A DNA stretch of 64,000 nt from Petrimonas sulfuriphila (GTDB lineage: Bacteria; Bacteroidota; Bacteroidia; Bacteroidales; Dysgonomonadaceae), in contig CP073276.1 in assembly GCA_038561985.1 (NCBI GenBank), forward strand, positions 2,108,001 to 2,172,000, read 5' to 3'. Positions 1 to 64,000 of this stretch are shown piece by piece (within the stretch, counting starts at the first letter, position 1; the number at the start of each line of letters is the position of its first letter). The position numbers and the translations under genes were made by a program. The notes beneath the pieces are model-generated. The model worked only from the letters and a program-made list of their open reading frames with translations, did not search any database and was not told the origin of the DNA.

Positions 1-282
1 ACATTGTAGAATTTCCTCTACCCAGGCCAAATATAATTCTTTGTCCGTCACAATTTGTTCTTTCGGATATCCCATGTTTTCGGCGGCAATAACGGCTGTT
101 GCATATGCACGTTCGGCAGATGAAGAGAGTATGAGCTCCGGTTTCCCCGTTTTCTGGAGCAGGTAAACTCCCATTTTAGCCGTATTTTTCTTGCCTCTCT
201 CGTTCAATGGACGGTCGTGATCATCCAGGTGAGCATAGTCCCAAGATGACTTCCCGTGCCGCATTACAATCAGCTTTTTCAT
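1..282 (-). CDS. SixA-like histidine phosphatase (partial, C-terminus cut by window edge)
   Basis: The 94 visible residues begin MKKLIVMRHGKSSW, with the RHG signature (His9 is the predicted phosphorylated residue) followed by an HDRPLNERG stretch. This is typical of the small SixA branch of the histidine phosphatase superfamily, which removes phosphate from phosphohistidine or small substrates in the cytoplasm. The gene runs off the window at base 1, so roughly 70 residues are missing. It starts 11 bases after the stop of the MarR gene and is probably co-transcribed with it. The true substrate cannot be told from sequence. Confidence 0.85.
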   Translation of the reverse strand, partial: MKKLIVMRHGKSSWDYAHLDDHDRPLNERGKKNTAKMGVYLLQKTGKPELILSSSAERAYATAVIAAENMGYPKEQIVTDKELYLAWVEEILQC

Positions 283-293
283 CTCTTCTGTTG

Positions 294-911
294 TTATACT
301 GTAGTTGGAAAATCCAGCATTTTGTGTTCCCGACAATCAACTCTTATATGAACGTGGTCCAAGTCCCGTTTCAACAACGTACAATGGTCTTTTTTTTCAT
401 CATCAGAAGGTCGATAGTAGGAACAGGTGGTACACATACGAAGAACGGAAATTACTCCCGTTTTGTTTAAATGGATGATCAGTTTTATCAAGCTTGACAA
501 TACGTTTTTTTTATCATCCCGGCTCAGTTCTGCAATAGGGCTATAAATCTCTTTGGCGAAAGACGAGGTCTGCCCGGCTATTTTGTTTCCCTTTTCCGTG
601 AGGTTGATAACAAAGCTTCGTGAATCGGTAGCTTCATTGTCTTTGACTACAAGGTGTTTCTGTTCCAGTGTTTTTACGGTATCGCTTATCGTCGCCTTGG
701 TAACATTAAACTCTTTTGCCAGGTAACTCACTTTCTTTTTTTCTTCATTTTGTGTGAACAGGAAAATCAAAATTTGCACCTGAAGTGGAGTGAGGGAGAA
801 CTCCTTGCTTTTCTTCCACAACAGTACACGAAATGCCTGAGATATCCTTTCCAGGGAAGCAACGATCTTCCCTTCGGTAGTTTGGTCGGAATAAAACTGA
901 AAATCCTCCAT
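294..911 (-). CDS. MarR-family transcriptional regulator with Cys-rich C-terminal tail
   Basis: A 205-residue protein with a winged helix-turn-helix at about residues 40-110 (TPLQVQILIFL, then YLAKEFNVTKATISDTVKTL, and the wing DSRSFVINLTEKG). It should bind DNA as a dimer and sense a ligand or redox signal. Unusual for MarR proteins is a tail of about 50 residues with Cys160, Cys163, Cys177 and Cys193 plus His176 and His196, arranged like a zinc or redox site. It is the first gene of a two-gene unit with the SixA-like phosphatase. DNA-binding class is certain; the sensing role of the tail is inference. Confidence 0.85.
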   Translation of the reverse strand: MEDFQFYSDQTTEGKIVASLERISQAFRVLLWKKSKEFSLTPLQVQILIFLFTQNEEKKKVSYLAKEFNVTKATISDTVKTLEQKHLVVKDNEATDSRSFVINLTEKGNKIAGQTSSFAKEIYSPIAELSRDDKKNVLSSLIKLIIHLNKTGVISVLRMCTTCSYYRPSDDEKKDHCTLLKRDLDHVHIRVDCREHKMLDFPTTV

Positions 912-976
912 CTATTTATATTTTGTCAATCTCAATTATATAGAATATCTTTTTTTATTCCCCGAGGATAAGGTGG

Positions 977-1240
977 TTAATCACAATTCTCCATTTCGTA
1001 AATATAATATCCCTTTTCCCGGATATCGGCTATCCACTGGGGTTTTATTTTTTCCGTATGGCAATATTTGCTTTCTTTGGAAGTGAGTGGTTGTCCTTCC
1101 TGCCCCTTTGCTTTAAGGTATTCTCTCCCGTAATTGTGAATTACGTTTTCATCTTTTAAATCCGCCGGAACAATGATGTCAAAATGCATAACCTTTCCGT
1201 CTTTTTTTGTTACATAAGTATCCCAAACAGCTGCTTCCAT
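977..1240 (-). CDS. DUF2024 family protein
   Basis: An 87-residue cytoplasmic protein beginning MEAAVWDTYVTKKDGKVMHFDIIVP, which matches the short conserved DUF2024 family of Bacteroidetes and other bacteria. The function of the family is not known. No signal peptide or membrane segment is visible. The gene stands alone between the MarR gene and the cyclophilin gene, all on the minus strand. Confidence 0.8.
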   Translation of the reverse strand: MEAAVWDTYVTKKDGKVMHFDIIVPADLKDENVIHNYGREYLKAKGQEGQPLTSKESKYCHTEKIKPQWIADIREKGYYIYEMENCD

Positions 1241-1407
1241 GATTTTTACGTTTTAAGCCGGTTGTCTTGGCACCATTGCCATCCGCAAATATAGTTAGGA
1301 TAACTAACTAAAGCAAACGAAAGGTGATTTTTTTCATAGAGCCCTTTATCAAAGTATGGCATTTCGATTAATTCAGCCGGTGATAGGTTTCGTAGCCCTT
1401 GTATGTG

Positions 1408-2121
1408 TTACCGTATCAGCTTCATCTTCTTTATTCGGATTGCCTTTATGGGACGGTCGTGTTTGTCTGTTTCTACTTCCGATATTTTTTCCACGACCTC
1501 CATCCCTTTCAATATTTCGCCAAATACGGTATAATTGCCATCGAGGTGTGGTGTTCCGCCGACGTTTATGTAATCTTGTCGCGCTTGTGTGCTGAATTTG
1601 TAAGTAGAGTCGTTTGTATTTCCGTAACGGGCTATTTTGCTTTCCTCCAGCTTATCCAGTTGTTCGTTTGTAAACTTTTTCCCCACTACAATGTAAAACT
1701 GGCAACCCGATGATGCTTTTTGCGGGTTGCTGTCGTCTCCTTCACGCGCAGCGGCAATAGTGCCGTATTTGTGATAAATTTGGGGAGTCCTGAATTCTGA
1801 GGGAATGGTGTAGCCGACATCGCCGTCGCCCAGCATTGTATCCGGCCCTGCCGTTTTGGACTGGGGATCTCCTCCCTGAATCATGAATTCCTTGATTACA
1901 CGATGGAAAAGTAATCCGTTATAGGTTTTTGCATTCACCAGCTTGATAAAATTATTGCGATGCAATGGTGTTTCGTTGTATAGTTTTAGCGTAATATCGC
2001 CTTCAGTGGTCTGGATAAGGACTTTCTGTTCTTTTTCGTTGCTGTGCTTCAACGAGGAGCAAGCTTGCATTGTCAGCGCCAAGACTAAAATAAGGAAAAC
2101 AAATGTTGCGTGAGATTTCAT
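1408..2121 (-). CDS. Cyclophilin-type peptidyl-prolyl isomerase, lipoprotein
   Basis: A 237-residue protein. The start at 2121 is chosen because it gives a proper signal peptide (MKSHATFVFLILVLALTMQAC) with lipobox Cys near residue 20; reading further upstream would overlap the MATE gene and destroy the signal. The cyclophilin domain follows (TTEGDITLKLYNETPLHRNNF, FHRVIKEFMIQGGDPQ, SGCQFYIVVG, VFGEILKGMEVVEKI). It should assist folding of envelope proteins in the periplasm. The enzyme class is secure. Confidence 0.92.
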   Translation of the reverse strand: MKSHATFVFLILVLALTMQACSSLKHSNEKEQKVLIQTTEGDITLKLYNETPLHRNNFIKLVNAKTYNGLLFHRVIKEFMIQGGDPQSKTAGPDTMLGDGDVGYTIPSEFRTPQIYHKYGTIAAAREGDDSNPQKASSGCQFYIVVGKKFTNEQLDKLEESKIARYGNTNDSTYKFSTQARQDYINVGGTPHLDGNYTVFGEILKGMEVVEKISEVETDKHDRPIKAIRIKKMKLIR

Positions 2122-2150
2122 ATTTGTCTGTTTTTTCTTGTTATCACTAA

Positions 2151-3509
2151 TTACCTGTATTTTCGCTGTGAAAAATAATACCACGTGGCCGAGCATATTC
2201 CTTTCACAACAGAAGTGATTGAAATGGCCCACCAAACACCGTTGACGCCAATGGCAGAAGCCAGGAAAACGGCTAGCGGAACGCGCAGGGTGTTGAATAC
2301 GATGCTTACAATGGCCGGAGGAGTGGTCTTCCCAATTCCGTTGAACATTCCCTGCGTGGTCAGCTCCAGCATCATGAACAATTGGGATATACCAATAATA
2401 AATAAATAATCGCCACCAGCAAGATAGGCCTCTTTTTCGGGAATGAAAACCGAAAAAATTTCACTGCCAAACAACATGAACGACGTTGTCACTACAAGCC
2501 CCAAAGCCATCATAGCCCTTAATGTATACCGATAAGCATGGCGGGCTCTGTCCATCTTACCGGCAGCAAAGTTCTGTGCTACAAAGCTACCCAGAGCTGT
2601 TGCAAACCCCTGTGAGGTATTCCAGGTAACTCCCTCTATTTGCCCACCTGTGGTTTGGCTGGTAACTCCCAGGTGTCCTCCGTGAATGGAAGCTATACGG
2701 GTGAGGTTCATGTTGATGATAGAAAAATAGACGTTCATGGCCGCTACGGGAACTCCCAGTTTCAGGATATTGAGTGTGTAGTTTTTTCGGAGTTTTATCC
2801 AGAAGGCGAACTGTCCCAAAACACCTTTTTTTCTTCGTAGATGGCGAATAAAAAGCATAAATACCACTACCTGTGAAAGAGTGGTGGCCAGTGCAGCACC
2901 TTGAGATCCCATTTCAGGAATAAATCCGAAACCGAAAATGAAAAGGGGATCGAGCACGATATTTAAAACCAATCCTACCGCATTAAAATAGAAGGGGATA
3001 TCGCTTCTTCCGGTTCCAATGTAAATCCCCGAGAAATTCAGGATAAGAAACATGAAAGGCACACTGAAAGTAACAATGTTCAGGTAACGAATGGCTTCCT
3101 GCGTGATGTCTGCTTCCAGCCTGAAAAAAGAAAGGACGAGTTGGGGAAACAGGAAAAAGAAAGTGGCAAAGACCAGGCCCGAAATGATGGCGATGGTAGT
3201 AGTGTGCGAAGCATAGAGCATAGCCTTATCCAGCCTTTTAGCACCAATGGACTGCCCGATGGAGACTTCAGCGCTCACTTTGGATAGGAGTGCGAAGGAG
3301 TTCATCATCCAAATCAGCATACCCACTGTTCCCACAGCTGCGACCGATTTGCTGCCCAAGCGGCCGATCCAGATAATGTCAACCATATTGTAGGTCATCT
3401 GGATAAAGCTGACAGCCATTAACGGCATCGCCAGGGTGATAAGTTGACGGAAAATACCTCCCTGTGTGAAATCGCGAATCGCAGGCATATGTTGTTTATC
3501 GGTTGTCAC
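2151..3509 (-). CDS. MATE family multidrug efflux transporter
   Basis: A 452-residue polytopic membrane protein of usual MATE length with about 12 hydrophobic segments. It shows two related halves, with the N-terminal pattern LITLAMPLMAVSFIQMTYNMVDIIWIGRLG and a matching repeat beginning near residue 245 (LGVPVAAMNVYF). MATE proteins export cationic drugs or metabolites using a sodium or proton gradient. The gene lies 29 bases before the cyclophilin gene on the same strand and could share its transcript. Substrate unknown. Confidence 0.93.
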   Translation of the reverse strand: MTTDKQHMPAIRDFTQGGIFRQLITLAMPLMAVSFIQMTYNMVDIIWIGRLGSKSVAAVGTVGMLIWMMNSFALLSKVSAEVSIGQSIGAKRLDKAMLYASHTTTIAIISGLVFATFFFLFPQLVLSFFRLEADITQEAIRYLNIVTFSVPFMFLILNFSGIYIGTGRSDIPFYFNAVGLVLNIVLDPLFIFGFGFIPEMGSQGAALATTLSQVVVFMLFIRHLRRKKGVLGQFAFWIKLRKNYTLNILKLGVPVAAMNVYFSIINMNLTRIASIHGGHLGVTSQTTGGQIEGVTWNTSQGFATALGSFVAQNFAAGKMDRARHAYRYTLRAMMALGLVVTTSFMLFGSEIFSVFIPEKEAYLAGGDYLFIIGISQLFMMLELTTQGMFNGIGKTTPPAIVSIVFNTLRVPLAVFLASAIGVNGVWWAISITSVVKGICSATWYYFSQRKYR

Positions 3510-3519
3510 AGTTACCTTA

Positions 3520-3555
3520 AAAAAAGGAGTAACTATTTTACAGCTACTCCTTTTT
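3520..3555 (-). terminator. Rho-independent terminator after tRNA-Gly
   Basis: An 11-bp stem (AAAAAGGAGTA paired with TACTCCTTTTT) starts 2 bases after the 3' end of tRNA-Gly and ends in a run of Ts on the minus strand, as expected for an intrinsic terminator. Confidence 0.75.
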
Positions 3556-3557
3556 AG

Positions 3558-3630
3558 AGCGGAAGACGGGATTCAAACCCGCGACCCTCAGCTTGGAAGG
3601 CTAATGCTCTATCGACTGAGCTACTTCCGC
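3558..3630 (-). tRNA. tRNA-Gly (TCC)
   Basis: A 73-base cloverleaf read on the minus strand: acceptor GCGGAAG pairs with CTTCCGC, the anticodon loop is CTTCCAA (anticodon TCC), and the T arm is GGGTTTGAATCCC. CCA is not encoded. It lies downstream of tRNA-Tyr on the same strand. Confidence 0.95.
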
Positions 3631-3699
3631 AACATTCAATTTACAATGTATGATCAAGAATGCATAATAAGTGTGCATTTTGCATTGTGAATTGTTTTG

Positions 3700-3782
3700 T
3701 GGGCAGTGATGGATTCGAACCACCGAAGGCGTAAGCCAGCTGAGTTACAGTCAGCCCCATTTGGCCACTCTGGTAACTGCCC
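3700..3782 (-). tRNA. tRNA-Tyr (GTA)
   Basis: An 83-base class II tRNA with a long variable arm. Acceptor GGGCAGT pairs with ACTGCCC, the anticodon loop is CTGTAAC (anticodon GTA), and the T arm contains GGTTCGAATCC. The 69 bases between it and tRNA-Gly contain an inverted repeat (CAATTTACAATG / CATTGTGAATTG). Confidence 0.95.
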
Positions 3783-3797
3783 AAAATTTTCGAGGGA

Positions 3798-3805
3798 CAA
3801 AGATA
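3798..3805 (-). promoter_or_regulatory. -7 promoter element for the tRNA-Tyr/tRNA-Gly unit
   Basis: TATCTTTG on the minus strand matches the Bacteroidetes -7 box TAnnTTTG and ends 15 bases before tRNA-Tyr. No convincing -33 TTTG was found. Confidence 0.5.
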
Positions 3806-3811
3806 ATACAA

Positions 3812-4303
3812 TTATTTGTATTTTTCGTTGAGCGCAATCATTTTTAATGCAGTAATTGCAGCTTCATCACCTTTGTTCCCGTGCCTCCCGCCCGAACGTG
3901 CTTTCGCTTGTTCCAGCGTATTGGTTGTCAGTAATCCGAAAATTACCGGGATGTTGTGGAGAATATTCAGCTCAGTGATTCCTTGTGTAACGCTGTTACA
4001 CACAAACGTGAAGTGTGGTGTTTCTCCCTGAATAACGCATCCGATTACGATAACACTGTCTGGGTCTATTTTCTCAATCAGTTTTTTAGCCCCGTAGGTG
4101 AGCTCAAAACTTCCAGGGACATATTCCACAACAATGTCGTTCTGTTGAACACCAAACTTAAGCAGTGTTTGAATGGCGCCGTTTAGCAAATTCCCTGTAA
4201 CAGGTTTGTTCCATTCCGAAACAACAATACCAATTTTTTTTCCTTCACCCCGCGGTGTGGATCCGGGGTCGTATGACGATAGATTCTGTAATTCAGTGGC
4301 CAT
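3812..4303 (-). CDS. ribH: 6,7-dimethyl-8-ribityllumazine synthase
   Basis: A 163-residue protein of normal length for lumazine synthase, the penultimate step of riboflavin synthesis, which condenses the ribityl-pyrimidine with 3,4-dihydroxybutanone phosphate. Visible motifs are SEWN (substrate loop), [18 protein letters not shown] with the catalytic His, and the C-terminal [14 protein letters not shown]. Its start codon overlaps the stop of the upstream TPR gene by one base (TAATG), so the two are translationally coupled. No other rib genes are nearby. Confidence 0.95.
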
Positions 4304-5013
4304 TAATTTCCTGCTTTTTGAAGCTTGGCGGCTTCAATGTATTTGTCTGCTTCCTGTCCCTGTGGTGAGTTGAGGTATTTGTCCTTGATCATCTGGAAGG
4401 TTTCAATGGCCTTATCGTAATTTTTAACGGATAAGTATGCAAGTCCCACTTTGTTGTAGTAGATGGGCGTCAGCATTTCATCGTTGGCTTTTTGGGCTGC
4501 ATTGTTGAAATGAGAAATGGCTTTTTCGGTATCCCCCATATTCATATAAACATCACCTATTGCTCCTGCTATAGCCGGGGTGATTAACAAATCGCCACCT
4601 TTGAATTTGTTCAGGTACTCCAGCGCTTTTTCATTGTTTCCCAATCTGCTGTAACTGATTCCGGCATAGGCACGGGCTAGGTCAGCAGTTTTGGTGCCGC
4701 TGAAATCTTTTATGATGTTTTCGAAGCCGATAAAATCGTTACCGTTACCGAAAAGGGCAAGGGAGTCTTCTTGATTCTGAAAGAATCTTTCACCTTTGTA
4801 AATGGCTGCCTGTGCTTTTTCGTTTCGTGGGTTTTTATACAAATAGTTGTATGCAATGATCGCGCCGACAACCAAAACGACTGCTGCCAATGCGATTAAA
4901 ATGTTTTTTTGATTCTTTTCAATAAAACGTTCCGATGAAGTCAACGCTTCTTCGATATTCTCAAAACCTTTCTCGGCTTTACTTTCCTGATGTTTATTGG
5001 ACATTTTGTTCAA
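4303..5013 (-). CDS. TPR-containing inner-membrane protein (YfgM-like)
   Basis: A 236-residue protein with a basic cytoplasmic N-terminus, one membrane segment at about residues 38-58 ([21 protein letters not shown]) and a periplasmic region built of TPR units ([64 protein letters not shown]). The topology resembles YfgM, an ancillary protein of the SecYEG translocon. A second in-frame ATG lies 9 bases downstream (MSNKHQ). It is the first gene of the unit with ribH. The exact partner is unknown. Confidence 0.8.
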
Positions 5014-5099
5014 AAAATAATGTTATCAAATTTCAAGTTGCAAAAGTAATGGTTTTTAAGCGATAAATAAAATAAATTGGATAAATTTTCTCTAAACTG

Positions 5100-5131
5100 T
5101 TTGTCGCTGATTAATCTTTTCCGTAAGTTTG
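5100..5131 (+). promoter_or_regulatory. Bacteroidetes promoter for the DUF4468 gene
   Basis: TTTG at 5100-5103 and TAAGTTTG at 5124-5131 are separated by 20 bases, the usual -33/-7 spacing. The start codon lies 53 bases downstream. Confidence 0.65.
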
Positions 5132-5184
5132 TAGTCATATACATTGTATAAAGTAAATTTATGCAAGAAACTAAAACTTAAGTT

Positions 5185-5754
5185 ATGAAGAAGATTATTT
5201 TCACTGCATTAATATTCGCTTCAGGACTGATTCAGGTAAATGCCCAGTCTGTTTTTACTGCTGTTCCGGTGGTAAACGGGAAAGTGGTGTTTCAACAGTT
5301 TATTCATATTGATCGGGAACTTGCTGCTGATCAGCGATATGCATTGCTCTACAAGTGGGGGAAGGATAATTACGCCGGCAACCCTTTGTTATCGGGTATA
5401 CGCTTTGACGATAAGGCAAGAAGCATAACCGTAGGTTCTAAAATAGAACTGTTGTTGCCGCAGAACAGCAACGGAGTGCGGGAAAAAGTGGTCATGAATT
5501 ACCGGTTTGATGCTACCATAACCAATGCGGGCTGTATGTTGGTTGTGAGGGATGTTACTTATCAGAACAGCCAGTCTCCCAATTCCTCGTTCTTCCCTAA
5601 AACGTTTACCGCAGAAGAAACCATTACTTCCACTGCAATTTCTGCCGCATCAGGTCTAGACAAAGAATTTAAGACGAACACCCAAAAGAGTACGTTGTTT
5701 TACCTGAACGGGTTGTACAATGAGTTGAGTAAAATTTTTAATCTCAGCAAATAA
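5185..5754 (+). CDS. Secreted DUF4468-like protein
   Basis: A 189-residue protein with a cleavable signal peptide (MKKIIFTALIFASGLIQVNA-QS, cut after about residue 20). The body (VNGKVVFQQFIHIDRELAADQRY, then KARSITVGSKIELLL, then MNYRFDATITNAGCMLVVRDVTY) follows the pattern of the DUF4468 family, which has a TBP-like fold and no known activity. It is monocistronic, with its own promoter. Periplasmic or outer-membrane-associated location is inferred from the signal peptide. Confidence 0.7.
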   Translation: MKKIIFTALIFASGLIQVNAQSVFTAVPVVNGKVVFQQFIHIDRELAADQRYALLYKWGKDNYAGNPLLSGIRFDDKARSITVGSKIELLLPQNSNGVREKVVMNYRFDATITNAGCMLVVRDVTYQNSQSPNSSFFPKTFTAEETITSTAISAASGLDKEFKTNTQKSTLFYLNGLYNELSKIFNLSK

Positions 5755-5794
5755 AGACGGATCCCGATCTTCTTGAAAATTTATTTGCCGTTTT

Positions 5795-5826
5795 TTTGGT
5801 AAATACATTTTTTATGGTTAATTTTG
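5795..5826 (+). promoter_or_regulatory. Promoter of the rpmB-rpmG-DUF4295 unit
   Basis: TTTG at 5795-5798, a 20-base gap and TAATTTTG at 5819-5826 make a near-ideal Bacteroidetes promoter. The rpmB start is 61 bases downstream. Confidence 0.7.
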
Positions 5827-5887
5827 CGCCCTGATTTGTCCGAAAACAGCTGAATATTTATAGAAATCAATAAAATACAACATAGCA

Positions 5888-6127
5888 ATGTCTAAGATTT
5901 GTCAAATAACCGGAAAAAGAGCAATGGTTGGAAACAACGTTTCTCACTCCAACAGAAGAACAAAACGTAAATTTAACGTTAATTTGTTCAAAAAGAAATT
6001 CTATTGGGTGGAAGAAGATTGCTGGATCAGCCTGAATATTTCTGCTTCAGGTTTACGCACCGTTAATAAAATAGGATTGGATGCCGCTTTAAAGCAAGCT
6101 GCTGAAAAAGGGTATTTAAACGCTTAA
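5888..6127 (+). CDS. rpmB: 50S ribosomal protein L28
   Basis: A 79-residue basic protein starting [22 protein letters not shown] and containing [12 protein letters not shown], the hallmark of L28. It is a component of the large ribosomal subunit. It is followed by rpmG after 19 bases, the common Bacteroidetes arrangement. Confidence 0.97.
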
Positions 6128-6146
6128 TTATCAGGAGGAAAGAGCA

Positions 6147-6335
6147 ATGTCGAAAAAAGCAAAAGGAAACAGGGTTCAGGTAATTCTAGAATGTACCGAA
6201 CATAAAGAAAGCGGAATGCCCGGGACTTCGAGATACATTACAACGAAGAACAGAAAAAACACAACCGAAAGATTGGAGTTGAAAAAATACAACCCCATCT
6301 TAAAGAAAATGACCGTTCATAAAGAAATTAAATAA
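6147..6335 (+). CDS. rpmG: 50S ribosomal protein L33
   Basis: A 62-residue protein ([20 protein letters not shown], then [24 protein letters not shown]) typical of bacterial L33. Only one cysteine is seen, so it is the zinc-free type. An AGGAGG-like sequence precedes the ATG (TCAGGAGGAAAG), which is unusually strong for this phylum. Confidence 0.96.
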
Positions 6336-6349
6336 TTAAGGAGTAAACT

Positions 6350-6511
6350 ATGGCAAAGAAAGCAGTCGCAGGATTCCGCGATAAAACTTCAACAACAGGA
6401 CGCAGCCACACCAAGGTTATTAAAATGGTGAAGTCTGAAAAAACAGGAGCTTACAGTTTCAGAGAAGAGATGGTCCTTAACGATCGGGTACAAGATTTTT
6501 TTAAAAAATAA
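6350..6511 (+). CDS. DUF4295 small protein
   Basis: A 53-residue basic protein beginning MAKKAVAGFRDKTSTTGRSH and continuing HTKVIKMVKSEKTGAYSF. It matches the small DUF4295 family found directly behind rpmG in Bacteroidetes. Position and composition suggest a ribosome-associated protein, but no function is established. It starts 14 bases after rpmG, and a terminator follows. Confidence 0.85.
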   Translation: MAKKAVAGFRDKTSTTGRSHTKVIKMVKSEKTGAYSFREEMVLNDRVQDFFKK

Positions 6512-6531
6512 ATCCGTTAAAAATATGTAAA

Positions 6532-6566
6532 AACTTCCCTGCAAGAACTTGTGGGGAAGTTTTTTA
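6532..6566 (+). terminator. Intrinsic terminator after the rpmB-rpmG-DUF4295 unit
   Basis: AACTTCCC at 6532-6539 pairs with GGGAAGTT at 6554-6561. An inner stem (GCAAG with CTTGT) extends the pairing, and a T-run follows to 6566. Confidence 0.85.
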
Positions 6567-6653
6567 TTGACTATTTTGTAGATTTGTACGATATTGCGGA
6601 AGCATCGCATAAGCCCTTGCATGGGAAATTGAAAAAGTAAAAATTACGCAACT

Positions 6654-7607
6654 ATGGGATTGTTCGAAATATTTTCGAAGAAAAAGAAAGAGACGCTTGA
6701 TCAGGGACTGGAAAAAACCAAGGAAAATATTTTCTCCAGATTAACCCGTGCCGTTGCTGGAAAATCGAGAGTAGACGATGATGTGCTCGATGAACTGGAA
6801 GAAATATTGGTAACTTCGGATGTAGGTGTTGATACGACATTAAAAATAATTGACCGGATAGAGGGACGTGTTGCCCGCGACAAATATGTGAGTACGGATG
6901 AACTTACAAAAATTCTCCGGGAGGAGATAGCCGAACTGCTCACTGAAAACAACTCGGGTGATACAGTTGAGTTTGCCGTCCCGGAAAATAAAAAGCCATA
7001 CGTTATTATGGTAGTTGGGGTGAACGGAGTGGGGAAAACCACTACCATAGGGAAACTGGCGTATCAGTTTAAACAAAATGGGTTGTCCGTATATCTTGGC
7101 GCGGCCGATACTTTCCGTGCTGCGGCTGTGGAGCAGCTTGATATCTGGGGTAAACGTGTGGGGGTTCCCGTGGTGAAGCAAAAGATGGGTGCCGATCCCG
7201 CGTCGGTGGCTTTTGATACGTTGAGTTCGGCAAAAGCAAATGATGCCGATGTGGTAATCATTGATACTGCAGGGCGTTTGCACAACAAGATTAACCTGAT
7301 GAACGAGCTTACCAAAATTAAAAACGTGATGAGTAAAGTAGTTCCGGGCACTCCGGACGAAGTCCTTCTGGTATTGGACGGTTCCACCGGGCAAAACGCG
7401 TTTGAACAGGCTAAACAATTTACCGCTGCCACCGAAGTCTCGGCTCTGGCTATCACTAAACTAGATGGAACAGCAAAAGGTGGAGTCGTTATTGGTATCT
7501 CGGATCAATTTAAAATTCCGGTAAAATATATAGGGCTGGGTGAAGGGATGGAAGACCTGCAAGTTTTCCGAAGGAAAGAATTTGTGGATTCGTTGTTTGG
7601 AGAATGA
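6654..7607 (+). CDS. ftsY: Signal recognition particle receptor FtsY
   Basis: A 317-residue SRP receptor GTPase. The short form lacks the long acidic A domain of E. coli FtsY. The N domain (about residues 1-110) precedes the G domain with GVNGVGKTTTIGKLA (G1), DTFRAAAVEQL, DTAGRLHNK (G3) and TKLDGTAKGG (G4). It docks ribosome-SRP complexes at the membrane for SecYEG. The gene begins after the upstream terminator and overlaps rimO by 4 bases. A lone TAGATTTG (-7-like) is present at 6579-6586. Confidence 0.97.
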   Translation: MGLFEIFSKKKKETLDQGLEKTKENIFSRLTRAVAGKSRVDDDVLDELEEILVTSDVGVDTTLKIIDRIEGRVARDKYVSTDELTKILREEIAELLTENNSGDTVEFAVPENKKPYVIMVVGVNGVGKTTTIGKLAYQFKQNGLSVYLGAADTFRAAAVEQLDIWGKRVGVPVVKQKMGADPASVAFDTLSSAKANDADVVIIDTAGRLHNKINLMNELTKIKNVMSKVVPGTPDEVLLVLDGSTGQNAFEQAKQFTAATEVSALAITKLDGTAKGGVVIGISDQFKIPVKYIGLGEGMEDLQVFRRKEFVDSLFGE

Positions 7608-8899
7608 AGAACAGAATAGACGTCATAACCCTGGGTTGTTCTAAAAACCTGGTAGATTCCGAATTACTAATGCGACAACTTGTTGCTAACGGTTACACGG
7701 TGGAGCATGATCCTGCAGATCCCAAAGGTGACATAGCTGTGATAAATACGTGCGGTTTCATTGGCGATGCCAAGGAGGAATCCGTCAATATGATCCTGGA
7801 ATTTGCGGAAGCCAAAAAGACAAACAGGCTGAAAAAACTTTTCGTAATGGGATGTTTATCGGAGCGGTACATGAATGAACTGCAGAACGAAATTCCCGAA
7901 GTAGACAAATTTTACGGCAAATTCGCCTGGAAAAACCTGATTTCTGACTTAGGTAAATCGTACTATAAAGACCTTGAGTTCGACCGTTCCCTGTCAACTC
8001 CGCCGCATTACGCTTATGTGAAAATATCCGAAGGATGCGACCGCACCTGTTCCTATTGCTCCATCCCCATCATGACGGGTAAGTACAAATCACGGCCACT
8101 GGAAGAGATTGAAGAAGAAGTTCGACGTTTGGTTTCGCAAGGCGTACGGGAGTTTCAGCTTATCGCGCAAGACCTTACCTATTATGGACTGGACAGGTAT
8201 AAACAGATGAGGTTGCCCGAACTGGTTGAACGGGTTGCGGACATCAAAGGTGCCGATTGGATTCGTCTTCATTACGCTTATCCGGCACATTTCCCTATCG
8301 AATTACTCCGCGTAATACGCGAGCGAGAAAACGTTTGTAACTATCTCGACATTGCCTTGCAACACATCAGCGACAATATGCTGGGGAGAATGAGACGAAA
8401 CATTACGAAGCAACAAACGATTGATCTGATTGCCCGTTTTCGGGAGGAAGTTCCTGGAATTCACCTGCGCACAACGATGATGGTAGGACATCCGGGTGAG
8501 ACTGAACAGGATTTTGAAGAACTTCTTGAATTTGTAAGAGAGACCCGTTTCGAGCGTTTAGGAGCTTTCCCTTACTCGCACGAAGAGGATACCTATTGCG
8601 ATAATAATTATACGGACGACGTGCCTCCCGGTCTAAAACAGGAAAGGATGAATGTGTTGATGGACGTGCAGGAATCTATTGCTGTAACCATTAACGAATC
8701 GAAAGTGGGGAAAACCCTGAAGGTAATTATCGACCGGGAAGATCCCGATTATTACGTGGGTCGTACCGAGTTCGATTCTCCTGAAGTTGATGGGGAAGTG
8801 TTGATTGAAAAACAATCTCCATTGAGAACGGGTGAATTTTATGAGGTGAAGATTACATCGGCTATGCCGTTTGATTTAATAGGAAATGTTTCATTATGA
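7604..8899 (+). CDS. rimO: Ribosomal protein S12 (uS12) methylthiotransferase RimO
   Basis: A 431-residue radical SAM enzyme that adds a methylthio group to an aspartate of ribosomal protein S12. The N-terminal MTTase domain shows TLGCSKNLVDSELL, NTCGF and MGCLSERY (three cluster-binding cysteines). The radical SAM core has EGCDRTCSYCSIP (CX3CX2C). A TRAM-like C-terminal domain ends the protein. It overlaps ftsY and the next HU gene by 4 bases each, giving a tightly coupled operon. Confidence 0.96.
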   Translation: MKNRIDVITLGCSKNLVDSELLMRQLVANGYTVEHDPADPKGDIAVINTCGFIGDAKEESVNMILEFAEAKKTNRLKKLFVMGCLSERYMNELQNEIPEVDKFYGKFAWKNLISDLGKSYYKDLEFDRSLSTPPHYAYVKISEGCDRTCSYCSIPIMTGKYKSRPLEEIEEEVRRLVSQGVREFQLIAQDLTYYGLDRYKQMRLPELVERVADIKGADWIRLHYAYPAHFPIELLRVIRERENVCNYLDIALQHISDNMLGRMRRNITKQQTIDLIARFREEVPGIHLRTTMMVGHPGETEQDFEELLEFVRETRFERLGAFPYSHEEDTYCDNNYTDDVPPGLKQERMNVLMDVQESIAVTINESKVGKTLKVIIDREDPDYYVGRTEFDSPEVDGEVLIEKQSPLRTGEFYEVKITSAMPFDLIGNVSL

Positions 8900-9189
8900 C
8901 ACACAAGGAACTTATTTCAGAGATGGCGCAACGGCTGGGTCTTTCTCAATCGAAGGTGTCTGATTTGCTGGATGCGACGGTATGTGAACTAAATGAAAAA
9001 CTTTCGGAGAATACACAAATTTTCATTCCGCATTTTGGAGTTTTCGAAACCAGAAAGAGATCTGAGCGTATCTCCGTGAATCCTCAGACCCAACAGCGGT
9101 ACCTGGTTCCTCCATCTATTGTGGCCACATTTAAACCGGCATCAGGCATTAAAGAGCAACTGAAAACCATGGAAGAAGATGGAAAATAG
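8896..9189 (+). CDS. HU-family DNA-binding protein
   Basis: A 97-residue protein with the HU/IHF fold (MTHKELISEMAQRLGLSQSKVSDLLDA, then HFGVFETRKRSERISVNPQTQQR). It is a divergent member rather than a classical HU. The start overlaps the rimO stop by 4 bases and the end overlaps the next HU-domain gene by 11 bases. The two HU-type proteins may form a heterodimer, which is an inference from the overlap. Confidence 0.88.
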   Translation: MTHKELISEMAQRLGLSQSKVSDLLDATVCELNEKLSENTQIFIPHFGVFETRKRSERISVNPQTQQRYLVPPSIVATFKPASGIKEQLKTMEEDGK

Positions 9190-10072
9190 AATTACCCTTG
9201 CCAACCTGGCAGATTTGCTGGCTAAGCGAACCAATGTTTCCGGTACAGAGTCAGAGGCATTTTTAAAATCGTTGTTCGAACTCATCTCGGAAACTCTTTC
9301 CGGAGACGAAGTGGTTAAAATCAAAGATTTCGGAACATTTAAGCTCGTTCCGATTCAAGCCCGTGAAAGCGTTGATGTGAATTCCGGCGAAAAGATAGAA
9401 ATCCCCGCACATAACCGGTTGAGTTTTTTCCCGGCAACAGCATTAAAAGAGCTTGTAAACAAACCGTTTTCTCATTTTGAGTCTATTCTGTTGAATGAAG
9501 GTATCGCATTCGAAGGAGTGGAAGAGGTGATTGAAGAGGAAGAGGGAAAGACGGAGTTGACCGAAGAAAAGCCGATAGTAAAAAGGGAAGCTTATCAGGA
9601 AGTTTTTCGCTCGGATAGAATGGCTTCCGCCAATGTCCAAAAACGTTCTAAAATTCCTCCTGTCTGGATACCCATTTTGGGAGGCGTTGCCATTGCGTTG
9701 GCAAGTCTTTTTTTTTTCATTCAGCGGCAAGCCGGGACACAGCCGGCAACAATAACTGAAAACCCTTCGGTAAAAGACAGTTTGCATCCTTTCAAGGCTC
9801 CTGTTGCTGAAAAAACTCAGGAGCTGCCGGAAAGGTTGGAAAAAGTGGTGGTGCAAAAGGGTAAAACCCTCAGACTGATTGCCGAAGAGAAGTTCGGGAA
9901 CCGGGAGTTTTGGGTGTATATCTACCTGAAAAACAAAGATAAAATAGAAAATCCCAACGTTGTTACCGTTGGGACTGAACTGATTATTCCTGATTCTTCT
10001 GAATATGACATTGATGCCTCGAACACACAATCTGTAGCCAAAGCCAAAGTGCTAGGCGACGATTTTTTATAA
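9179..10072 (+). CDS. Membrane-anchored HU-domain / LysM-domain protein
   Basis: A 297-residue protein with an N-terminal HU-type DNA-binding domain (residues 1-90: [32 protein letters not shown]). An acidic linker, a single membrane segment at about 165-183 and a C-terminal LysM-like domain at about 223-275 ([25 protein letters not shown], then VGTELIIP) follow. The layout puts a DNA-binding domain in the cytoplasm and a peptidoglycan-binding domain in the periplasm. It converges on sucD, with stop codons overlapping by 6 bases. The DNA-to-wall tether role is inference. Confidence 0.85.
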
Positions 10073-10933
10073 CCTGCTCTTCAATAATTCCGGTATTTGA
10101 CTCGGTTCTTTGGCTACCGGAACTCCCACGGCTTCGAAAGCAGCAATTTTTTCAGCGGCACTACCCGAACCGCTGGAGATGATTGCTCCTGCGTGTCCCA
10201 TCTGTTTTCCGGGAGGAGCCTGTTGTCCTGCAATGAACGCGGCTACCGGTTTTGTAACGTGCTTTTTGATGTATTCAGCAGCGCGTTCTTCAGCATCGCC
10301 CCCAATTTCGCCGATAAGGGCTATAGAGTCGGTTTCAGGATCGTTTTGAAACATTTCCAACAGTTCCTGATAATAGAGCCCCACAATGGGATCTCCGCCT
10401 ACACCTACGGCAGTGGATTGTCCCAGCCCTTTGGAGGTGAGGTTGTAAACGACTTCGTAAGTGAGTGTTCCACTCCGGCTGATTACTCCGGTTGCCCCCC
10501 GTTTGAAAATCATGGTAGGCATTATGCCCACTGAACTTTTATCGGGAGATATTAAACCCGGACAATTGGGACCGATTAGTTTGGCACCCTTTAGGTTGAT
10601 GTAGCGGTAAGCTTCAACTACATCGAGGGTAGGGACACCTTCGGTAATACAGATAATAAGTTTTACTCCTGCATCGGCAGCCTCCAACATGGCATCTTTG
10701 GCAAACGGAGCCGGAACGAAGATTACCGATGTGTTGGCTTCTGTCTCTTTTACAGCTTCACGAACGGTATTAAAAACAGGGATTCCTTCCACATTTTCTC
10801 CGCCCTTTCCGGGCGATGTCCCTCCAACAATATTGGTGCCGTATGCTTTCATCTTTGCAGTGTGAAATCCTCCGTCGCGTCCGGTAATTCCCTGAACGAT
10901 TAATCGTGTATTTTTATCGATTAGAATACTCAT
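10067..10933 (-). CDS. sucD: Succinyl-CoA synthetase alpha subunit
   Basis: A 288-residue protein with a CoA-binding N-terminus ([20 protein letters not shown]), [10 protein letters not shown] and the catalytic phosphohistidine loop KQMGHAGAI (His247). With SucC it interconverts succinyl-CoA and succinate with nucleotide phosphorylation. It follows sucC by 32 bases on the minus strand; beta-then-alpha is the common order. Confidence 0.97.
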
Positions 10934-10965
10934 ATTTTTTAGACGTTAAAAGTTTAAAGCTGAAC

Positions 10966-12099
10966 TTAATTTGCCAACTCAACGGCTTTTTTCCCTGCTT
11001 CACCCATGGTTTCCGCCAAGTGGAATTCGGTGCCTTCCAATAAGGCGCGGCCTTCTTTTTCATTGGTTCCGGTTAAACGGATAACAATAGGAATATCGGT
11101 TTTTATCTGGCTGAAGGCTTCCAGTAATCCTCTGGCTACATCGTCGCAACGGGTAATCCCTCCAAAGATGTTGATCAGTACCACCTTTACATTCTTGTCA
11201 CTTAGTAAAAGCTTCATGGCTTCAATGACTTTTGTAGGATTTGAGCTTCCACCGATATCCAGGAAGTTAGCTGGTTCTCCGCCATACAGTTTTATCATGT
11301 CCATCGTCGCCATGGCCAGTCCGGCACCGTTAACCATACAACCTATTTCACCGCCTAAATGCACATAGCTGAAACCTTTGCTTTTAGCGTTTTGCTCCTT
11401 CTTTTCTTCTTCTGTCGGTTCAAAAAGAGCCGCAATTTTAGGATGACGGTAAAGGGCATTGTCGTCGAAAGTCATTTTTGCGTCGATGGCTTTAATCAGG
11501 CCTTCTTCGGTGAGCACCAAAGGGTTGATCTCTGCCAGCGATGCGTCGGTATCCACGAACAACCTGTATAGCTTTTGGAAAATTGTTGCTGCTTCACGGA
11601 CTAGCTTGATATCGTCAAACAGTTTGAAAGCAGCTTCTCGTGCCAGGTAGTCTGGTATACCGATAAGCGGGTCGATAACTATTTTATGGATTTTTTCGGG
11701 AGTGTTGCGTGCCACTTCTTCAATATCCATTCCCCCTTCGCGACTCAACATCAGGATGGTAGATTTAGATTTCCTGTCGATGACATAGCTTACATAATAT
11801 TCCGAAGCAATATTCACCGCTTTACCGATAAGCACCCTGTCAACGATAAAGCCTTTGATATCCATCCACAAGATGTTGGCTACATGTTGGCGGAGTTCTA
11901 TTTCATTTTGGGCGAGTTTCACCCCTCCAGCTTTCCCCCTACCTCCGGTATGGACCTGCGCTTTTACAACCACTAACGGAGTATCCAGCTCCTGGTATGC
12001 GCGCACTGCGTCATCAACGTTACGACAGATATATGCTTTGTCTACCGGCAATCCGTAAGATGCTAATAATTCTCTTGCCTGATACTCATGAATTTTCAT
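10966..12099 (-). CDS. sucC: Succinyl-CoA synthetase beta subunit
   Basis: A 377-residue ATP-grasp protein, close to the usual length of about 388. Motifs: MKIHEYQARELLASYGLPV, KAQVHTGGRGKAGGVK, AEINPLV, GAGLAMATMD, DIGGSSNPTKVIEAM and FGGITRCDDVA. It acts with sucD directly downstream. In this anaerobe-like context the pair could work with the korDABC products encoded at 18.3-21.2 kb. Confidence 0.97.
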   Translation of the reverse strand: MKIHEYQARELLASYGLPVDKAYICRNVDDAVRAYQELDTPLVVVKAQVHTGGRGKAGGVKLAQNEIELRQHVANILWMDIKGFIVDRVLIGKAVNIASEYYVSYVIDRKSKSTILMLSREGGMDIEEVARNTPEKIHKIVIDPLIGIPDYLAREAAFKLFDDIKLVREAATIFQKLYRLFVDTDASLAEINPLVLTEEGLIKAIDAKMTFDDNALYRHPKIAALFEPTEEEKKEQNAKSKGFSYVHLGGEIGCMVNGAGLAMATMDMIKLYGGEPANFLDIGGSSNPTKVIEAMKLLLSDKNVKVVLINIFGGITRCDDVARGLLEAFSQIKTDIPIVIRLTGTNEKEGRALLEGTEFHLAETMGEAGKKAVELAN

Positions 12100-12502
12100 G
12101 GGCTTTTATTTTATACTAATATTTAATGAATGATTGATTTTTGATGTAGCTGTATGATTTTTCTGACAATATGTGGCACTTTAATTATGTTGTTTAACAT
12201 GAGAGAGCGGTAAAATGTTTGCTCAAATAGAGAAAAATAATTCCCGTACCCGGCAAAAAGTGTAAAAAAATAGAATAACAAAATGTTTATCAGTATATTA
12301 TTGTATTGTTGGAAAGCTTTTTTGAATTTCATTAGATTCAATTTTTTCTGATAGAACTTTGATACAGAAGTACTGTGATAGCTCGCGTGAGATAATCACT
12401 TTTTTTAGGTATTCTGTTTATCGAAATATCCCTGATTTATGGGATTGTGCGAAGCGTGATTTTGCTCTTCCTTTGTGCTCTGAAAAATCAAGAAGAAAAA
12501 AG
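12100..12502. other. Intergenic region between sucC and the TonB receptor
   Basis: About 400 AT-rich bases between divergent genes. No coding potential was accepted. It should hold the sucC promoter on the minus strand and the receptor promoter on the plus strand, but no clear -33/-7 pair was found. A small dyad (ACAG-AAGTA-CTGT, about 12364-12376) is the only structured site noticed. Confidence 0.5.
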
Positions 12503-14914
12503 ATGAATAAAAAAATAATATACTCAATAATTGCCGGAATGCTGATAAGCACGATGGTTGTTTTTTCCCAACGCGGTCACCATGTGTTGACGGGGAAAAT
12601 AACGGATGAAAACAACAATGAGTTAGTGGGGGCAACCGTTTATATTGAAGAATTGGGCGTCGGAGACGATACTAACGCGTCGGGGGATTACCGTATCGAG
12701 CATATTTCCGGCGGACGACACCGGATTATGGTGAGTTATATGGGTTATAAACCGCTTACGAAAGAAATAGATTTTAAACGGGGAGAGCAAACCCGAAGAG
12801 AAAATTTCAACCTGAAACCCGATGAACGGATGTTGGTGGAAGTGGAAGTGTTTGGGGGGCGGCGCGAACGTCCCGAAAAAATGGAAGCGCTCACGCGTAT
12901 ACCGCTTAGGTTGGACGAGCAGGTGCAAAGTGTATCTGTGATATCGCAAAAAATGATTGCCGAACAAGGCGCGATGACGCTCAACGATGCTGTGCGAAAT
13001 GCACCCGGACTGGGGACTTTTGCCACTTACGGCAATACATCGGAAAGCATTACTTCGCGTGGTTATCGGGGGATCCCCGTGGTGAAAAACGGGGTGCGCA
13101 TCCATTCCGATTTTCGTGGGCAGGGTTTTCTTTCGGACATGCAGGGGGTTGAAACCGTGCAGGTGTTGCGCGGTTCTGCCGCCATTGCGCAAGGCATCGG
13201 GAACGATATTGGTTCGGCAGGGGGGGTAGTGAACGTTGCTACCAAAACACCCCGTTTTGTCAATTCCGGGAACCTGGGCTTGCGTATCGGCAGTTGGGGA
13301 CAGGTTCGCCCCACGTTTGATATCCAGCGTGTGTTGGATGTGCACGGACATGCCGCTTTCCGCATCAACGGAGCGTATGAACGGGCGGATAATTACCGTG
13401 TACATGTCTCGAAAGACCGCTTTTACGTGAATCCGTCATTTGCGTGGAGACCTGACGAAAAAACCAACATTGTGCTTGAAATGGATTACCTGCACGATTC
13501 GCGTACCCCGGACCAGGGAACCGTGAACCTGAGTGCCGACAGTGTGAACAATATCTACAAAATGCCGGCCGATAAGTTCCTGGGTTTTTCAAGCGACCGT
13601 CAGTTTACCAACACCCTGACATACATGGCGCACCTCACGCGCGAACTTGGAAACGGTTTCAGCGTGCGTGTGGCGTATGCCGGTGCCGACCTGAACTCGC
13701 GTTCCGTCCGGGGCCATGTTTCGGCATTGCGATCTGCGGGCACAACAGGTAAGTACAACCTGCGATCGAGAAATTACAGCGGCGGACAGCGAAGCGACAA
13801 GAACGGAGTCTTTCAGGCAGACCTCATTGGTAAAGATATTCAAACCGGCTCTGTGAAGCATACGTTTAACGTAGGGTTCGATTATCGCTGGTCGGATGTT
13901 TCCACTGTCAGCACCAATTCCGTTACCGTAGACACGATCGACGTGCTGCAAGCTATTCCCAATGTCATGCCCAATGTCGTGCTTAAGGATAGCGATCCGT
14001 CCACGTCGCAATCCTACTCCTACGGTTTACTGTTGCAGGAAGTAATGACGTTTAACCGTTATCTGAAAGTGTCGCTAGGATTACGATATAGCCAGGTGAA
14101 CGGATTGAGCGACAACGTTGTCTCGTCTACTGGCGGTGATGTGTGGGATCCGCTGTTTGGCATCATCGTTACACCGTACGAAAATTTCAACCTTTTTGCA
14201 TCGTATACGACAACTACATCGTTGCGTGGCGCCGCAAACCTTCTTGAGGATCGTGTTACGCCCGTCGGCCCCACGCGTGAAAAGCAGGTTGAAGTGGGGC
14301 TGAAAACGGAGTGGCTTGACAACCGCCTTCGTTTCAATGCGACCTATTTCCACATCCAGAACAACAACCTGACCTATTCGTTGCTTAACGATGCCGGACA
14401 GAACACGGGTTACTACATGAAAGCCGGAAATCTGAAGAGGGAAGGTGTGGAGCTGGAACTTACAGGGCGTTTGCTGAAAAACCTGGATGTCGTGGCGGGC
14501 TATTCCTACCTGGACGCCGCTTATCACGACAGCCCCTATTATCACGCAGGGTCTGCTCCGATGAACACCGCCAAGAATACTGCCAACGGATGGGTAAATT
14601 ATAGTATTTTTGATGGCGTCTTATGCAATCTTTCCTTTGGCTTGGGCATGTATTACGTGGGCCAACGCCCGCTGGCCGAATATACCTATCGCGTTGTGCC
14701 TGGACACGCTGTGCAGGCAAACACGCGTCCATTTCTCGCAGATGCATATACTACCGTGAATGCGCAGGTAGGTTACCGGTTTAGAAATTACCGCATCCGG
14801 GTGTTTATGAACAATCTGTTCGATTCCACGGGCTACACAGCATATTATCGCGGTGGCTACCTCAATCCGACAGATCCTAGGAATGTTGCGGTGGCGCTGA
14901 ATTATCAGTTTTAA
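12503..14914 (+). CDS. TonB-dependent outer-membrane receptor (siderophore type)
   Basis: An 803-residue receptor. The start at 12503 is preferred because it begins the signal peptide (MNKKIIYSIIAGMLISTMVVFS). A carboxypeptidase-like regulatory domain follows (residues 25-105: LTGKITDENNNELVGATVYI), then a plug domain (QVQSVSVISQKMIAEQ, VETVQVLRGSAAIAQG) and a 22-strand barrel ending in Phe (VAVALNYQF). The plug and barrel resemble ferric-siderophore receptors rather than SusC. No SusD is adjacent; a PepSY-like membrane protein follows, a pairing seen in iron uptake. The substrate is inferred. Confidence 0.9.
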   Translation: MNKKIIYSIIAGMLISTMVVFSQRGHHVLTGKITDENNNELVGATVYIEELGVGDDTNASGDYRIEHISGGRHRIMVSYMGYKPLTKEIDFKRGEQTRRENFNLKPDERMLVEVEVFGGRRERPEKMEALTRIPLRLDEQVQSVSVISQKMIAEQGAMTLNDAVRNAPGLGTFATYGNTSESITSRGYRGIPVVKNGVRIHSDFRGQGFLSDMQGVETVQVLRGSAAIAQGIGNDIGSAGGVVNVATKTPRFVNSGNLGLRIGSWGQVRPTFDIQRVLDVHGHAAFRINGAYERADNYRVHVSKDRFYVNPSFAWRPDEKTNIVLEMDYLHDSRTPDQGTVNLSADSVNNIYKMPADKFLGFSSDRQFTNTLTYMAHLTRELGNGFSVRVAYAGADLNSRSVRGHVSALRSAGTTGKYNLRSRNYSGGQRSDKNGVFQADLIGKDIQTGSVKHTFNVGFDYRWSDVSTVSTNSVTVDTIDVLQAIPNVMPNVVLKDSDPSTSQSYSYGLLLQEVMTFNRYLKVSLGLRYSQVNGLSDNVVSSTGGDVWDPLFGIIVTPYENFNLFASYTTTTSLRGAANLLEDRVTPVGPTREKQVEVGLKTEWLDNRLRFNATYFHIQNNNLTYSLLNDAGQNTGYYMKAGNLKREGVELELTGRLLKNLDVVAGYSYLDAAYHDSPYYHAGSAPMNTAKNTANGWVNYSIFDGVLCNLSFGLGMYYVGQRPLAEYTYRVVPGHAVQANTRPFLADAYTTVNAQVGYRFRNYRIRVFMNNLFDSTGYTAYYRGGYLNPTDPRNVAVALNYQF

Positions 14915-14932
14915 CAGCTAAGGTAGAAAAAA

Positions 14933-15460
14933 ATGGAAACTCAAAAGAAAAAGCAGAACATTTATCACATCATGCGGGTATTACATCGCGATATCGGATT
15001 TCTAACCATCGGGTTGACCCTTGTTTATGCGCTTTCGGGAATTTTGCTTATTTATCGGAATACCGACTTGCTGAAGACGGAGAAAGTAGAGGAAAAGCAA
15101 CTGGCAACGAATCTTTCGGGGAATGATTTGGGACAACAGCTCCGTATTCGGAATTTTAAAGTGGAAAGGGAAGAAGGGGAAACAATTTATTTCAAGGAAG
15201 GTTTTTACCATGCTGCTACCGGAAAATCAGTCGTAACGCGCAAAGTGTATATCTCTCCGTTTGACAAGTTGGTGGATTTGCACAAGATTACCGGAACGCA
15301 TAGAGTGTCCGTGCTGTCTCTTGTTTACGGATTTATGCTTTGTTTCCTTGCGGTTTCCTCGTTGTTTATGTTTAAGTTCGGAAGCCGGAAAAGCCGGAGG
15401 GGAATAGCGATGATTGCATTAAGCATTGTTATTACGGTGGCGATTGTGGCGTTGGTGTGA
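14933..15460 (+). CDS. PepSY-associated transmembrane protein
   Basis: A 175-residue membrane protein. An N-terminal HRDIGFLTIGLTLVYALSGI segment, a small extracytoplasmic region and VDLHKITGTHRVSVLSLVYG precede two further hydrophobic helices at about 124-145 and 155-175. The pattern fits the PepSY_TM family often encoded next to TonB receptors for ferric siderophores, where it is thought to help iron release or reduction. It starts 18 bases after the receptor stop, so co-transcription is likely. Confidence 0.75.
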   Translation: METQKKKQNIYHIMRVLHRDIGFLTIGLTLVYALSGILLIYRNTDLLKTEKVEEKQLATNLSGNDLGQQLRIRNFKVEREEGETIYFKEGFYHAATGKSVVTRKVYISPFDKLVDLHKITGTHRVSVLSLVYGFMLCFLAVSSLFMFKFGSRKSRRGIAMIALSIVITVAIVALV

Positions 15461-15464
15461 CGAC

Positions 15465-16073
15465 TCAATGGCTTTGCAGGTCAACATCCTCGATTTGAAT
15501 AATTTTTTTGGAGATAGCGTATATGGTTAATCCCGACTGGCTCCGTATGCCGGTTTTGGCTGTTATGTTTTTCCGGTGGGTAACTACCGTATGGATACTG
15601 ATGTTGAGCGAGTCGGCAATTTCCTTGTTGGAGTAACCGTGAACCAATTGGGTAAGTACATCAAGTTCTCTTTCAGTCAGGTTATCATCGTTTGACGGGA
15701 ATTTCAATTCACTGTTGGTTCCCGTTTTTTGTAACCTGGACAAAACCTGCTCCAATGTGTCGAAAATGGTAAAAGACGAATCGAGCAGCGCCAGTGAATG
15801 GTTATCGACAATGCCTAAGTGAATTCCAACGATGGAGAAATTGGGGTGATTTTTCCGGATCCTTCTTACGTCCTTCTCCCTGTTCACCAATAGTAGAGGG
15901 TTGATAATCAATAAATCTACCTTTTTTGAAGGGAGAATATTTTCCAAATCGTCCAGTGAATCCACTTTACAGATTACGCAGTCAATATCCGATTGAGAAA
16001 GTACCGCGTGTAATCCTTCGTAAATAATCTGCGAATGCACCATGATGGCGATATGTAACCGGTGTCTGTTCAT
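15465..16073 (-). CDS. LuxR/NarL-type regulator with degenerate receiver domain
   Basis: A 202-residue protein with a receiver-like domain (1-125) and a C-terminal LuxR helix-turn-helix (about 138-195: LTERELDVLTQLVHGYSNKEIADSL, then SIHTVVTHRKNI). The phosphoacceptor position reads VDLLIIN, with Asn58 where Asp is expected. The N-terminal acidic pair is also absent, so it is probably not controlled by phosphorylation. Its start overlaps the hemerythrin gene stop by 4 bases, suggesting the hemerythrin protein is its sensor or partner. Confidence 0.85.
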   Translation of the reverse strand: MNRHRLHIAIMVHSQIIYEGLHAVLSQSDIDCVICKVDSLDDLENILPSKKVDLLIINPLLLVNREKDVRRIRKNHPNFSIVGIHLGIVDNHSLALLDSSFTIFDTLEQVLSRLQKTGTNSELKFPSNDDNLTERELDVLTQLVHGYSNKEIADSLNISIHTVVTHRKNITAKTGIRSQSGLTIYAISKKIIQIEDVDLQSH

Positions 16074-16771
16074 GCTTTCTCCATATTGTATCCGAAAGGA
16101 ATTAAAATGGTTTCCTCAATCAATGAGTGGATATAGAGGTCGTACTCCAATTCACACAAAGAGAAAAGCAGTTTACGGCGTAAGTTCAGGTCGTCGTTGA
16201 TTACTACGTATTTCAACAATAAGTTTTTTATGTCTTTTATTTTCAGCTCTATATCGGTGTGGTGTTCGCTGTATTCCTGGGCCGAGTATGCATTGCTCTC
16301 CAGATTATCCCTGTTGCCCAGGAACTCGATAAAATACGGAAAAGCCACATTGTCCTCGTAGTCCAGGTGGTCGATAACCTCAGCAAAGTATTCGTTAAAA
16401 AACTGCTCCAGCAACTTTAATTCCTTTTCAGGATGGTTTTTCTGCAGCTGCATTATGTAGGCACTTATTTGCGGATATTTATCGTTGCGGTAATAGTCGT
16501 GACTGTTTTTCAAAAAGCGTACAATCTGCTTTACATCGTCAACGGAATCAATGGGATTTTCTTTGGGTTTGAAGCCGTTGTACAGGTTGGCAATCGATAT
16601 AAACAGTTTCTCACTGATTCCTTTCTCTTTGCATAATTGGCTGATGGTGAAATCGCCTACCCGAAAATCGAAATTGAAATGCTGCATTACCAGCAAAAGC
16701 GAAGGGTTTTCCTCGATTAAGTCAAACAATTTCATCCCCGGTTTTATATATGTTCGGCAAACGTGATACAT
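16070..16771 (-). CDS. Hemerythrin-domain protein (RIC/YtfE-like)
   Basis: A 233-residue protein. The ATG at 16771 is chosen because a possible upstream TTG lies inside the -7 promoter box. A short N-terminal region (KPGMKLFDLIEENPSLLLVM) resembles the domain preceding hemerythrin in RIC proteins. The helical bundle carries candidate di-iron ligands His91, His135/Glu139, His170 or His171 and His215/Glu219. RIC proteins repair iron-sulfur clusters or sense O2/NO. It is co-transcribed with a LuxR-type regulator, so a sensing role is likely here. Confidence 0.82.
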   Translation of the reverse strand: MYHVCRTYIKPGMKLFDLIEENPSLLLVMQHFNFDFRVGDFTISQLCKEKGISEKLFISIANLYNGFKPKENPIDSVDDVKQIVRFLKNSHDYYRNDKYPQISAYIMQLQKNHPEKELKLLEQFFNEYFAEVIDHLDYEDNVAFPYFIEFLGNRDNLESNAYSAQEYSEHHTDIELKIKDIKNLLLKYVVINDDLNLRRKLLFSLCELEYDLYIHSLIEETILIPFGYNMEKA

Positions 16772-16789
16772 AGAAAGTAGTTTTGGATA

Positions 16790-16797
16790 CAAAGATA
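16790..16797 (-). promoter_or_regulatory. -7 promoter element of the hemerythrin-LuxR unit
   Basis: TATCTTTG on the minus strand matches TAnnTTTG and lies 18 bases before the chosen ATG. It decides the start codon of the hemerythrin gene. No good -33 box was seen. Confidence 0.5.
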
Positions 16798-16970
16798 ACT
16801 GTTTTTGTTTAGATTGATTCTAATTAAAAATGATTAACGCATGAGAATTTTCACCACCCTTGATTTCAGGAGCTTTCTTGCTTTTTTTACAACCGAAACA
16901 TTTTTCCTGTTTGCGGCTGTGTTGTCTTAATTTTTATGGCTATTTTTGTGTGTCGAAAGAAATAGGAACT

Positions 16971-17504
16971 ATGCAAGACTTTAACACACTTCTGATCAAT
17001 CGGAGAAGTTACCGGAAATATGCGGATGGACCCTTGGCGGGAGATGCTGTTCAACTTATCCTGGAAGCAGCGTTGCTTTCACCCACCTCCAAAAACAAAC
17101 ATTCCTGGGAGTTTGTGGTCGTGGAAGACCGGGAGATGCTTGCAAAACTTTCCAGGTGCAAGGCTCAGAGCGCTGCTTTTATTGCAGATGCGGCACTGGC
17201 GGTTGTGGTTCTTGGAAATCCGCTTGAAACCGATGCTTGGATTGAAGATGCCTCTATCGCTGCCATCAATATGCAGTTACAGGCCGAAGAACTGGGGATC
17301 GGCAGTTGCTGGGTACAGGTCAGGAACCGTGACTTTTCTGAAACAATCACTTCCGGAGAATACATTAACGGGATACTCGATGTCCCTATGCCGCTGGAAG
17401 TGCTCTGTGTCATTTCTTTCGGGAAAAAAGAAAAACCCCGTTCTCCCAACAATGGCGATCAGTTGTTGTGGGAAAAGGTGCATCTGGGAAAGTATACGTT
17501 TTGA
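16971..17504 (+). CDS. Nitroreductase-family FMN oxidoreductase
   Basis: A 177-residue protein starting MQDFNTLLINRRSYRKYADG. It contains AALLSPTSKNKHSWEFVVVED, a central EDASIAAINMQLQAEELGIGSCWV and a C-terminal GKKEKP. These are the signatures of the compact nitroreductase family, which uses FMN and NAD(P)H to reduce nitro compounds, flavins or related substrates. The ATG at 16971 removes an upstream hydrophobic extension that lacks family similarity. A TATTTTTG box at 16941-16948 may be its -7 element. Confidence 0.9.
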   Translation: MQDFNTLLINRRSYRKYADGPLAGDAVQLILEAALLSPTSKNKHSWEFVVVEDREMLAKLSRCKAQSAAFIADAALAVVVLGNPLETDAWIEDASIAAINMQLQAEELGIGSCWVQVRNRDFSETITSGEYINGILDVPMPLEVLCVISFGKKEKPRSPNNGDQLLWEKVHLGKYTF

Positions 17505-17553
17505 CAGTGCACCGAATCTATAAATCTAAATGTCTAAAAATTTATAAATTTGC

Positions 17554-18075
17554 ATGAGCGCAATTAATTACGATCTTACCAAAATTAAGTCGTTTATCTT
17601 CGATGTGGACGGAGTCTTGTCCTGTCAAACCGTAACGCTTGCCGAAGACGGCCAGCCGATGCGGTCAACCAACGTGCGGGACGGTTATGCCATTCATCAC
17701 GCGATACGTTCTGGACTGGATGTAGCAGTGATAACCGGAGGACGTTCGGAAATTGTCCGCCGCCGCCTGGAGTCACTCGGTGTAAGGCACATCTACCTGA
17801 AATCGTACGATAAAACCGAACAGTTGAAGGAATATATGGATAAAACCGGCTTCGACCCGGAAGAGATCATCTATGTGGGCGACGACATTATCGATTATTT
17901 GGTCATGAAAAAAGTGGGTTTACCGGTGGCTCCTGCAGATGCTTGTCCTGAAATTAAGGATATTTCCATTTACGTTTCACCCGTCAAGGGTGGTGAAGGA
18001 GTTGCCCGTGATGTCATTGAACAAGTGATGAAAGTCCAGGGCAAATGGATGGTGAACGACGCGTTCTTTTGGTGA
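17554..18075 (+). CDS. kdsC: KDO-8-phosphate phosphatase (HAD family)
   Basis: A 173-residue HAD hydrolase of KdsC size without a cap domain. Motif I is FDVDGVLS (Asp17, Asp19), motif II is VITGG (Thr then the GG loop), and motif IV is YVGDDIIDYLVM. KdsC removes phosphate from 3-deoxy-D-manno-octulosonate 8-phosphate for lipopolysaccharide core synthesis. TAAATTTG ends one base before the ATG, so if used the transcript would be leaderless or initiate inside the gene. Confidence 0.9.
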   Translation: MSAINYDLTKIKSFIFDVDGVLSCQTVTLAEDGQPMRSTNVRDGYAIHHAIRSGLDVAVITGGRSEIVRRRLESLGVRHIYLKSYDKTEQLKEYMDKTGFDPEEIIYVGDDIIDYLVMKKVGLPVAPADACPEIKDISIYVSPVKGGEGVARDVIEQVMKVQGKWMVNDAFFW

Positions 18076-18252
18076 AAAATTAAATATTTACCCAAGTTAT
18101 ATTTCGAACTTTTTTATGTTGGTTCGGTTCTTGTTTCCAGTTTTTTGATAAAATTTATACTTTTTTGTCGCGAATAGATGAGGTTTAATTATAATCCGGC
18201 TCTTTACCAGGATAGTATTAAAATACTTAAAGGAAATATTTAACACAGAAAA

Positions 18253-18284
18253 GTTGAAAACATTTGAAACATCGACTAATTTTG
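18253..18284 (+). promoter_or_regulatory. Promoter of the kor operon
   Basis: GTTG at 18253-18256 (TTG-type -33), a 20-base gap and TAATTTTG at 18277-18284 fit the Bacteroidetes consensus. korD starts 31 bases downstream. Confidence 0.6.
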
Positions 18285-18315
18285 CAAAAACCAACAAAAA
18301 CCACAAATAAATAAA

Positions 18316-18549
18316 ATGGCAAAAGTACAAGGTTATGTAGTTGTTAATACGCAACGTTGCAAGGGTTGCAATCTTTGCGTTGTGTCATGTCCTACGGACG
18401 TGTTGGAATTACAACCGCGGGAAGTGAATGATCGCGGCTATCATTACGTTTACATGAAAAACCCGGAAGAGTGCATCGGTTGCTTTAACTGCGGAACCGT
18501 TTGTCCCGAAGGATGTTTAACCGTTTATCGTAAACGATTGGATAAATAA
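18316..18549 (+). CDS. korD: 2-oxoacid:ferredoxin oxidoreductase delta subunit (2x[4Fe-4S] ferredoxin)
   Basis: A 77-residue ferredoxin with two CX2CX2CX3C cluster motifs (Cys15/18/21/25 and Cys53/56/59/63). It passes electrons from the thiamine-diphosphate enzyme to ferredoxin. It is the first gene of a four-subunit operon (delta, alpha, beta, gamma). Confidence 0.93.
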   Translation: MAKVQGYVVVNTQRCKGCNLCVVSCPTDVLELQPREVNDRGYHYVYMKNPEECIGCFNCGTVCPEGCLTVYRKRLDK

Positions 18550-18611
18550 GTGAACGTTTTGTTTTTTAAGTCTAATACTCATTAGGAGATCAAAAAAACT
18601 GAATTTAAATT

Positions 18612-19694
18612 ATGACAGAAGATGTAACATTAATGAAGGGAAACGAAGCTGTTGCTTATGCGGCAATCCGCTACGGTGTAGACGGATACTTCGGTTATCC
18701 CATTACCCCACAATCCGAAATTATAGAAACACTTATGGAGGCCGCTCCATGGAAAACTACAGGGATGGTTGTCCTACAAGCTGAAAGTGAAGTAGCGGCC
18801 ATCAACATGGTATACGGTGGTGCCGCTTGCGGAAAATATTCCATGACCTCTTCCTCGAGTCCGGGAATCAGCCTTAAGCAGGAAGGAATTTCCTACCTTG
18901 CCGGCGCGGAGTTGCCCTGTCTTATCGTAAATGTACAGCGTGGCGGACCGGGATTAGGCACAATTCAACCTTCACAGTCTGATTATTTTCAAACCGTAAA
19001 GGGCGGGGGGCACGGTGACTACAGGCTAATCACGCTGGCTCCCAATTCCGTTCAGGAAATGGCAGACTTTGTATCGTTGGGTTTTGATCTGGCGTTCAAA
19101 TACCGTAATCCGGCCATGATACTGACCGACGGTGTTATCGGGCAAATGATGGAGAAAGTGAAACTTCCGGAGTACCGGCGTCGCCGTACCGAACAGGAAA
19201 TTCGCGAACAGTGTCCGTGGGCAACACTTGGAAAAACAAAAGACAGAGGCCCCAATATCATAACTTCACTGGAGTTGGATGCAGCTCTCATGGAAAAAAA
19301 CAACGAGCGTTTTCAGGCAAAATATAGGGTAATTGAACAGGAAGAGGTTCGTTATCAGGAGACTGCATGCGAGGATGCCGACTATTTGCTGGTTGCCTTC
19401 GGTTCGGCAGCCCGTATCTGTCTTAAAACCATAGATATGGCTAGGAAGGAGGGCATAAAGATTGGGCTTCTCCGCCCCATAACGTTGTGGCCTTTCCCAA
19501 GCAACATACTCAATACATATGCCGATAAGGTGAAAGGTATGCTGACTGTGGAACTCAATGCCGGACAAATGGTGGAAGATGTGCGATTGGCCGTAAACGG
19601 GAAAGTACCCGTTGAGCATTACGGACGTCTGGGTGGAATCGTTCCTACTCCCGACGGAGTATTGGATGCATTAAAGGAAAAAATAGTAAAATAA
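18612..19694 (+). CDS. korA: 2-oxoacid:ferredoxin oxidoreductase alpha subunit
   Basis: A 360-residue subunit (KGNEAVAYAAIRYGVDGYFGYPITPQSEI, AESEVAAINMVYGGA, TSSSSPGISL). This sequence type is found in KorA/VorB proteins that oxidise 2-oxoglutarate or branched-chain 2-oxoacids to acyl-CoA with reduction of ferredoxin. Sequence alone does not separate the two substrates. The presence of sucCD in the window favours 2-oxoglutarate. It is followed by a small membrane ORF and then korB. Confidence 0.92.
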   Translation: MTEDVTLMKGNEAVAYAAIRYGVDGYFGYPITPQSEIIETLMEAAPWKTTGMVVLQAESEVAAINMVYGGAACGKYSMTSSSSPGISLKQEGISYLAGAELPCLIVNVQRGGPGLGTIQPSQSDYFQTVKGGGHGDYRLITLAPNSVQEMADFVSLGFDLAFKYRNPAMILTDGVIGQMMEKVKLPEYRRRRTEQEIREQCPWATLGKTKDRGPNIITSLELDAALMEKNNERFQAKYRVIEQEEVRYQETACEDADYLLVAFGSAARICLKTIDMARKEGIKIGLLRPITLWPFPSNILNTYADKVKGMLTVELNAGQMVEDVRLAVNGKVPVEHYGRLGGIVPTPDGVLDALKEKIVK

Positions 19695-19708
19695 AAAAAC
19701 GTACAGCC

Positions 19709-19870
19709 GTGAGCCCAAAATTACAACAATTATTTTCGATGCTGTTTTTGCTTTTCTTCTTAGCAACAATAGTCGTTTATTTCGTTTCTGGCCAAAACAT
19801 GAAACTTACGTGGATTACAGGGGCTTGCGCCGTTGTTTGTTATTTTTTATACAGATTTTCAAAAAGATAA
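19709..19870 (+). CDS. Small two-helix membrane protein within the kor operon
   Basis: A 53-codon ORF starting with GTG lies exactly between korA (14 bases upstream) and korB (4 bases downstream). Translation gives two hydrophobic segments (about 9-27 and 33-48) separated by GQNMKL, with a basic C-terminus YRFSKR. An internal ATG at 19739 would give 43 residues. Position and membrane character suggest a real gene that could anchor the oxidoreductase to the membrane. No family is recognised, so this is inference. Confidence 0.5.
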   Translation: MSPKLQQLFSMLFLLFFLATIVVYFVSGQNMKLTWITGACAVVCYFLYRFSKR

Positions 19871-19874
19871 AATT

Positions 19875-20636
19875 ATGGATATAAACAGTATAGTTAGCCC
19901 CGAAAACTTGGTTTACGCCAAACCGGAAATCATGAACGACAACCATATGCACTATTGCCCCGGCTGTTCGCACGGTGTTGTTCACAAAACCATTGCCGAA
20001 GTTATTAAAGAACTCGACCTACAGGAAAAGACGATCGGAATTGCCCCGGTTGGATGTGCGGTTTTCGCATACAAATACCTGGATATCGACTGGCAGGAAG
20101 CCGCTCACGGACGTGCGCCCGCTTTAGCAACTGCAGCAAAACGGCTGAATCCCGACAAAATGGTGTTTACCTATCAGGGGGACGGCGACCTGGCAGCTAT
20201 AGGTACTGCAGAAACCATCCACGCTGCCAACCGTGGGGAGAATATCGCTATTATTTTCATCAATAACGGAATATATGGGATGACTGGCGGACAAATGGCG
20301 CCGACAACACTCAGTAAGATGGTAACCTCCACCAGCCCGGACGGACGTGATGTGCAAACCATGGGTAGCCCACTTAAAATACTCAATTTGCTGGCATTGC
20401 TCGATGGTGTCTGTTTGGCCACCCGCGTAAGCGTTCATACCGCAGCAGCGGTCAAGAAAGCCAAGAGGATGATAAAGCTGGCTTTCGAAAATGCTATGGC
20501 CGGTAAGGGAACCTCCATCGTTGAGGTTGTATCAACCTGTAGCTCCGGATGGAAAATGACGCCTGCCGAAGCCAACGACTGGATGGCCGAGAATATGTTT
20601 CCGGTGTTTCCAATAGGAGATTTAAAGAATATTTAA
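19875..20636 (+). CDS. korB: 2-oxoacid:ferredoxin oxidoreductase beta subunit (TPP-binding)
   Basis: A 253-residue subunit. The ATG at 19875 is used because sequence upstream overlaps the small membrane ORF and is not conserved-looking. It carries HYCPGCSHGVVHK, GCAVFAYKYLD and the thiamine-diphosphate/Mg motif GDGDLAAIGTAETIHAANR ending INNGIYGMTGGQ. It forms the active site with KorA. Confidence 0.94.
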   Translation: MDINSIVSPENLVYAKPEIMNDNHMHYCPGCSHGVVHKTIAEVIKELDLQEKTIGIAPVGCAVFAYKYLDIDWQEAAHGRAPALATAAKRLNPDKMVFTYQGDGDLAAIGTAETIHAANRGENIAIIFINNGIYGMTGGQMAPTTLSKMVTSTSPDGRDVQTMGSPLKILNLLALLDGVCLATRVSVHTAAAVKKAKRMIKLAFENAMAGKGTSIVEVVSTCSSGWKMTPAEANDWMAENMFPVFPIGDLKNI

Positions 20637-20646
20637 CTTGAAAAAT

Positions 20647-21207
20647 ATGTTGCAAGAAATTGTTATTTCGGGATTTGGCGGCCAGGGAGTTTTATCGATG
20701 GGTAAAATTCTTGCTTTTTCCGGTATTATGGAAGACAAAGAGGTGTCCTGGTTCCCGGCTTACGGGCCCGAACAACGTGGAGGAACGGCCAATGTAACCG
20801 TTATTATCAGTGATAAACCCATCAGTTCACCGGTCGTTAACCAGTACGACGTGGCCATCGTGTTGAATCAGCCTTCGCTGGATAAGTTTGAAGAAAAGAT
20901 AAAACCGGGCGGAGCACTTATATACGACGATTACGGAATTCGCCATAAAGCCAGGCGTAAGGATATCAACGTTTACCGGATTAAGGCTATGGACGAATCC
21001 ATGAAAATGAACAACACAAAGGTGTTCAATATGATTGTATTGGGCGGATTACTTAAGATATCACCCATGGTTCAGTTGGCAAACGTTATGGAAGGGTTAA
21101 AGAAAACGTTGCCTGAACGTCATCATAAGCTTTTGCCAATGAATGAAGAAGCCATTATGAAAGGAATGGATATCATTGAGTTGGAGCAGGAAGCAGATTG
21201 CCTGTAA
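20647..21207 (+). CDS. korC: 2-oxoacid:ferredoxin oxidoreductase gamma subunit
   Basis: A 186-residue protein beginning MLQEIVISGFGGQGVLSMGK, followed by SWFPAYGPEQRGGTANVTV, the typical gamma-subunit signature. A TTG codon at 20638 could add three residues (MKN) and lies one base after the korB stop. It is the last gene of the operon, which ends 16 bases before the convergent helicase gene. Confidence 0.92.
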   Translation: MLQEIVISGFGGQGVLSMGKILAFSGIMEDKEVSWFPAYGPEQRGGTANVTVIISDKPISSPVVNQYDVAIVLNQPSLDKFEEKIKPGGALIYDDYGIRHKARRKDINVYRIKAMDESMKMNNTKVFNMIVLGGLLKISPMVQLANVMEGLKKTLPERHHKLLPMNEEAIMKGMDIIELEQEADCL

Positions 21208-21223
21208 TCCTGTAATATCGAAA

Positions 21224-22531
21224 TCAGGAGCCGGTTTGATTATTTTTGTCAGGCCGGCTTTGTGTTTTTTTAGAAGTCTTTTTTTGTGCCTTTTTCTCCG
21301 TTGATTCCTGGGTGCGTTTTTTCCCTATGCCTCTTTGAGGTTTATCAGAATGTTTTCTGCCCTCTTTTCGCCGTTTTTCGGGATTGTATTCGGGAACGTC
21401 ACCCAACTCCGGGGGAACGGGTATTTTGTAGATGTTTTTTTGTAGAAACTTCTCGATCCTTGAAAAACGAAGTTGTTCGTCGGGCGAGACAAACGTTATG
21501 GCCATTCCCGAATCTCCTGCGCGTGCCGTACGTCCGATGCGATGAACATAATCCTCTGCATCGTAGGGTACATCAAAGTTTATGATAAGTGATATGTCAT
21601 CGATATCGATACCCCGTGAAACGATGTCGGTAGCAACCAGAATATCCACTCTTTCGTTGCGGAATTCGTGCATGACTGAATTGCGTTCTGTCTGTTCCAG
21701 ATCAGAATGCATGGCGTCAGCAGACAGTCCCATTTTACGAAGCGTTTTGGCAATTTCCTTGACTTTTTGTTTCTTTCCTGAAAAAAGGATTACTTTGTTG
21801 GGCTTTTTGTCGGAGAACAACTGTTTAACGATCTCAATTTTCTGCGATTCATAGCAAATATAGGCTGTTTGCAAAATGGTTTCGGGCGGACGCGCCACAG
21901 CGATGGTAATCTCCTCGGGGTAGTGTAAAATAGTTTTTGCCAGTTGTTGGATCTTTGGGGGCATTGTTGCTGAAAACATGATCGTTTGGCGATCTTTCGG
22001 TAACAATTTTTCAATCTTCATAATGTCGTCGAAGAAACCCATATCGAGCATCCGGTCAGCTTCATCCAGAATAAAATACTTCACGCCTGAAAAGTCAATG
22101 TTATACAGGTTGATGTGCGACAGCAATCTGCCCGGCGTGGCAATCACCACATCGGCACCACTAAGCAGCCCTTTTTTCTGTACCTCCCAGGCATCCCCAT
22201 CGTTGCCACCGTAAACGGCTACCGATGAGAACGGTGTGAAGTACGAAAATCCTTCCATCTGCTGATCGATTTGTTGCGCCAACTCACGGGTAGGTGCCAT
22301 GATAATGGCGTTTACCTTATGATGTTCGTGCGGCTCGGTCTGCAGGTTGTTCAGCAACGGAAGCAGAAAGGCAGCTGTTTTACCTGTTCCCGTCTGTGCA
22401 CAGGCGATAACATCTTTTTTCCGGAGAATAACGGGTATGGCTTGCTCCTGGACAGGTGTAGTTTCTTTGAAGTTCATTGCCTGTAACCCGTCTTGAAGGG
22501 CATCGCACAGTGGAAGTTCGGTAAATAACAT
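21224..22531 (-). CDS. DEAD-box RNA helicase (RhlE-like)
   Basis: A 435-residue helicase with Q motif (PVQEQAIPV), Walker A AQTGTGKT (residues 45-52), PTRELAQQ, DEAD (LDEADRMLDMGF), SAT, and C-terminal motifs ATDIVSRGIDID and HRIGRTAR. A basic Lys/Arg-rich tail of about 60 residues probably binds RNA. Such helicases remodel RNA in ribosome assembly or decay, often at low temperature. It converges on korC. Confidence 0.93.
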   Translation of the reverse strand: MLFTELPLCDALQDGLQAMNFKETTPVQEQAIPVILRKKDVIACAQTGTGKTAAFLLPLLNNLQTEPHEHHKVNAIIMAPTRELAQQIDQQMEGFSYFTPFSSVAVYGGNDGDAWEVQKKGLLSGADVVIATPGRLLSHINLYNIDFSGVKYFILDEADRMLDMGFFDDIMKIEKLLPKDRQTIMFSATMPPKIQQLAKTILHYPEEITIAVARPPETILQTAYICYESQKIEIVKQLFSDKKPNKVILFSGKKQKVKEIAKTLRKMGLSADAMHSDLEQTERNSVMHEFRNERVDILVATDIVSRGIDIDDISLIINFDVPYDAEDYVHRIGRTARAGDSGMAITFVSPDEQLRFSRIEKFLQKNIYKIPVPPELGDVPEYNPEKRRKEGRKHSDKPQRGIGKKRTQESTEKKAQKKTSKKTQSRPDKNNQTGS

Positions 22532-22625
22532 TTCTAATTTCTAAAATTTCAGCAAAGATAGTGTTTATTTTCCTTTTTTATACGAGAGACCGCCGTTCTG
22601 TGAAATAAATTTTGATGTAACCTTT

Positions 22626-22653
22626 TTTGTTTTCGAAAATAATTATACCTTTG
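22626..22653 (+). promoter_or_regulatory. Promoter of tRNA-Ser
   Basis: TACCTTTG at 22646-22653 is a good -7 box, 25 bases before the tRNA. A TTTG at 22626-22629 could be the -33 box, although the 16-base spacing is short. Confidence 0.5.
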
Positions 22654-22678
22654 CACTCGCTTTTTGAACAAAAAGCAA

Positions 22679-22763
22679 GGAGAGATGGCAGAGTGGTCGA
22701 TCGCGGCGGTCTTGAAAACCGTTGAAGTGAGAGCTTCCGGGGGTTCGAATCCCTCTCTCTCCG
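22679..22763 (+). tRNA. tRNA-Ser (TGA)
   Basis: An 85-base class II tRNA with acceptor GGAGAGA/TCTCTCC, anticodon loop CTTGAAA (anticodon TGA), a long variable arm and T arm GGGTTCGAATCCC. It marks the left edge of the accessory island and could be the historic integration site, though no attachment-site duplicate was found. Confidence 0.95.
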
Positions 22764-23284
22764 CAATATACATTGTAAATCAATGATTTGCGAAATTTAC
22801 GCACAGTTTTACGCACACTATTGCGTTGACTGTGTGTTTTTTTGTAGCTATTCAAACAATTCTTTCCTTTTGCCGCACAAGAGATTTTTTATTCCTGTAT
22901 GTGCACAACAAACAATTGAAAATAAAATTTTATTTATACGGAATTTTATGTTTAAACACCCCGATAGTGAAATTATCCCTATCAGATTTATTTTCGTATT
23001 ATTTGGGGAGGGTAATACAACCAGTTTCCACTAGTTCTTTGTATCAGCAGAAAGTAACTTGGCTGTATCCTAATTACTTGCATGCCTGAGAGACATCACC
23101 CAAATGACTTAGCCGGATCTTAACTATTTCTTCTGCTAATATAAGCTGTCCTAATTTTTTTTGATTAACTTTGTCTCTGTATTCATTTCTGACAGTTTTT
23201 AAGGGTGAAACTTATTTTGTTTGTGATATTACAAATTTAAGTATTTTGCCCTTAACTGTCAGATTAAATCGAAACTAATTCAGT
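22764..23284. other. Non-coding stretch between tRNA-Ser and the IS3 relic
   Basis: No convincing gene is seen in these 520 AT-rich bases. An imperfect inverted repeat (TCTGACAG-TTTTT-AAGGG at 23188-23205 against CCCTT-AACTGTCAGA at 23249-23263) lies just left of the IS3 relic and may be part of a mobile-element end. Confidence 0.45.
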
Positions 23285-23572
23285 TTAAACCATAGAGGAA
23301 TAGTTGCCCTTGTGTAGTTTTTTTATCCTTCTTACACGATATCCTAAATCCATGAAAATCTCACAAAACTTATCTCTACCCATTGTTTGGGGCTTCAAGG
23401 TTTCGTACAACTTCTCAACTCCACAACCCGGATGCCCACCCCTGATAATATCTGCCTGAGATATCAACTCTTTTAATTCAGAGTCGAACAACTCCTGTCG
23501 CTTTCTGCTTTGATGCACCGATTGCTTACTTATATTCAACATATTATAAAGACTATTTAAACTATAATTCAA
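23285..23572 (-). pseudogene. IS3 orfB transposase, N-terminal fragment
   Basis: 95 residues (MNYSLNSLYNMLNISKQSVHQ, then GHPGCGVEKLYETLKP and FMDLGYRVRRIK) match the helix-turn-helix region that precedes the DDE domain in IS3 OrfB. After about residue 85 the likely reading moves to another frame (a TIP-type motif is visible there) and stops. No rve domain remains. Confidence 0.75.
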
Positions 23573-23966
23573 CTTTTCTTTGTTGTCTTGGAACCACCAG
23601 AGCGTTGGATGTTTGAGTTTTTTTTTATGTCCATATCATAATGCTCTTTGGCCAAATCAATCATCTTTTCTAAATAGTCAATATTCATTTCTTTTGACCT
23701 ACAGCTTGTTCCAACTCTTTTATACGAGCTTCCATTTGTCTGATCTTTTCAGCGTTACTATCTTTCATCTCTACTACTTGGGCACCTTTTTTGTTATACT
23801 TAGAATACTTATAAATCCACCTATAAATAAGTGAGGTCGAAATATCGTAAATTTTCTCCATTTCTGGAACAAAATATTAACCGGATTCATAATCACGAAC
23901 AATTTTCAACTTGAAATCTTCCGAAAATCTTCGATGATGTCGCACGCGTTTACCTGTTTTCAACAT
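23569..23966 (-). pseudogene. IS3 orfA transposase, inactivated
   Basis: Translation on the minus strand gives MLKTGKRVRHHRRFSEDFKL, then VRDYESG and an in-frame TAA. The reading continues as a typical OrfA (MEKIYDISTSLIYRWIYKYS, then RIKELEQAVGQK). A frame change then leads to MNIDYLEKMIDLAKEHYDMD. Two lesions therefore separate three coding pieces. Confidence 0.75.
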
Positions 23967-24000
23967 AATGATCTTTGTTTGAAAACGGTCAACCTATATC

Positions 24001-24150
24001 AGCCAATTAGCACATACAAAACACACATAATCAATCTGATACCACAAACAAATGCACTAATTGTGCTAATTATTTAAACGTTAATGCGTGCTTTATGCTA
24101 TTATTTGCGTGATAAGTGCAGATAATAATTATTGATATATCTCAAATTTG
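24001..24150 (+). promoter_or_regulatory. Regulatory module, copy 1 (upstream of the SPFH gene)
   Basis: Bases 24001-24100 are identical to 42487-42586, and the next 50 bases align without gaps at about 70%. The module holds an AATTAGCAC...GTGCTAATT inverted repeat and two GCGTG half-sites 21 bp apart (24086 and 24107). A CAAATTTG box (24143-24150), close to the -7 consensus, lacks a good -33 box. The layout suits a promoter activated by an AraC-type regulator. The SPFH start is 48 bases downstream. Confidence 0.65.
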
Positions 24151-24198
24151 CAATAAAGGAATTTGAAAAATAAAATCAATAATTAAAAGCAAAAAGCT

Positions 24199-25347
24199 AT
24201 GGCACTTTTCAACAAAATCAAACAAAAAGCATTCGGTGAATTTATTGATATTATCGAATGGACAGATGACACGAGCGATACCATGATTTGGCGTTTTCCA
24301 CGTTACAATTCTGAAATCAAAAATGGAGCACAGCTCACGGTACGCGAAACGCAGGTGGCGGTGTTGGTAAACGAAGGACAATTTGCGGATGTGTTTCAGC
24401 CTGGTCGCCATGAGCTAACCACCTCCAACATGCCCATCCTCACCACCATTCGTGGTTGGAAGTATGGCTTCAATTCGCCTTTCAAGGTGGATGTATATTT
24501 TGTAAACACCAAGCAGTTTTTGAATCAGCGTTGGGGAACGGCAAACCCTATTATGATGCGCGACCCTGAATTTGGTCCCATCCGCTTGCGTGCATTTGGT
24601 TCATACAACTTCCGTGTACAGGAAGATCCCATTCCATTTATAAAAAATGTGGCAGGCACAAGTGGCGAGTTCACCACAGAAGGCATAAGCGAGCAGCTTC
24701 GCAATTTTGTGATAACCAAGTTTACCGACTATTTGGGCGAATCTAAAATAGCCGCATTAGATTTGGCAGCCAATATGAATGAGTTTTCGCAAGAACTGAC
24801 CATCGGTCTCAAGGATGACTTTGCTGAATATGGTATCGATCTGACCCGTTTTTTGGTAGAGAATATTTCGTTGCCAGAGGCTGTGGAAGAGGCATTAGAC
24901 CGCCGCACAAGCATGGGCGTGATTGGCAATATGACCGCTTATACCCAGATGCAGTTTGCAGATTCGTTGAAAGATTCGGCAAACAATCCCGCCGGAGGTG
25001 GCAACCTTGCCGGCGATGCGATGGGTGCAGGTATTGGACTGGCTATGGCAGGACAAATGGCGGGGCAGATGATGAATCCACAAGCAGGACAGTTTCACGG
25101 AGGGCAACAGCCACCTCAACAGGCTGCACCTACTCCACCCCCAATGCCGCAACAAACGACGTATCACGTGGCAGTGGGCGGCGTGCAGCAAGGTCCGTTC
25201 CCTGTATCGCAACTTCAGCAAATGATTCAGCAAGGACAGCTTACCCGCGACACCTTGGTGTGGACAGCCGGAATGCCGGCATGGGCTGCGGCAAACTCGG
25301 TGCAGGAACTATCGCAACTATTTGGTGCGGTGCCGCCACCATTGTAA
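24199..25347 (+). CDS. SPFH-domain protein with C-terminal GYF_2-type domain
   Basis: A 382-residue protein without a signal peptide. The N-terminal two thirds (FGEFIDIIEWTDDTSDTMIWRF, ETQVAVLVNEGQFADVFQPGRHEL, LRAFGSYNFRV) is the bacterial SPFH type often labelled virion core protein-like. A Gly/Met/Gln/Pro-rich linker leads to a GYF_2-like domain at about 320-375 (VGGVQQGPFPVSQLQQMIQQG, then LVWTAGMPAWAAA). It heads the run containing zinc-ribbon, LemA and TPM genes, suggesting an envelope-associated assembly. It has its own regulatory module upstream. Confidence 0.82.
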   Translation: MALFNKIKQKAFGEFIDIIEWTDDTSDTMIWRFPRYNSEIKNGAQLTVRETQVAVLVNEGQFADVFQPGRHELTTSNMPILTTIRGWKYGFNSPFKVDVYFVNTKQFLNQRWGTANPIMMRDPEFGPIRLRAFGSYNFRVQEDPIPFIKNVAGTSGEFTTEGISEQLRNFVITKFTDYLGESKIAALDLAANMNEFSQELTIGLKDDFAEYGIDLTRFLVENISLPEAVEEALDRRTSMGVIGNMTAYTQMQFADSLKDSANNPAGGGNLAGDAMGAGIGLAMAGQMAGQMMNPQAGQFHGGQQPPQQAAPTPPPMPQQTTYHVAVGGVQQGPFPVSQLQQMIQQGQLTRDTLVWTAGMPAWAAANSVQELSQLFGAVPPPL

Positions 25348-25434
25348 ATTAAAAAGAAACCACAAAGTGTTGCTCTGACTATTTCGAAGAGAACACTAAA
25401 GAAATTACAAAACAAACATAACAAACAAATAAAA

Positions 25435-27000
25435 ATGAAATCAACAACTTACAAAGCAATAATGGCTATAGCATTCCTACTTGCATTCAGTTTTACAGTT
25501 GATGCACAAATCAATTTGAAAAAACTTGGCAATCAAGTCAAAAGATCTGCCGAGCAACAAGTAGAGCAAAAGATTAAAGAAAAGGCGGCACGCGAAACCC
25601 GCAAAGCATTAGATCGAGGCGAAAAGAAACTCGATCAAGGCATATCAAATGCCTCATCCGGTGGAGCCTCCTCCGGCCGTAAATCGGTTAGTCAGGGCAA
25701 AATCCCCATAGGATCAAAAACCATTTACGTGTCCTCAAACAATGGTAGCAACCGCAATGACGGCAGTCAATCATCGCCACTCAAAGACTTGCAAAAAGCC
25801 ATTGATGAAGCCCCAGAAGGAGCCCTTATTTGCCTTGCCGAAGGCAATTATCTCGGTTATTTGGATCAGGGATGGGTGAAGGTGAATAAGTATGTTTCTA
25901 TCGTAGGAGGCTATTCCAATGATTTTTCGCAACGCGACCCTATAAAGTTTCGTACTACAATGCAACCAGGACCAGCTCAGATAATGACTTCGGGCAATCA
26001 AGGGGTGATGGATATTCGTGTAGTCGGTAAACGGAATGGTGTAGTGTTAGTAGATGGTATCATTTTCGACCGCGGACAAATCAATGCTTATTTAGCTCCG
26101 ATTTATGACAATCCGGTAGCCGCTGCTCCTGAGGGATGCGAAACAGGACGTATCCTGGTTGTTGGCGAATCGGTAGCGAGCGTGCCTACTATGAAACCCG
26201 AGGGTATGAAAAGCGCATTTCAGCTTATCAGCGGTGAGATGGAGGGAAATTTATCCGTCCGCAACTGTGTATTTCTCAACGGATATCACTTCGCCATACA
26301 GATGGCCTGTAAAGGCGGACATTTTGATATTTACAACAATGTGTTTGTAGCAAACCGAATGGCTGCCTGCGAGGTGCGTGGCGGACTGGCACTACCCAAT
26401 ACATCCAAAATTTCATTTCACGAGAATACCGTGCTGTTTACTTGGTGCCGAGATAAACTCATGGAAGATATGGGATATGGATTCCGCTATATGACAGGTA
26501 TTGACGCCGATGTGTATAACAATATAATCGGCTGTTCCAATTATGGCGGTCTGGATCGCGCTTATGTGGATGCTGATAAATCCAAAGAAGCCAAACGGGT
26601 AACCTCGGCGTGGAACAACTTGTTTTTTGGAAACCGCAATGGCGATATGGTGCTACCATCTGGTGGCGGCGGATGGACATTTGTTTTAGCAAAGAATTTT
26701 GAGGACGTAAACCAATTGCATAAATATGAAAATAATCGTGAGATGAACGAAGCAGAGGTAAATGCCATCAGCAAAAAGATAGATGTGCCTTATTTGAAAG
26801 GATTTATAGGAATAACCGGCTCACAAACCTCTTCTTTTAATCCCAATTCATCAGTAAATCAGTTTCGTTCGGCATTGGGAATGAATATGCAAGGCACTGA
26901 AACTATACGTGTTTCCATGTATGGCAATCGATATCCGTTTGATAAGGTATTTGACCTTTTTGGAGCTGTGAAAGGCTACGGAGCACAAAGGGTTTATTAA
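25435..27000 (+). CDS. Secreted protein with Lys/Glu-rich helix and right-handed beta-helix domain
   Basis: A 521-residue protein with a signal peptide (cut near residue 24, VDA-QI). A charged amphipathic helical stretch of about 45 residues (QVKRSAEQQVEQKIKEKAA...) and a Ser/Gly linker follow. Then comes a DUF1565-like start of a parallel beta-helix (KTIYVSSNNGSNRNDGSQ, SPLKDLQKAIDEAPEGALI) with repeated short Asn/Val-rich turns. Beta-helix proteins of this kind commonly bind or cleave polysaccharides. No catalytic residues could be assigned. It is 87 bases behind the SPFH gene. Confidence 0.7.
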   Translation: MKSTTYKAIMAIAFLLAFSFTVDAQINLKKLGNQVKRSAEQQVEQKIKEKAARETRKALDRGEKKLDQGISNASSGGASSGRKSVSQGKIPIGSKTIYVSSNNGSNRNDGSQSSPLKDLQKAIDEAPEGALICLAEGNYLGYLDQGWVKVNKYVSIVGGYSNDFSQRDPIKFRTTMQPGPAQIMTSGNQGVMDIRVVGKRNGVVLVDGIIFDRGQINAYLAPIYDNPVAAAPEGCETGRILVVGESVASVPTMKPEGMKSAFQLISGEMEGNLSVRNCVFLNGYHFAIQMACKGGHFDIYNNVFVANRMAACEVRGGLALPNTSKISFHENTVLFTWCRDKLMEDMGYGFRYMTGIDADVYNNIIGCSNYGGLDRAYVDADKSKEAKRVTSAWNNLFFGNRNGDMVLPSGGGGWTFVLAKNFEDVNQLHKYENNREMNEAEVNAISKKIDVPYLKGFIGITGSQTSSFNPNSSVNQFRSALGMNMQGTETIRVSMYGNRYPFDKVFDLFGAVKGYGAQRVY

Positions 27001-27097
27001 TGCTGCATTATTTATAGTGTTGCAAACGTTTTGATTAACTATAAATATAATTGGTCTGAAATTAATGAGAATCGTAAATAATTAAAATCACAAAAAA

Positions 27098-28318
27098 ATG
27101 AAAAAAATAATTGCAATTATAATCCTTGTGTTTGCCGTACAGGGTGCGGCGCAAGCGCAAATTGGCAAATTACTCAACAAAGCCAAAGAAACAGTGAAAA
27201 AGGAGACAAAAGAAGCAGCGAGTAATGCAACCGAAGGTGCGTCCAACACAACATTGGATACAAAAATGTCGGTTTCTATGACCGGTCTGTCTGATGAGGT
27301 GCGCCAAGCCGTCGAGAAAATGAAAGACCCAAGCCTGAGGCCACCTACTTGTTGGGCGTATGATTCCTTTGCTGACAAAGGAGGTGCCTCTTTTGACTTT
27401 GAAAAAGAAAATGCAAATCCAAAGCCACTCGACAAGATGAATCATTATGAATTTGTACTACGTATTTATCGTTTTTCGTCTGAGGAGTTGGAGGCTATAA
27501 AAAAACAAATAGAAGACAGAAATAACGATAACATATCTATTTATGAGGCTCTATTTACACCCGGCACATTTAGTATGAAATCAGATGTGGGAAAACTATT
27601 TACCGATAGTGAAAAATTCAGTGCAGAACAAAATATAAAAAAAGAGTCCGAACTTTATGAACACTACATTGGCGTTCTTAAAAGCTATGTAACGCAACGA
27701 TATGAAGTTGAGAAAGTGGGAGAAAATAGATTTACCTTAAAATCGTTACCCTTAGGAATGAACAGTATCAGAAATATAGATGGGAAACTGCACTTCGTAA
27801 TTTACGATGATTATGGAACCCCCATAATTACGCCCGCTAAAGCAGATATATACGATTATGAGAGAGCTCAATTAATTGGTATTCGCAGATTACTTGACCG
27901 TAGAGACCAATCATTGCAGTGGGATGAACATAATTTTGCGAATATTGTAATTTCAAGTATGGCGGAAGGACAAATAAACTCATTGGCTAACCAAGAAAAA
28001 CTACCCATACCCGCTTCGCAGATGAACAATCCTGCATTGAAAGCCAAAATGCTTGAACTTGCACGCCAAGCATACCCATCGTGGGATATCAAAGAACTCG
28101 TAATTATAGAATCGGCATGGCGGGTTGAAAAAAACGCACTCGGACAAATCATCCACCGCCGAATCAACACCAAAATTATCCTACCAAACGGCTCTGGCGG
28201 ATACACTATGCGTACACTCAGTTTTATTGAGCCTTATGCGGGTAGCGACAAGTATGGTGCGGTGGAAGCCTTCGGCATTGGCACAGATGACAGGGCGGTA
28301 AATTATACAGGAAAATAA
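27098..28318 (+). CDS. Secreted protein of unknown function with Lys/Glu/Ala-rich N-terminal helix
   Basis: A 406-residue protein with a signal peptide (MKKIIAIIILVFAVQGAAQA-QI). A LEA-like charged helix (KLLNKAKETVKKETKEAASN) resembles the one in the preceding beta-helix protein. The rest is a soluble alpha/beta region with no motif I recognise. The final part, with a hydrophobic strand followed by RRINTKIILPNGSGGY, looks like a regular globular domain. It is the third gene of the SPFH run. Confidence 0.6.
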   Translation: MKKIIAIIILVFAVQGAAQAQIGKLLNKAKETVKKETKEAASNATEGASNTTLDTKMSVSMTGLSDEVRQAVEKMKDPSLRPPTCWAYDSFADKGGASFDFEKENANPKPLDKMNHYEFVLRIYRFSSEELEAIKKQIEDRNNDNISIYEALFTPGTFSMKSDVGKLFTDSEKFSAEQNIKKESELYEHYIGVLKSYVTQRYEVEKVGENRFTLKSLPLGMNSIRNIDGKLHFVIYDDYGTPIITPAKADIYDYERAQLIGIRRLLDRRDQSLQWDEHNFANIVISSMAEGQINSLANQEKLPIPASQMNNPALKAKMLELARQAYPSWDIKELVIIESAWRVEKNALGQIIHRRINTKIILPNGSGGYTMRTLSFIEPYAGSDKYGAVEAFGIGTDDRAVNYTGK

Positions 28319-28331
28319 AAAAAACAGTACA

Positions 28332-28871
28332 ATGAGAAAAATAATTCTACTTACAGTTATAGTTGCAGCATTTATCCTTAATGGATGCGGTGGAAGCAGC
28401 TCACAACCAAATTTTAAAGATATGGATGAAATAGAAAAACTAACCAAAGAGCAGTTTGCTCAAGAGTCAGCGGCAATTTATGCCCGTGTGTTTCAGGAAG
28501 TCGGAAACCTGCTTAATAAACATTCAAAAATAGATGCTAGTTTTGAAAAGGAGATCGATAAACTATATGACAGCTCTGCAAAGCAGATGATTGAATACGG
28601 AAAAGTCCTCGCCAAAAAAGACGAAGAGACGCGTCAAGATTACATAATGACTAGTGCTATTGCTTCATGGGATGCGTTAGACAAATTAGATCCTAAAGTT
28701 ACAGCAAATACTGAAAAACAGTTAGACGAAAGACAACATGAGTTTGAAACTTACGCAAGTGAAAATTTGGAACGAAAGTTTGACGATTTGTTCTCAATAA
28801 TGGATTTTTTGAATTTTGAGACACTTAAAGAACAACGTCCCCTAAGCGCTAAAGAATTTGGGATTGAGTAA
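28332..28871 (+). CDS. Putative lipoprotein, helical
   Basis: A 179-residue lipoprotein with lipobox AAFILNGC (Cys19). The mature part is almost wholly alpha-helical and highly charged (KLTKEQFAQESAAIYARVFQ, HEFETYASENLERKFDDLFS). It starts 13 bases after the previous gene and is surely co-transcribed. No family is recognised. Confidence 0.65.
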   Translation: MRKIILLTVIVAAFILNGCGGSSSQPNFKDMDEIEKLTKEQFAQESAAIYARVFQEVGNLLNKHSKIDASFEKEIDKLYDSSAKQMIEYGKVLAKKDEETRQDYIMTSAIASWDALDKLDPKVTANTEKQLDERQHEFETYASENLERKFDDLFSIMDFLNFETLKEQRPLSAKEFGIE

Positions 28872-28945
28872 TGGTGCTGGTTGATTCATAATGTACTGCT
28901 TCTTTAAATACATCAATAAATCGAATCTTGATTAAACTAAATTCT

Positions 28946-30055
28946 ATGGAAATGAAAAATGGTACAATGACTGAAATAAAACAACCTATAACCGATGCTT
29001 TGCAGACAAAATGCAAAGCGTGTGGTGGCATAATGCAGTACTCACCTGCCGATGAAGATTTGAAATGCGTGTATTGTGGAAAGAGCGCAGAGCTCGATAA
29101 AACAGCCGCCGAAATAGAAGAAAACGATTTCAACTATTGGAAAGACCGTGCCAATGAAAACAACGAGGATCAAACCGTAGAAGTTTCTGAAATAAAATGC
29201 CGGCAATGTGGCGCCAATACTACATTGGCTCCCAATATTTCGGCAGCAAAATGCGTGTTTTGTTCTACGCCTCTTATATTAGACGAAGCATCCATAAAGC
29301 GTTTTTGGCAACCGAAATATCTGCTTCCGTTTAAAATAACCGAAAAACAGAGTAGTGCAAATTTCACAAAATGGCTGGGAAAGAAATGGTTTCTGCCATC
29401 GGAGCTAAAAAAAGGAGGAGTGGACAATGAGATGTTCAAAGGTGTATATCTGCCTTTTTGGACCTACGATGCCGATACCTATACCGACTATACCGGCGAA
29501 CGTGGCGAAGACCGTACTGAAACTTCTCGCAACAACAAAGGAGAAGAAGTTCGTCGCACTGTTACAGATTGGTATCCTGCGCGGGGAGATGTATCAGTAT
29601 CTTTTGATGATGTAGTAGTTCCCGCGGCAAAAACACTTCCACCCAAAATTATGAACCAGCTAACCAACTGGGACATGACGAACTGTGTGGCCTATCGGCA
29701 GGAGTTTATGGCGGGGTTTATCACCGAAATTTATCAAATTGATTTCAGAGAAGGAGTGAATAGAGCCAAAGAGAAAATGGATAATGTGATTGATAGTACT
29801 ATCCGCTCTGACATTGGAGGCAACAAACAAAAGGTTAGCAGTAAAAACACACAATACAACAACTTGATGTTCAAACTGCTGCTGTTGCCGATCTGGATCA
29901 GTGCCTTTAAATTCAACGGTAAACTCTATCAATTTGTGGTAAATGGTCGTACCGGGCAGGTTATTGGTGAATATCCAAAAGATAAAACCAAGATTATATT
30001 GCTGATAGCTGCAATAATAGCTGTTATAGCGGCACTGATAATGATGCTTGGGTAA
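28946..30055 (+). CDS. Double zinc-ribbon membrane protein (TFIIB-type ribbon)
   Basis: A 369-residue protein with two zinc ribbons (CX2C...CX2C: Cys23/26/41/44 and Cys85/88/103/106). A conserved middle region (FWQPKYLLPFKI, VYLPFWTYDADTYTDYTGERG) and a single C-terminal membrane anchor (IILLIAAIIAVIAALIMML) follow. Proteins with this build accompany LemA and TPM/SPFH genes in many bacteria, but their biochemical role is unknown. ATGs at 28946, 28952 and 28967 are all possible starts. Confidence 0.72.
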   Translation: MEMKNGTMTEIKQPITDALQTKCKACGGIMQYSPADEDLKCVYCGKSAELDKTAAEIEENDFNYWKDRANENNEDQTVEVSEIKCRQCGANTTLAPNISAAKCVFCSTPLILDEASIKRFWQPKYLLPFKITEKQSSANFTKWLGKKWFLPSELKKGGVDNEMFKGVYLPFWTYDADTYTDYTGERGEDRTETSRNNKGEEVRRTVTDWYPARGDVSVSFDDVVVPAAKTLPPKIMNQLTNWDMTNCVAYRQEFMAGFITEIYQIDFREGVNRAKEKMDNVIDSTIRSDIGGNKQKVSSKNTQYNNLMFKLLLLPIWISAFKFNGKLYQFVVNGRTGQVIGEYPKDKTKIILLIAAIIAVIAALIMMLG

Positions 30056-30078
30056 CAGAAAAAAAAATAAAAGAAAGT

Positions 30079-30669
30079 ATGGGTAGAAAAATAATCATTT
30101 GGTTCGTAATATTCACAGTATTACTGTTGATTGTTCCCTTTTTTTGGGGGACATACAACAGGCTAATTAAACGCGAAGAGAACGTGAAAATGGCTTGGTC
30201 GCAAGTAGAAAATCAATACCAGCGGCGAGCCGATCTGATAATGAACTTGGTTGAAACCGTTAAGGGATATGCTTCGCACGAGCAAGAAACATTCAGACAG
30301 GTGATTGAAGCAAGAGCCAATGCCACAAATACAAACATCGAGAGCGACCAGCTCAATGCAGAGAATTTACAGCAATTCAGTGAAAAACAAGCAGAGCTGA
30401 GCTATGCACTGTCTCGATTAATAATGATTGTAGAAAACTATCCCGATTTGAAAGCCAACGAAAATTTCATCATGCTGCAAGGACAGCTGGAAGGCACTGA
30501 AAATAGAATAGGGGTGGAGCGAAAGCGATTCAACGAAACAGTGAGAGTTTACAACACTTACCGAAGACGATTTCCAAAAAATCTGGTTGTCGGATTGTTT
30601 GGGTTCGAGAAACAAGATTATTTTGAATCTGCTCCCGACAGTGATACAAAACCTGATGTGAAATTCTAA
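30079..30669 (+). CDS. LemA family protein
   Basis: A 196-residue protein with an N-terminal membrane anchor (residues 7-25) followed by the LemA helical bundle (YNRLIKREENVKMAWSQVENQYQRR, DLIMNLVETVKGYASHEQ, ENRIGVERKRFNETVRVYNTYRRRFP). LemA proteins are coiled helical proteins of the envelope, without known enzymatic activity, and usually neighbour TPM-domain genes as here. It is 23 bases behind the zinc-ribbon gene. Confidence 0.93.
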   Translation: MGRKIIIWFVIFTVLLLIVPFFWGTYNRLIKREENVKMAWSQVENQYQRRADLIMNLVETVKGYASHEQETFRQVIEARANATNTNIESDQLNAENLQQFSEKQAELSYALSRLIMIVENYPDLKANENFIMLQGQLEGTENRIGVERKRFNETVRVYNTYRRRFPKNLVVGLFGFEKQDYFESAPDSDTKPDVKF

Positions 30670-30696
30670 TATAACAACTTAAAAGATAAAACAGGT

Positions 30697-31764
30697 ATGA
30701 GAAATTCAATTTTGAAATCTTTGACAATAGTGTTTCTGCTGTTGCTTAATTTAGTTTCGTATGCACAAGTTCAATACACGGTGAGAGAGGTGCCCAATGT
30801 GCAGCTAAGAGATGCTCAACAGTTCATTTCAGATCCTGAGCAGGTGATCACATACAATGACAAGGAAATACTGAACAAAAAACTATTTGAGATAAGAGAA
30901 TCATTAGATGTTCAGACGGCAATTGTCGTAATTCCTGATATTGATGAGCAATACACTTCTGCAAAAGAATTTGCAACAGAATTATTCGGCTATTGGGGAT
31001 TAGGCGATCAAAATTCAGACAACGGATTGCTTATCTTGCTTCTGACAGCTGATGGGAAAAGAGAAATTGTATTTGAAACGGGTTACGGAATAGAAAGCAC
31101 ATTGAGTGATGGCACATCAAAACTGATTCAAGCTCAAAAAATGATACCGTTTCTGAAGGAAGATGCCTATGGAGAAGGACTGATTGCGGGGGTGGATGAG
31201 ATAGAAAAAGTTCTTAAGGGAACTTCTGAACTTATAAAAGAACCCATTGACGCAAAAAGCATGACTTTGCCAATTATCATCTGGCTGGTATTAGGTGTAG
31301 GAGCATTAGCTTTTAATGAGAGCAGAAAGAAAAAGAAAGTATCTGAAGAATCTTCACCCTATTTAGGTGCCATCAAGCAGAAATCAGCTGGTGGATTGGG
31401 ATGTTTGCTTGCCGTATTATTTTTTCCTGTATTTATCCTATTCAGACTTTTCAAGGGTGGTGCCAAGAATGCAAAGATTGATTGTCAGAGTTGCAAATCA
31501 ACTGGCACTGTCAGCTTGAAAAAGGGAGAACCCATAATCAAGCAACAGGCAATACCTGGACAGGATGGCATGAAAGAGTATGAGTTCGTTTGTTCTAAAT
31601 GTGGATTTGTGCATAAGGAGTTGGTTCCTTATAAATATGTGAAACCACAAACAGAATCTACAAACAGCGGAAATAATACCACTTACCGAAGCGGTAATTT
31701 TACTAAGGGAGGTTCGTGGGGAGGAGGAAAAAGTGGAGGCGGCGGAGCATCCACTAAGTTTTAA
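30697..31764 (+). CDS. TPM-domain membrane protein (YgcG family)
   Basis: A 355-residue protein with a signal peptide (residues 1-24) and a TPM domain at about 45-175 (FISDPEQVITYNDKEILNKKL, QTAIVVIPDID, LFGYWGLGDQNSDNGLLILL, GYGIESTLSDG). A membrane segment follows at about 190-205, with a second hydrophobic helix near 232-252. A CX2C...CX2C zinc ribbon (KIDCQSCKSTG, FVCSKCGFV) and a Gly/Ser-rich tail end the protein. The TPM domain acts in photosystem II repair in plants; in bacteria the role is unclear. Partner of LemA. Confidence 0.9.
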   Translation: MRNSILKSLTIVFLLLLNLVSYAQVQYTVREVPNVQLRDAQQFISDPEQVITYNDKEILNKKLFEIRESLDVQTAIVVIPDIDEQYTSAKEFATELFGYWGLGDQNSDNGLLILLLTADGKREIVFETGYGIESTLSDGTSKLIQAQKMIPFLKEDAYGEGLIAGVDEIEKVLKGTSELIKEPIDAKSMTLPIIIWLVLGVGALAFNESRKKKKVSEESSPYLGAIKQKSAGGLGCLLAVLFFPVFILFRLFKGGAKNAKIDCQSCKSTGTVSLKKGEPIIKQQAIPGQDGMKEYEFVCSKCGFVHKELVPYKYVKPQTESTNSGNNTTYRSGNFTKGGSWGGGKSGGGGASTKF

Positions 31765-31799
31765 AATTGAACTATTTACTAATTTAAAAAACAAAAATT

Positions 31800-32012
31800 A
31801 TGAACACAAATTCGATTATTGAAAATTTCAAAGAGATTGTAACTAACAATTCAAATTATCGAGAAGAGAAATTACGAGTATCATTACCAGAGAAAGTGGG
31901 AGCAACAACATACGCTGCACCACACATCGAAATTATCGACATTGAACTGGAGCAAAACATCCTCCAAAGTGGAAGTAGTGATTTGCCAAGTATGCCTGGT
32001 GAAGGTTGGTAA
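31800..32012 (+). CDS. Small 70-residue protein with conserved-looking C-terminal GEGW
   Basis: MNTNSIIENFKEIVTNNSN opens the protein and a hydrophobic/acidic block (APHIEIIDIELEQNILQSGS) precedes the end LPSMPGEGW. There is no signal peptide or membrane segment. Short Bacteroidales proteins with an acidic core and Gly-Trp-type ends often lie next to fimbrillin-like or secreted-protein genes, as here (fimbrillin-like gene 91 bases downstream). A precursor-peptide or accessory role is possible, but nothing shows it directly. Confidence 0.6.
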   Translation: MNTNSIIENFKEIVTNNSNYREEKLRVSLPEKVGATTYAAPHIEIIDIELEQNILQSGSSDLPSMPGEGW

Positions 32013-32102
32013 CAGATAATTAGTAATTACAAACAGGGGACTAATTGGCAAACAGTTACACTATAATGCTCTCAAGTCAAACCGCACAAATCGTAAAAAA
32101 AA

Positions 32103-33134
32103 ATGAAAAAAACATTATTTACACTCGCACTCCTTGCCATGATAATGGTGAGCTGCACACAAGACAATTTAGAAATTGAAGCACAAGAAAACCGCACATT
32201 CACTGTAAGTGCTGCAATGCCCGAAGCCAACGATGATGCTCAAACACGTGTATCGCTTACACCCGATGCTGAAACAGGAAGCTATGGTTTAGACCTCAAA
32301 TGGGAAGAGGGTGACAAATTGATGCTCTGCTTTGAGAAAGATGGTACTTATTATCACAACGATGCCCCTATAGTGGGAAGTAGTATTTCTAACAATGGTA
32401 AGTCTGCCCAGTTTACCATTACCGTGCCAAGCGAAATTCCTAACAATGCCAGCTTCTGTCTCTTTGGTGTGTATCAAAAAACAGATACGCGAGATGATAA
32501 CGGTGGCTATTTCAAAGATGGCTCGATGTTATATGAACTGGAGAACAGTGAAGAGCAGTGCATCACACTTGATAAGATGGGAAGTACCGGAAAAGGGATA
32601 GCACGCCCCATGCTCTATTTCTCACAAGCCAATATCGTAAATAGCTCAACGCCAGCATTTGTCCCCTTCAACTTGAAGCATAGTGGTTGGATGATGGCAC
32701 TACACTTTAAGAACAGTAGTGGAGTAGAGATGGATATGCCAGAAGAACTAAAATTAGACAATCCACAAGGCACGAAGTGGGCGTGGAACGGTTATCATGG
32801 CACCAATACCAGATATTTTGATGTTTCCACGCAAGCATTCTCATATAAATCTTCAACCATAGATCGAGGTAGAGATTTGTGGTTTAAAATCAATGAATAC
32901 AGTTGGTTGCCTTTTACCGGACAAAAATTAGCAGCCGGCGAAAGTATCGTTTTTTATAGGTGGGTAGCAAGCCTAGTTGAAGTACCACAATTGGAAGGAA
33001 TACTCTCTCCCGGGGGTAATCAAGATTTTACTACACCCACCACTATCCACGCCAAAACCGTAACAAACGGCAAAATGTATCATGTATATAGCGAGTGGGA
33101 CGGTACTGATTATAAATTTGTTGCAGCATATTAA
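32103..33134 (+). CDS. Fimbrillin-like lipoprotein
   Basis: A 343-residue lipoprotein with lipobox MIMVSC (Cys18). The mature start (RTFTVSAAMPE...TRVSLTPDAETGSYGLDLKW, EEGDKL) is typical of the fimbrillin (FimA/Mfa-type) superfamily of Bacteroidales surface adhesins. The later domain (FVPFNLKHSGWMMALHFKNSS) fits the second fimbrillin domain. No usher or Mfa-like anchor gene is adjacent, so it may be a stand-alone surface lipoprotein. Last gene of the SPFH run. Confidence 0.78.
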   Translation: MKKTLFTLALLAMIMVSCTQDNLEIEAQENRTFTVSAAMPEANDDAQTRVSLTPDAETGSYGLDLKWEEGDKLMLCFEKDGTYYHNDAPIVGSSISNNGKSAQFTITVPSEIPNNASFCLFGVYQKTDTRDDNGGYFKDGSMLYELENSEEQCITLDKMGSTGKGIARPMLYFSQANIVNSSTPAFVPFNLKHSGWMMALHFKNSSGVEMDMPEELKLDNPQGTKWAWNGYHGTNTRYFDVSTQAFSYKSSTIDRGRDLWFKINEYSWLPFTGQKLAAGESIVFYRWVASLVEVPQLEGILSPGGNQDFTTPTTIHAKTVTNGKMYHVYSEWDGTDYKFVAAY

Positions 33135-33583
33135 AGAACAAGATAGATGAGAGAGAGGTTTGATTAAATGGAGACTTTTCACAAGCAATCAAATGTTTTT
33201 AAAGTCACTATATCCCAATAGTGTTTTTAGCAAACTACTATCATAATATATTATATAGTTTTACAATCAACCTAAACCTAAAACATATTTACATTTTAGT
33301 TACTAATAAGAAGCTTTATCTTACACTCACATTACTTTCACGTTTCCGAAAAGTGTCAAATTGCAAATAATAGTCCGATATTTTTCACAATTCATGGGAG
33401 GAAGCATCATAAAAAAGTTAGAAATCAAATCTACGGGAGCATATTGGACGTTCATCTGTTGAAAACGAAATCTACAATCGTAGAAATGTTTTGAATCGCC
33501 CAAGTGGTGCTTTATTGAACAAATATGGGAGGAAAATGCTGAGTAAAAAGGAAAAGCTGATGAAAATTAAAAAAGTAGCTGAT

Positions 33584-33617
33584 AAAAATCCAATTCTCAA
33601 TCGAGAATTGGATTTTT
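33584..33617. terminator. Strong bidirectional hairpin terminator
   Basis: AAAAATCCAATTCTC pairs perfectly with GAGAATTGGATTTTT around an AATC loop, with A-run and T-run flanks. It would terminate transcription in either direction and insulates the fimbrillin run. Confidence 0.7.
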
Positions 33618-33775
33618 AAGTAATAATTTGTCCGAATAAGGACAAAAAGGGGAGTATAATGTGTTTGTAAACATTTCCACCGTGGTGGATGCAATTTTCA
33701 ACTGATCGAAATATTTTTGAATGTGATAGAAAGAAAAAGATTAAAACCAGAGAAACCATTTTCAGTATTGAGCCA

Positions 33776-33804
33776 AAAAAAGCTGCATCAATTAAGATGC
33801 AGCT
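33776..33804 (-). terminator. Terminator of the RRM gene
   Basis: AGCTGCATC (33781-33789) pairs with GATGCAGCT (33796-33804), and five Ts follow on the minus strand (33776-33780). It lies 32 bases after the RRM stop codon. Confidence 0.8.
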
Positions 33805-33836
33805 CCGATAATTTCTTTTTTAATTAAGACTGATAC

Positions 33837-34148
33837 TTAGTATCTATCTCTACGACCACCGCCGCCACCGCCTCTGTTGTAACCTCCACCACCTTGTGGA
33901 CGCTCTGTGCGTGGACGAGCAACGGATACTGCTAGAGTACGACCGTCGAATTCTGCGTCATTTAGTTCTTCAATAGCACGTTGTCCTTCTGCTTCGTCAT
34001 CCATTTCAACAAAACCGAAACCTTTTGAACGGCCTGAATCTCTGTCTGTAATAATTTTCGCTGAAGATACTGCTCCGTACTCTTCAAAAAGTTCTTTTAA
34101 ATCGGCTTCGTTAATTTGGTAACTTAAGCCTGCAACAAAAATGTTCAT
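33837..34148 (-). CDS. RRM-type RNA-binding protein
   Basis: A 103-residue protein with one RNA recognition motif. RNP2 is MNIFVAGLSY and RNP1 is KGFGFVEM within the stretch ending DDEAEGQRAIEEL. A Gly/Arg-rich tail (PQGGGGYNRGGGGGGRRDRY) ends it. Such small RRM proteins are common in Bacteroidetes, which lack Hfq, and are thought to act as global RNA chaperones. It is monocistronic with its own terminator. Confidence 0.93.
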   Translation of the reverse strand: MNIFVAGLSYQINEADLKELFEEYGAVSSAKIITDRDSGRSKGFGFVEMDDEAEGQRAIEELNDAEFDGRTLAVSVARPRTERPQGGGGYNRGGGGGGRRDRY

Positions 34149-34199
34149 GTAATAATAATTAATTTATTGGTGTCCGCTAAAACTCAGAAAAGAGCATAA

Positions 34200-34247
34200 C
34201 GCATCTCTCAATCACTTATGAATAGGTGATTGAGAAGTGCGTTTTTT
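34200..34247 (+). repeat. Hairpin near the IS4 relic end
   Basis: CGCATCTCTCAATCAC pairs with GTGATTGAGAAGTGCG with one internal mismatch, followed by six Ts. It lies just outside the transposase stop codon and is probably the terminal region of the IS4-family relic or a read-out terminator. Confidence 0.55.
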
Positions 34248-34259
34248 ATTCCAAGCCCT

Positions 34260-34554
34260 CTAATCAAAAAGCGAAAGGTGGTTTGGTGGTCTGATAACTT
34301 CTTCAATCATCACATCCCAATCTCTTTCTGGATATTCGAGGATACTTTTATAGTTTACGTAGTACATCATAAGAATTCTTATCATTGTGGCTAGTCCCGA
34401 GAAGCTCCAAGACTTCTTTACGCTGCACTTAATCAACATCAGCAGCAGGTTGGCTATCAATGTACACCAGACTTGTATCTTTATAGCATTGGCACTTTCA
34501 CCATAAAAATAACGAAGAGGGAAGTTTTGCTTTAGTTGCTTGAATAGGCTCTCT
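34260..34554 (-). pseudogene. IS4-family transposase, C-terminal fragment
   Basis: About 98 residues remain (ESLFKQLKQNFPLRYFYGES, AIKIQVWCTLIANLLLMLI, YYVNYKSILEYPERDWDVMI), matching the end of an IS4-type DDE transposase including the glutamate region. The gene is cut at 34554, where the IS21 element begins, and the N-terminal three quarters are absent from the window. Confidence 0.8.
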
Positions 34555-34641
34555 TGTATATATTAATTAAATAATACCCCATATTCTAATCGAAAAGTAT
34601 ACCACTTACAACCATGAATGGATTCTATCCGTTCTTAACAA

Positions 34642-36130
34642 ATGATAAGCATGTATACAAAACAAGAAATCATTATTGACAGCTTTCGGCAGGGTAAGAG
34701 CCAGCGCACCATTGCCCGCGATTTGCAGATCAATCGTAAGACTGTAAAAAAGTACATTTTAGAGCATGAAGCATTATTACAGTCTGTTTGCTCTAAAGAA
34801 GCCGCTCAGTCCATCGCTTTATCAGACAAGCCTGCTTATAATATGACTGTACCTCGCCAAAAAGTCAAGCTAACAACCGATGTACAAGAGATCATAGATG
34901 AGCTGCTTTCGAAAAACAAAGTGAAGCTGGAAGATGGATTACGCAAGCAGATGATGAAAAAGAAAGACATCCATGAAGAACTTCTTCGACAGGTTTTTGA
35001 TGTTGGGTACTCCACTGTTTGCAATTATATCAGGTTTAAAGAAAACAGTCAGACCTCAAAAGAAGCATACATCCGTCAGGCATACCTTGCAGGTGATGTA
35101 TGTGAGTTTGACTGGGGAGAAATCAAACTTCTGATAGGTGGTAAACGCACAAGTCTGCATTTAGCCGTTTTCACCTGTGCCTACAGTAATTACCGGTATG
35201 CTTATGTCTATCACCGTCAGGACACACTCTCTTTCATGGAAGCACATACACGCTTCTTCCGTCAGATAGGTGGTGTACACCGGGAGATGGTTTATGATAA
35301 CATGCGGGTTGCTGTTGCAAAACGAAAAAGGTCACGTTGAGCGTAGCGTTGAGTACGTGCGTCGCAAGGCCTTTGCACCCAAAGACAGCTTTGCTTCTGC
35401 GATCGAAGCACAGGAGTGGCTAGACTCCATTTTAAAGAAGCTTAATGCCACGAAGCAGCAGGGAACCGGCAAGAGTGCCGGGGAGCTTTTGACGGAAGAA
35501 AAGAAGGTTCTGGTAAAACATCCATCATCGGTAATGATTTGCAGTGAACAGATTCAGTTAAGGGCAGATAAATATGCAACTGTGAGTTATCAGGGCAATC
35601 GTTATTCGGTACCCGACAATCTCGTAGGGTTGTTTGTTGATGTTAGCGTCAGAAGCAGACAGATGCATATCTACTCTCAAAACAAACGGGTTGCCATTCA
35701 TCATAGAAGTTACAAGTCTCATGACTGGGTTATTGATATAGAGCATTACCTTGACACATTTAAGAAAAAGCCGGGAGCCCTTGTCGGGAGTCAGGCTCTG
35801 GCAGGCAACCATTACCTTCGGAATCTTTATTTTAATCTCTTCCAAAATGAATCGCGAGAGTTTATAGAGCTTCTATCATACTGTCGTGATCATATGGTAA
35901 GTGAAGAAAAGCTTGAAGAGTCAGTGAAGCGATTACTCAGCACCTGTGGTAATCATGCCACTCTCGAGAAGTTGCGTGCTCTTTTGGGGAATAAGTCTTT
36001 TGTAGCACCAACAGTAGAGACAAAAGACAATATAACCCTAAAGGCTAAAGAACAGCTATCGTGGATTACAGAATTAATGCATCAAACAAACGACAATGGA
36101 CAATATAAACAATCAAATAACAGAATATAG
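34642..36130 (+). pseudogene. istA: istA transposase with internal 98-base deletion
   Basis: The first part (MISMYTKQEIIIDSFRQGKS... to VYDNMRVAVA) and the second (NEKGHVERSVEYVRRKAF... onward) are in different frames. Compared with the intact copy at 54755-56293, about 98 bases are missing at about 35321, removing the stretch between the second catalytic Asp (VYDNM) and the catalytic Glu region (EKGHVE). The helix-turn-helix and FDWGE survive. The protein cannot be made as one active chain. Confidence 0.88.
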
Positions 36131-36851
36131 CAAGGCTCTCAGACTGCCTGTCTTCAGGCGTGATTATAAAGAGCTTGCCCTCGAGGCTGCCAAAGACAGA
36201 ATCGATTATGAGGAATATCTCCTTAAACTTATGGAGCGTGAATGGGAGGCTAAGTCGGAGAATCGTAAAAAGTCACAGATAAGAAATGCACGGTTTCCTT
36301 CTAAAATGTATCTTACCGATCTTGAGCGTGAACAGCTGCCTCAGGGTGCCAGAGAGAAACTGCCGCTTCTTGAGAGATTAGACTTCATAGCTTCAGCACA
36401 GAATGTGATACTCGCGGGAAACCCGGGTACGGGAAAAACCCATATCGCGATAGGGCTTGGACTTAAAGCCTGTATGCAGGGGTATAAAGTACTGTTTACA
36501 ACCGTACACCGTCTGCTTACCCAGCTGCGAGAGTCGCAATCTGAACGCACCTTAAAACAGGTAGAAAACCAGTTTGAAAAGTATGACCTGGTAATATGTG
36601 ATGAGTTTGGTTATATCTCTTTCGATAAACAGGGAGCAGAGCTGTTGTTTAACCATCTCTCTTTGAGGGTGGGAAGAAAATCAACCATCATAACAACAAA
36701 CTTAGGTTTTGACAGATGGGAAGAGATCTTCGGAGATCCTGTTCTTACGGCAGCACTTGTAGACAGGCTTACCCATAAGGCATATCTTGTAAATATGAAC
36801 GGAGTATCATACAGATTGAAAGAAACAAAAAAAATGATGACAGAGCAATGA
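36096..36851 (+). CDS. istB: IS21 helper ATPase IstB, copy 1
   Basis: A 251-residue AAA+ protein of the DnaC/IstB type: GNPGTGKTHIAIGLGLKAC (Walker A), LVICDEFGYISFDKQGAELLF (Walker B) and LVDRLTHKAYLVNMNG near the end. It assists target capture by IstA. It overlaps the end of istA by 35 bases. Intact by itself, but its partner istA is broken. Confidence 0.93.
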   Translation: MDNINNQITEYSKALRLPVFRRDYKELALEAAKDRIDYEEYLLKLMEREWEAKSENRKKSQIRNARFPSKMYLTDLEREQLPQGAREKLPLLERLDFIASAQNVILAGNPGTGKTHIAIGLGLKACMQGYKVLFTTVHRLLTQLRESQSERTLKQVENQFEKYDLVICDEFGYISFDKQGAELLFNHLSLRVGRKSTIITTNLGFDRWEEIFGDPVLTAALVDRLTHKAYLVNMNGVSYRLKETKKMMTEQ

Positions 36852-36878
36852 AGAAAAAAGTAAAAATAAGAACACCCG

Positions 36879-36914
36879 TTAACTCTTGGTGGCGGTACCG
36901 CCACCAAGAGTTAA
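36879..36914. repeat. 36-bp perfect palindrome in IS21 copy 1
   Basis: An 18-base arm starting TTAACTCTTGGTGG and centred on GGCGGTACCGCC reads the same on both strands. It lies 27 bases after istB and before the right end. IS21 copy 2 has a palindrome with the same core but different outer arms (60613-60666), so structure rather than sequence is conserved. Confidence 0.85.
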
Positions 36915-37008
36915 ATAAACTTTGAGATTAAATTAAAATGGTATACTTTTGGAATGGAATAATGGTATACTTTTGGGTTAATATAAACATAAAACAGAGT
37001 TTTGGTAG

Positions 37009-37287
37009 TATATCCTTGTTTACATTATTGTTAGTGTAGTATTATCTATGTTTATAAATATCCTGGGTGGAGTAAAACTGCTTAGGATGTTATTTATGAT
37101 TATTCAGGGATTATTCGCTTTAGCTTTATTGATACCTTCAATTGCAGTTGGAGTACGCCGTATGCACGATATTGGCAAAGGTGGAGGATGGATTCTGGTA
37201 AATATGATTCCACTTATTGGATCTATATGGTTTATTCTATTGGCTATCAAAGATAGTGAGCCAGGTCCGAATAGATTTGATAAATAA
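37009..37287 (+). pseudogene. DUF805-family membrane protein, 5' truncated by IS21
   Basis: The remaining 92 codons include two hydrophobic helices and the DUF805 hallmark VGVRRMHDIGKGGGWILVNM, then IPLIGSIWFILLAIKDSEPGPNRFD. The N-terminal part is missing and the reading frame runs back to a stop at 37006, next to the IS21 end at 36989. An internal ATG at 37048 could still give a 79-residue peptide. Confidence 0.7.
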
Positions 37288-37302
37288 TATAAATTTACTT
37301 TT

Positions 37303-38079
37303 ATGAAAAAGAAGAGTATAACTAGGTATTACATAATAGTGGCTATTCTTTCAGTGTTGGTAATGTCTTGAAGAGGTGGCACTTCATCTGAGAAATCTAA
37401 AAACCCACAAATCACCATTACAACAGAAGTAGAGGTTGGCACACTATTTTCGTTTTATTTTGAGCGGAGCGCCAATGATACCGCAGCCATTTGGGTTGAT
37501 TTGAATAATGATAAAGTTCAGGATGAAGGGGAACTGATTTATCCCGATGAGCTAACAGAATTTAAAGGAATCTTAGATGCCAATACCTTCACCATTTATG
37601 GTGATGTAAGCTATATTAACTTGAATGTGAAGAAAATAACCAATTCGGATATTTCAAAATGCCCAAACCTAAAGGAGTTACAAGCAACTAGTAATAAACT
37701 TACATCCATAGACTTAACAAAGAATGTTCAGTTAACCGATTTGCAAATAGCAAATAATGAGTTGACAGAATTGGATTTGAGTAATAATGCAGAGCTAAAA
37801 GAACTTTGGATTGATAGTAATAAAATCAAAACGATTAAAGCAAAGAAATTCAATCAATTAAGAAGAATTATTTGTCAAGATAATGAAATCAGTGCAAAAT
37901 CGATGATTGAACTTTTCAAAGCAGTACAACACGTTGAAAAACCCGGAGGTGCTGTAGCAGAAGTGAGTTATGACACCGAAGAAGATTTGAATGAGGTGCC
38001 GCAAGAAGCGGTGGATATTGCTAAAAGCAAAAACTGGCGACTTATAAAAACTACAAGAGAGGGTGAAATAGAGTATTAG
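37303..38079 (+). pseudogene. Leucine-rich repeat lipoprotein with TGA at the lipobox cysteine
   Basis: Translation gives a signal peptide MKKKSITRYYIIVAILSVLVMS, then TGA (37369-37371) exactly where the lipobox Cys is expected. It continues in frame as a mature lipoprotein (RGGTSSEKSKNP...) with leucine-rich repeats (LKELQATSNKLTSIDLTKN, LTDLQIANNELTELDLSNN, LKELWIDSNKIKTI) to 38079. A TGT/TGC-to-TGA change is the simplest reading. A start at ATG 37501-37503 or nearby would yield only a cytoplasmic fragment. It is 4 bases upstream of the beta-grasp-like gene. Confidence 0.72.
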
Positions 38080-38083
38080 CCAT

Positions 38084-38284
38084 ATGAAAGTCATTGTAAA
38101 TAGAACAGAGGTTGAACTCTTCAGCGGCGCAAAAGTCGCTGATGCAGTTCGAGCATATTATGTTCGTCGAAAGCTCAAAATTCCAAATCCATTACCTCCT
38201 GTTGAGGATCGATACGGAAACAGTGTAGCCCACGATGGCAGGCTGTCAGAGGGGAACAGATTAAGAGTTCAATTAAAAAAATAG
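38084..38284 (+). CDS. Small beta-grasp-like protein, copy 1
   Basis: 66 residues: MKVIVNRTEVELFSGAKVAD, a helix (AVRAYYVRRK), a strand with DRYGNSVA and the end DGRLSEGNRLRVQLKK. The strand-strand-helix-strand-strand order resembles ThiS/MoaD/TGS-type beta-grasp domains, but without a C-terminal Gly-Gly. A paralogue at 45880 precedes a 5'-nucleotidase gene. Here the next gene seems lost: an ATG at 38289 opens a reading (MKNN) that is cut within a few codons by IS30 sequence. Function unknown. Confidence 0.7.
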   Translation: MKVIVNRTEVELFSGAKVADAVRAYYVRRKLKIPNPLPPVEDRYGNSVAHDGRLSEGNRLRVQLKK

Positions 38285-39241
38285 AAAAATGAAAAATAAT
38301 TGATTAAACATAAACATTGGCGATTCGTATTTGAATCTTTTTCTGGGTCGATTATTGAGTTGATATTCCACAAAATTAATATAATCTGTAGGAATACAAT
38401 CAAAATCAACTTTTTTCGGTATATATTGCCTGACGAGGCGATTAAAATTTTCGTTCGAACCTCTTTGCCAGCTTGCATATGGTTTAGCAAAGAAGAAATC
38501 GATATTTAAATGTTTGGCTACCAATTCATGAGCGGCAAACTCTTTCCCGTTGTCAGATGTGATTGTTTTAAGGAAAGGTTTCCATTCCATCAAACAATCA
38601 ATGGTAGCCGTTGCAAGTTGCTGAGCATCTTTTCCATCTAATTTACGAAGTTTTCCGAATCCGGTAGCTCTGTCATTGATGGTTAAGATAGCGCCTTTGT
38701 GATTTTTACCTATAATCAGGTCAATTTCTAAATCACCAAAGCGTTCGCGCAGTTCAACTTCAGGCGGTCTTTGAGAGATGTCTGTGCGATTGGGGATTAT
38801 ACCCCGTTTATCGTAAATCACACTTCGCTTTTTATAGCGACGTCCTCTGTTTCTAAGATCAAGATACAGCGTTCCTTTTTTTCGCTTATCTTGCCAAATA
38901 AACTGATAGATTCGCTCGTGTGACACACATTTATCCCCGTTCTTTTTGGCAACACCTGCAATTTGTTCAGGACTGTGTTTTAGACGCAATCTATCTCTGA
39001 CATATTCCTCTACTTCAGGTGTGAAGGTTCTGGTTTTAGCTTTATACTCCTGACGCTTCAGGTATTTACGATGAGCTAAATCATCTCTGTAAACGCCGGA
39101 TCGGGCATCTGCATTGTGGCGGATCTCCCGGCTGACAACTGATTTATCTTTTTTAATAACAAGGGCTATTTCTTTTTGATTATAGCCGTTTTGCAACATC
39201 GATGCAATAGTATATCTTTGTTCCCTGGTTAAATGACTCAT
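38273..39241 (-). CDS. IS30-family transposase (C-terminus altered)
   Basis: A 322-residue protein from the ATG at 39241 (MSHLTREQRYTIASMLQNGY, then NQKEIALVIKKDKSVVSREI). The helix-turn-helix precedes the DDE core (GDLEIDLIIGKNHKGAIL, TITSDNGKEFAAHE, QRGSNENFNRLVRQYIPK). The last residues (FNQLFFIFLFF) look foreign, as if the IS end was lost at about 38298 and the frame runs into flanking DNA. It overlaps the stop of the beta-grasp-like gene on the other strand. Activity is doubtful. Confidence 0.85.
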   Translation of the reverse strand: MSHLTREQRYTIASMLQNGYNQKEIALVIKKDKSVVSREIRHNADARSGVYRDDLAHRKYLKRQEYKAKTRTFTPEVEEYVRDRLRLKHSPEQIAGVAKKNGDKCVSHERIYQFIWQDKRKKGTLYLDLRNRGRRYKKRSVIYDKRGIIPNRTDISQRPPEVELRERFGDLEIDLIIGKNHKGAILTINDRATGFGKLRKLDGKDAQQLATATIDCLMEWKPFLKTITSDNGKEFAAHELVAKHLNIDFFFAKPYASWQRGSNENFNRLVRQYIPKKVDFDCIPTDYINFVEYQLNNRPRKRFKYESPMFMFNQLFFIFLFF

Positions 39242-39375
39242 AAATGTGAACTTTAGGCGGAGAACAATTATAGTCATTTTTTCCATCGGAGCAAAGGGGG
39301 GGAGTCTTTCCTCCCTAGCTCTGAAAAAATAATCTATACTATCCTGCCGTCAAAGTTGCATTTACTAATTGAATT
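38298..39375 (-). mobile_element. IS30-family element, left end apparently truncated
   Basis: The transposase gene and a right flank with GCCGTCAAAGTTGCATTTAC-type end sequence (about 39350-39370) are present. A matching inverted repeat was not found on the left, where the sequence joins the start of a truncated gene (ATG at 38289). End positions are approximate. Confidence 0.55.
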
Positions 39376-39556
39376 TACAAATGTAATATATGGATGGAAT
39401 TTTAAATGAAAAAGTAATAATCTGTTCATGAATAGAATAAACGCGCAAGTAAACAATATCTTTGAGAAAAGGAGGAAAAACTATTTACCTGGTTTACTAC
39501 TCCCTAAAATATTTCAATACAGAGAAAAAACAAGACCAAATACCTGTTTGTTTGCT
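39242..39556. other. Region between IS30 and the hybrid regulator
   Basis: This holds the IS30 right end and the upstream region of the hybrid regulator gene. An in-frame ATG at 39428 exists, but the 43 extra codons would precede the signal anchor and do not look coding. No clear promoter was seen. Confidence 0.4.
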
Positions 39557-42439
39557 ATGAAAATTAGGATTAATAGATATAAAGCACCAACCTCACTTGC
39601 TATACTTGTTGTGTTGCTGATAATTGGTTTTTTCTGCGATTGCTCAGATGCTCAAAAACAGTTGCAGCAAGCGGAAGCAAATCGAAAAGAGATTTCCGCC
39701 GTTTTATACAGAAACAGATACAGTGAAGATTCTCTGAAACTTTTGCTGAAACAATATATTGATGAGGAGAACGATTTTGCTGTAATGCTGGTTTATAAGC
39801 AGTTAGGTGTATTTATGCGTGAAAACTCGCGTTTCACCGAAGCAATAAATAATCATCAGGAAGAGTTGGCACTTGCTATGAAGCTCAATGATACCATCGA
39901 AATAGTGCAGGCATACAATAATCTGGGAACAGACTTCCGACGGATCGGCTCGCATGGCGAAGCATCAGATTATCATTATCAAGCATTGGATTATGCTGAA
40001 GCATATTCACAGGCACATGTGCCGGGAGTTGGAATGAAAAACAGAGTTGTTTCTCTAAATGGAATCGGAAACGTGGGCCTGACACTTGGATATTATGACC
40101 ATGCTGAAAAATATTTCAGAATGGCGTTGGAAGATGAGCTGAAGCTGAAAAGCAATATAGGTCAGGCCATTAACTATGCCAATATTGGAGCAATTTTTGA
40201 AGAGCGGGGACAGTTAGACTCAGCACATGCCTATTATAATAAATCATTGGAGCATAATCGAATAGCCAAATCGGACATGGGAATTGGACTATGCCTTATT
40301 CATTTAGGCAAGCTTTATGAAAGAGAGCAAAAATATGAAAAAGCGAAAGATGAGTATATTCAGGCATACGACCTCATGCATCAAATATCCGACAGATGGC
40401 ACTGGTTGGAAGCATGTATCTCAATTGCCAGAATTAATTTGTTAGACAATAATATTTCTGAATTCGAACACTATATCAGTCTTGCAGAGCAAACAGCAAA
40501 TGAAATAAAATCGCCAGAACATTTGGCCGAAATATATTTGCTTAAGCACGACTTTGATGTGAGCACACAAGATTTCAAAAAAGCTCTTGAGCACTATCAA
40601 TTGCAATCACTCATGCGAGACAGCGTGCAGGGATTGCAAAAAACTAATAGGTTTATAGACGTGCGCCTAAGTTACGAGCAAAACAAAAACATTAGGAACA
40701 TTCAGAGAATTGAGGCGGAGAATAAATCCAAACAACGGTCGACGCATTTGACATTATATTTCACCTTGGCTCTGTCGCTTGTAGGAATTATCATCACAGC
40801 ACTACTATATTATGCATACAAACAGCGCGTTAGGAGCAACAAAACGTTAAAACAATTGGAGCTAACCAGAAGCGATTTTTTCACAAATATCACACACGAA
40901 TTTAGAACTCCACTAACCGTTATAAAGGGTTTTAATGACCTATTAATGAGCAGCAAACACTTATCCGAAAAAGAAAAGCATGTTTATAGATCAGCCATAG
41001 ACAGACAAAGTAATAATTTGCTTAATCTCGTAAACCAACTTCTTGATATTGCCAAACTTAAATCGGGAAAAGAGGCTCCCAACTGGAAACGTGGCGACAT
41101 AATTTCGTATCTTAGAATGTCGGCCGAAACATTTAAGCTTTTTGCAAAAGAGAAAGATGTAAACCTTATTTTTTATTCTGTGATAGAGTCACAAGAAATG
41201 GATTTCATTCCTTTCTATATCGATAAAATTATTGGCAATCTTTTATCAAATGCTATAAAACATACAAAAGAGGGAGATAAAATAGACTTTGTGGTTTCAA
41301 AAGGACAACGCCCCGACACCATTAAGATCAAAATATCAGACACAGGAGATGGAATACCAAAGAGTGACTTGAAGCGTATCTTCGAGATGTTTTATCAGAG
41401 TACCAATAGTCAAAATGAATCGGGTAACGGCATCGGCCTGGCATTCACCAAGATGATGGTGGAAAAGATGAAAGGAGAAATTGAGGTTGACAGTGAATTG
41501 GGCATAGGCTCATCTTTTATTGTGACTTTACCATTAAAAAATAATAACCTAACAAACATTGAGCCACTTCTTGAGCAAAAGAGTTCTTTCTCGCTCTCGA
41601 AGATCCAACAAAGGGTTGGAACTAAAGAGACCAACTTATATACTGATATTAATGAAGAAGGAAATACTAATGAACAGCACATTATCTTGATTGTTGAGGA
41701 CAATAGAGATGTCAACACATATATTAAAACAATACTGAGTGAAAAATATAGGGTGTTAGTTGCCCGAAATGGCGAGGAGGGCTTGAAACTTGCAAAAATG
41801 CATATCCCCGACCTTGTGGTTACGGATGTGATGATGCCTGTGATGGATGGCACACAGCTATGCTGCGAAATGAAACAGAATATTATGCTCAATCATATTC
41901 CAATAGTTATGCTTACGGCAAAGAGTAGCGACGAAGACCGTATAAAGGGCTTGAGATGCGGTGCCGAGGCATATATTAAGAAACCGTTTGATACAGAGGA
42001 GCTGTTCATTACTATCCATAATATACTGGAAAGTCGCAAAACGCTGATTGAAAAATTTATGGAGTCTGCCAATAACATAACAACCGACACTGTTAATAGA
42101 GCAGAGAGTGAAGCAAATCTCAAATATCTACATGTCATAACAGGTATTATTCTTACTGAAATGCAAAACCCTGATCTAAACACAGCCTATCTTGCTGAGA
42201 GAATGTCGGTAAGCACATCGCAGCTCAATCGAAAAATGAATGGTATAACGGGCAAGTCAACATTGTCTTATATTTTGCATGTGAAGCTAAACAAGGCAAA
42301 GAAGATGCTTCAGGAGACTTCTCTCCCTATGTCGGAAGTTGCTCATGAATGTGGATTTTATGATGCCAATTATTTTTCACGCATATTCAAAAAAGAATTT
42401 GGAATTTCCCCATCGCAATTTCAGAAGATACATGTTTAG
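39557..42439 (+). CDS. Hybrid two-component regulator: TPR sensor, histidine kinase, receiver, AraC output
   Basis: 960 residues. A signal anchor (NRYKAPTSLAILVVLLIIGF) is followed by a periplasmic region of about seven TPR units (NNLGTDFRRIGSHGEASDYH, ANIGAIFEERGQLDSAHAYY). A membrane segment lies at about 400-420, then HisKA with NITHEFRTP (His447) and a HATPase with N (NLLSNAIKHT), G1 (DTGDGIP) and G2 (GNGIGLAF) boxes. A receiver with Asp757 (LVVTDVMMP) and a double helix-turn-helix AraC domain (MSVSTSQLNRKMNGITGKS, FYDANYFSRIFKKEFGISPS) end it. All key residues are present. It lies between two runs sharing one promoter module and is their best candidate regulator. Confidence 0.93.
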   Translation: MKIRINRYKAPTSLAILVVLLIIGFFCDCSDAQKQLQQAEANRKEISAVLYRNRYSEDSLKLLLKQYIDEENDFAVMLVYKQLGVFMRENSRFTEAINNHQEELALAMKLNDTIEIVQAYNNLGTDFRRIGSHGEASDYHYQALDYAEAYSQAHVPGVGMKNRVVSLNGIGNVGLTLGYYDHAEKYFRMALEDELKLKSNIGQAINYANIGAIFEERGQLDSAHAYYNKSLEHNRIAKSDMGIGLCLIHLGKLYEREQKYEKAKDEYIQAYDLMHQISDRWHWLEACISIARINLLDNNISEFEHYISLAEQTANEIKSPEHLAEIYLLKHDFDVSTQDFKKALEHYQLQSLMRDSVQGLQKTNRFIDVRLSYEQNKNIRNIQRIEAENKSKQRSTHLTLYFTLALSLVGIIITALLYYAYKQRVRSNKTLKQLELTRSDFFTNITHEFRTPLTVIKGFNDLLMSSKHLSEKEKHVYRSAIDRQSNNLLNLVNQLLDIAKLKSGKEAPNWKRGDIISYLRMSAETFKLFAKEKDVNLIFYSVIESQEMDFIPFYIDKIIGNLLSNAIKHTKEGDKIDFVVSKGQRPDTIKIKISDTGDGIPKSDLKRIFEMFYQSTNSQNESGNGIGLAFTKMMVEKMKGEIEVDSELGIGSSFIVTLPLKNNNLTNIEPLLEQKSSFSLSKIQQRVGTKETNLYTDINEEGNTNEQHIILIVEDNRDVNTYIKTILSEKYRVLVARNGEEGLKLAKMHIPDLVVTDVMMPVMDGTQLCCEMKQNIMLNHIPIVMLTAKSSDEDRIKGLRCGAEAYIKKPFDTEELFITIHNILESRKTLIEKFMESANNITTDTVNRAESEANLKYLHVITGIILTEMQNPDLNTAYLAERMSVSTSQLNRKMNGITGKSTLSYILHVKLNKAKKMLQETSLPMSEVAHECGFYDANYFSRIFKKEFGISPSQFQKIHV

Positions 42440-42486
42440 CAATTAGCTTTTAGCTATTAGCCAACAGCTAAAAGCCAAAAGCCAAC
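42440..42486 (+). repeat. Intergenic word-like repeat and hairpin after the regulator
   Basis: Repeated short words TTAGC, AGCTAAAAGCC and AGCCAACAGC occupy these bases. TTAGCTTTTAGCT and AGCTAAAAGCC can pair, making a likely terminator for the regulator gene. The shared promoter module starts immediately after. Confidence 0.5.
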
Positions 42487-42636
42487 AGCCAATTAGCACA
42501 TACAAAACACACATAATCAATCTGATACCACAAACAAATGCACTAATTGTGCTAATTATTTAAACGTTAATGCGTGCTTTATGCTAATTTCTGCGTGATA
42601 TTTACAGACATATATAATGGATTAATCTCAATTTTG
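42487..42636 (+). promoter_or_regulatory. Regulatory module, copy 2 (downstream of the hybrid regulator)
   Basis: Bases 42487-42586 are identical to 24001-24100, and alignment continues without gaps to 42636. The two GCGTG half-sites are kept 21 bp apart (42572 and 42593), as are the inverted repeat and the -7-like CAATTTTG (42629-42636). Differences concentrate between these elements. The first gene of the second lipoprotein run begins 33 bases downstream. Confidence 0.65.
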
Positions 42637-42669
42637 CTGTACAAAAAGATCAATTAAAACCTTATTAAT

Positions 42670-43276
42670 ATGAAAGCAAAATTAGCCGCACTCCTGATTT
42701 CGGCAGTTGTACTCAGTCAAAATTTATTTGCAGATTCTCCCCTGACTTCCACACCAATTAGTGAAGCTTATAAAGATTCAAAAATAGTTCAGTTAGCTTC
42801 CACAACCGAAGGAAGGTTAACGATTGAATTAATGAATTATCTGAATGAAAGTATGCATCCGGTTGAATTTAAAATAGCCGTAATAAATGAATTAGGTTGG
42901 GATTTTAATGGTAAAGATAATTCAACCGTCTTTTATGAATATTTGAAAGAAAAAAAATAGATATAAAGACAGTGATGAATTTCTTAACCAAGCAGGAGGT
43001 GATTTACTTATTTGTATGGCTTACTTAAAAGCACTGGATGATTACTTTGATGTTGATGAGGCGATTGTTTACGCTAAAAAAGCAACAGGGAAGAATAAGA
43101 ATAGTTATACAACCAATATTATATGTGCACTCATTGAGGCGCAAAAAGAGATGGGTTCAGATTGGAGTGAGGTTTATAACCTAACGAACAATGTTCGCCT
43201 GAATAGATCATTGAATAGAGATATGAAAGAAGAAGCGGTTAAAATAATTTTTGAATACATGGATTTGTACAAATGA
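42670..43276 (+). pseudogene. Secreted protein paralogue with frameshift in an A8 tract
   Basis: The first 96 codons (MKAKLAALLISAVVLSQNLF, signal peptide, then SPLTSTPISEAYKDSKIVQL) and the part from about 42958 on (SDEFLNQAGGDLLIC, MAYLKALDDYFDVDE...) belong to one gene. They are separated by one extra A in the A8 run at 42950-42957. The intact paralogue is at 48527-49132 (201 residues). Removing one A restores the whole reading. It could be a mutation, phase variation by slippage, or a sequencing error. Confidence 0.8.
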
Positions 43277-43316
43277 CTTCGGACTTAATGTTTTAACTTT
43301 TAAAACAATTAAAACA

Positions 43317-43412
43317 ATGATGAAAAAATCTATTCTTTCTTCAACAACACTACTGTTTTCAATACTGGCAATTGCACTCTCAACAAGCTGCAATATTAGA
43401 GCTTATGAATAG
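43317..43412 (+). pseudogene. Lipoprotein signal-peptide stub
   Basis: 31 codons: signal peptide and lipobox (MMKKSILSSTTLLFSILAIA, then LSTSC) and then NIRAYE-stop. It is identical in layout to the start of the 49173-50195 lipoprotein. Homology ends abruptly at 43393, right after the Cys codon. It is the right end of a 738-bp duplicated block (42656-43393). Confidence 0.75.
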
Positions 43413-43480
43413 ATGTAAATAAATACTGGGCTTTTATTTTTAAATTTATATGAAATACAAACCTATTAAAAATTCCAACT

Positions 43481-44551
43481 ATGAGAAAAATGATTTTTAG
43501 CACTCTCGTCTGCCTGATTTTATTCGGGGCAACTGCACAAGCACAAAAGAAAGAAAAAGTAATTCTGGACACCGATATGGTAGAGGTGTTTGACGATGGC
43601 ATCACGATGATGATGCTTGCCAATGCTCCCAATATTGATCTTATAGGGGTTACCATTGTTGTTGGAAATACCTGGGTTCCTGAGGGAACTGCCTACGCCA
43701 TCCGACAGTTGGAGGACATTGGAAAATCTCATATTCCTGTTGTACCGGGCATTCGCTACCCTATATTTCCAAGCCGTTTTGAAACCATTAAGAACGAGCG
43801 TATTTTGTTTGGTATTGGCGATGCTTATGTAGGTGCTGCGGGATATCCCGAGCCAAAATCGTGGGAATCGGTGTATTTGCAAAAATATGGGTCAGAATCA
43901 ACTGCGAAACCTTTGGATATGAAGGCGGTCAACTTTATTATCGATGAGGTAAAGAAAAGTCCAAACGAAATAACCATCATTGCCATTGGCACATGTGTAA
44001 ATCTGGCAACAGCGGTCCGTATGGCCCCCGAAATAATTCCATTGATTAAAAAAGTAATCTACATGGGAGGTTCATTCTTTAAACCCGGAAACACTACGCC
44101 CACCGCAGAATTTAACTGGTGGATGGACCCTGAGGCGGCAAAAATATGTCTGCGTTCTCCTTTCAAGGAACAGATTATTGTAGGATTGGATGCATGCGAA
44201 AAAATGCCGTTTAAAAAAGACAGGTATAAGAAAATAACTGATATCATTAAAAATCCTGACTTGAAAGCGATGATGAAGCGTAACTTCTTAAACGCACTCT
44301 ACATCGACGATACAGAATATGTGCATTATATCTGGAACGTAATTGCAGGAGCTATTATGATGGACCCTACCTTAATTACAGAGGAAGTCACACGTTATGT
44401 GGATGTGAATTCGCAATTCGGTTTCTCTTACGGGCAATCGGTCGCTTTTGAACGCAATCAACCGGTGGGAACGCAGGAGGCTCGCATTGTACTTACCGTT
44501 GATAGCGACAGGCTGTGGAAAATGGTAGAAGACTATTGCAGGGAGTTTTAG
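43481..44551 (+). CDS. Secreted nucleoside hydrolase-like protein
   Basis: A 356-residue protein with a signal peptide (cut near ATAQA-QK) and a nucleoside hydrolase fold. It shows ILDTDMVEVFDDG (Asp30, Asp32, Asp38, Asp39; the classical motif is DTDPGxDDA, so two residues are inserted), IIAIGTCVNLATAV, KVIYMGGSF and GLDACEKMPF. The family cleaves nucleosides to base and ribose using a bound calcium. Together with the 5'-nucleotidase at 46088 it suggests periplasmic nucleotide salvage. Substrate range cannot be read from the sequence. Confidence 0.85.
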   Translation: MRKMIFSTLVCLILFGATAQAQKKEKVILDTDMVEVFDDGITMMMLANAPNIDLIGVTIVVGNTWVPEGTAYAIRQLEDIGKSHIPVVPGIRYPIFPSRFETIKNERILFGIGDAYVGAAGYPEPKSWESVYLQKYGSESTAKPLDMKAVNFIIDEVKKSPNEITIIAIGTCVNLATAVRMAPEIIPLIKKVIYMGGSFFKPGNTTPTAEFNWWMDPEAAKICLRSPFKEQIIVGLDACEKMPFKKDRYKKITDIIKNPDLKAMMKRNFLNALYIDDTEYVHYIWNVIAGAIMMDPTLITEEVTRYVDVNSQFGFSYGQSVAFERNQPVGTQEARIVLTVDSDRLWKMVEDYCREF

Positions 44552-44559
44552 TGAGTTGG

Positions 44560-44636
44560 AACCTGGAAGTAGGAAGTAAGAAGTAGGTAGCTTGAGGAGT
44601 CGTCCCTCGTCCCACACGTCCCTCGTCCCCAAAAAA
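44560..44636. repeat. Low-complexity word repeats
   Basis: GGAAGTAGGAAGTAAGAAGTAGG and then CGTCCCTCGTCCC/CGTCCCTCGTCCCC are short near-tandem words in the spacer between two genes. Similar GTAGGAA-type words recur at 47569-47617. Confidence 0.6.
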
Positions 44637-44689
44637 GTAAAAAAAAACAAAAGTAAGACTGAAAAATACAAACTCAAAAAAAAGGAATT

Positions 44690-45829
44690 ATGAAAAAAGT
44701 ATTTTTAACAATGGCATGCCTGTTCATGGTCATAGCCCTAATCAGTTGCAGTGGTTCTGCACCTAAGCAATTGACTGACCGGGAAATTTTAGTGAAAATT
44801 TATGAATCTATGAACGGTTCTAACTGGAAAGGGTCCGAAGCTACGAATTGGCTTAGTGAGAAACCGATTGGGGAATGGGAAGGTGTGAAAACCAATGATG
44901 AAGGAAGGGTGATTGCATTGCGGATTGCAGGAGACCATGTAAACGGAATTTTACCTGCTGAGATTGGAGGACTGACTGCATTGGAACAACTTTTTGTTTT
45001 TGTCAGAGAATGCGATGCTCCTAATGTTATCCCTAAAGAAATTAGGAGATTGACAAAGTTGAATAATTTGTCCCTTACGGTGCATACAAAGCCAAAAATG
45101 GATAAACCGGTATTGCCGGATCTTTCCACCCTTGTTGATTTGAAAAAATTATATCTCAAAGGATTTGGTGGAGTTATTCCTGAAAATATTTCACAATTAA
45201 GCAAATTACAGGTTTTGGGACTTCATGGATATGAAGGTAAAATTCCCGAAAGTATTTGTCAGTTAGCGGACCTAACCGAACTTTCCATTTCAATGCCCAA
45301 TCAACCCGTAAATGGGTTGCCTGAATGTGTTGGCAGGCTAAGCAAGTTAACATTACTTAAGGTAGACTTCAGTATTGGATCTGTAGGTGGAAATAAAGAA
45401 CCCATTGGAAAATTTCCTGAATCAATATGGGATTTGACAAATCTTGAATACCTGATTATGAATGCTTTAAGCAATTCCGGCGGCCCCATACCCGGCGACA
45501 AAGTGGCCAAAATGACCAATCTGAAAAGTGTAACTATAGTCAATTGTGGTCTTACCGGAAAGCTTCCTGTCGAATTATTTGCATCAGGTAAATTAATTGG
45601 TTTGGGTTTTTATCAAAACAAACTTACTGGAAGTATCCCGTCTGAAATAGGCACATGTCTCAATTTGGCTACACTCAGACTGAATCAAAATCAGCTCACC
45701 GGCAAGATACCTGCAGAATTAGCTAAATGTGTAAAGCTAACTGTATGCGATTTATCGAACAATCAACTTTCGCCTGAACTTCCGGCAGCCATGAAAGCAC
45801 ATCCTAAATTCAGCAATTTTAAATTTTAG
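44690..45829 (+). CDS. Leucine-rich repeat lipoprotein (plant-type LRR)
   Basis: A 379-residue lipoprotein (lipobox MVIALISC, Cys20). An N-terminal cap is like that of plant LRR proteins (LVKIYESMNGSNWKGSEATN, GEWEGVKTNDEGRV). About ten repeats of the GxIPxxI type follow (GILPAEIGGLTALEQLFV, TGSIPSEIGTCLNLATLRL, TGKIPAELAKCVKLTVCDL). Surface protein-protein binding is likely. It heads a LRR / beta-grasp-like / 5'-nucleotidase series that mirrors the broken series at 37.3-38.3 kb. Confidence 0.85.
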   Translation: MKKVFLTMACLFMVIALISCSGSAPKQLTDREILVKIYESMNGSNWKGSEATNWLSEKPIGEWEGVKTNDEGRVIALRIAGDHVNGILPAEIGGLTALEQLFVFVRECDAPNVIPKEIRRLTKLNNLSLTVHTKPKMDKPVLPDLSTLVDLKKLYLKGFGGVIPENISQLSKLQVLGLHGYEGKIPESICQLADLTELSISMPNQPVNGLPECVGRLSKLTLLKVDFSIGSVGGNKEPIGKFPESIWDLTNLEYLIMNALSNSGGPIPGDKVAKMTNLKSVTIVNCGLTGKLPVELFASGKLIGLGFYQNKLTGSIPSEIGTCLNLATLRLNQNQLTGKIPAELAKCVKLTVCDLSNNQLSPELPAAMKAHPKFSNFKF

Positions 45830-45879
45830 GTGGAAATTGAACGCCAATCATTTAAAACATAACGCTATAAAACAATACT

Positions 45880-46191
45880 ATGAAGCTATTTGTCAACGAT
45901 GAGGAAGCAACGATACATAACGGAGCCAAAGTATTTGATGTAATGCGGGGCTATTACATGGCTCGCAACAAAAAACTGCCCCGGAAAATGCCAATCGTGA
46001 CCGATGCCTATGGCAATAGCGTAGCTCCCGATGGCGCCCTGAGCGAAGGAAATCACTTGTACATTAAAACTAAAAAACAAACGCACAATGAAAACAATAA
46101 CAACATCACAAAAGCTAATCTGCGGTATTGCTCTGCTTGGAACTACACTTTTGATAAGTTGTGGCACAAACCGCAAAGTAAAAGTAGCTGA
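45880..46191 (+). CDS. Small beta-grasp-like protein, copy 2 (with overlapping C-terminal extension)
   Basis: The first 67 residues (MKLFVNDEEATIHNGAKVFD, MRGYYMARNKK, VTDAYGNSVAPDGALSEGNH, LYIKTKK) are homologous to the 38084 protein. The remaining 36 residues come from a second frame of the 5'-nucleotidase signal-peptide region (104-base overlap) and have no counterpart in copy 1, so the ancestral stop has probably been lost. No signal peptide. Function unknown; its coupling to a secreted 5'-nucleotidase is striking. Confidence 0.7.
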   Translation: MKLFVNDEEATIHNGAKVFDVMRGYYMARNKKLPRKMPIVTDAYGNSVAPDGALSEGNHLYIKTKKQTHNENNNNITKANLRYCSAWNYTFDKLWHKPQSKSS

Positions 46192-47572
46192 GCTTCCCAA
46201 AGCAAAAACGATAGAAATCCTTGCCGTGAACGATATGCACGCAGCCATTGATAATTTCCCCCGGCTTGCCTTTATGGCTGACAGTTTGCGGAATATATAC
46301 CCCAACTTATTGCTTATTTCGGGTGGTGATAATCAAACAGGAAACCCGGCAAACGACCAATATCCCGAAAAGGGAATACCCATCATTGAGCTGATGAACG
46401 CCGTGAAATTTGATATGTCGGCAGTGGGTAACCACGAGTTTGACTCCCGCCTTGTGGGTTTTGCAAACATCACACACAAAGCGAAGTTTGATTTCCTTAG
46501 TGCCAATATCGATCTGCCGAAAACACCCGATTTTCGCATTAAACCATATGTAATAATCAAAAGCCCAAATGGGCTGAGAACAGCCTTTGTGTCCTTTTTG
46601 GACATAAACGACAATGGAATTCCGGACACACACCCGGATAATGCAAAAGGATTTGGGTTTAAAGACCCGTTTCAAATCGCCAAAGAATATCTCTTCCTGA
46701 AAGACAGTTGCGACGTATTTGTGATGGTGAACCATCTCGGATTTGAAAACGATGTGAAATTAGCCAATCAACTGCCGGCAAATAGCGTAGATGTAATGAT
46801 TGGCGGACACTCGCACACCAAAGTCGAAAAAGATCAAATCCACAATGGAATTATGATTACGCAGGCCGAACGGAAACTCAAATATGCAACGCTCATTAAG
46901 CTGAGAGTTGGTCCCGAAGGAAAGGTGGGTAGAGAAATGCAGTTGCTAACCGTGGGCAAGAAGGGGAATTCCCGTGCCGACATTCAAACAATGGTGGATG
47001 CCTACAACAACAATCCGGCATTGACCGAAACCATCGCAATAGCCGAAGACGATTTTTCAAACTACGAAGAAATAGGATTCCTGATGACCGATGCCATACG
47101 CTTTGCTTCGGGAACCGACCTTGCTTTTATCAATCCGGGTGGGGTTCGTATATCAACGCTTGCCAAAGGTCCGGTGCGTACCAAGGACGTTTATGAAATG
47201 GATCCTTTCGGCAACGAAATAGTGCTGTTTAACCTTACAGGCCACGAAATGCGCAATCTGTTTCTCAGTGCATTCCTACTCGATGACCATTTGCCCATTT
47301 ATCCTTCGGGAATGACTATGCGCTATATGCTAAACCCCGATGGGAAGCTTAAAGATGTGGAACTTTTAACAACCGACGGAAAACCGTTTGATATGGACAA
47401 AACGTATTCCGTAGTCATGAACGATTATATGGCTTCGGTTTATAAATACGACCACAACGATCCCGGACAGGGACTGTTTCGTCCTTCAGCAGAAACCACC
47501 ATTGAATACCTTAAAGGGCTGAAAACCATTCCAAGTTATAGAGGAGTGACAAGGGTGGAGATGGTGAAGTAG
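46088..47572 (+). CDS. 5'-nucleotidase/2',3'-cyclic phosphodiesterase-type metallophosphatase, lipoprotein
   Basis: 494 residues with lipobox TTLLISC (Cys25). The N-terminal metallophosphatase has NDMHA (48-52), GGDNQ (Asp81), GNHEFD (Asn115, His116), VNHLG and GGHSHT. The C-terminal UshA-type domain has FINPGGVR and YEMDPFGNEIVLFNLTG. It should hydrolyse nucleotides or related phosphate esters at the cell surface or periplasm. Neighbouring nucleoside hydrolase could act on the product. The upstream beta-grasp-like ORF overlaps its start. Confidence 0.9.
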   Translation: MKTITTSQKLICGIALLGTTLLISCGTNRKVKVAELPKAKTIEILAVNDMHAAIDNFPRLAFMADSLRNIYPNLLLISGGDNQTGNPANDQYPEKGIPIIELMNAVKFDMSAVGNHEFDSRLVGFANITHKAKFDFLSANIDLPKTPDFRIKPYVIIKSPNGLRTAFVSFLDINDNGIPDTHPDNAKGFGFKDPFQIAKEYLFLKDSCDVFVMVNHLGFENDVKLANQLPANSVDVMIGGHSHTKVEKDQIHNGIMITQAERKLKYATLIKLRVGPEGKVGREMQLLTVGKKGNSRADIQTMVDAYNNNPALTETIAIAEDDFSNYEEIGFLMTDAIRFASGTDLAFINPGGVRISTLAKGPVRTKDVYEMDPFGNEIVLFNLTGHEMRNLFLSAFLLDDHLPIYPSGMTMRYMLNPDGKLKDVELLTTDGKPFDMDKTYSVVMNDYMASVYKYDHNDPGQGLFRPSAETTIEYLKGLKTIPSYRGVTRVEMVK

Positions 47573-47617
47573 GGAGTAGGGAATAGGGAGTAGGAAGTAG
47601 GAAGAGTAGGAAGAAAA
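47569..47617. repeat. Low-complexity GTAGGGA/GTAGGAA repeats
   Basis: GTAGGGAGTAGGGAATAGGG and GTAGGAAGTAGGAAGAGTAGG follow directly at the stop of the 5'-nucleotidase gene. They are related to the words at 44560. Confidence 0.6.
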
Positions 47618-47688
47618 AACGAAGTATTTTTTGTAGCCGATAGGCTGGTCGATAAACAAGAATAATGTAAAAACTTTTAATAAAACAG

Positions 47689-48447
47689 ATGACAATGAAA
47701 ACAACCAAATTAATTAATGTTCTGATTTTAGCGATTGCGCTGGTCATAAGCTTCAGCGCCTGCAAGAAAGCCACTCAGGATTTTGTAGAAGAAAAGGTGC
47801 CTGCCGACAATGCTTCCATTACCGGAACACTTGCCGGTAAAATTAACCATGATGAGCTTGATATGAGCGACAAGGCATCCTGCACCTTCGATCGTTTCCC
47901 ATGGACGGTTGCAAAATTTCAGGAATTGCAGGCACAGGTTTCCACCGAGCCGCAAGGCGCCGTAACCATGGTGTTGATTGCCATGGAAATATACCGCAAA
48001 TACCCCGTTTTTGGCGAAAAGTGTTTGTATCTGGCAACCACTGAAAATGAACACGATCCCAACAATCCCGGGCGTATGAGCAAGGACCGGATAATGCATC
48101 GCCTCAGCGAACTGCTTCGCGGTAAAGATGAATATTATGCGCGTCCCTATCAGGTAGCCGCTTACCTGAAAGGTGCCCATCAGCAAAACGGATACATACC
48201 TGAAAAGCCCTATACCGTGGAAGTGGAGGCTATGAATTCCAATTATGAATACAACAGTAAAATGGATGCTAAATTCATTCAGTACTATGTGCTCACCGGC
48301 GGTAAAGACAGCGGCAAAGACATCATTCGTGTAATCAAACCCTGGGACAGCAAATATTTTCTAGTCGATAATTTTCCCGGACTTTATTCACAGGTAAAAG
48401 AGCTGCCCGGCAGCAAAACCTGGGACGATAACATGTTTATTAAGTAA
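47689..48447 (+). CDS. Lipoprotein of unknown function (DUF6935-like)
   Basis: 252 residues with lipobox ALVISFSAC (Cys25). The start may instead be the ATG at 47695. The mature domain (FDRFPWTVAKFQELQAQVST, EPQGAVTMVLIAMEIYRKYP, GEKCLYLATTENEH, RPYQVAAYLKGAHQQNGY) resembles a domain family I know as DUF6935, of unknown function; that assignment is from memory and tentative. It is a soluble envelope lipoprotein in the second run. Confidence 0.6.
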   Translation: MTMKTTKLINVLILAIALVISFSACKKATQDFVEEKVPADNASITGTLAGKINHDELDMSDKASCTFDRFPWTVAKFQELQAQVSTEPQGAVTMVLIAMEIYRKYPVFGEKCLYLATTENEHDPNNPGRMSKDRIMHRLSELLRGKDEYYARPYQVAAYLKGAHQQNGYIPEKPYTVEVEAMNSNYEYNSKMDAKFIQYYVLTGGKDSGKDIIRVIKPWDSKYFLVDNFPGLYSQVKELPGSKTWDDNMFIK

Positions 48448-48526
48448 GTGGTAATCCGTATTAACGTGAATAAATCATGCTGATAATTCATCAGTAGCAA
48501 ACACCAGACTAAAAAACCTTATTAAT

Positions 48527-49132
48527 ATGAAAGCGAAATTAGCCCTACTCCTGATTGCGGCAGTTGTACTCAGTCAAAATCTATTTGCAGATTCTCCGCT
48601 GACTTCCACACCAATTAGTGAAGCTTATAAAGATTCAAAAATAGTTCAGTTAGCTTCCACAACCGAAGGAAGGTTAACGATTGAATTAATGAATTATCTG
48701 AATGAAAGTATGCATCCGGTTGAATTGAAAATAGCAGTAATCAATCAACTGGGCTGGGGTTTTAATGGTTTTAACAATGCCTACTACTTCTATGAATATT
48801 TGCAGGAGAAATATAACTTTAAAGACACAGATGAATTCCTTAATCAGGCCAGTGCTGATTTGCTGATTTCTTTGGCTTACCTGCAGGCAATGGAAAACTA
48901 TTTCAATGTTGACGAGCCAATTATTTACGCACTCAAAGCAAGGTCGAAGAACAACGAAAGTTACACAATCAATATTATTTGCGCACTGATTGAGGCACAA
49001 AAAGCGATGGATTCAGATTGGAGTGAGGTTTATAACCTAACGAACAATGTTCGCCTGAATAGATCATTGAATAGAGATATGAAAGAAGAAGCGGTTAAAA
49101 TAATTTTTGAATACATGGATTTGTACAAATGA
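48527..49132 (+). CDS. Secreted helical protein of unknown function (intact paralogue)
   Basis: 201 residues with a signal peptide (MKAKLALLLIAAVVLSQNLF-AD). The mature part is helical (EGRLTIELMNYLNESMHPVE, FLNQASADLLISLAYLQAME, YTINIICALIEAQKAM), perhaps TPR-like. The pseudogene at 42670 is nearly identical at both ends but diverges in the middle, suggesting recombination or local selection. No known family recognised. Confidence 0.65.
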   Translation: MKAKLALLLIAAVVLSQNLFADSPLTSTPISEAYKDSKIVQLASTTEGRLTIELMNYLNESMHPVELKIAVINQLGWGFNGFNNAYYFYEYLQEKYNFKDTDEFLNQASADLLISLAYLQAMENYFNVDEPIIYALKARSKNNESYTINIICALIEAQKAMDSDWSEVYNLTNNVRLNRSLNRDMKEEAVKIIFEYMDLYK

Positions 49133-49172
49133 CTTCGGACTTAATGTTTTAACTTTTAAAACAATGAAAATA

Positions 49173-50195
49173 ATGATGAAAAAATCGATTCTTTCTTCAA
49201 CAACACTACTGTTTTCAATACTGGCAATTGCACTCTCAACAAGCTGCAACCAGGCCGCCCGCAACCAGGAAGATAATACTTCCGGTTCTTTGATGGGAAA
49301 AACAGATGCGCAGCAAATTGCTTCGGGCGATAAATGGCTGAAAAGCATCTTTCAATGCTCCGCTGAAATCGGCTACTGTCTGCCTGATGAGAAGAAAGTG
49401 TTTACCGAACGGTATCTTGAGTTTTATCACGAAAAGCTCGAAATCTATGAATACCCTGAATTTGAGGCACAAGAAGAGCAGATAGCTGCCGAAAAAGTGT
49501 TTAAAAACAAATGGAAAATGATTTATCCTTTGGGTAAGGAAGTTTGGGCCCCGTTTGGAATGGGAAACGGCATGGAAGCAGGCGATAAATTAGAAAATGT
49601 GACCATAACCCACCTTTCTGATTTGAAATTTACAGCACTTATTGACTACGGTGAAGAGAACGTTTTTTTCAATACTCTAGTGCTTATCCCGTCGGCCGAT
49701 GCATTTTTGATAGACTATATTGAAACAGCGTTAATCGATGTACATCAGGGTCATATAAATCTTCCCTTTTTACAAAATCTCGCACTTGCTAAATTTCAAT
49801 TGGGAGCCAATCCCGATGATGCAAAACGTTTGTTGGGTAAACCACAATCTGAGAATACAGAAACAGAACCTTTGGAAGTTTCCGGTTACATAGATGAGGA
49901 TTATATTGTGACGACCACAACCATGGAGTACGACGGCATTCAGTTAACCTATCAGGACGACCGCATGACTCACGCCTATATCACTAAGCCGGGGAAGGGT
50001 TTCGGATGGATTATTTGCGAAGATAAAAACTGCGATAAAGATTTTTTGATCGAGAAATTCGGACTCACTAAAGACGATTTATTTGAAAATAAAGACGGTA
50101 ATAAAGCCTTCATAAGCATGGAGATTCTTAATATAGAAGTCAATTTTGATGAGAATGACCTGGTTAAAACGATAGAGTTTAACAGTGGGCCTTGA
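49173..50195 (+). CDS. Lipoprotein of unknown function
   Basis: 340 residues starting MMKKSILSSTTLLFSILAIA with lipobox LSTSC (Cys25); starts further upstream would precede the signal peptide. The mature protein is acidic and soluble (FQCSAEIGYCLPDEKKVFTE..., FGMGNGMEAGDKLENVTITHL). The late part (FQLGANPDDAKRLLGKPQSE, then DYIVTTTTMEYDGIQLTYQD) resembles repeated beta-rich modules. It follows the 48527 gene in the same duplicated block whose other copy retains only the signal peptide (43317). Confidence 0.6.
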   Translation: MMKKSILSSTTLLFSILAIALSTSCNQAARNQEDNTSGSLMGKTDAQQIASGDKWLKSIFQCSAEIGYCLPDEKKVFTERYLEFYHEKLEIYEYPEFEAQEEQIAAEKVFKNKWKMIYPLGKEVWAPFGMGNGMEAGDKLENVTITHLSDLKFTALIDYGEENVFFNTLVLIPSADAFLIDYIETALIDVHQGHINLPFLQNLALAKFQLGANPDDAKRLLGKPQSENTETEPLEVSGYIDEDYIVTTTTMEYDGIQLTYQDDRMTHAYITKPGKGFGWIICEDKNCDKDFLIEKFGLTKDDLFENKDGNKAFISMEILNIEVNFDENDLVKTIEFNSGP

Positions 50196-50300
50196 TGGAT
50201 TAAGATAAAGTGAGAAGCATGAATTAATAACAGAATCTTTTCATCTATTAGTAAAAGATAATTTCACACAAAATTGCACATTCAAAAACAAAGATAAACC

Positions 50301-51017
50301 ATGAAATCGAAAATTTATCTGATCGCATTTCTTGCAATACTTTTTTCATGTACAGGTGAGAATCAAAAAGGCGCTACCGTCGAAATTTCAGGCACCATGA
50401 AACAAAATGAAATTGCGGGAGAAACAACCGATGCTACAGTCGTAAATATTAAAGATATATTTCTACTGCTGCCCGATGATGCATTTCCCGAAGCAATAAG
50501 TTTAACCAATCGAGAGCTGCTGCTTAATAATATTGGTGAAGATAAAGCTTACGATATTTCATCAACTCCCATTGATGTGTGCGATGTGAAAAACGGATAT
50601 TTAAGCCTTACCGGAATGCAGTTTGGATGGGAAATGTGCTACTGGAATCTGAAAGACGGCCGCAAGTTGGTAGCTATAAATAATGGTACGGAATCGGGAA
50701 GTGAAATAAGGACATTTTTTTACCAAAACGGAAAACTTGCCGAAGATCCCAATTACCGTTTGGGCGGAAATCAAAATTATAAGTTGACTGACTTTATTAA
50801 TGTTTCGCAGCTATCGGCCGATACCCGAAAATTTGCAGAAAAGCAATTTGCCAAAGGTGACTATGCTATTTATTACAAACTACCCCAGACCGGAACATCT
50901 ATAAAAGTAAGCATAGATGCTTATCAATTAATGGATTACGATGAAGCCCGTGAAATTCCTTATGAAGCAATCAAAGAAGTTACGCTAAAATGGAATAACG
51001 AAAAATGGGAAAGGTAG
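50301..51017 (+). CDS. Lipoprotein of unknown function
   Basis: 238 residues, lipobox LAILFSC (Cys17). The mature region begins with a disordered Thr/Gly/Glu-rich stretch and continues as a globular domain (VNIKDIFLLLPDDAFPEAIS, YLSLTGMQFGWEMCYWNLKD). No family is recognised. Its end overlaps the longest possible upstream extension of the next gene, but the chosen start of that gene is 26 bases downstream. Confidence 0.6.
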   Translation: MKSKIYLIAFLAILFSCTGENQKGATVEISGTMKQNEIAGETTDATVVNIKDIFLLLPDDAFPEAISLTNRELLLNNIGEDKAYDISSTPIDVCDVKNGYLSLTGMQFGWEMCYWNLKDGRKLVAINNGTESGSEIRTFFYQNGKLAEDPNYRLGGNQNYKLTDFINVSQLSADTRKFAEKQFAKGDYAIYYKLPQTGTSIKVSIDAYQLMDYDEAREIPYEAIKEVTLKWNNEKWER

Positions 51018-51043
51018 CATTCTACTTTAAAAACGTATTACAA

Positions 51044-52054
51044 ATGAAAAAAACAATCTATTTCTTAGCAATCTTTGCCATACTATCCGCTTGTAGAGAG
51101 GGCAATCAGGAAAATGGCCACAATGAGCTGCAACCTGCTGATACAACTGTGGCAGAAGTCATTTTGGAGAAACCTGCAGATATTGCCTACACGCAATGCC
51201 CCTTAGCATATCTTATTGATGGCCAATTGTATTTCCACAGTTTTGACGATAACAAAAAAGTAAAATTCGTCGAAGAATCTGATACCATTTTTAATTTTAC
51301 CTTCGATGCAGAAGGAAAAACATTGTATTACAGTGTAGAGCGTGATGGTTCGCTATGGCTCAAATCTGCTGTCATTAGCGATTCGAAAATTACACCACAA
51401 TGGGTGGTTGATTGGAAACTGAAAAAAGACGACTGCATAACCGACACCTATGGCGAAATAAGCCCGCTTCTTTACCATAAAGGAGAACTGCTTATGGAGC
51501 ACGGCTTTGTTTGGGACTACTACGATTTTAGGAAATTTGACATATACTCCATTGCCGGAAAAGAAAAAAAATCTCTGGACAAGGAATCTGACGGACGGGT
51601 TTTAGGAAAATTCATGACGGAACTTCCTCGTAATAAAGCAGATCAGTACTTCAAAACAACAAAACAACAACTCTATTATACGCGCAACAATGTAAAAGTG
51701 TGTTTGTCTGACAAACTGGATTTTAATGTGCTGAGAAATAAAGAGAGTGAAGATTATTGGGTTGAAACAGAGTTCATCTCATTTACGCTTTCACCGGATG
51801 AGACAAAAATTCTTTACGGTACAATCATTGAGATGGGCGATTTAGGACACGGTCCTTATTGTATAGCCAACAAAGATGGTAGTAATCAGATGATACTAGA
51901 ACAAACGGATATCGGGAGCAATAAAAATCCTGTATGGCTCAAAAACAACAGTATAATATTCACAGATTATGAAAAAAATCTGTTTGTTGCAAACAACGAT
52001 GAGCTTTCCATCCAAAAAATTGCAGAAAATGTTTCGCTTTATGGAGCGAGGTAA
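51044..52054 (+). CDS. Lipoprotein with TolB-like beta-propeller repeats
   Basis: 336 residues, start chosen for the lipobox (MKKTIYFLAIFAILSAC, Cys17). Repeated blade-like units (IFNFTFDAEGKTLYYSVERD, ISFTLSPDETKILYGTIIEM, PVWLKNNSIIFTDYEKNLFV) suggest a six-bladed TolB/WD40-type propeller for protein binding. The 3' two thirds are duplicated almost exactly at 53585-54286. Confidence 0.65.
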   Translation: MKKTIYFLAIFAILSACREGNQENGHNELQPADTTVAEVILEKPADIAYTQCPLAYLIDGQLYFHSFDDNKKVKFVEESDTIFNFTFDAEGKTLYYSVERDGSLWLKSAVISDSKITPQWVVDWKLKKDDCITDTYGEISPLLYHKGELLMEHGFVWDYYDFRKFDIYSIAGKEKKSLDKESDGRVLGKFMTELPRNKADQYFKTTKQQLYYTRNNVKVCLSDKLDFNVLRNKESEDYWVETEFISFTLSPDETKILYGTIIEMGDLGHGPYCIANKDGSNQMILEQTDIGSNKNPVWLKNNSIIFTDYEKNLFVANNDELSIQKIAENVSLYGAR

Positions 52055-52117
52055 TAAAAGAGCAATGGCAGGTGGAGAACTTCTCCGCAGTCAGCCTCAA
52101 CTTTCGGCCTCAATCTA
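51416..52117 (+). repeat. 702-bp direct repeat, copy 1
   Basis: This block matches 53585-54286 with an offset of 2169 bases and one difference noticed near its left end. It covers the last 213 codons of the propeller lipoprotein plus 63 bases of downstream spacer. Confidence 0.9.
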
Positions 52118-52150
52118 ATAATTATCATTATTAAGATAAACAAAACAATT

Positions 52151-52462
52151 ATGACAGCTACAGCAAAAAAATCATTCCTTTTCCGGATTTACGGAACACA
52201 TGCACTCAAAGATGACCTTGGTACAATCCTTACAGGACACATTGAATACGGCAAAGTGTGTTTAAATGACCAGGTGGTGTATGCCGACAAAAGCCAGACC
52301 CCCGTTTTTGAATGCACAATTGCCGATATTGAACGATTGCCCATGACCAGGCTCACCGAAGCCTCTGCCGAAGAAATGGGACAAAGGAGTATAACCATGC
52401 AAATTTTCGGACATTTAAGTCATGAGTTTGAAACAGGCGGCTTTATTATGAAAATTAAATGA
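52151..52462 (+). CDS. Small protein resembling elongation factor domain II
   Basis: 103 residues. LFRIYGTHALKDDLGTILTG, HIEYGKVCLNDQVVYADKSQ, and later ADIERLPMTRLTEASAEEMG, QRSITMQIFGHL follow the strand order and spacing of EF-Tu domain II (the GxGTVVTGRVExG pattern and a late gly-rich strand). There is no GTPase domain and no signal peptide. A stand-alone beta-barrel of this type in a lipoprotein run is odd; a role cannot be assigned. Confidence 0.6.
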   Translation: MTATAKKSFLFRIYGTHALKDDLGTILTGHIEYGKVCLNDQVVYADKSQTPVFECTIADIERLPMTRLTEASAEEMGQRSITMQIFGHLSHEFETGGFIMKIK

Positions 52463-52521
52463 AAGCCCTTGCCCCACAAAGTCCATTAATTCAAGCCTCC
52501 AACTATTAAAATTTAACAACC

Positions 52522-53586
52522 ATGAGCAAACTAACGTATTTTATCATTTCCCTTGTCCTACTTACAGTGTGCAACGGCAACCCCGGGAAAACAGATACGC
52601 AGCCAGGCAGCGTAAACTACGAAACTTACCACAACGATCGCTACGACTACACCGTTGAATATCCCGATTTCCTTATTCCGCAAGGTGAAGCGGATAGCGG
52701 AGACGGGCAAAAATTCATTTCGGAAGATCAAAAAATCCAACTGATCGTTTATTATGAGTTCAAAGATGATCCCACTAAAGATGGTGAACCTCCTTCGGTT
52801 GAAAAGGCCTACGCAGAGGATTTAGCTTTCATTACAGGAGTTCTCAGTAAAAAGCTCGAAGACAACCACTATATTATCAAATATAAGGTTGATAATATGT
52901 TGCACACTGATTATACTGTGTTTAATGATAGATATTTCACCATTCGCTTCGAATATCCCGAAGAAGAGAATGACAGGATGGAAGGCGTTATTGAACATAT
53001 AATCAATTCTTTTAAATTGGAAGTGCTTGATTATAATGCAAATGCGCAAAATGGCAATGCTTCTTCCGGAGAACCAGAAGATCTGTTTCCCGCTTTTATC
53101 GAGGGCTTCCTGAACGATTGCTATTGGGGGAAAAACTTTAGCAGCCTGCTCAAGAACAATGACAAAACACTGGCTACATACATTGATTCGAAAATGGATG
53201 TAAGACGATACCACGCTCCAGGTACTGTCACAAAATTGGCGACCAGAGCTGAAAATTTTGGCTTTACTGAATATGACGACTATGATCTAAAGCCGATGCA
53301 TGATGGAGAAATAATACTTGAATATATAAACGATGGCGGGTCTCCTGAAGACCTCATTTATACAAACAGCAATGTTGTCTATTATGTTGCGATAGAAAAG
53401 GTTCCTGAGCTGCTTGTTAATATGGAAACCTTTGAAACAAAACCGGTAAAAACAGCCTACCCAAATGCAAAACTCATGGCAGTCTATTTACCCGATAGAT
53501 ATCTTAATCCCCGCGGATTTTATTTCATCAACACACCCAATGGCTGGAAACTTGCTTTTGTGGATGATTCGTTTGGTGGGGCGTAA
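52522..53586 (+). CDS. Putative lipoprotein, stop codon at duplication junction
   Basis: 354 residues, signal peptide with lipobox-like LLTVC (Cys17). Two domains are visible: an N-terminal DUF1795/PsbP-like region (YDYTVEYPDFLIPQGEADSG, RYFTIRFEYPEEENDRM) and a second globular part. The stop TAA (53584-53586) is created where the duplicated block joins, so the natural C-terminus may be missing. Function unknown. Confidence 0.6.
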   Translation: MSKLTYFIISLVLLTVCNGNPGKTDTQPGSVNYETYHNDRYDYTVEYPDFLIPQGEADSGDGQKFISEDQKIQLIVYYEFKDDPTKDGEPPSVEKAYAEDLAFITGVLSKKLEDNHYIIKYKVDNMLHTDYTVFNDRYFTIRFEYPEEENDRMEGVIEHIINSFKLEVLDYNANAQNGNASSGEPEDLFPAFIEGFLNDCYWGKNFSSLLKNNDKTLATYIDSKMDVRRYHAPGTVTKLATRAENFGFTEYDDYDLKPMHDGEIILEYINDGGSPEDLIYTNSNVVYYVAIEKVPELLVNMETFETKPVKTAYPNAKLMAVYLPDRYLNPRGFYFINTPNGWKLAFVDDSFGGA

Positions 53587-54286
53587 ACTGAAAAAAGACG
53601 ATTGCATAACCGACACCTATGGCGAAATAAGCCCGCTTCTTTACCATAAAGGAGAACTGCTTATGGAGCACGGCTTTGTTTGGGACTACTACGATTTTAG
53701 GAAATTTGACATATACTCCATTGCCGGAAAAGAAAAAAAATCTCTGGACAAGGAATCTGACGGACGGGTTTTAGGAAAATTCATGACGGAACTTCCTCGT
53801 AATAAAGCAGATCAGTACTTCAAAACAACAAAACAACAACTCTATTATACGCGCAACAATGTAAAAGTGTGTTTGTCTGACAAACTGGATTTTAATGTGC
53901 TGAGAAATAAAGAGAGTGAAGATTATTGGGTTGAAACAGAGTTCATCTCATTTACGCTTTCACCGGATGAGACAAAAATTCTTTACGGTACAATCATTGA
54001 GATGGGCGATTTAGGACACGGTCCTTATTGTATAGCCAACAAAGATGGTAGTAATCAGATGATACTAGAACAAACGGATATCGGGAGCAATAAAAATCCT
54101 GTATGGCTCAAAAACAACAGTATAATATTCACAGATTATGAAAAAAATCTGTTTGTTGCAAACAACGATGAGCTTTCCATCCAAAAAATTGCAGAAAATG
54201 TTTCGCTTTATGGAGCGAGGTAATAAAAGAGCAATGGCAGGTGGAGAACTTCTCCGCAGTCAGCCTCAACTTTCGGCCTCAATCTA
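53585..54286 (+). pseudogene. Duplicated 3' fragment of the propeller lipoprotein gene
   Basis: The second copy of the 702-bp repeat carries the last 213 codons of the 51044 gene, ending at 54223, without its own start or signal peptide. An ORF from 53465 reads through it, but its first 40 codons are the wrong frame of the preceding gene. It is a relic of segmental duplication. Confidence 0.85.
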
Positions 54287-54399
54287 TTTATTATCATTGC
54301 AAAGGTAGTAAGACTATCTGCGGAAAGGGCTACCGAAGGTTTAGTTCAACAGCGGTTTGGCAAACGTTGTGCGTCATCCAATAAAAAAACCTTGCTAAA

Positions 54400-54633
54400 A
54401 TGAAACACTGGACATGCTTACCTATTTTCACAATCATTGCCTGCACTAATCAGCAGCAGAAAGCTAATCGCCCTGATACTTTGGTTTCAGACCCAATAAC
54501 AACTGAGACAGACAATTAATATGAACAAGAGATTTTAAATCTACATCCATCCTATGTTCATCTTCTTGACTTTTCCGATAGAGCAAAAGCGGAATGGACT
54601 CGAAGAGATAATTTATTAAATCAATTGAATTAG
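54400..54633 (+). pseudogene. Small lipoprotein gene with in-frame TAA
   Basis: MKHWTCLPIFTIIAC (lipobox Cys15) continues to TTETDN, then TAA at 54517-54519, and goes on in the same frame (YEQEILNLHPSYVHLLDFSD, RAKAEWTRRDNLLNQLN) to TAG at 54631. The open frame on both sides suggests a recent nonsense mutation in a 77-residue lipoprotein, or a translated 39-residue product. The spacer 54287-54399 holds no other gene. Confidence 0.55.
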
Positions 54634-54754
54634 GCGCATTGCCAATACGCTTAAAAGCCTTATCTTATGTATATATTAATATAAAACCACCCCACTTTTC
54701 AATCTAAAAGTATACCACTTATTAACCTGAACGGATTTTATCTGTTCACCATAA

Positions 54755-56293
54755 ATGATAAGTATGTATACAAAACAAGAAATCATCATTCGAAGTCACC
54801 GTGAAGGTCACAGTCAGCGTAAAATAGCTCGCGATCTTCACATCAGCCGCAAGACGGTCAAGAAATACCTCGATGAACATGCCTCATGTTTGCAATCAAG
54901 CACTTATAAAGAGAAGGCTCATTCGGGTAATCTGTTCCTGCAGCCGGTTTACCGGCTCTCCCGGGCTCGGTCAAAGCTGAAACTCACGCGCGAAGTGGAA
55001 TCGGCTATCGATAATTTGCTTGCGGTGAACGAACAAAAAAAAGCCCAAGGTCTGGTCAAACAAATGCTCAAAAAGAAAGACATTTTGGAGCAACTCCACC
55101 TGCAGGGATTTGACATCGGTTACACCACGGTGTGTAATTATATTGCCGGCAAAGAAAATCGTCAAAAGCCAAAAGAAGCGTTTATCCGTCAGTCTTACAA
55201 CCCGGGCGAGAGCTGCGAGTTTGACTGGGGGGAGATAAAACTGCTCATCGGGGGTAAATGGCGCAAGTTTCACCTTGCCGTTTTCACCGGCGCTTACAGT
55301 AACTATCGGCAAGCCTATATTTACCATGGGCAGGACACCTTGTCTTTCCAGGAATCTCACGTACGTTTCTTTGCCTCGGTGGGGGGAGTTTACCCCCGTA
55401 TGGTTTACGACAACATGCGTGTGGCGGTGGCCCGTTTCGTGGGGCGTCATGAAAAAGAACCCACCCGTGCCTTGTTGGAGATGCGTGCGCATTACGGATT
55501 CACTCATCGTTTCTGCAACGCTTACCGGGGCAACGAGAAAGGGCACGTGGAGCGCAGCGTGGAGTACGTTCGCCGCAAAGCTTTCGCTCTGAAAGACGAT
55601 TTTGAAACCCTGGAACAGGCCTCATCGCATCTGTCCCGGATTTTGAAAGATTTAAACGGTCGTAAACAGCAGGGTTACGGCAAGAGCGCTGAAGAACTGT
55701 TTGCCCAAGAGGTGCCGGTGTTGATGCCTCATCCCGCTTCGGAGCTTATATGCAGTGAACAAATTCAATTACGGGTGGATAAGTACGCCACCGTTTGTTA
55801 CCGTACCAACCGCTACTCGGTGCCCGATAATTTAGTGGGAAAGTTCGTCGAAATGAAAGCCTCGAGCCGAAGCGTGGAGTTGTATCATGGAGAGGAACGC
55901 GTCGGCCTTCACGCGCGAAGTTACGGTAAACACGAATGGGTGGTGCACATCGCGCACTACCTGTCCACCTTTCAAAGGAAACCGGGCGCTTTAGCCGGCA
56001 GTGTGGCCTTGGCACAAAGTGGCTATCTAAAAAAACTATACCTGGATTTTTTCAGCCATCAGCCACGTGAATTTATCGGTCTGCTCTCCTTCTGCCATGA
56101 GCGTAAAATCAGTCAGCAGAGATTGGAGGAAACCGTCGCTCGGCTGTTGGATTGTCCCTGTGTATCCCTTAGCGTGGAGAAGCTGCGCGCCTTGTTGGGC
56201 AACACTATCGAGCAAGCCCCCAGCGTGCCCCAGGACACTATCTGCACTATGGCTCAAAGGCAACTTGCTTACATAACCGGATTAATGGCTTAA
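54755..56293 (+). CDS. istA: IS21 transposase IstA
   Basis: 512 residues, full length. N-terminal helix-turn-helix (REGHSQRKIARDLHISRKTV), then the DDE core: Asp in CEFDWGEIKLLIGG, Asp in VYDNMRVAVARF and Glu in GNEKGHVERSVEYVRRKAF. It cuts and joins the IS21 ends. A start at the second Met (MYTKQ) is equally possible. It is followed by istB after 11 bases. Confidence 0.93.
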   Translation: MISMYTKQEIIIRSHREGHSQRKIARDLHISRKTVKKYLDEHASCLQSSTYKEKAHSGNLFLQPVYRLSRARSKLKLTREVESAIDNLLAVNEQKKAQGLVKQMLKKKDILEQLHLQGFDIGYTTVCNYIAGKENRQKPKEAFIRQSYNPGESCEFDWGEIKLLIGGKWRKFHLAVFTGAYSNYRQAYIYHGQDTLSFQESHVRFFASVGGVYPRMVYDNMRVAVARFVGRHEKEPTRALLEMRAHYGFTHRFCNAYRGNEKGHVERSVEYVRRKAFALKDDFETLEQASSHLSRILKDLNGRKQQGYGKSAEELFAQEVPVLMPHPASELICSEQIQLRVDKYATVCYRTNRYSVPDNLVGKFVEMKASSRSVELYHGEERVGLHARSYGKHEWVVHIAHYLSTFQRKPGALAGSVALAQSGYLKKLYLDFFSHQPREFIGLLSFCHERKISQQRLEETVARLLDCPCVSLSVEKLRALLGNTIEQAPSVPQDTICTMAQRQLAYITGLMA

Positions 56294-56304
56294 AACGACA
56301 ACAA

Positions 56305-57036
56305 ATGGAAACAACACATCAAGACATCGTAGCCTACAGCAAAGAGCTCAGGTTGCCCGTTTTCAGACGGGACTACAGAGAGCTGGCAGTGGAGGCGGCC
56401 GCCTCGGGACTCAATTATGAAGCCTACCTGCTCACGTTAATGCAGCGCGAATATGAACTGCGGCTTGAAAACCGTAAAAAAGCCCAGATACGAAACGCGG
56501 AGTTCCCCTCCAAAATGTATCTGAGCAATCTGAACCGCTCCCAACTGCCCGCGGGGGCACAGGAAAAACTGCCTGTATTGGAGCGGTTGGATTTTATAGG
56601 CGCCGCCCAAAACGTGATTCTCTCGGGCAATCCCGGAACGGGCAAAACGCACATCGCCATCGGCTTGGGGCTGAAAGCCTGCTTACAGGGTTACAAGGTG
56701 TTTTTTACCACCGTCCACCGGCTGCTTACCCAGTTGCGTGAATCGCACTCGGAACTATCGTTAAGAAAGATTGAGGCCAAGTTTGAGAAGTACGACCTGG
56801 TTATCTGCGACGAGTTCGGATATGTCTCTTTCGATAAAAAAGGAGCCGAACTGCTGTTCAACCACCTATCGCTCAGAACCGGAAGAAAGGCAACCATCAT
56901 CACCACCAACCTGTCCTTTGACCGGTGGCAGGAAATCTTCGGTGACCCGGTACTCACGGCTGCCCTGGTAGACAGAATCACGCACAAAGCACACTTGGTA
57001 AATATGAACGGTTATGACAACAATCTAATTATGTGA
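56305..57036 (+). CDS. istB: IS21 helper ATPase IstB, 3' end replaced by RIT insertion
   Basis: 243 residues with GNPGTGKTHIAIGLGLKAC (Walker A), LVICDEFGYVSFDKKGAELLF (Walker B) and DRITHKAHLVNMNG. After NG the reading enters the RIT terminal repeat (YDNNLIM, stop). The original end (ESYRIKETKKMMNIQ) is found at 60534-60581, beyond the insertion. Only the last 15 or so residues are changed, so activity may survive. Confidence 0.9.
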   Translation: METTHQDIVAYSKELRLPVFRRDYRELAVEAAASGLNYEAYLLTLMQREYELRLENRKKAQIRNAEFPSKMYLSNLNRSQLPAGAQEKLPVLERLDFIGAAQNVILSGNPGTGKTHIAIGLGLKACLQGYKVFFTTVHRLLTQLRESHSELSLRKIEAKFEKYDLVICDEFGYVSFDKKGAELLFNHLSLRTGRKATIITTNLSFDRWQEIFGDPVLTAALVDRITHKAHLVNMNGYDNNLIM

Positions 57037-57037
57037 A
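57010..57037 (+). repeat. RIT left terminal inverted repeat
   Basis: Begins GGTTATGACAACAA, identical over 14 bases to the complement of the right end at 60489-60502, and continues with three mismatches. Confidence 0.85.
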
Positions 57038-57160
57038 TTGTGCTGCACATCCTCCATCTAACTTCATTATAACAAAACTCTTACTATATATACTTTCCAT
57101 AATCACTTTCCATAACTTTACTGTGGCATATTACACAAACAACATTAAAAAACAAAAGTT

Positions 57161-58393
57161 ATGGAAATCCAAAATGTAATTGATCGTGCCAATCAACTGC
57201 TTACAGAGGCCCGGTATACAAGTTCCCGGATCTACACCTATAACTGGTTGTGGAAAAAAGGAATACTTTCGTACATGACCGCCAAAAGCTTGGTTGACTT
57301 CGACGAGAAGGTAGGTAAAGAATGTGTGCTTACCTTCCATGACGGTAGTACCGTCACATTCTACCATCGTGATTTGATCAAGAGCGTTGATGTCTTGATC
57401 AATGTATTTTTGAACGATAATCTGGGCAAGAGGCTGCACACTCCCGCGCAGTATCCCTTCAGAGGTGAAATTGGAACTGCAGCCGAAGATTATTTTGAAT
57501 CCTTGAAAGCCCATGGTATAAGCGAGAAAAAAACTATACAGGCCTACAAAAGAATAATCAGCAACTTCGTTGAGTACATGTTTGAGAGCGGAATCAGTCA
57601 TATATCCGGGATAATCGAAGACTGTATTGTAAATTTCATAGAAAGCCGCCAGTACCGCCAGAAAGAGTATATGGGAACGATACGCCGCTTCCTGAATTAT
57701 CTTTATAAAGAGAATCTCATAGCCAAGGACTATTCTTATGTTCTTCGGTCTCCGGGCAAGAATATCGATCATATCAAAACACCATCATTCTATAGTCCAG
57801 AAGAAATACGGCAATTGGAAGAGTCGATATCAAGAACCAGCAATGTCGGGAAACGTGACTACGCAATGGTTGCATTATGTTCCAGGCTTGGACTGCGAGT
57901 ATCAGACGTGGCAAGCCTGAGCCTCAAAGATATTAACTGGGAGAACAATAGCATCAACATCATACAGTACAAAACTGGAAATCCACTGACCCTCCCCCTA
58001 TTGCCTGTCGTAGGCAATGCAATAATCGACTATCTCAAGAATGCACGTCCAAAGTCTACATCAAACAAGGTTTTTCTAAGTTGCCGCCCACCATATGGTG
58101 AAATGACTCCGGGTTCGGTTCATAGTGCAATCGCTGTCGCTTTTAGAGAATCAGGAGTTGACTTCGGTGACCGTCATCATGGTGGCCATGCCCTGAGGCT
58201 CAGCCTGGCTCAGAGGATGCTCGACAAATCCATACCAATACCTGTCATATCCGAGACACTGGGGCATACGCAGGTGGATACAACAAGGACATATGTTCGA
58301 ATAGACCTTGCGCACATGATGAGGTGCGTATTGGATGTCCCGGAGGCCAGTGATGCCTTCTACACACAGAGAGGAGGATGGCTTTATGGCTGA
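57161..58393 (+). CDS. ritA: RIT tyrosine recombinase, first
   Basis: 410 residues. An N-terminal extension and SAM-like core-binding domain are followed by a catalytic domain with Arg in CSRLGLRVSDVASL, HALRLSLAQRML (His-x-x-Arg) and LGHTQVDTTRTYVRID (His and nucleophile Tyr). It is the first and longest of the trio, overlapping the second gene by 8 bases. The trio presumably acts as a hetero-oligomer to move the element. Confidence 0.9.
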   Translation: MEIQNVIDRANQLLTEARYTSSRIYTYNWLWKKGILSYMTAKSLVDFDEKVGKECVLTFHDGSTVTFYHRDLIKSVDVLINVFLNDNLGKRLHTPAQYPFRGEIGTAAEDYFESLKAHGISEKKTIQAYKRIISNFVEYMFESGISHISGIIEDCIVNFIESRQYRQKEYMGTIRRFLNYLYKENLIAKDYSYVLRSPGKNIDHIKTPSFYSPEEIRQLEESISRTSNVGKRDYAMVALCSRLGLRVSDVASLSLKDINWENNSINIIQYKTGNPLTLPLLPVVGNAIIDYLKNARPKSTSNKVFLSCRPPYGEMTPGSVHSAIAVAFRESGVDFGDRHHGGHALRLSLAQRMLDKSIPIPVISETLGHTQVDTTRTYVRIDLAHMMRCVLDVPEASDAFYTQRGGWLYG

Positions 58394-59390
58394 TCCGTTT
58401 AACTACAAGGGAGTATTGGCACCTTATATGAAGGCCATAATCCGCATGAAAGAAGCCTGTGGACAGACGATCATATCGACGAAATGGGCTTATAAGGAGT
58501 TCGACGAGTTCACGATGCAATATGGACTTACAGAGCCGGTTATCACCAAAGAGCTTACAGATGCGTGGGCAGCGACAAGACTCAATGATTGTAGCCGGAC
58601 GTTCCATGGAAAATGCTCACGGATTGCCCAGTTGGCAAAATACATGAATGAACATGGCATCAATTCTTATATAATGCCATTGCCAAAATGTGATAATGAT
58701 CGTGCATTCGTACCGTATATCTTTACGGAAAAACAAATGCAAGATATTTTAAGTGAGGCGGACCTTCTATTACGGAGAAGTCACAGGAAGGATGACCCGA
58801 TCATATCCATACCTTGCCTGCTTCGTCTTCTTTACAGTACGGGTTTGAGAATCACGGAAGCTGTCTCTTTAAGGAACAAGGATGTGGACTTGAAAAGGAA
58901 TATACTGCGAGTGGGAACATGGGGCAGTACGAAGAATGGAGAAGAGCGTTTGGTGCCGGTATGCGGTTCACTTAAGGATAACCTCTTGAAGTATCTGCAT
59001 TACAGGAATATGTTGCCTATCAAGGGTATAAACTACGCTGAACATGCTTTCTTTGTAAAACTTAATGGAGACGCGGTCTCTTCAGCAAATGCTTATCGAT
59101 GGTTCAAAAAGGTATATACACGCTGTGGCATTGCGTATCGGGGGGAACACTTCGGTCCACGCGTTCATGATCTGAGACATACCATGGCAGCTCATTCACT
59201 TGTAAAGATGATAGGGGAAGAGATGGATATCTATGCTGCACTTCCGTTGTTGGCCGCGTGCCTTGGGCATAAGACTCTAACTGCAACAGAAGGATATGTG
59301 CGCCTCACATGTAGTGAATATCCCGACCTATTGCGGCAGTGCTCATCTTTGAACAACTTTATATATGGCAAAGAAGATGGCATCGAATGA
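58386..59390 (+). CDS. ritB: RIT tyrosine recombinase, second
   Basis: 334 residues from ATG 58386 (MADPFNYKGVLAPYMKAIIR); upstream codons overlap the first gene. Catalytic signatures: LLYSTGLRITEAVSLRNKDV (Arg), HDLRHTMAAHSL (His-x-x-Arg) and LGHKTLTATEGYVRLT (His, Tyr). It overlaps the third gene by 26 bases, a sign of translational coupling. Confidence 0.9.
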   Translation: MADPFNYKGVLAPYMKAIIRMKEACGQTIISTKWAYKEFDEFTMQYGLTEPVITKELTDAWAATRLNDCSRTFHGKCSRIAQLAKYMNEHGINSYIMPLPKCDNDRAFVPYIFTEKQMQDILSEADLLLRRSHRKDDPIISIPCLLRLLYSTGLRITEAVSLRNKDVDLKRNILRVGTWGSTKNGEERLVPVCGSLKDNLLKYLHYRNMLPIKGINYAEHAFFVKLNGDAVSSANAYRWFKKVYTRCGIAYRGEHFGPRVHDLRHTMAAHSLVKMIGEEMDIYAALPLLAACLGHKTLTATEGYVRLTCSEYPDLLRQCSSLNNFIYGKEDGIE

Positions 59391-60405
59391 CTTCGCAAAA
59401 CAACTCTCAAGATTCCTGGGTACATATCTGCCCCACGAAAGGAATGTCAGTCCCAATACGGTGTCTGCTTATCGAGATGCGTTTATATCTTTCCTTTTAT
59501 ACTTGAGAGATGAAAAGCATATTAAAGCAGACAAGGTTACACTTGCTGATACAAACAGGGATAATATCATCGGATACCTGCAATGGCTAATTGACAAGCA
59601 AGGCTGCAGTATTGCAACCCGAAACAACAGGCTGGCTGCTGTCAGATCCTTCGTGTCGTATCTTCAGTACGACAGTGTGGAGCATATGGACCAGTGGCAA
59701 AGAATCCTGGCAATCAGAGGACTGAAAAAGGGACACACAACTCCCTCGCACTTCACCAAAGAAGGGATAAAACTCTTGCTTGAACAGCCGGACACGACCG
59801 ACCCGAGGGAACTGAGGCATCTTGCAATACTTGCCTTGATGTATGATACCGGTTGCCGGGTTCAGGAACTCGCTGACTTGACGATAGAATCATTGAGAAT
59901 ACAATGTAAACCATACTCAATCAAAATCTATGGAAAGGGGCGGAAAACGAGGATCGTGCCTTTATGTGAACATGTCGTTGATATCCTGACCAAATACATG
60001 ATCTGCTATCACGTTGATACGGATATCGGTAAAAAGAATCCACTCTTTTGCAATAGCTCGAGGAACAAACTCACAAGGGCAGGTATAACGTATATACTGA
60101 AAAAATATGCTGTAATGGCTCGAATAAGCAATCCGAATCTCATTCCCGAGATCACGAGTTGCCATCAACTGCGACATAGTCGGGCAATGCACCTTCTTCA
60201 ATCAGGTGTCAACCTTGTATGGATACGGGACTTATTGGGACACTCCTCCATACAGACAACTGAGATATATGCGAGAGCCGACTCGAAACAGAAAAGAGAG
60301 GCTATTGAAAAGGCATCTGAAAATCTCACTCCTTCTGGTGTTATTGGAGAATGGGTTGATAATAATGACTTGATCTCATGGCTCAAAGGACTCGGTAAGA
60401 AATGA
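59365..60405 (+). CDS. ritC: RIT tyrosine recombinase, third
   Basis: 346 residues. N-terminal SAM-like domain (YLPHERNVSPNTVSAYRDAF), then the catalytic domain with MYDTGCRVQELADLTIESL (Arg), CHQLRHSRAMHLLQSG (His-x-x-Arg) and LGHSSIQTTEIYARAD (His, Tyr). An alternative ATG at 59377 would shorten it by four residues. It ends 70 bases before the right inverted repeat. Confidence 0.9.
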   Translation: MAKKMASNDFAKQLSRFLGTYLPHERNVSPNTVSAYRDAFISFLLYLRDEKHIKADKVTLADTNRDNIIGYLQWLIDKQGCSIATRNNRLAAVRSFVSYLQYDSVEHMDQWQRILAIRGLKKGHTTPSHFTKEGIKLLLEQPDTTDPRELRHLAILALMYDTGCRVQELADLTIESLRIQCKPYSIKIYGKGRKTRIVPLCEHVVDILTKYMICYHVDTDIGKKNPLFCNSSRNKLTRAGITYILKKYAVMARISNPNLIPEITSCHQLRHSRAMHLLQSGVNLVWIRDLLGHSSIQTTEIYARADSKQKREAIEKASENLTPSGVIGEWVDNNDLISWLKGLGKK

Positions 60406-60474
60406 ATATTATGTAAAGTCCAAATGTGAAGCATGTTTGTAATATGCCGATAATCAATATGCTTTGCACTGGAC

Positions 60475-60530
60475 TTTACATAATTAATTTGTTGTCATAA
60501 CCCTCGTTATGGAAAGCTTTCCATAATTAC
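60475..60530 (-). repeat. RIT right terminal inverted repeat and paired recombinase sites
   Basis: 60475-60502 is the complement of the left end (TTGTTGTCATAACC at 60489-60502). TTATGGAAAG/CTTTCCATAA at 60507-60526 is a perfect 20-bp palindrome built of the sites also found twice near the left end. Confidence 0.8.
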
Positions 60531-60612
60531 GGGGAGTCATACAGAATTAAAGAAACAAAAAAAATGATGAATATACAATGAAAGGAAAGAGAAACAAAAT
60601 AAGAGCACCAAC

Positions 60613-60666
60613 CTTTTGTTAGTATTGCTATTTTGGCGGTACCGCCAAAATAGCAATACTAACAAA
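60613..60666. repeat. 54-bp perfect palindrome in IS21 copy 2
   Basis: Two 27-base arms starting TTTTGTTAGTATTGCT and centred on GGCGGTACCGCC are fully complementary. The position relative to istB and the right end equals that of the 36-bp palindrome of copy 1, but the arms share only the central TGGCGGTACCGCCA. Confidence 0.87.
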
Positions 60667-60740
60667 ACAAGTTTGCAAATTAATTTTAAATGGTATACTT
60701 TTGGATTGAAATACTGGTATACTTTTGGGGTGAAATAAAC

Positions 60741-61271
60741 ATCCACTAAAACAAACTCTTGAAACTCGCGGATAAATTGCTCGTTGAGCTGTCCGAAAGC
60801 AAGGTCGGAAGCGTTAAACTTCTTTTTGATAAACTCCGCCAAAGCTCGGCGAGTATAGGTGTAAGTTGGGAGTGTTCCTGCCGCACGGTCAATACCTATT
60901 CGGGCTTTTAGTTCGTCAGTAAGACGGTCAAATAGCCGGAGGAGTGTCATTTGGGTATCAACACTGCCCTGAAATTGGTTCTTAACATCTTCAGCTGTGA
61001 AAGCTTGTTTACGCTCTATCAGCGCATGGTAAGCCTCATTAACAGCAAGCAACAACCTATCCAGCTTGGCATTGGCGGTTACCGCCTCACGACTTTTGCC
61101 GTTCAAGCGGCTTTCTCGGGGATTCCAAAGCGAGGGAGTACAGGAGAGTTTGCAGCTGAACTGCACCATCGTCCGTCCGACAGTGATGCGACCCATGATG
61201 GGAGTTTTGCCCGACTTGTCGGGAGAGCTTTTTTTGAGGTAAAGCAGAACCTTGAATTTTTCTGTTTTCAT
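60741..61271 (-). pseudogene. Bacteroidetes-type tyrosine integrase, N-terminal part, cut by IS21
   Basis: About 177 residues remain: the arm-DNA-binding domain (KFKVLLYLKKSSPDKSGKTP, MGRITVGRTMVQFSCKLSC) and the first part of the SAM-like domain (TPTYTYTRRALAEFIKKKF-like stretch and FIREFQEFVLVD). The reading then enters the IS21 end. The catalytic half is not at the left side of the IS21 element, so it was lost or moved. It is of the type found in ICEs and conjugative transposons. Confidence 0.82.
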
Positions 61272-61290
61272 AACACTTATAATTTTATGG

Positions 61291-61320
61291 ACTTTGTCGT
61301 CAAATATCTGACGACAAAGT
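61291..61320 (-). promoter_or_regulatory. Operator-like inverted repeat at the integrase promoter
   Basis: ACTTTGTCGTCA and TGACGACAAAGT form a perfect 12-bp dyad with a 6-base loop, 19 bases upstream of the integrase start. A -7-like TAACTTTG (minus strand, 61315-61322) overlaps one arm, so a bound protein would cover the transcription start. Confidence 0.6.
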
Positions 61321-61452
61321 TACCGGTTATATAAGTGCTCTTTGATATGCAAAATGCTGTGAATCAAAACAAAAGAACCCGAATCAAGTTCGTTGTTTTG
61401 CTGTTAGTTACCTGTTTTGTTTCGGTAACAACCGAGGTAACGAATTGGTAAC
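61319..61452. repeat. Cluster of GGTAAC sites upstream of the integrase
   Basis: GGTAAC occurs at 61424, 61436 and 61447 (spacings 12 and 11), and its complement GTTACC at 61319 and 61407. The region up to 61582 holds no gene. The sites could be arm-type integrase binding sites next to a former attachment site. Confidence 0.5.
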
Positions 61453-61582
61453 TGAAATACTGCTGTATTTTGCAATATTCTACTTTTTAGCAAAATGACA
61501 ATTTGAAGCAAAATGATTCATCTTGAACGAATTACGTTTTATTTGCATCGTTTCGCGGATTACTGTTTCCTTGATTATTATT

Positions 61583-61687
61583 CATACCTTACGCCATACG
61601 TTTGCGACCACTACCACATTAAGTAAAGGTGTCCCTATCGGGACTGTGTCAAAAATGTTAGGTCATACAAATATTGAAAGGTCTTGA
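61583..61687 (+). pseudogene. Tyrosine recombinase C-terminal fragment
   Basis: 34 codons on the plus strand: HTLRHTFATTTTLSKGVPIG, then TVSKMLGHTNIERS and stop. This is the His-x-x-Arg and LGHTNI region of a Bacteroidetes integrase; the nucleophile tyrosine segment is lost. Upstream sequence is not recognisable as integrase. Confidence 0.75.
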
Positions 61688-61878
61688 AGCGTTCCAATTT
61701 GGTTTGCATCGTCAAATCAATCAACATCGCTTCAAACGATTGGATATTATTGAATTGAGTGTAAAAATCAGCAACGAATTGTTGTTGAGAAAACTCAATC
61801 GAACGCCTGTTCGAAATTTCGGCAATTATCGTGTTGAATTGTGTGTATCGGGGAAGGATGTCGGCGATTTTGGTCATA

Positions 61879-63156
61879 TTATAGGCTATTCAGAAAATCT
61901 TCTAATTCCCACGCAGATATATGTTCAATCCCTTCATTGGTGGGTATCTTGTAATCGTCCATACTTACTACATACTTATCGAAATTGTCATCAATGAGCT
62001 TTAAAGAACGGTATTCTCTTTCTATTGTGATTTCTTCTGTAAGGCTAAGAGTTACTTGTAAATAAAGCCTTTTATCGCCTTTTATTGCCACAAAATCGAC
62101 TTCCGTATCTTTTATTGTTCCTACATAAACTTGGTAGCCTGCACGTCGTAAACTCAAATAAACTGCATTTTCCAAAAGATATCCAACTCCGTATCCGTAC
62201 CCGGCGTAAAGATAGTTTCGATAAGCCAAATCGTTCAGATAATACTTGCTGTTGCCCGAAATCGTGTCTTTGCCTTTTATGTTGTAGCGTTCGGCACGAT
62301 GAACGAGAAATGAATTTTCCAAATAATTGGCGTAAGATGAAAGCGTTTCGTAGTTTGTTTTACGCTTTTTCGATGCAAAAAAGTTAATGATGTTGGTTAT
62401 CGAAATCAAATTGGATGCAGTATTGACTAAATAAACAAACAAATCGTCTAACAACTTTACATCCTTGATATTATAGCGTGCCACAATGTCGCGCAACATC
62501 ACCGTATCTTTTATGGACGACACGTAATTCTGCTTCATTTCATCGTTGGGCAAGTTGAAAAGTTCGGGCAAGGCACCGCTTTGGAGGAATTTTCTGTAAT
62601 TTCCACTATTGATTTCCAATCCTGAAATTCCACAAAATTCGGGAAAACTAAACGGGAAAATCTCAAATTCTACGTATCGACCCGACAAAAGCGTTGCCAA
62701 TTCACCGGATAAAAGATTAGAGTTTGAACCGCTGATAAATAGTTCGCTCGGCTCTGCAAAATCTTGTGAATGTGAGTTTACAAACCGTTCCCACTCATCG
62801 ATATACTGTATTTCGTCAATAAAAACATACACTTTTCCGCTGGGTTTTAAAGCTTCTCGATAGGTTTTGTAAAGCTGTTCCAACTCAACAGCGGTTCGCA
62901 AAGTCGCCAGTTCCATATATTCTTTGTTGATGTAAAGAATATTTTGGCTCTTTACACCTTCGGAAATCAATTTGGATGCGATTTGGCGTAAGATGTAACT
63001 TTTACCTGCACGACGCTGACCGACAAGTACTTTTACCAATTTATTGCCAAGATATTGACCAATTTTGTCCGTGTAGAATGTACGAGAATATCCCAAATAT
63101 ATCGGGTTATTATCCCAAAAATTGTACTTTCGAATGGAACTAATTATTTCAATCAT
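61879..63156 (-). CDS. AAA-family ATPase with DUF4143-type C-terminal domain
   Basis: 425 residues. Walker A is LVGQRRAGKSYILRQI (near residue 45-60), Walker B is KVYVFIDEIQYIDEWERF, and a sensor motif is ELFISGSNSNLLSGEL. The later region (RYVEFEIFPFSFPEF, then NAVYLSLRRAGYQVYVGTIK, EVDFVAIKGDKRLYLQVT) is the DUF4143 domain, with a nuclease-like Glu-Val-Asp-Phe core. These proteins are abundant in Bacteroidetes and archaea and their role is not settled. It sits between integrase relics, probably as a passenger gene. Confidence 0.88.
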   Translation of the reverse strand: MIEIISSIRKYNFWDNNPIYLGYSRTFYTDKIGQYLGNKLVKVLVGQRRAGKSYILRQIASKLISEGVKSQNILYINKEYMELATLRTAVELEQLYKTYREALKPSGKVYVFIDEIQYIDEWERFVNSHSQDFAEPSELFISGSNSNLLSGELATLLSGRYVEFEIFPFSFPEFCGISGLEINSGNYRKFLQSGALPELFNLPNDEMKQNYVSSIKDTVMLRDIVARYNIKDVKLLDDLFVYLVNTASNLISITNIINFFASKKRKTNYETLSSYANYLENSFLVHRAERYNIKGKDTISGNSKYYLNDLAYRNYLYAGYGYGVGYLLENAVYLSLRRAGYQVYVGTIKDTEVDFVAIKGDKRLYLQVTLSLTEEITIEREYRSLKLIDDNFDKYVVSMDDYKIPTNEGIEHISAWELEDFLNSL

Positions 63157-63920
63157 AATTGAATATTTTTCGCAAATATAATTATTTTCAAATACACTTG
63201 AAAATATTCTTGGTTTTTATTCGAATAATTATGCTGTAACTGATTGAATTTGCTCATCGCATTGGCTTCTATATCGTCGGCAATGTCGATATAAGGTTTC
63301 ATTGCTTTGTAATCGCTGTGTCCTGTCCATTTCATAACCACATTTGCCGGAATGCCAAGTGAAAGGGCGTTGCAGATGAAAGTGCGACGAGCGGCATGCT
63401 TAAAAGAGCATATTTTGGCGTAACCACATCAATGCGCTCATTTCCATTATAGTAGGTTTCAGGCGCAGGCTCATTTATTTCTGCGAATTCCGCCAATTCT
63501 TTCAAGTAGGTATTCATACGTTGGTTGCTGATAACAGGCAGTACTTTTCGTTCTTGAAATGCGATGTTTTTGTATTTTTCGAGAATGGTTTTGCTGTGAT
63601 TGTTCAACTCAATAATTAGACTATCGGCTGTTTTAACGGTAGTAACTTCAATGTGGCCTTCTTTTATGTCACTTCGGTGAAGATTGAAAACATCAGAATA
63701 TCTTAATCCGGTAAAGCAACAAAATAAAAACCCATCACGGACACGCTACAAGTATTGTTTTTGTTCCGGTATTTGGAATTCCCTAAATTTTGTCAGTTCA
63801 TCCCAAGTAAGAGAAATTACTTTTTTGAGTGAGTTTTTTAGTTTTGGTTTAGAACTATCATAGGCAGAAAGAGCCTCCGATGGAAGGTCTGGACAAAACC
63901 AGATAATAACAAGATGAAAG
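63153..63920 (-). pseudogene. Tyrosine integrase, catalytic part, with nonsense and frameshift lesions
   Basis: Minus-strand pieces read LPSEALSAYDSSKPKLKNSL, SLTWDELTKFREFQIPEQKQ, then a TAG (after YL). CCFTGLRYSDVFNLHRSDIK (catalytic Arg) follows, then a continuous stretch to KYALLS. A frame change then leads to RRTFICNALSLGIPANVVMK, then WTGHSDYKAMKPYIDIADD (His and Tyr). At least two lesions inactivate it. It is upstream of the AAA gene on the same strand and unrelated in position to the N-terminal fragment at 60741. Confidence 0.8.
63173..63180 (-). promoter_or_regulatory. -7 promoter element of the AAA ATPase gene
   Basis: TATATTTG on the minus strand matches TAnnTTTG and lies 16 bases before the ATG. 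The -33 region is not convincing. Confidence 0.4.
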
Positions 63921-64000
63921 CCTACAAGTCATTGATTTATATGACTTTGTGTCTTTTATGTCCGATTAAAAGAACACTAAAAAGACCCCAAAAGATACAA

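Follow-up and report, generated by a model that had tools for sequence, protein, structure and literature searches.

Hybrid two-component regulators (HTCSs) are common in Bacteroidota, and the operator work considered here, as far as the available texts go, concerns polysaccharide loci. For Bacteroides thetaiotaomicron, which has 36 hybrid regulators, the parts of the regulon study available to us (Ravcheev et al. 2013, PMC3878776) describe kinase, receiver and AraC-type domain in one chain, regulators often encoded beside their targets, and operators of direct repeats averaging 21 bp apart, which for the mannan HTCSs consist of 16-bp sites with a 5-bp spacer. According to the available part of a second paper, the HTCS receiver restrains the AraC domain until it is phosphorylated (PMC11253607). 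Neither a third half-site nor operators of HTCSs with TPR repeats were described in the literature searched, of which the coverage was partial.

Here we report the analysis of a locus of Petrimonas sulfuriphila that lies in a window of 64,000 bp (the whole stretch of DNA analysed; contig CP073276.1, positions 2,108,001 to 2,172,000). It shares with the B. thetaiotaomicron systems the domain chain, the 21-bp repeats and a regulator beside its putative targets, but differs from what the available parts of that study describe (PMC3878776): TPR repeats replace the COG3292 sensor, SPFH/LemA/TPM genes together with nucleotide-hydrolysing or lipoprotein genes stand in place of SusC/SusD targets, and a third site lies 32-33 bp upstream of the two described there. 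An earlier note on this DNA had proposed that one promoter module occurs twice and that the hybrid regulator between the copies drives both downstream gene runs as one regulon. With corrected anatomy, this proposal is supported by model scores, by geometry and by loci of relatives that combine an HTCS of 51-57% identity with an SPFH gene. Judging from the sequences, both copies are very probably operator-promoters of the adjacent TPR-type regulator, through which runs 1 and 2 would be switched on together. The elements of the two copies are as follows.

24000..24150, + strand, operator-promoter copy 1 (sequence identity and operator model)
24053..24068, + strand, copy 1 half-site 0, TGCACTAATTGTGCTA (half-site model)
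24085..24100, + strand, copy 1 half-site 1, TGCGTGCTTTATGCTA, with GTTAA just 5' (half-site model)
24106..24121, + strand, copy 1 half-site 2, TGCGTGATAAGTGCAG (half-site model, 12.7 bits)
24143..24150, + strand, copy 1 -7 box, CAAATTTG (37 bp from the half-site 2 start)
42486..42636, + strand, operator-promoter copy 2 (sequence identity and operator model)
42539..42554, + strand, copy 2 half-site 0 (half-site model)
42571..42586, + strand, copy 2 half-site 1 (half-site model)
42592..42607, + strand, copy 2 half-site 2, TGCGTGATATTTACAG (half-site model, 4.4 bits, weaker than in copy 1)
42629..42636, + strand, copy 2 -7 box, CAATTTTG (spacing)

The copies are identical at 101 of 101 bases (24000-24100 and 42486-42586), the base just before being different, and to the right of this block 35 of 50 bases match without gaps, much as the earlier note had stated (100 identical bases and about 70% over 50 more). 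BLAST of the window against itself aligned the pair over 153 columns at 90.9% identity (E 1.3e-52). The module proper, the 101-base block of identity, ends exactly where half-site 1 does. Within the diverged 50 bp that follow, half-site 2 is kept at 13 of 16 positions and the -7 box at 7 of 8, with 15 of 26 kept elsewhere. The genome of the organism (3,833,268 bases) contains two strong matches to the module, and the other 38 among the matches listed are short and weak (E 0.03 or worse). A DNA search of 101 genomes of the family (own included; at most the best 8 candidates per genome scored) gave a match at E 0.001 or better in seven, own included. Because the match in five of these covers 27-35 bases of the A+T-rich leader alone, only the own genome and genome G004 carry the module itself. 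Collections of plasmids and phages yielded no match, and the single Rfam match over 22500-62000 is a tRNA.

In both copies, the half-sites start 32 and then 21 bp apart, and the -7 box lies 37 bp past the start of half-site 2. Each half-site is 16 bp long and consists of TGCGTG followed by a second part (ATGCTA, GTGCAG or TTACAG). The pair of GCGTG half-sites described previously has the reported 21-bp spacing in both copies, but its members measure 16 bp rather than 5; the 'CAGA at -35 distance' covers the tail of half-site 2 and the single base that follows it, and the -7-like box is present and better kept, with its exact position corrected to that listed above. The half-site 32 bp upstream of half-site 1 was absent from that description. 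Since the GCGYG-N16-GCGYG pair alone is uninformative (13 occurrences in the own genome vs 18 for a reversed control), a longer footprint was built. On the + strand, no other single site in the window scores as high as half-site 2 of copy 1. An inverted repeat within the module (AATTAGCACA...TGTGCTAATT) was found by eye.

The regulator and the two runs comprise the following features.

39557..42439, + strand, hybrid regulator, TPR - HisKA - HATPase - receiver - AraC (HTH_18) (Pfam, translation)
24199..25347, + strand, first gene of run 1, SPFH/Band_7_1 with a GYF_2 domain (Pfam)
25435..31764, + strand, rest of run 1: p521, p406, p179, p375, LemA, TPM-domain protein (Pfam)
32103..33134, + strand, p343, lipoprotein-like, possibly outside run 1 (lipobox scan)
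42670..42960, + strand, first gene of run 2, 96-aa frame (self-BLAST, translations)
43481..48447, + strand, run 2: nucleoside hydrolase, LRR lipoprotein, p103, 5'-nucleotidase lipoprotein, DUF6935 lipoprotein (Pfam, lipobox scan, NCBIfam below cut-off)

The frame of the regulator is open from 39428, and the Met at 39557 comes before the first membrane segment. HisKA, HATPase_c, Response_reg and HTH_18 lie on one polypeptide of 1003 aa (Pfam), and a direct-repeat operator with a 21-bp period occurs not only in both copies but also in four genomes belonging to two further genera. By domains and operator layout, the system of the window is an HTCS regulon and, as read from its sequence, would work like one. 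Copy 2 begins 46 bases past the stop codon of the regulator. COG3292 is a sensor domain of the Reg_prop type in Pfam terms. In the Pfam search the regulator has TPR repeats and no Reg_prop match, and assignment to the polysaccharide-locus HTCSs of Bacteroides was rejected, as sensor and targets differ. FimS of Porphyromonas works with a separate regulator. The TPR-kinase part of the window protein (residues 223-702) aligns with the FimS model of NCBIfam (NF053520), at 138 bits vs a cut-off of 600, so that membership was rejected. For HTCS receivers, the available part of the relevant paper describes an S/CHIP inhibition motif (PMC11253607); the window receiver has HIP at what seems to be the same place, placed by eye, and reads NHIP there, and since this starts with N rather than S or C, inhibition of the S/CHIP type cannot be assumed.

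The start codon of the SPFH gene lies 48 bases from the -7 box of copy 1. Among the other run-1 products, p179 is lipoprotein-like by eye, and p375 is zinc-ribbon-like, with domain matches below cut-off; p343, which has no Pfam match, lies 338 bp past the TPM gene. A simple lipobox search selected 5 of 12 run-2 proteins and 1 of 8 run-1 proteins, and a few more are lipoprotein-like by eye. The former description of both runs as lipoprotein-rich fits run 2 better, given that the single run-1 protein is p343, perhaps beyond run 1. No SusC/SusD match (Pfam) was obtained for the 8 run-1 and 10 run-2 proteins searched (p103 and p252 of run 2 left out), and no PspA match for the 8 run-1 proteins. 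As far as the available texts describe it, the pspA-ydjGHI operon of Bacillus subtilis likewise combines an SPFH/band 7 protein with a zinc-ribbon protein (YdjG, compared here with the below-cut-off p375; PMC8581546, PMC9239133), but run 1 has LemA and TPM and no PspA (Pfam), and phylum and regulator differ, which makes this an analogy only.

Directly after operator copy 2, the 96-aa frame is shortened relative to a 201-aa paralogue at 48527-49132, and the surrounding regions (42656-43393 and 48513-49249) are a duplicated gene with 88.7% DNA identity. Within lipoprotein genes of run 2, 51416-52129 and 53585-54298 (714 bp) are 99.6% identical, a recent duplication or conversion. In genome G004 both module copies keep their order, at a distance of about 15 kb, and the regulator is 96% identical; DNA equivalent to about 43310-46065, which holds the run-2 genes for the nucleoside hydrolase and the LRR protein, is missing there. 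The shortened first gene after copy 2 and this absence suggest that run 2 may be decaying.

Within the family, two further genera (g11 and g9) include five genomes with SPFH genes of 84-92% identity, and in four of them (G093, G094 and G102 of g11; G114 of g9) an HTCS of 51-57% identity lies 0.3-2.5 kb upstream of an SPFH gene, the SPFH identity being 83-86% in this comparison; in the fifth (G090, g11), the HTCS beside the SPFH gene is only 35% identical and the operator is a weak two-repeat version (score 9.2). Downstream of the HTCS, all four genomes have three direct 16-bp half-sites whose starts are separated by 33 and 21 bp (the g11 form is CGCGTGAAAAGTCCTA, changed at single positions in G094 and G102; the G114 form is TGCGCRAAWARTVCWA), and a TAnnTTTG box, vs CAnnTTTG in the window, 37 bp past the start of the third; the GTTAA before half-site 1 is common to them and both window copies. 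The contigs of G093 and G094 extend far enough to show the gene order along the whole locus, which runs HTCS, one to three small genes, SPFH, DUF6935-like, p375, LemA, TPM, then nucleoside hydrolase, DUF6935-like, p103 and 5'-nucleotidase. The order p375-LemA-TPM is common to these and the window; no p406, p179 or LRR gene was found in the G093 and G094 loci, and DUF6935 is placed differently in the window. Because the regulator of G093 and G094 is followed by a single locus with genes from both runs, the ancestral state would be expected to be a shared regulon.

In UBA5488 (Marinilabiliaceae), which was outside the training set, an HTCS of 59% identity is followed by the operator, an SPFH gene (56%) and p521 (80%); the operator scores 52.2 on the broader model described below, with half-site 1 starting 130 bp before the SPFH match. 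This SPFH gene may be a paralogue rather than an orthologue. The SPFH gene follows the operator directly in UBA5488 and G114, and after one to three frames in g11. The G114 locus carries two consecutive SPFH genes (L089 5327, 6747), each with its own operator, the second gene being the closer relative. The expectation that the module itself would recur beside this regulator and SPFH genes in related genomes holds for the half-site geometry (G093, G094, G102, G114, UBA5488) but, as plain DNA, only for the own genome and G004. SPFH genes at E 1e-120 occur in 43 of 393 genomes of the order (own included). At 29 SPFH loci of other families, no HTCS was present within the flank examined (up to 1.5 kb), so the SPFH gene does not need such a regulator in general, and a general placement of the module before SPFH genes was rejected; 17 of the 29 have a p375-like gene.

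Both strands of the window were scanned with a three-site weight matrix trained solely on G093, G102, G094 and G114 and their spacings, a 32-bp as well as a 33-bp spacing of site 0 being allowed after the window was seen. Copy 1 scored 35.2 and copy 2 26.9, compared with 1.0 for the next site of the window and a maximum of 14.7 in 40 Markov sequences of 100 kb (4 Mb). A broader model, built from 8 operators, was applied to the first 380 bases downstream of each HTCS gene. The 28 HTCS loci were reduced to 27 because the L044 gene is cut short, and 15 of the 27 lay above the 99% null level of 1.2 (3000 null stretches), or 14 of 26 distinct loci, since L221 and L037 are the same contig. The 15 include 5 training loci, picked for high scores and scored held out, and 3 that represent the window and G004; the remaining 7 come from 19 plain tests, 4 of them from one same-genus orthologue group. 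The other 12 of 27 have no such operator within 380 bp downstream, UBA5488 being counted as a miss because its operator sits further downstream. The order-wide HTCS search, with the best two candidates per genome, found at least 8 of 295 genomes (own included).

The broader model was also run over 1,652,000 bases (43%) of the own genome, a non-random portion that deliberately included two HTCS-paralogue regions. The window sites at 24085 (49.1) and 42571 (38.9) were among the best, together with an operator at 748163 (45.5) before a stand-alone AraC-domain gene, one at 752173 (26.9) directly behind a 41% identical HTCS paralogue, and sites at 43908 (21.1) and 46589 (13.9, noise level) in a fimbria-type gene region; four runs on second-order Markov null sequence of equal length gave maxima of 14.2-15.3. 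The top five matches and the noise-level sixth fall into three pairs with spacings of 18.5, 4.0 and 2.7 kb, and the operators of G114 are 1.4 kb apart. A search of the 20 kb around the 2.7-kb pair found no HTCS; the closest paralogue known lies at a distance of about 12 kb. At the first of these sites (L143 3908, 43.9 kb) the operator-like sequence precedes DUF3575 and DUF3868/OmpA genes, which we take to have a fimbrial link; the second (L143 6589, 46.6 kb) precedes a 323-aa gene without Pfam match and resembles the site behind the G004 HTCS L053. The 4.0-kb pair belongs to a second HTCS system (L151 7479-12290, about 747.5-752.3 kb of the own genome), with DUF2589 and subtilase genes after the first operator and the stand-alone AraC-domain gene (123 aa) after the second. 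A pattern in which TPR-type hybrid regulators of Bacteroidales have a common fixed-geometry operator-promoter, occurring in pairs, and in which the island-borne regulon has two promoters whose switching is ordered by half-site 2 strength, is a tentative generalisation from these sequences that we consider possible but not yet probable.

The whole locus of regulator and runs sits on a genomic island, with these boundary features.

22679..22764, + strand, tRNA-Ser (TGA), island insertion point (ARAGORN, Rfam, synteny)
22765..61590, no strand, genomic island of about 38.8 kb (missing in same-species genome G009)
23285..23997, - strand, broken transposase remnant abutting copy 1 (stop-to-stop frames; also in G004)

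Synteny with G009 ends at 22764, the last base of the tRNA-Ser, and restarts at 61591, with ~1.3 kb of mostly other DNA between. The absence from G009, the tRNA-Ser boundary, and three tyrosine recombinases with an integrase fragment identify a tRNA-borne island; a second copy of the tRNA end was sought elsewhere in the window and not found. The three recombinases are consecutive (57161-60405) and are presumably arranged as in RIT elements; the integrase fragment (60537-61271) has an arm-binding domain, and both lie near the right end of the island. The transposase remnant, which we take to be IS3-like by resemblance, gave no Pfam match for the one piece scanned and had no counterpart at E 1e-6 in 1.59 Mb of the own genome outside the window. 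From the regulator stop codon to copy 2 (42440-42497), an array of near-7-bp units (AGCTTTT AGCTATT AGCCAAC ...) is visible by eye; its last unit sits within the identity block, and insertion of the transposon may therefore have removed the array from copy 1.

This setting bears on an unlikely alternative, in which the identity was merely left behind by a recent segmental duplication or a gene conversion in the course of an IS-driven rearrangement, and only copy 2, next to the regulator, works. The identity block is flanked by the transposase remnant at left and an abrupt fall to 70% at right, the island twice carries IS21-like genes (with the first IstA spread over two frames), together with an IS30-like transposase (HTH_38 and rve) and other duplications, and copy 2 of G004 differs from the window at 4 of 101 module bases yet is the same from there to the next gene start. 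An inactive copy 1 is, however, hard to reconcile with its score on a model from other genera, which exceeds that of copy 2, with its stronger half-site 2, with a -7 box close before an SPFH gene of the kind that follows the operator in UBA5488, G114 and g11, or with its conservation in G004 as far as readable, a run of N covering the middle. Copy 2 of G004 still scores 22.5 with TGTGTG in half-site 1. Two old promoters homogenised by conversion and a duplication followed by replacement of the right half would both fit the sequences.

Similarly unlikely is a reading of the modules by another AraC-type protein, whether a different HTCS or a stand-alone AraC factor. Related operators of paralogous HTCS systems in the same genome make cross-talk conceivable, one such system having the stand-alone AraC domain behind its second operator, and half-site 1 likewise contains GCGTGA at the HTCSs L049 (41%) and L042 (33%). 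Half-site letters thus track regulator identity imperfectly and, as judged from these sequences, do not alone identify the regulator. The regulator nevertheless adjoins copy 2 in both genomes with the module, its closest relatives adjoin the closest operators, and TGCGTG gives way to TGTTC or TGTTTG in the own genome's 41% paralogue and in the G001 and G002 orthologues of that paralogue. The view of the module as a mobile or structural repeat (a MITE or an RNA element) with no connection to the regulator can be practically dismissed: the inverted repeat and the adjoining transposase remnant would suit it, but the wide mobile spread that the earlier note had named as counter-evidence is not what the searches gave (two genomic copies, only G004 besides among 101 family genomes, no plasmid or phage match, and a tRNA as sole Rfam match), and a dispersed, many-copy MITE-like repeat was rejected.

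In the preferred reading of one regulator acting on both promoters, a signal read by the N-terminal TPR/membrane part would lead to phosphorylation of the receiver in the same chain and free the AraC-type domain, which would bind the tandem 16-bp sites 1 and 2, 21 bp apart on one DNA face; site 0, 32 bp upstream, could hold a further monomer. RNA polymerase would be recruited to the -7 box, 37 bp past the site 2 start, by activation from just upstream. Run 1 (SPFH, zinc-ribbon-like, LemA, TPM) would, by resemblance, serve membrane or envelope maintenance, and run 2 (nucleoside hydrolase, 5'-nucleotidase, surface lipoproteins) would be co-activated with it. Copy 1, with the stronger half-site 2, may respond at lower levels of active regulator, and the weaker site of copy 2 (4.4 vs 12.7 bits) predicts a higher threshold for run 2. 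Historically, an ancestral locus with one operator may have been split on the island, each half keeping or gaining a copy.

To known HTCS operators this locus adds a third half-site, a fixed -7 box distance, a TPR sensor, new target genes, promoter pairs and an island setting. The copies differ at and around half-site 2 and are identical upstream, which makes them a natural pair for probing how half-site 2 relates to promoter strength. The proposed regulon links SPFH/LemA/TPM genes with nucleotide-hydrolysing surface proteins as one response, and a readable operator of the TPR group would allow targets to be predicted from sequence without knowledge of a regulator's signal.
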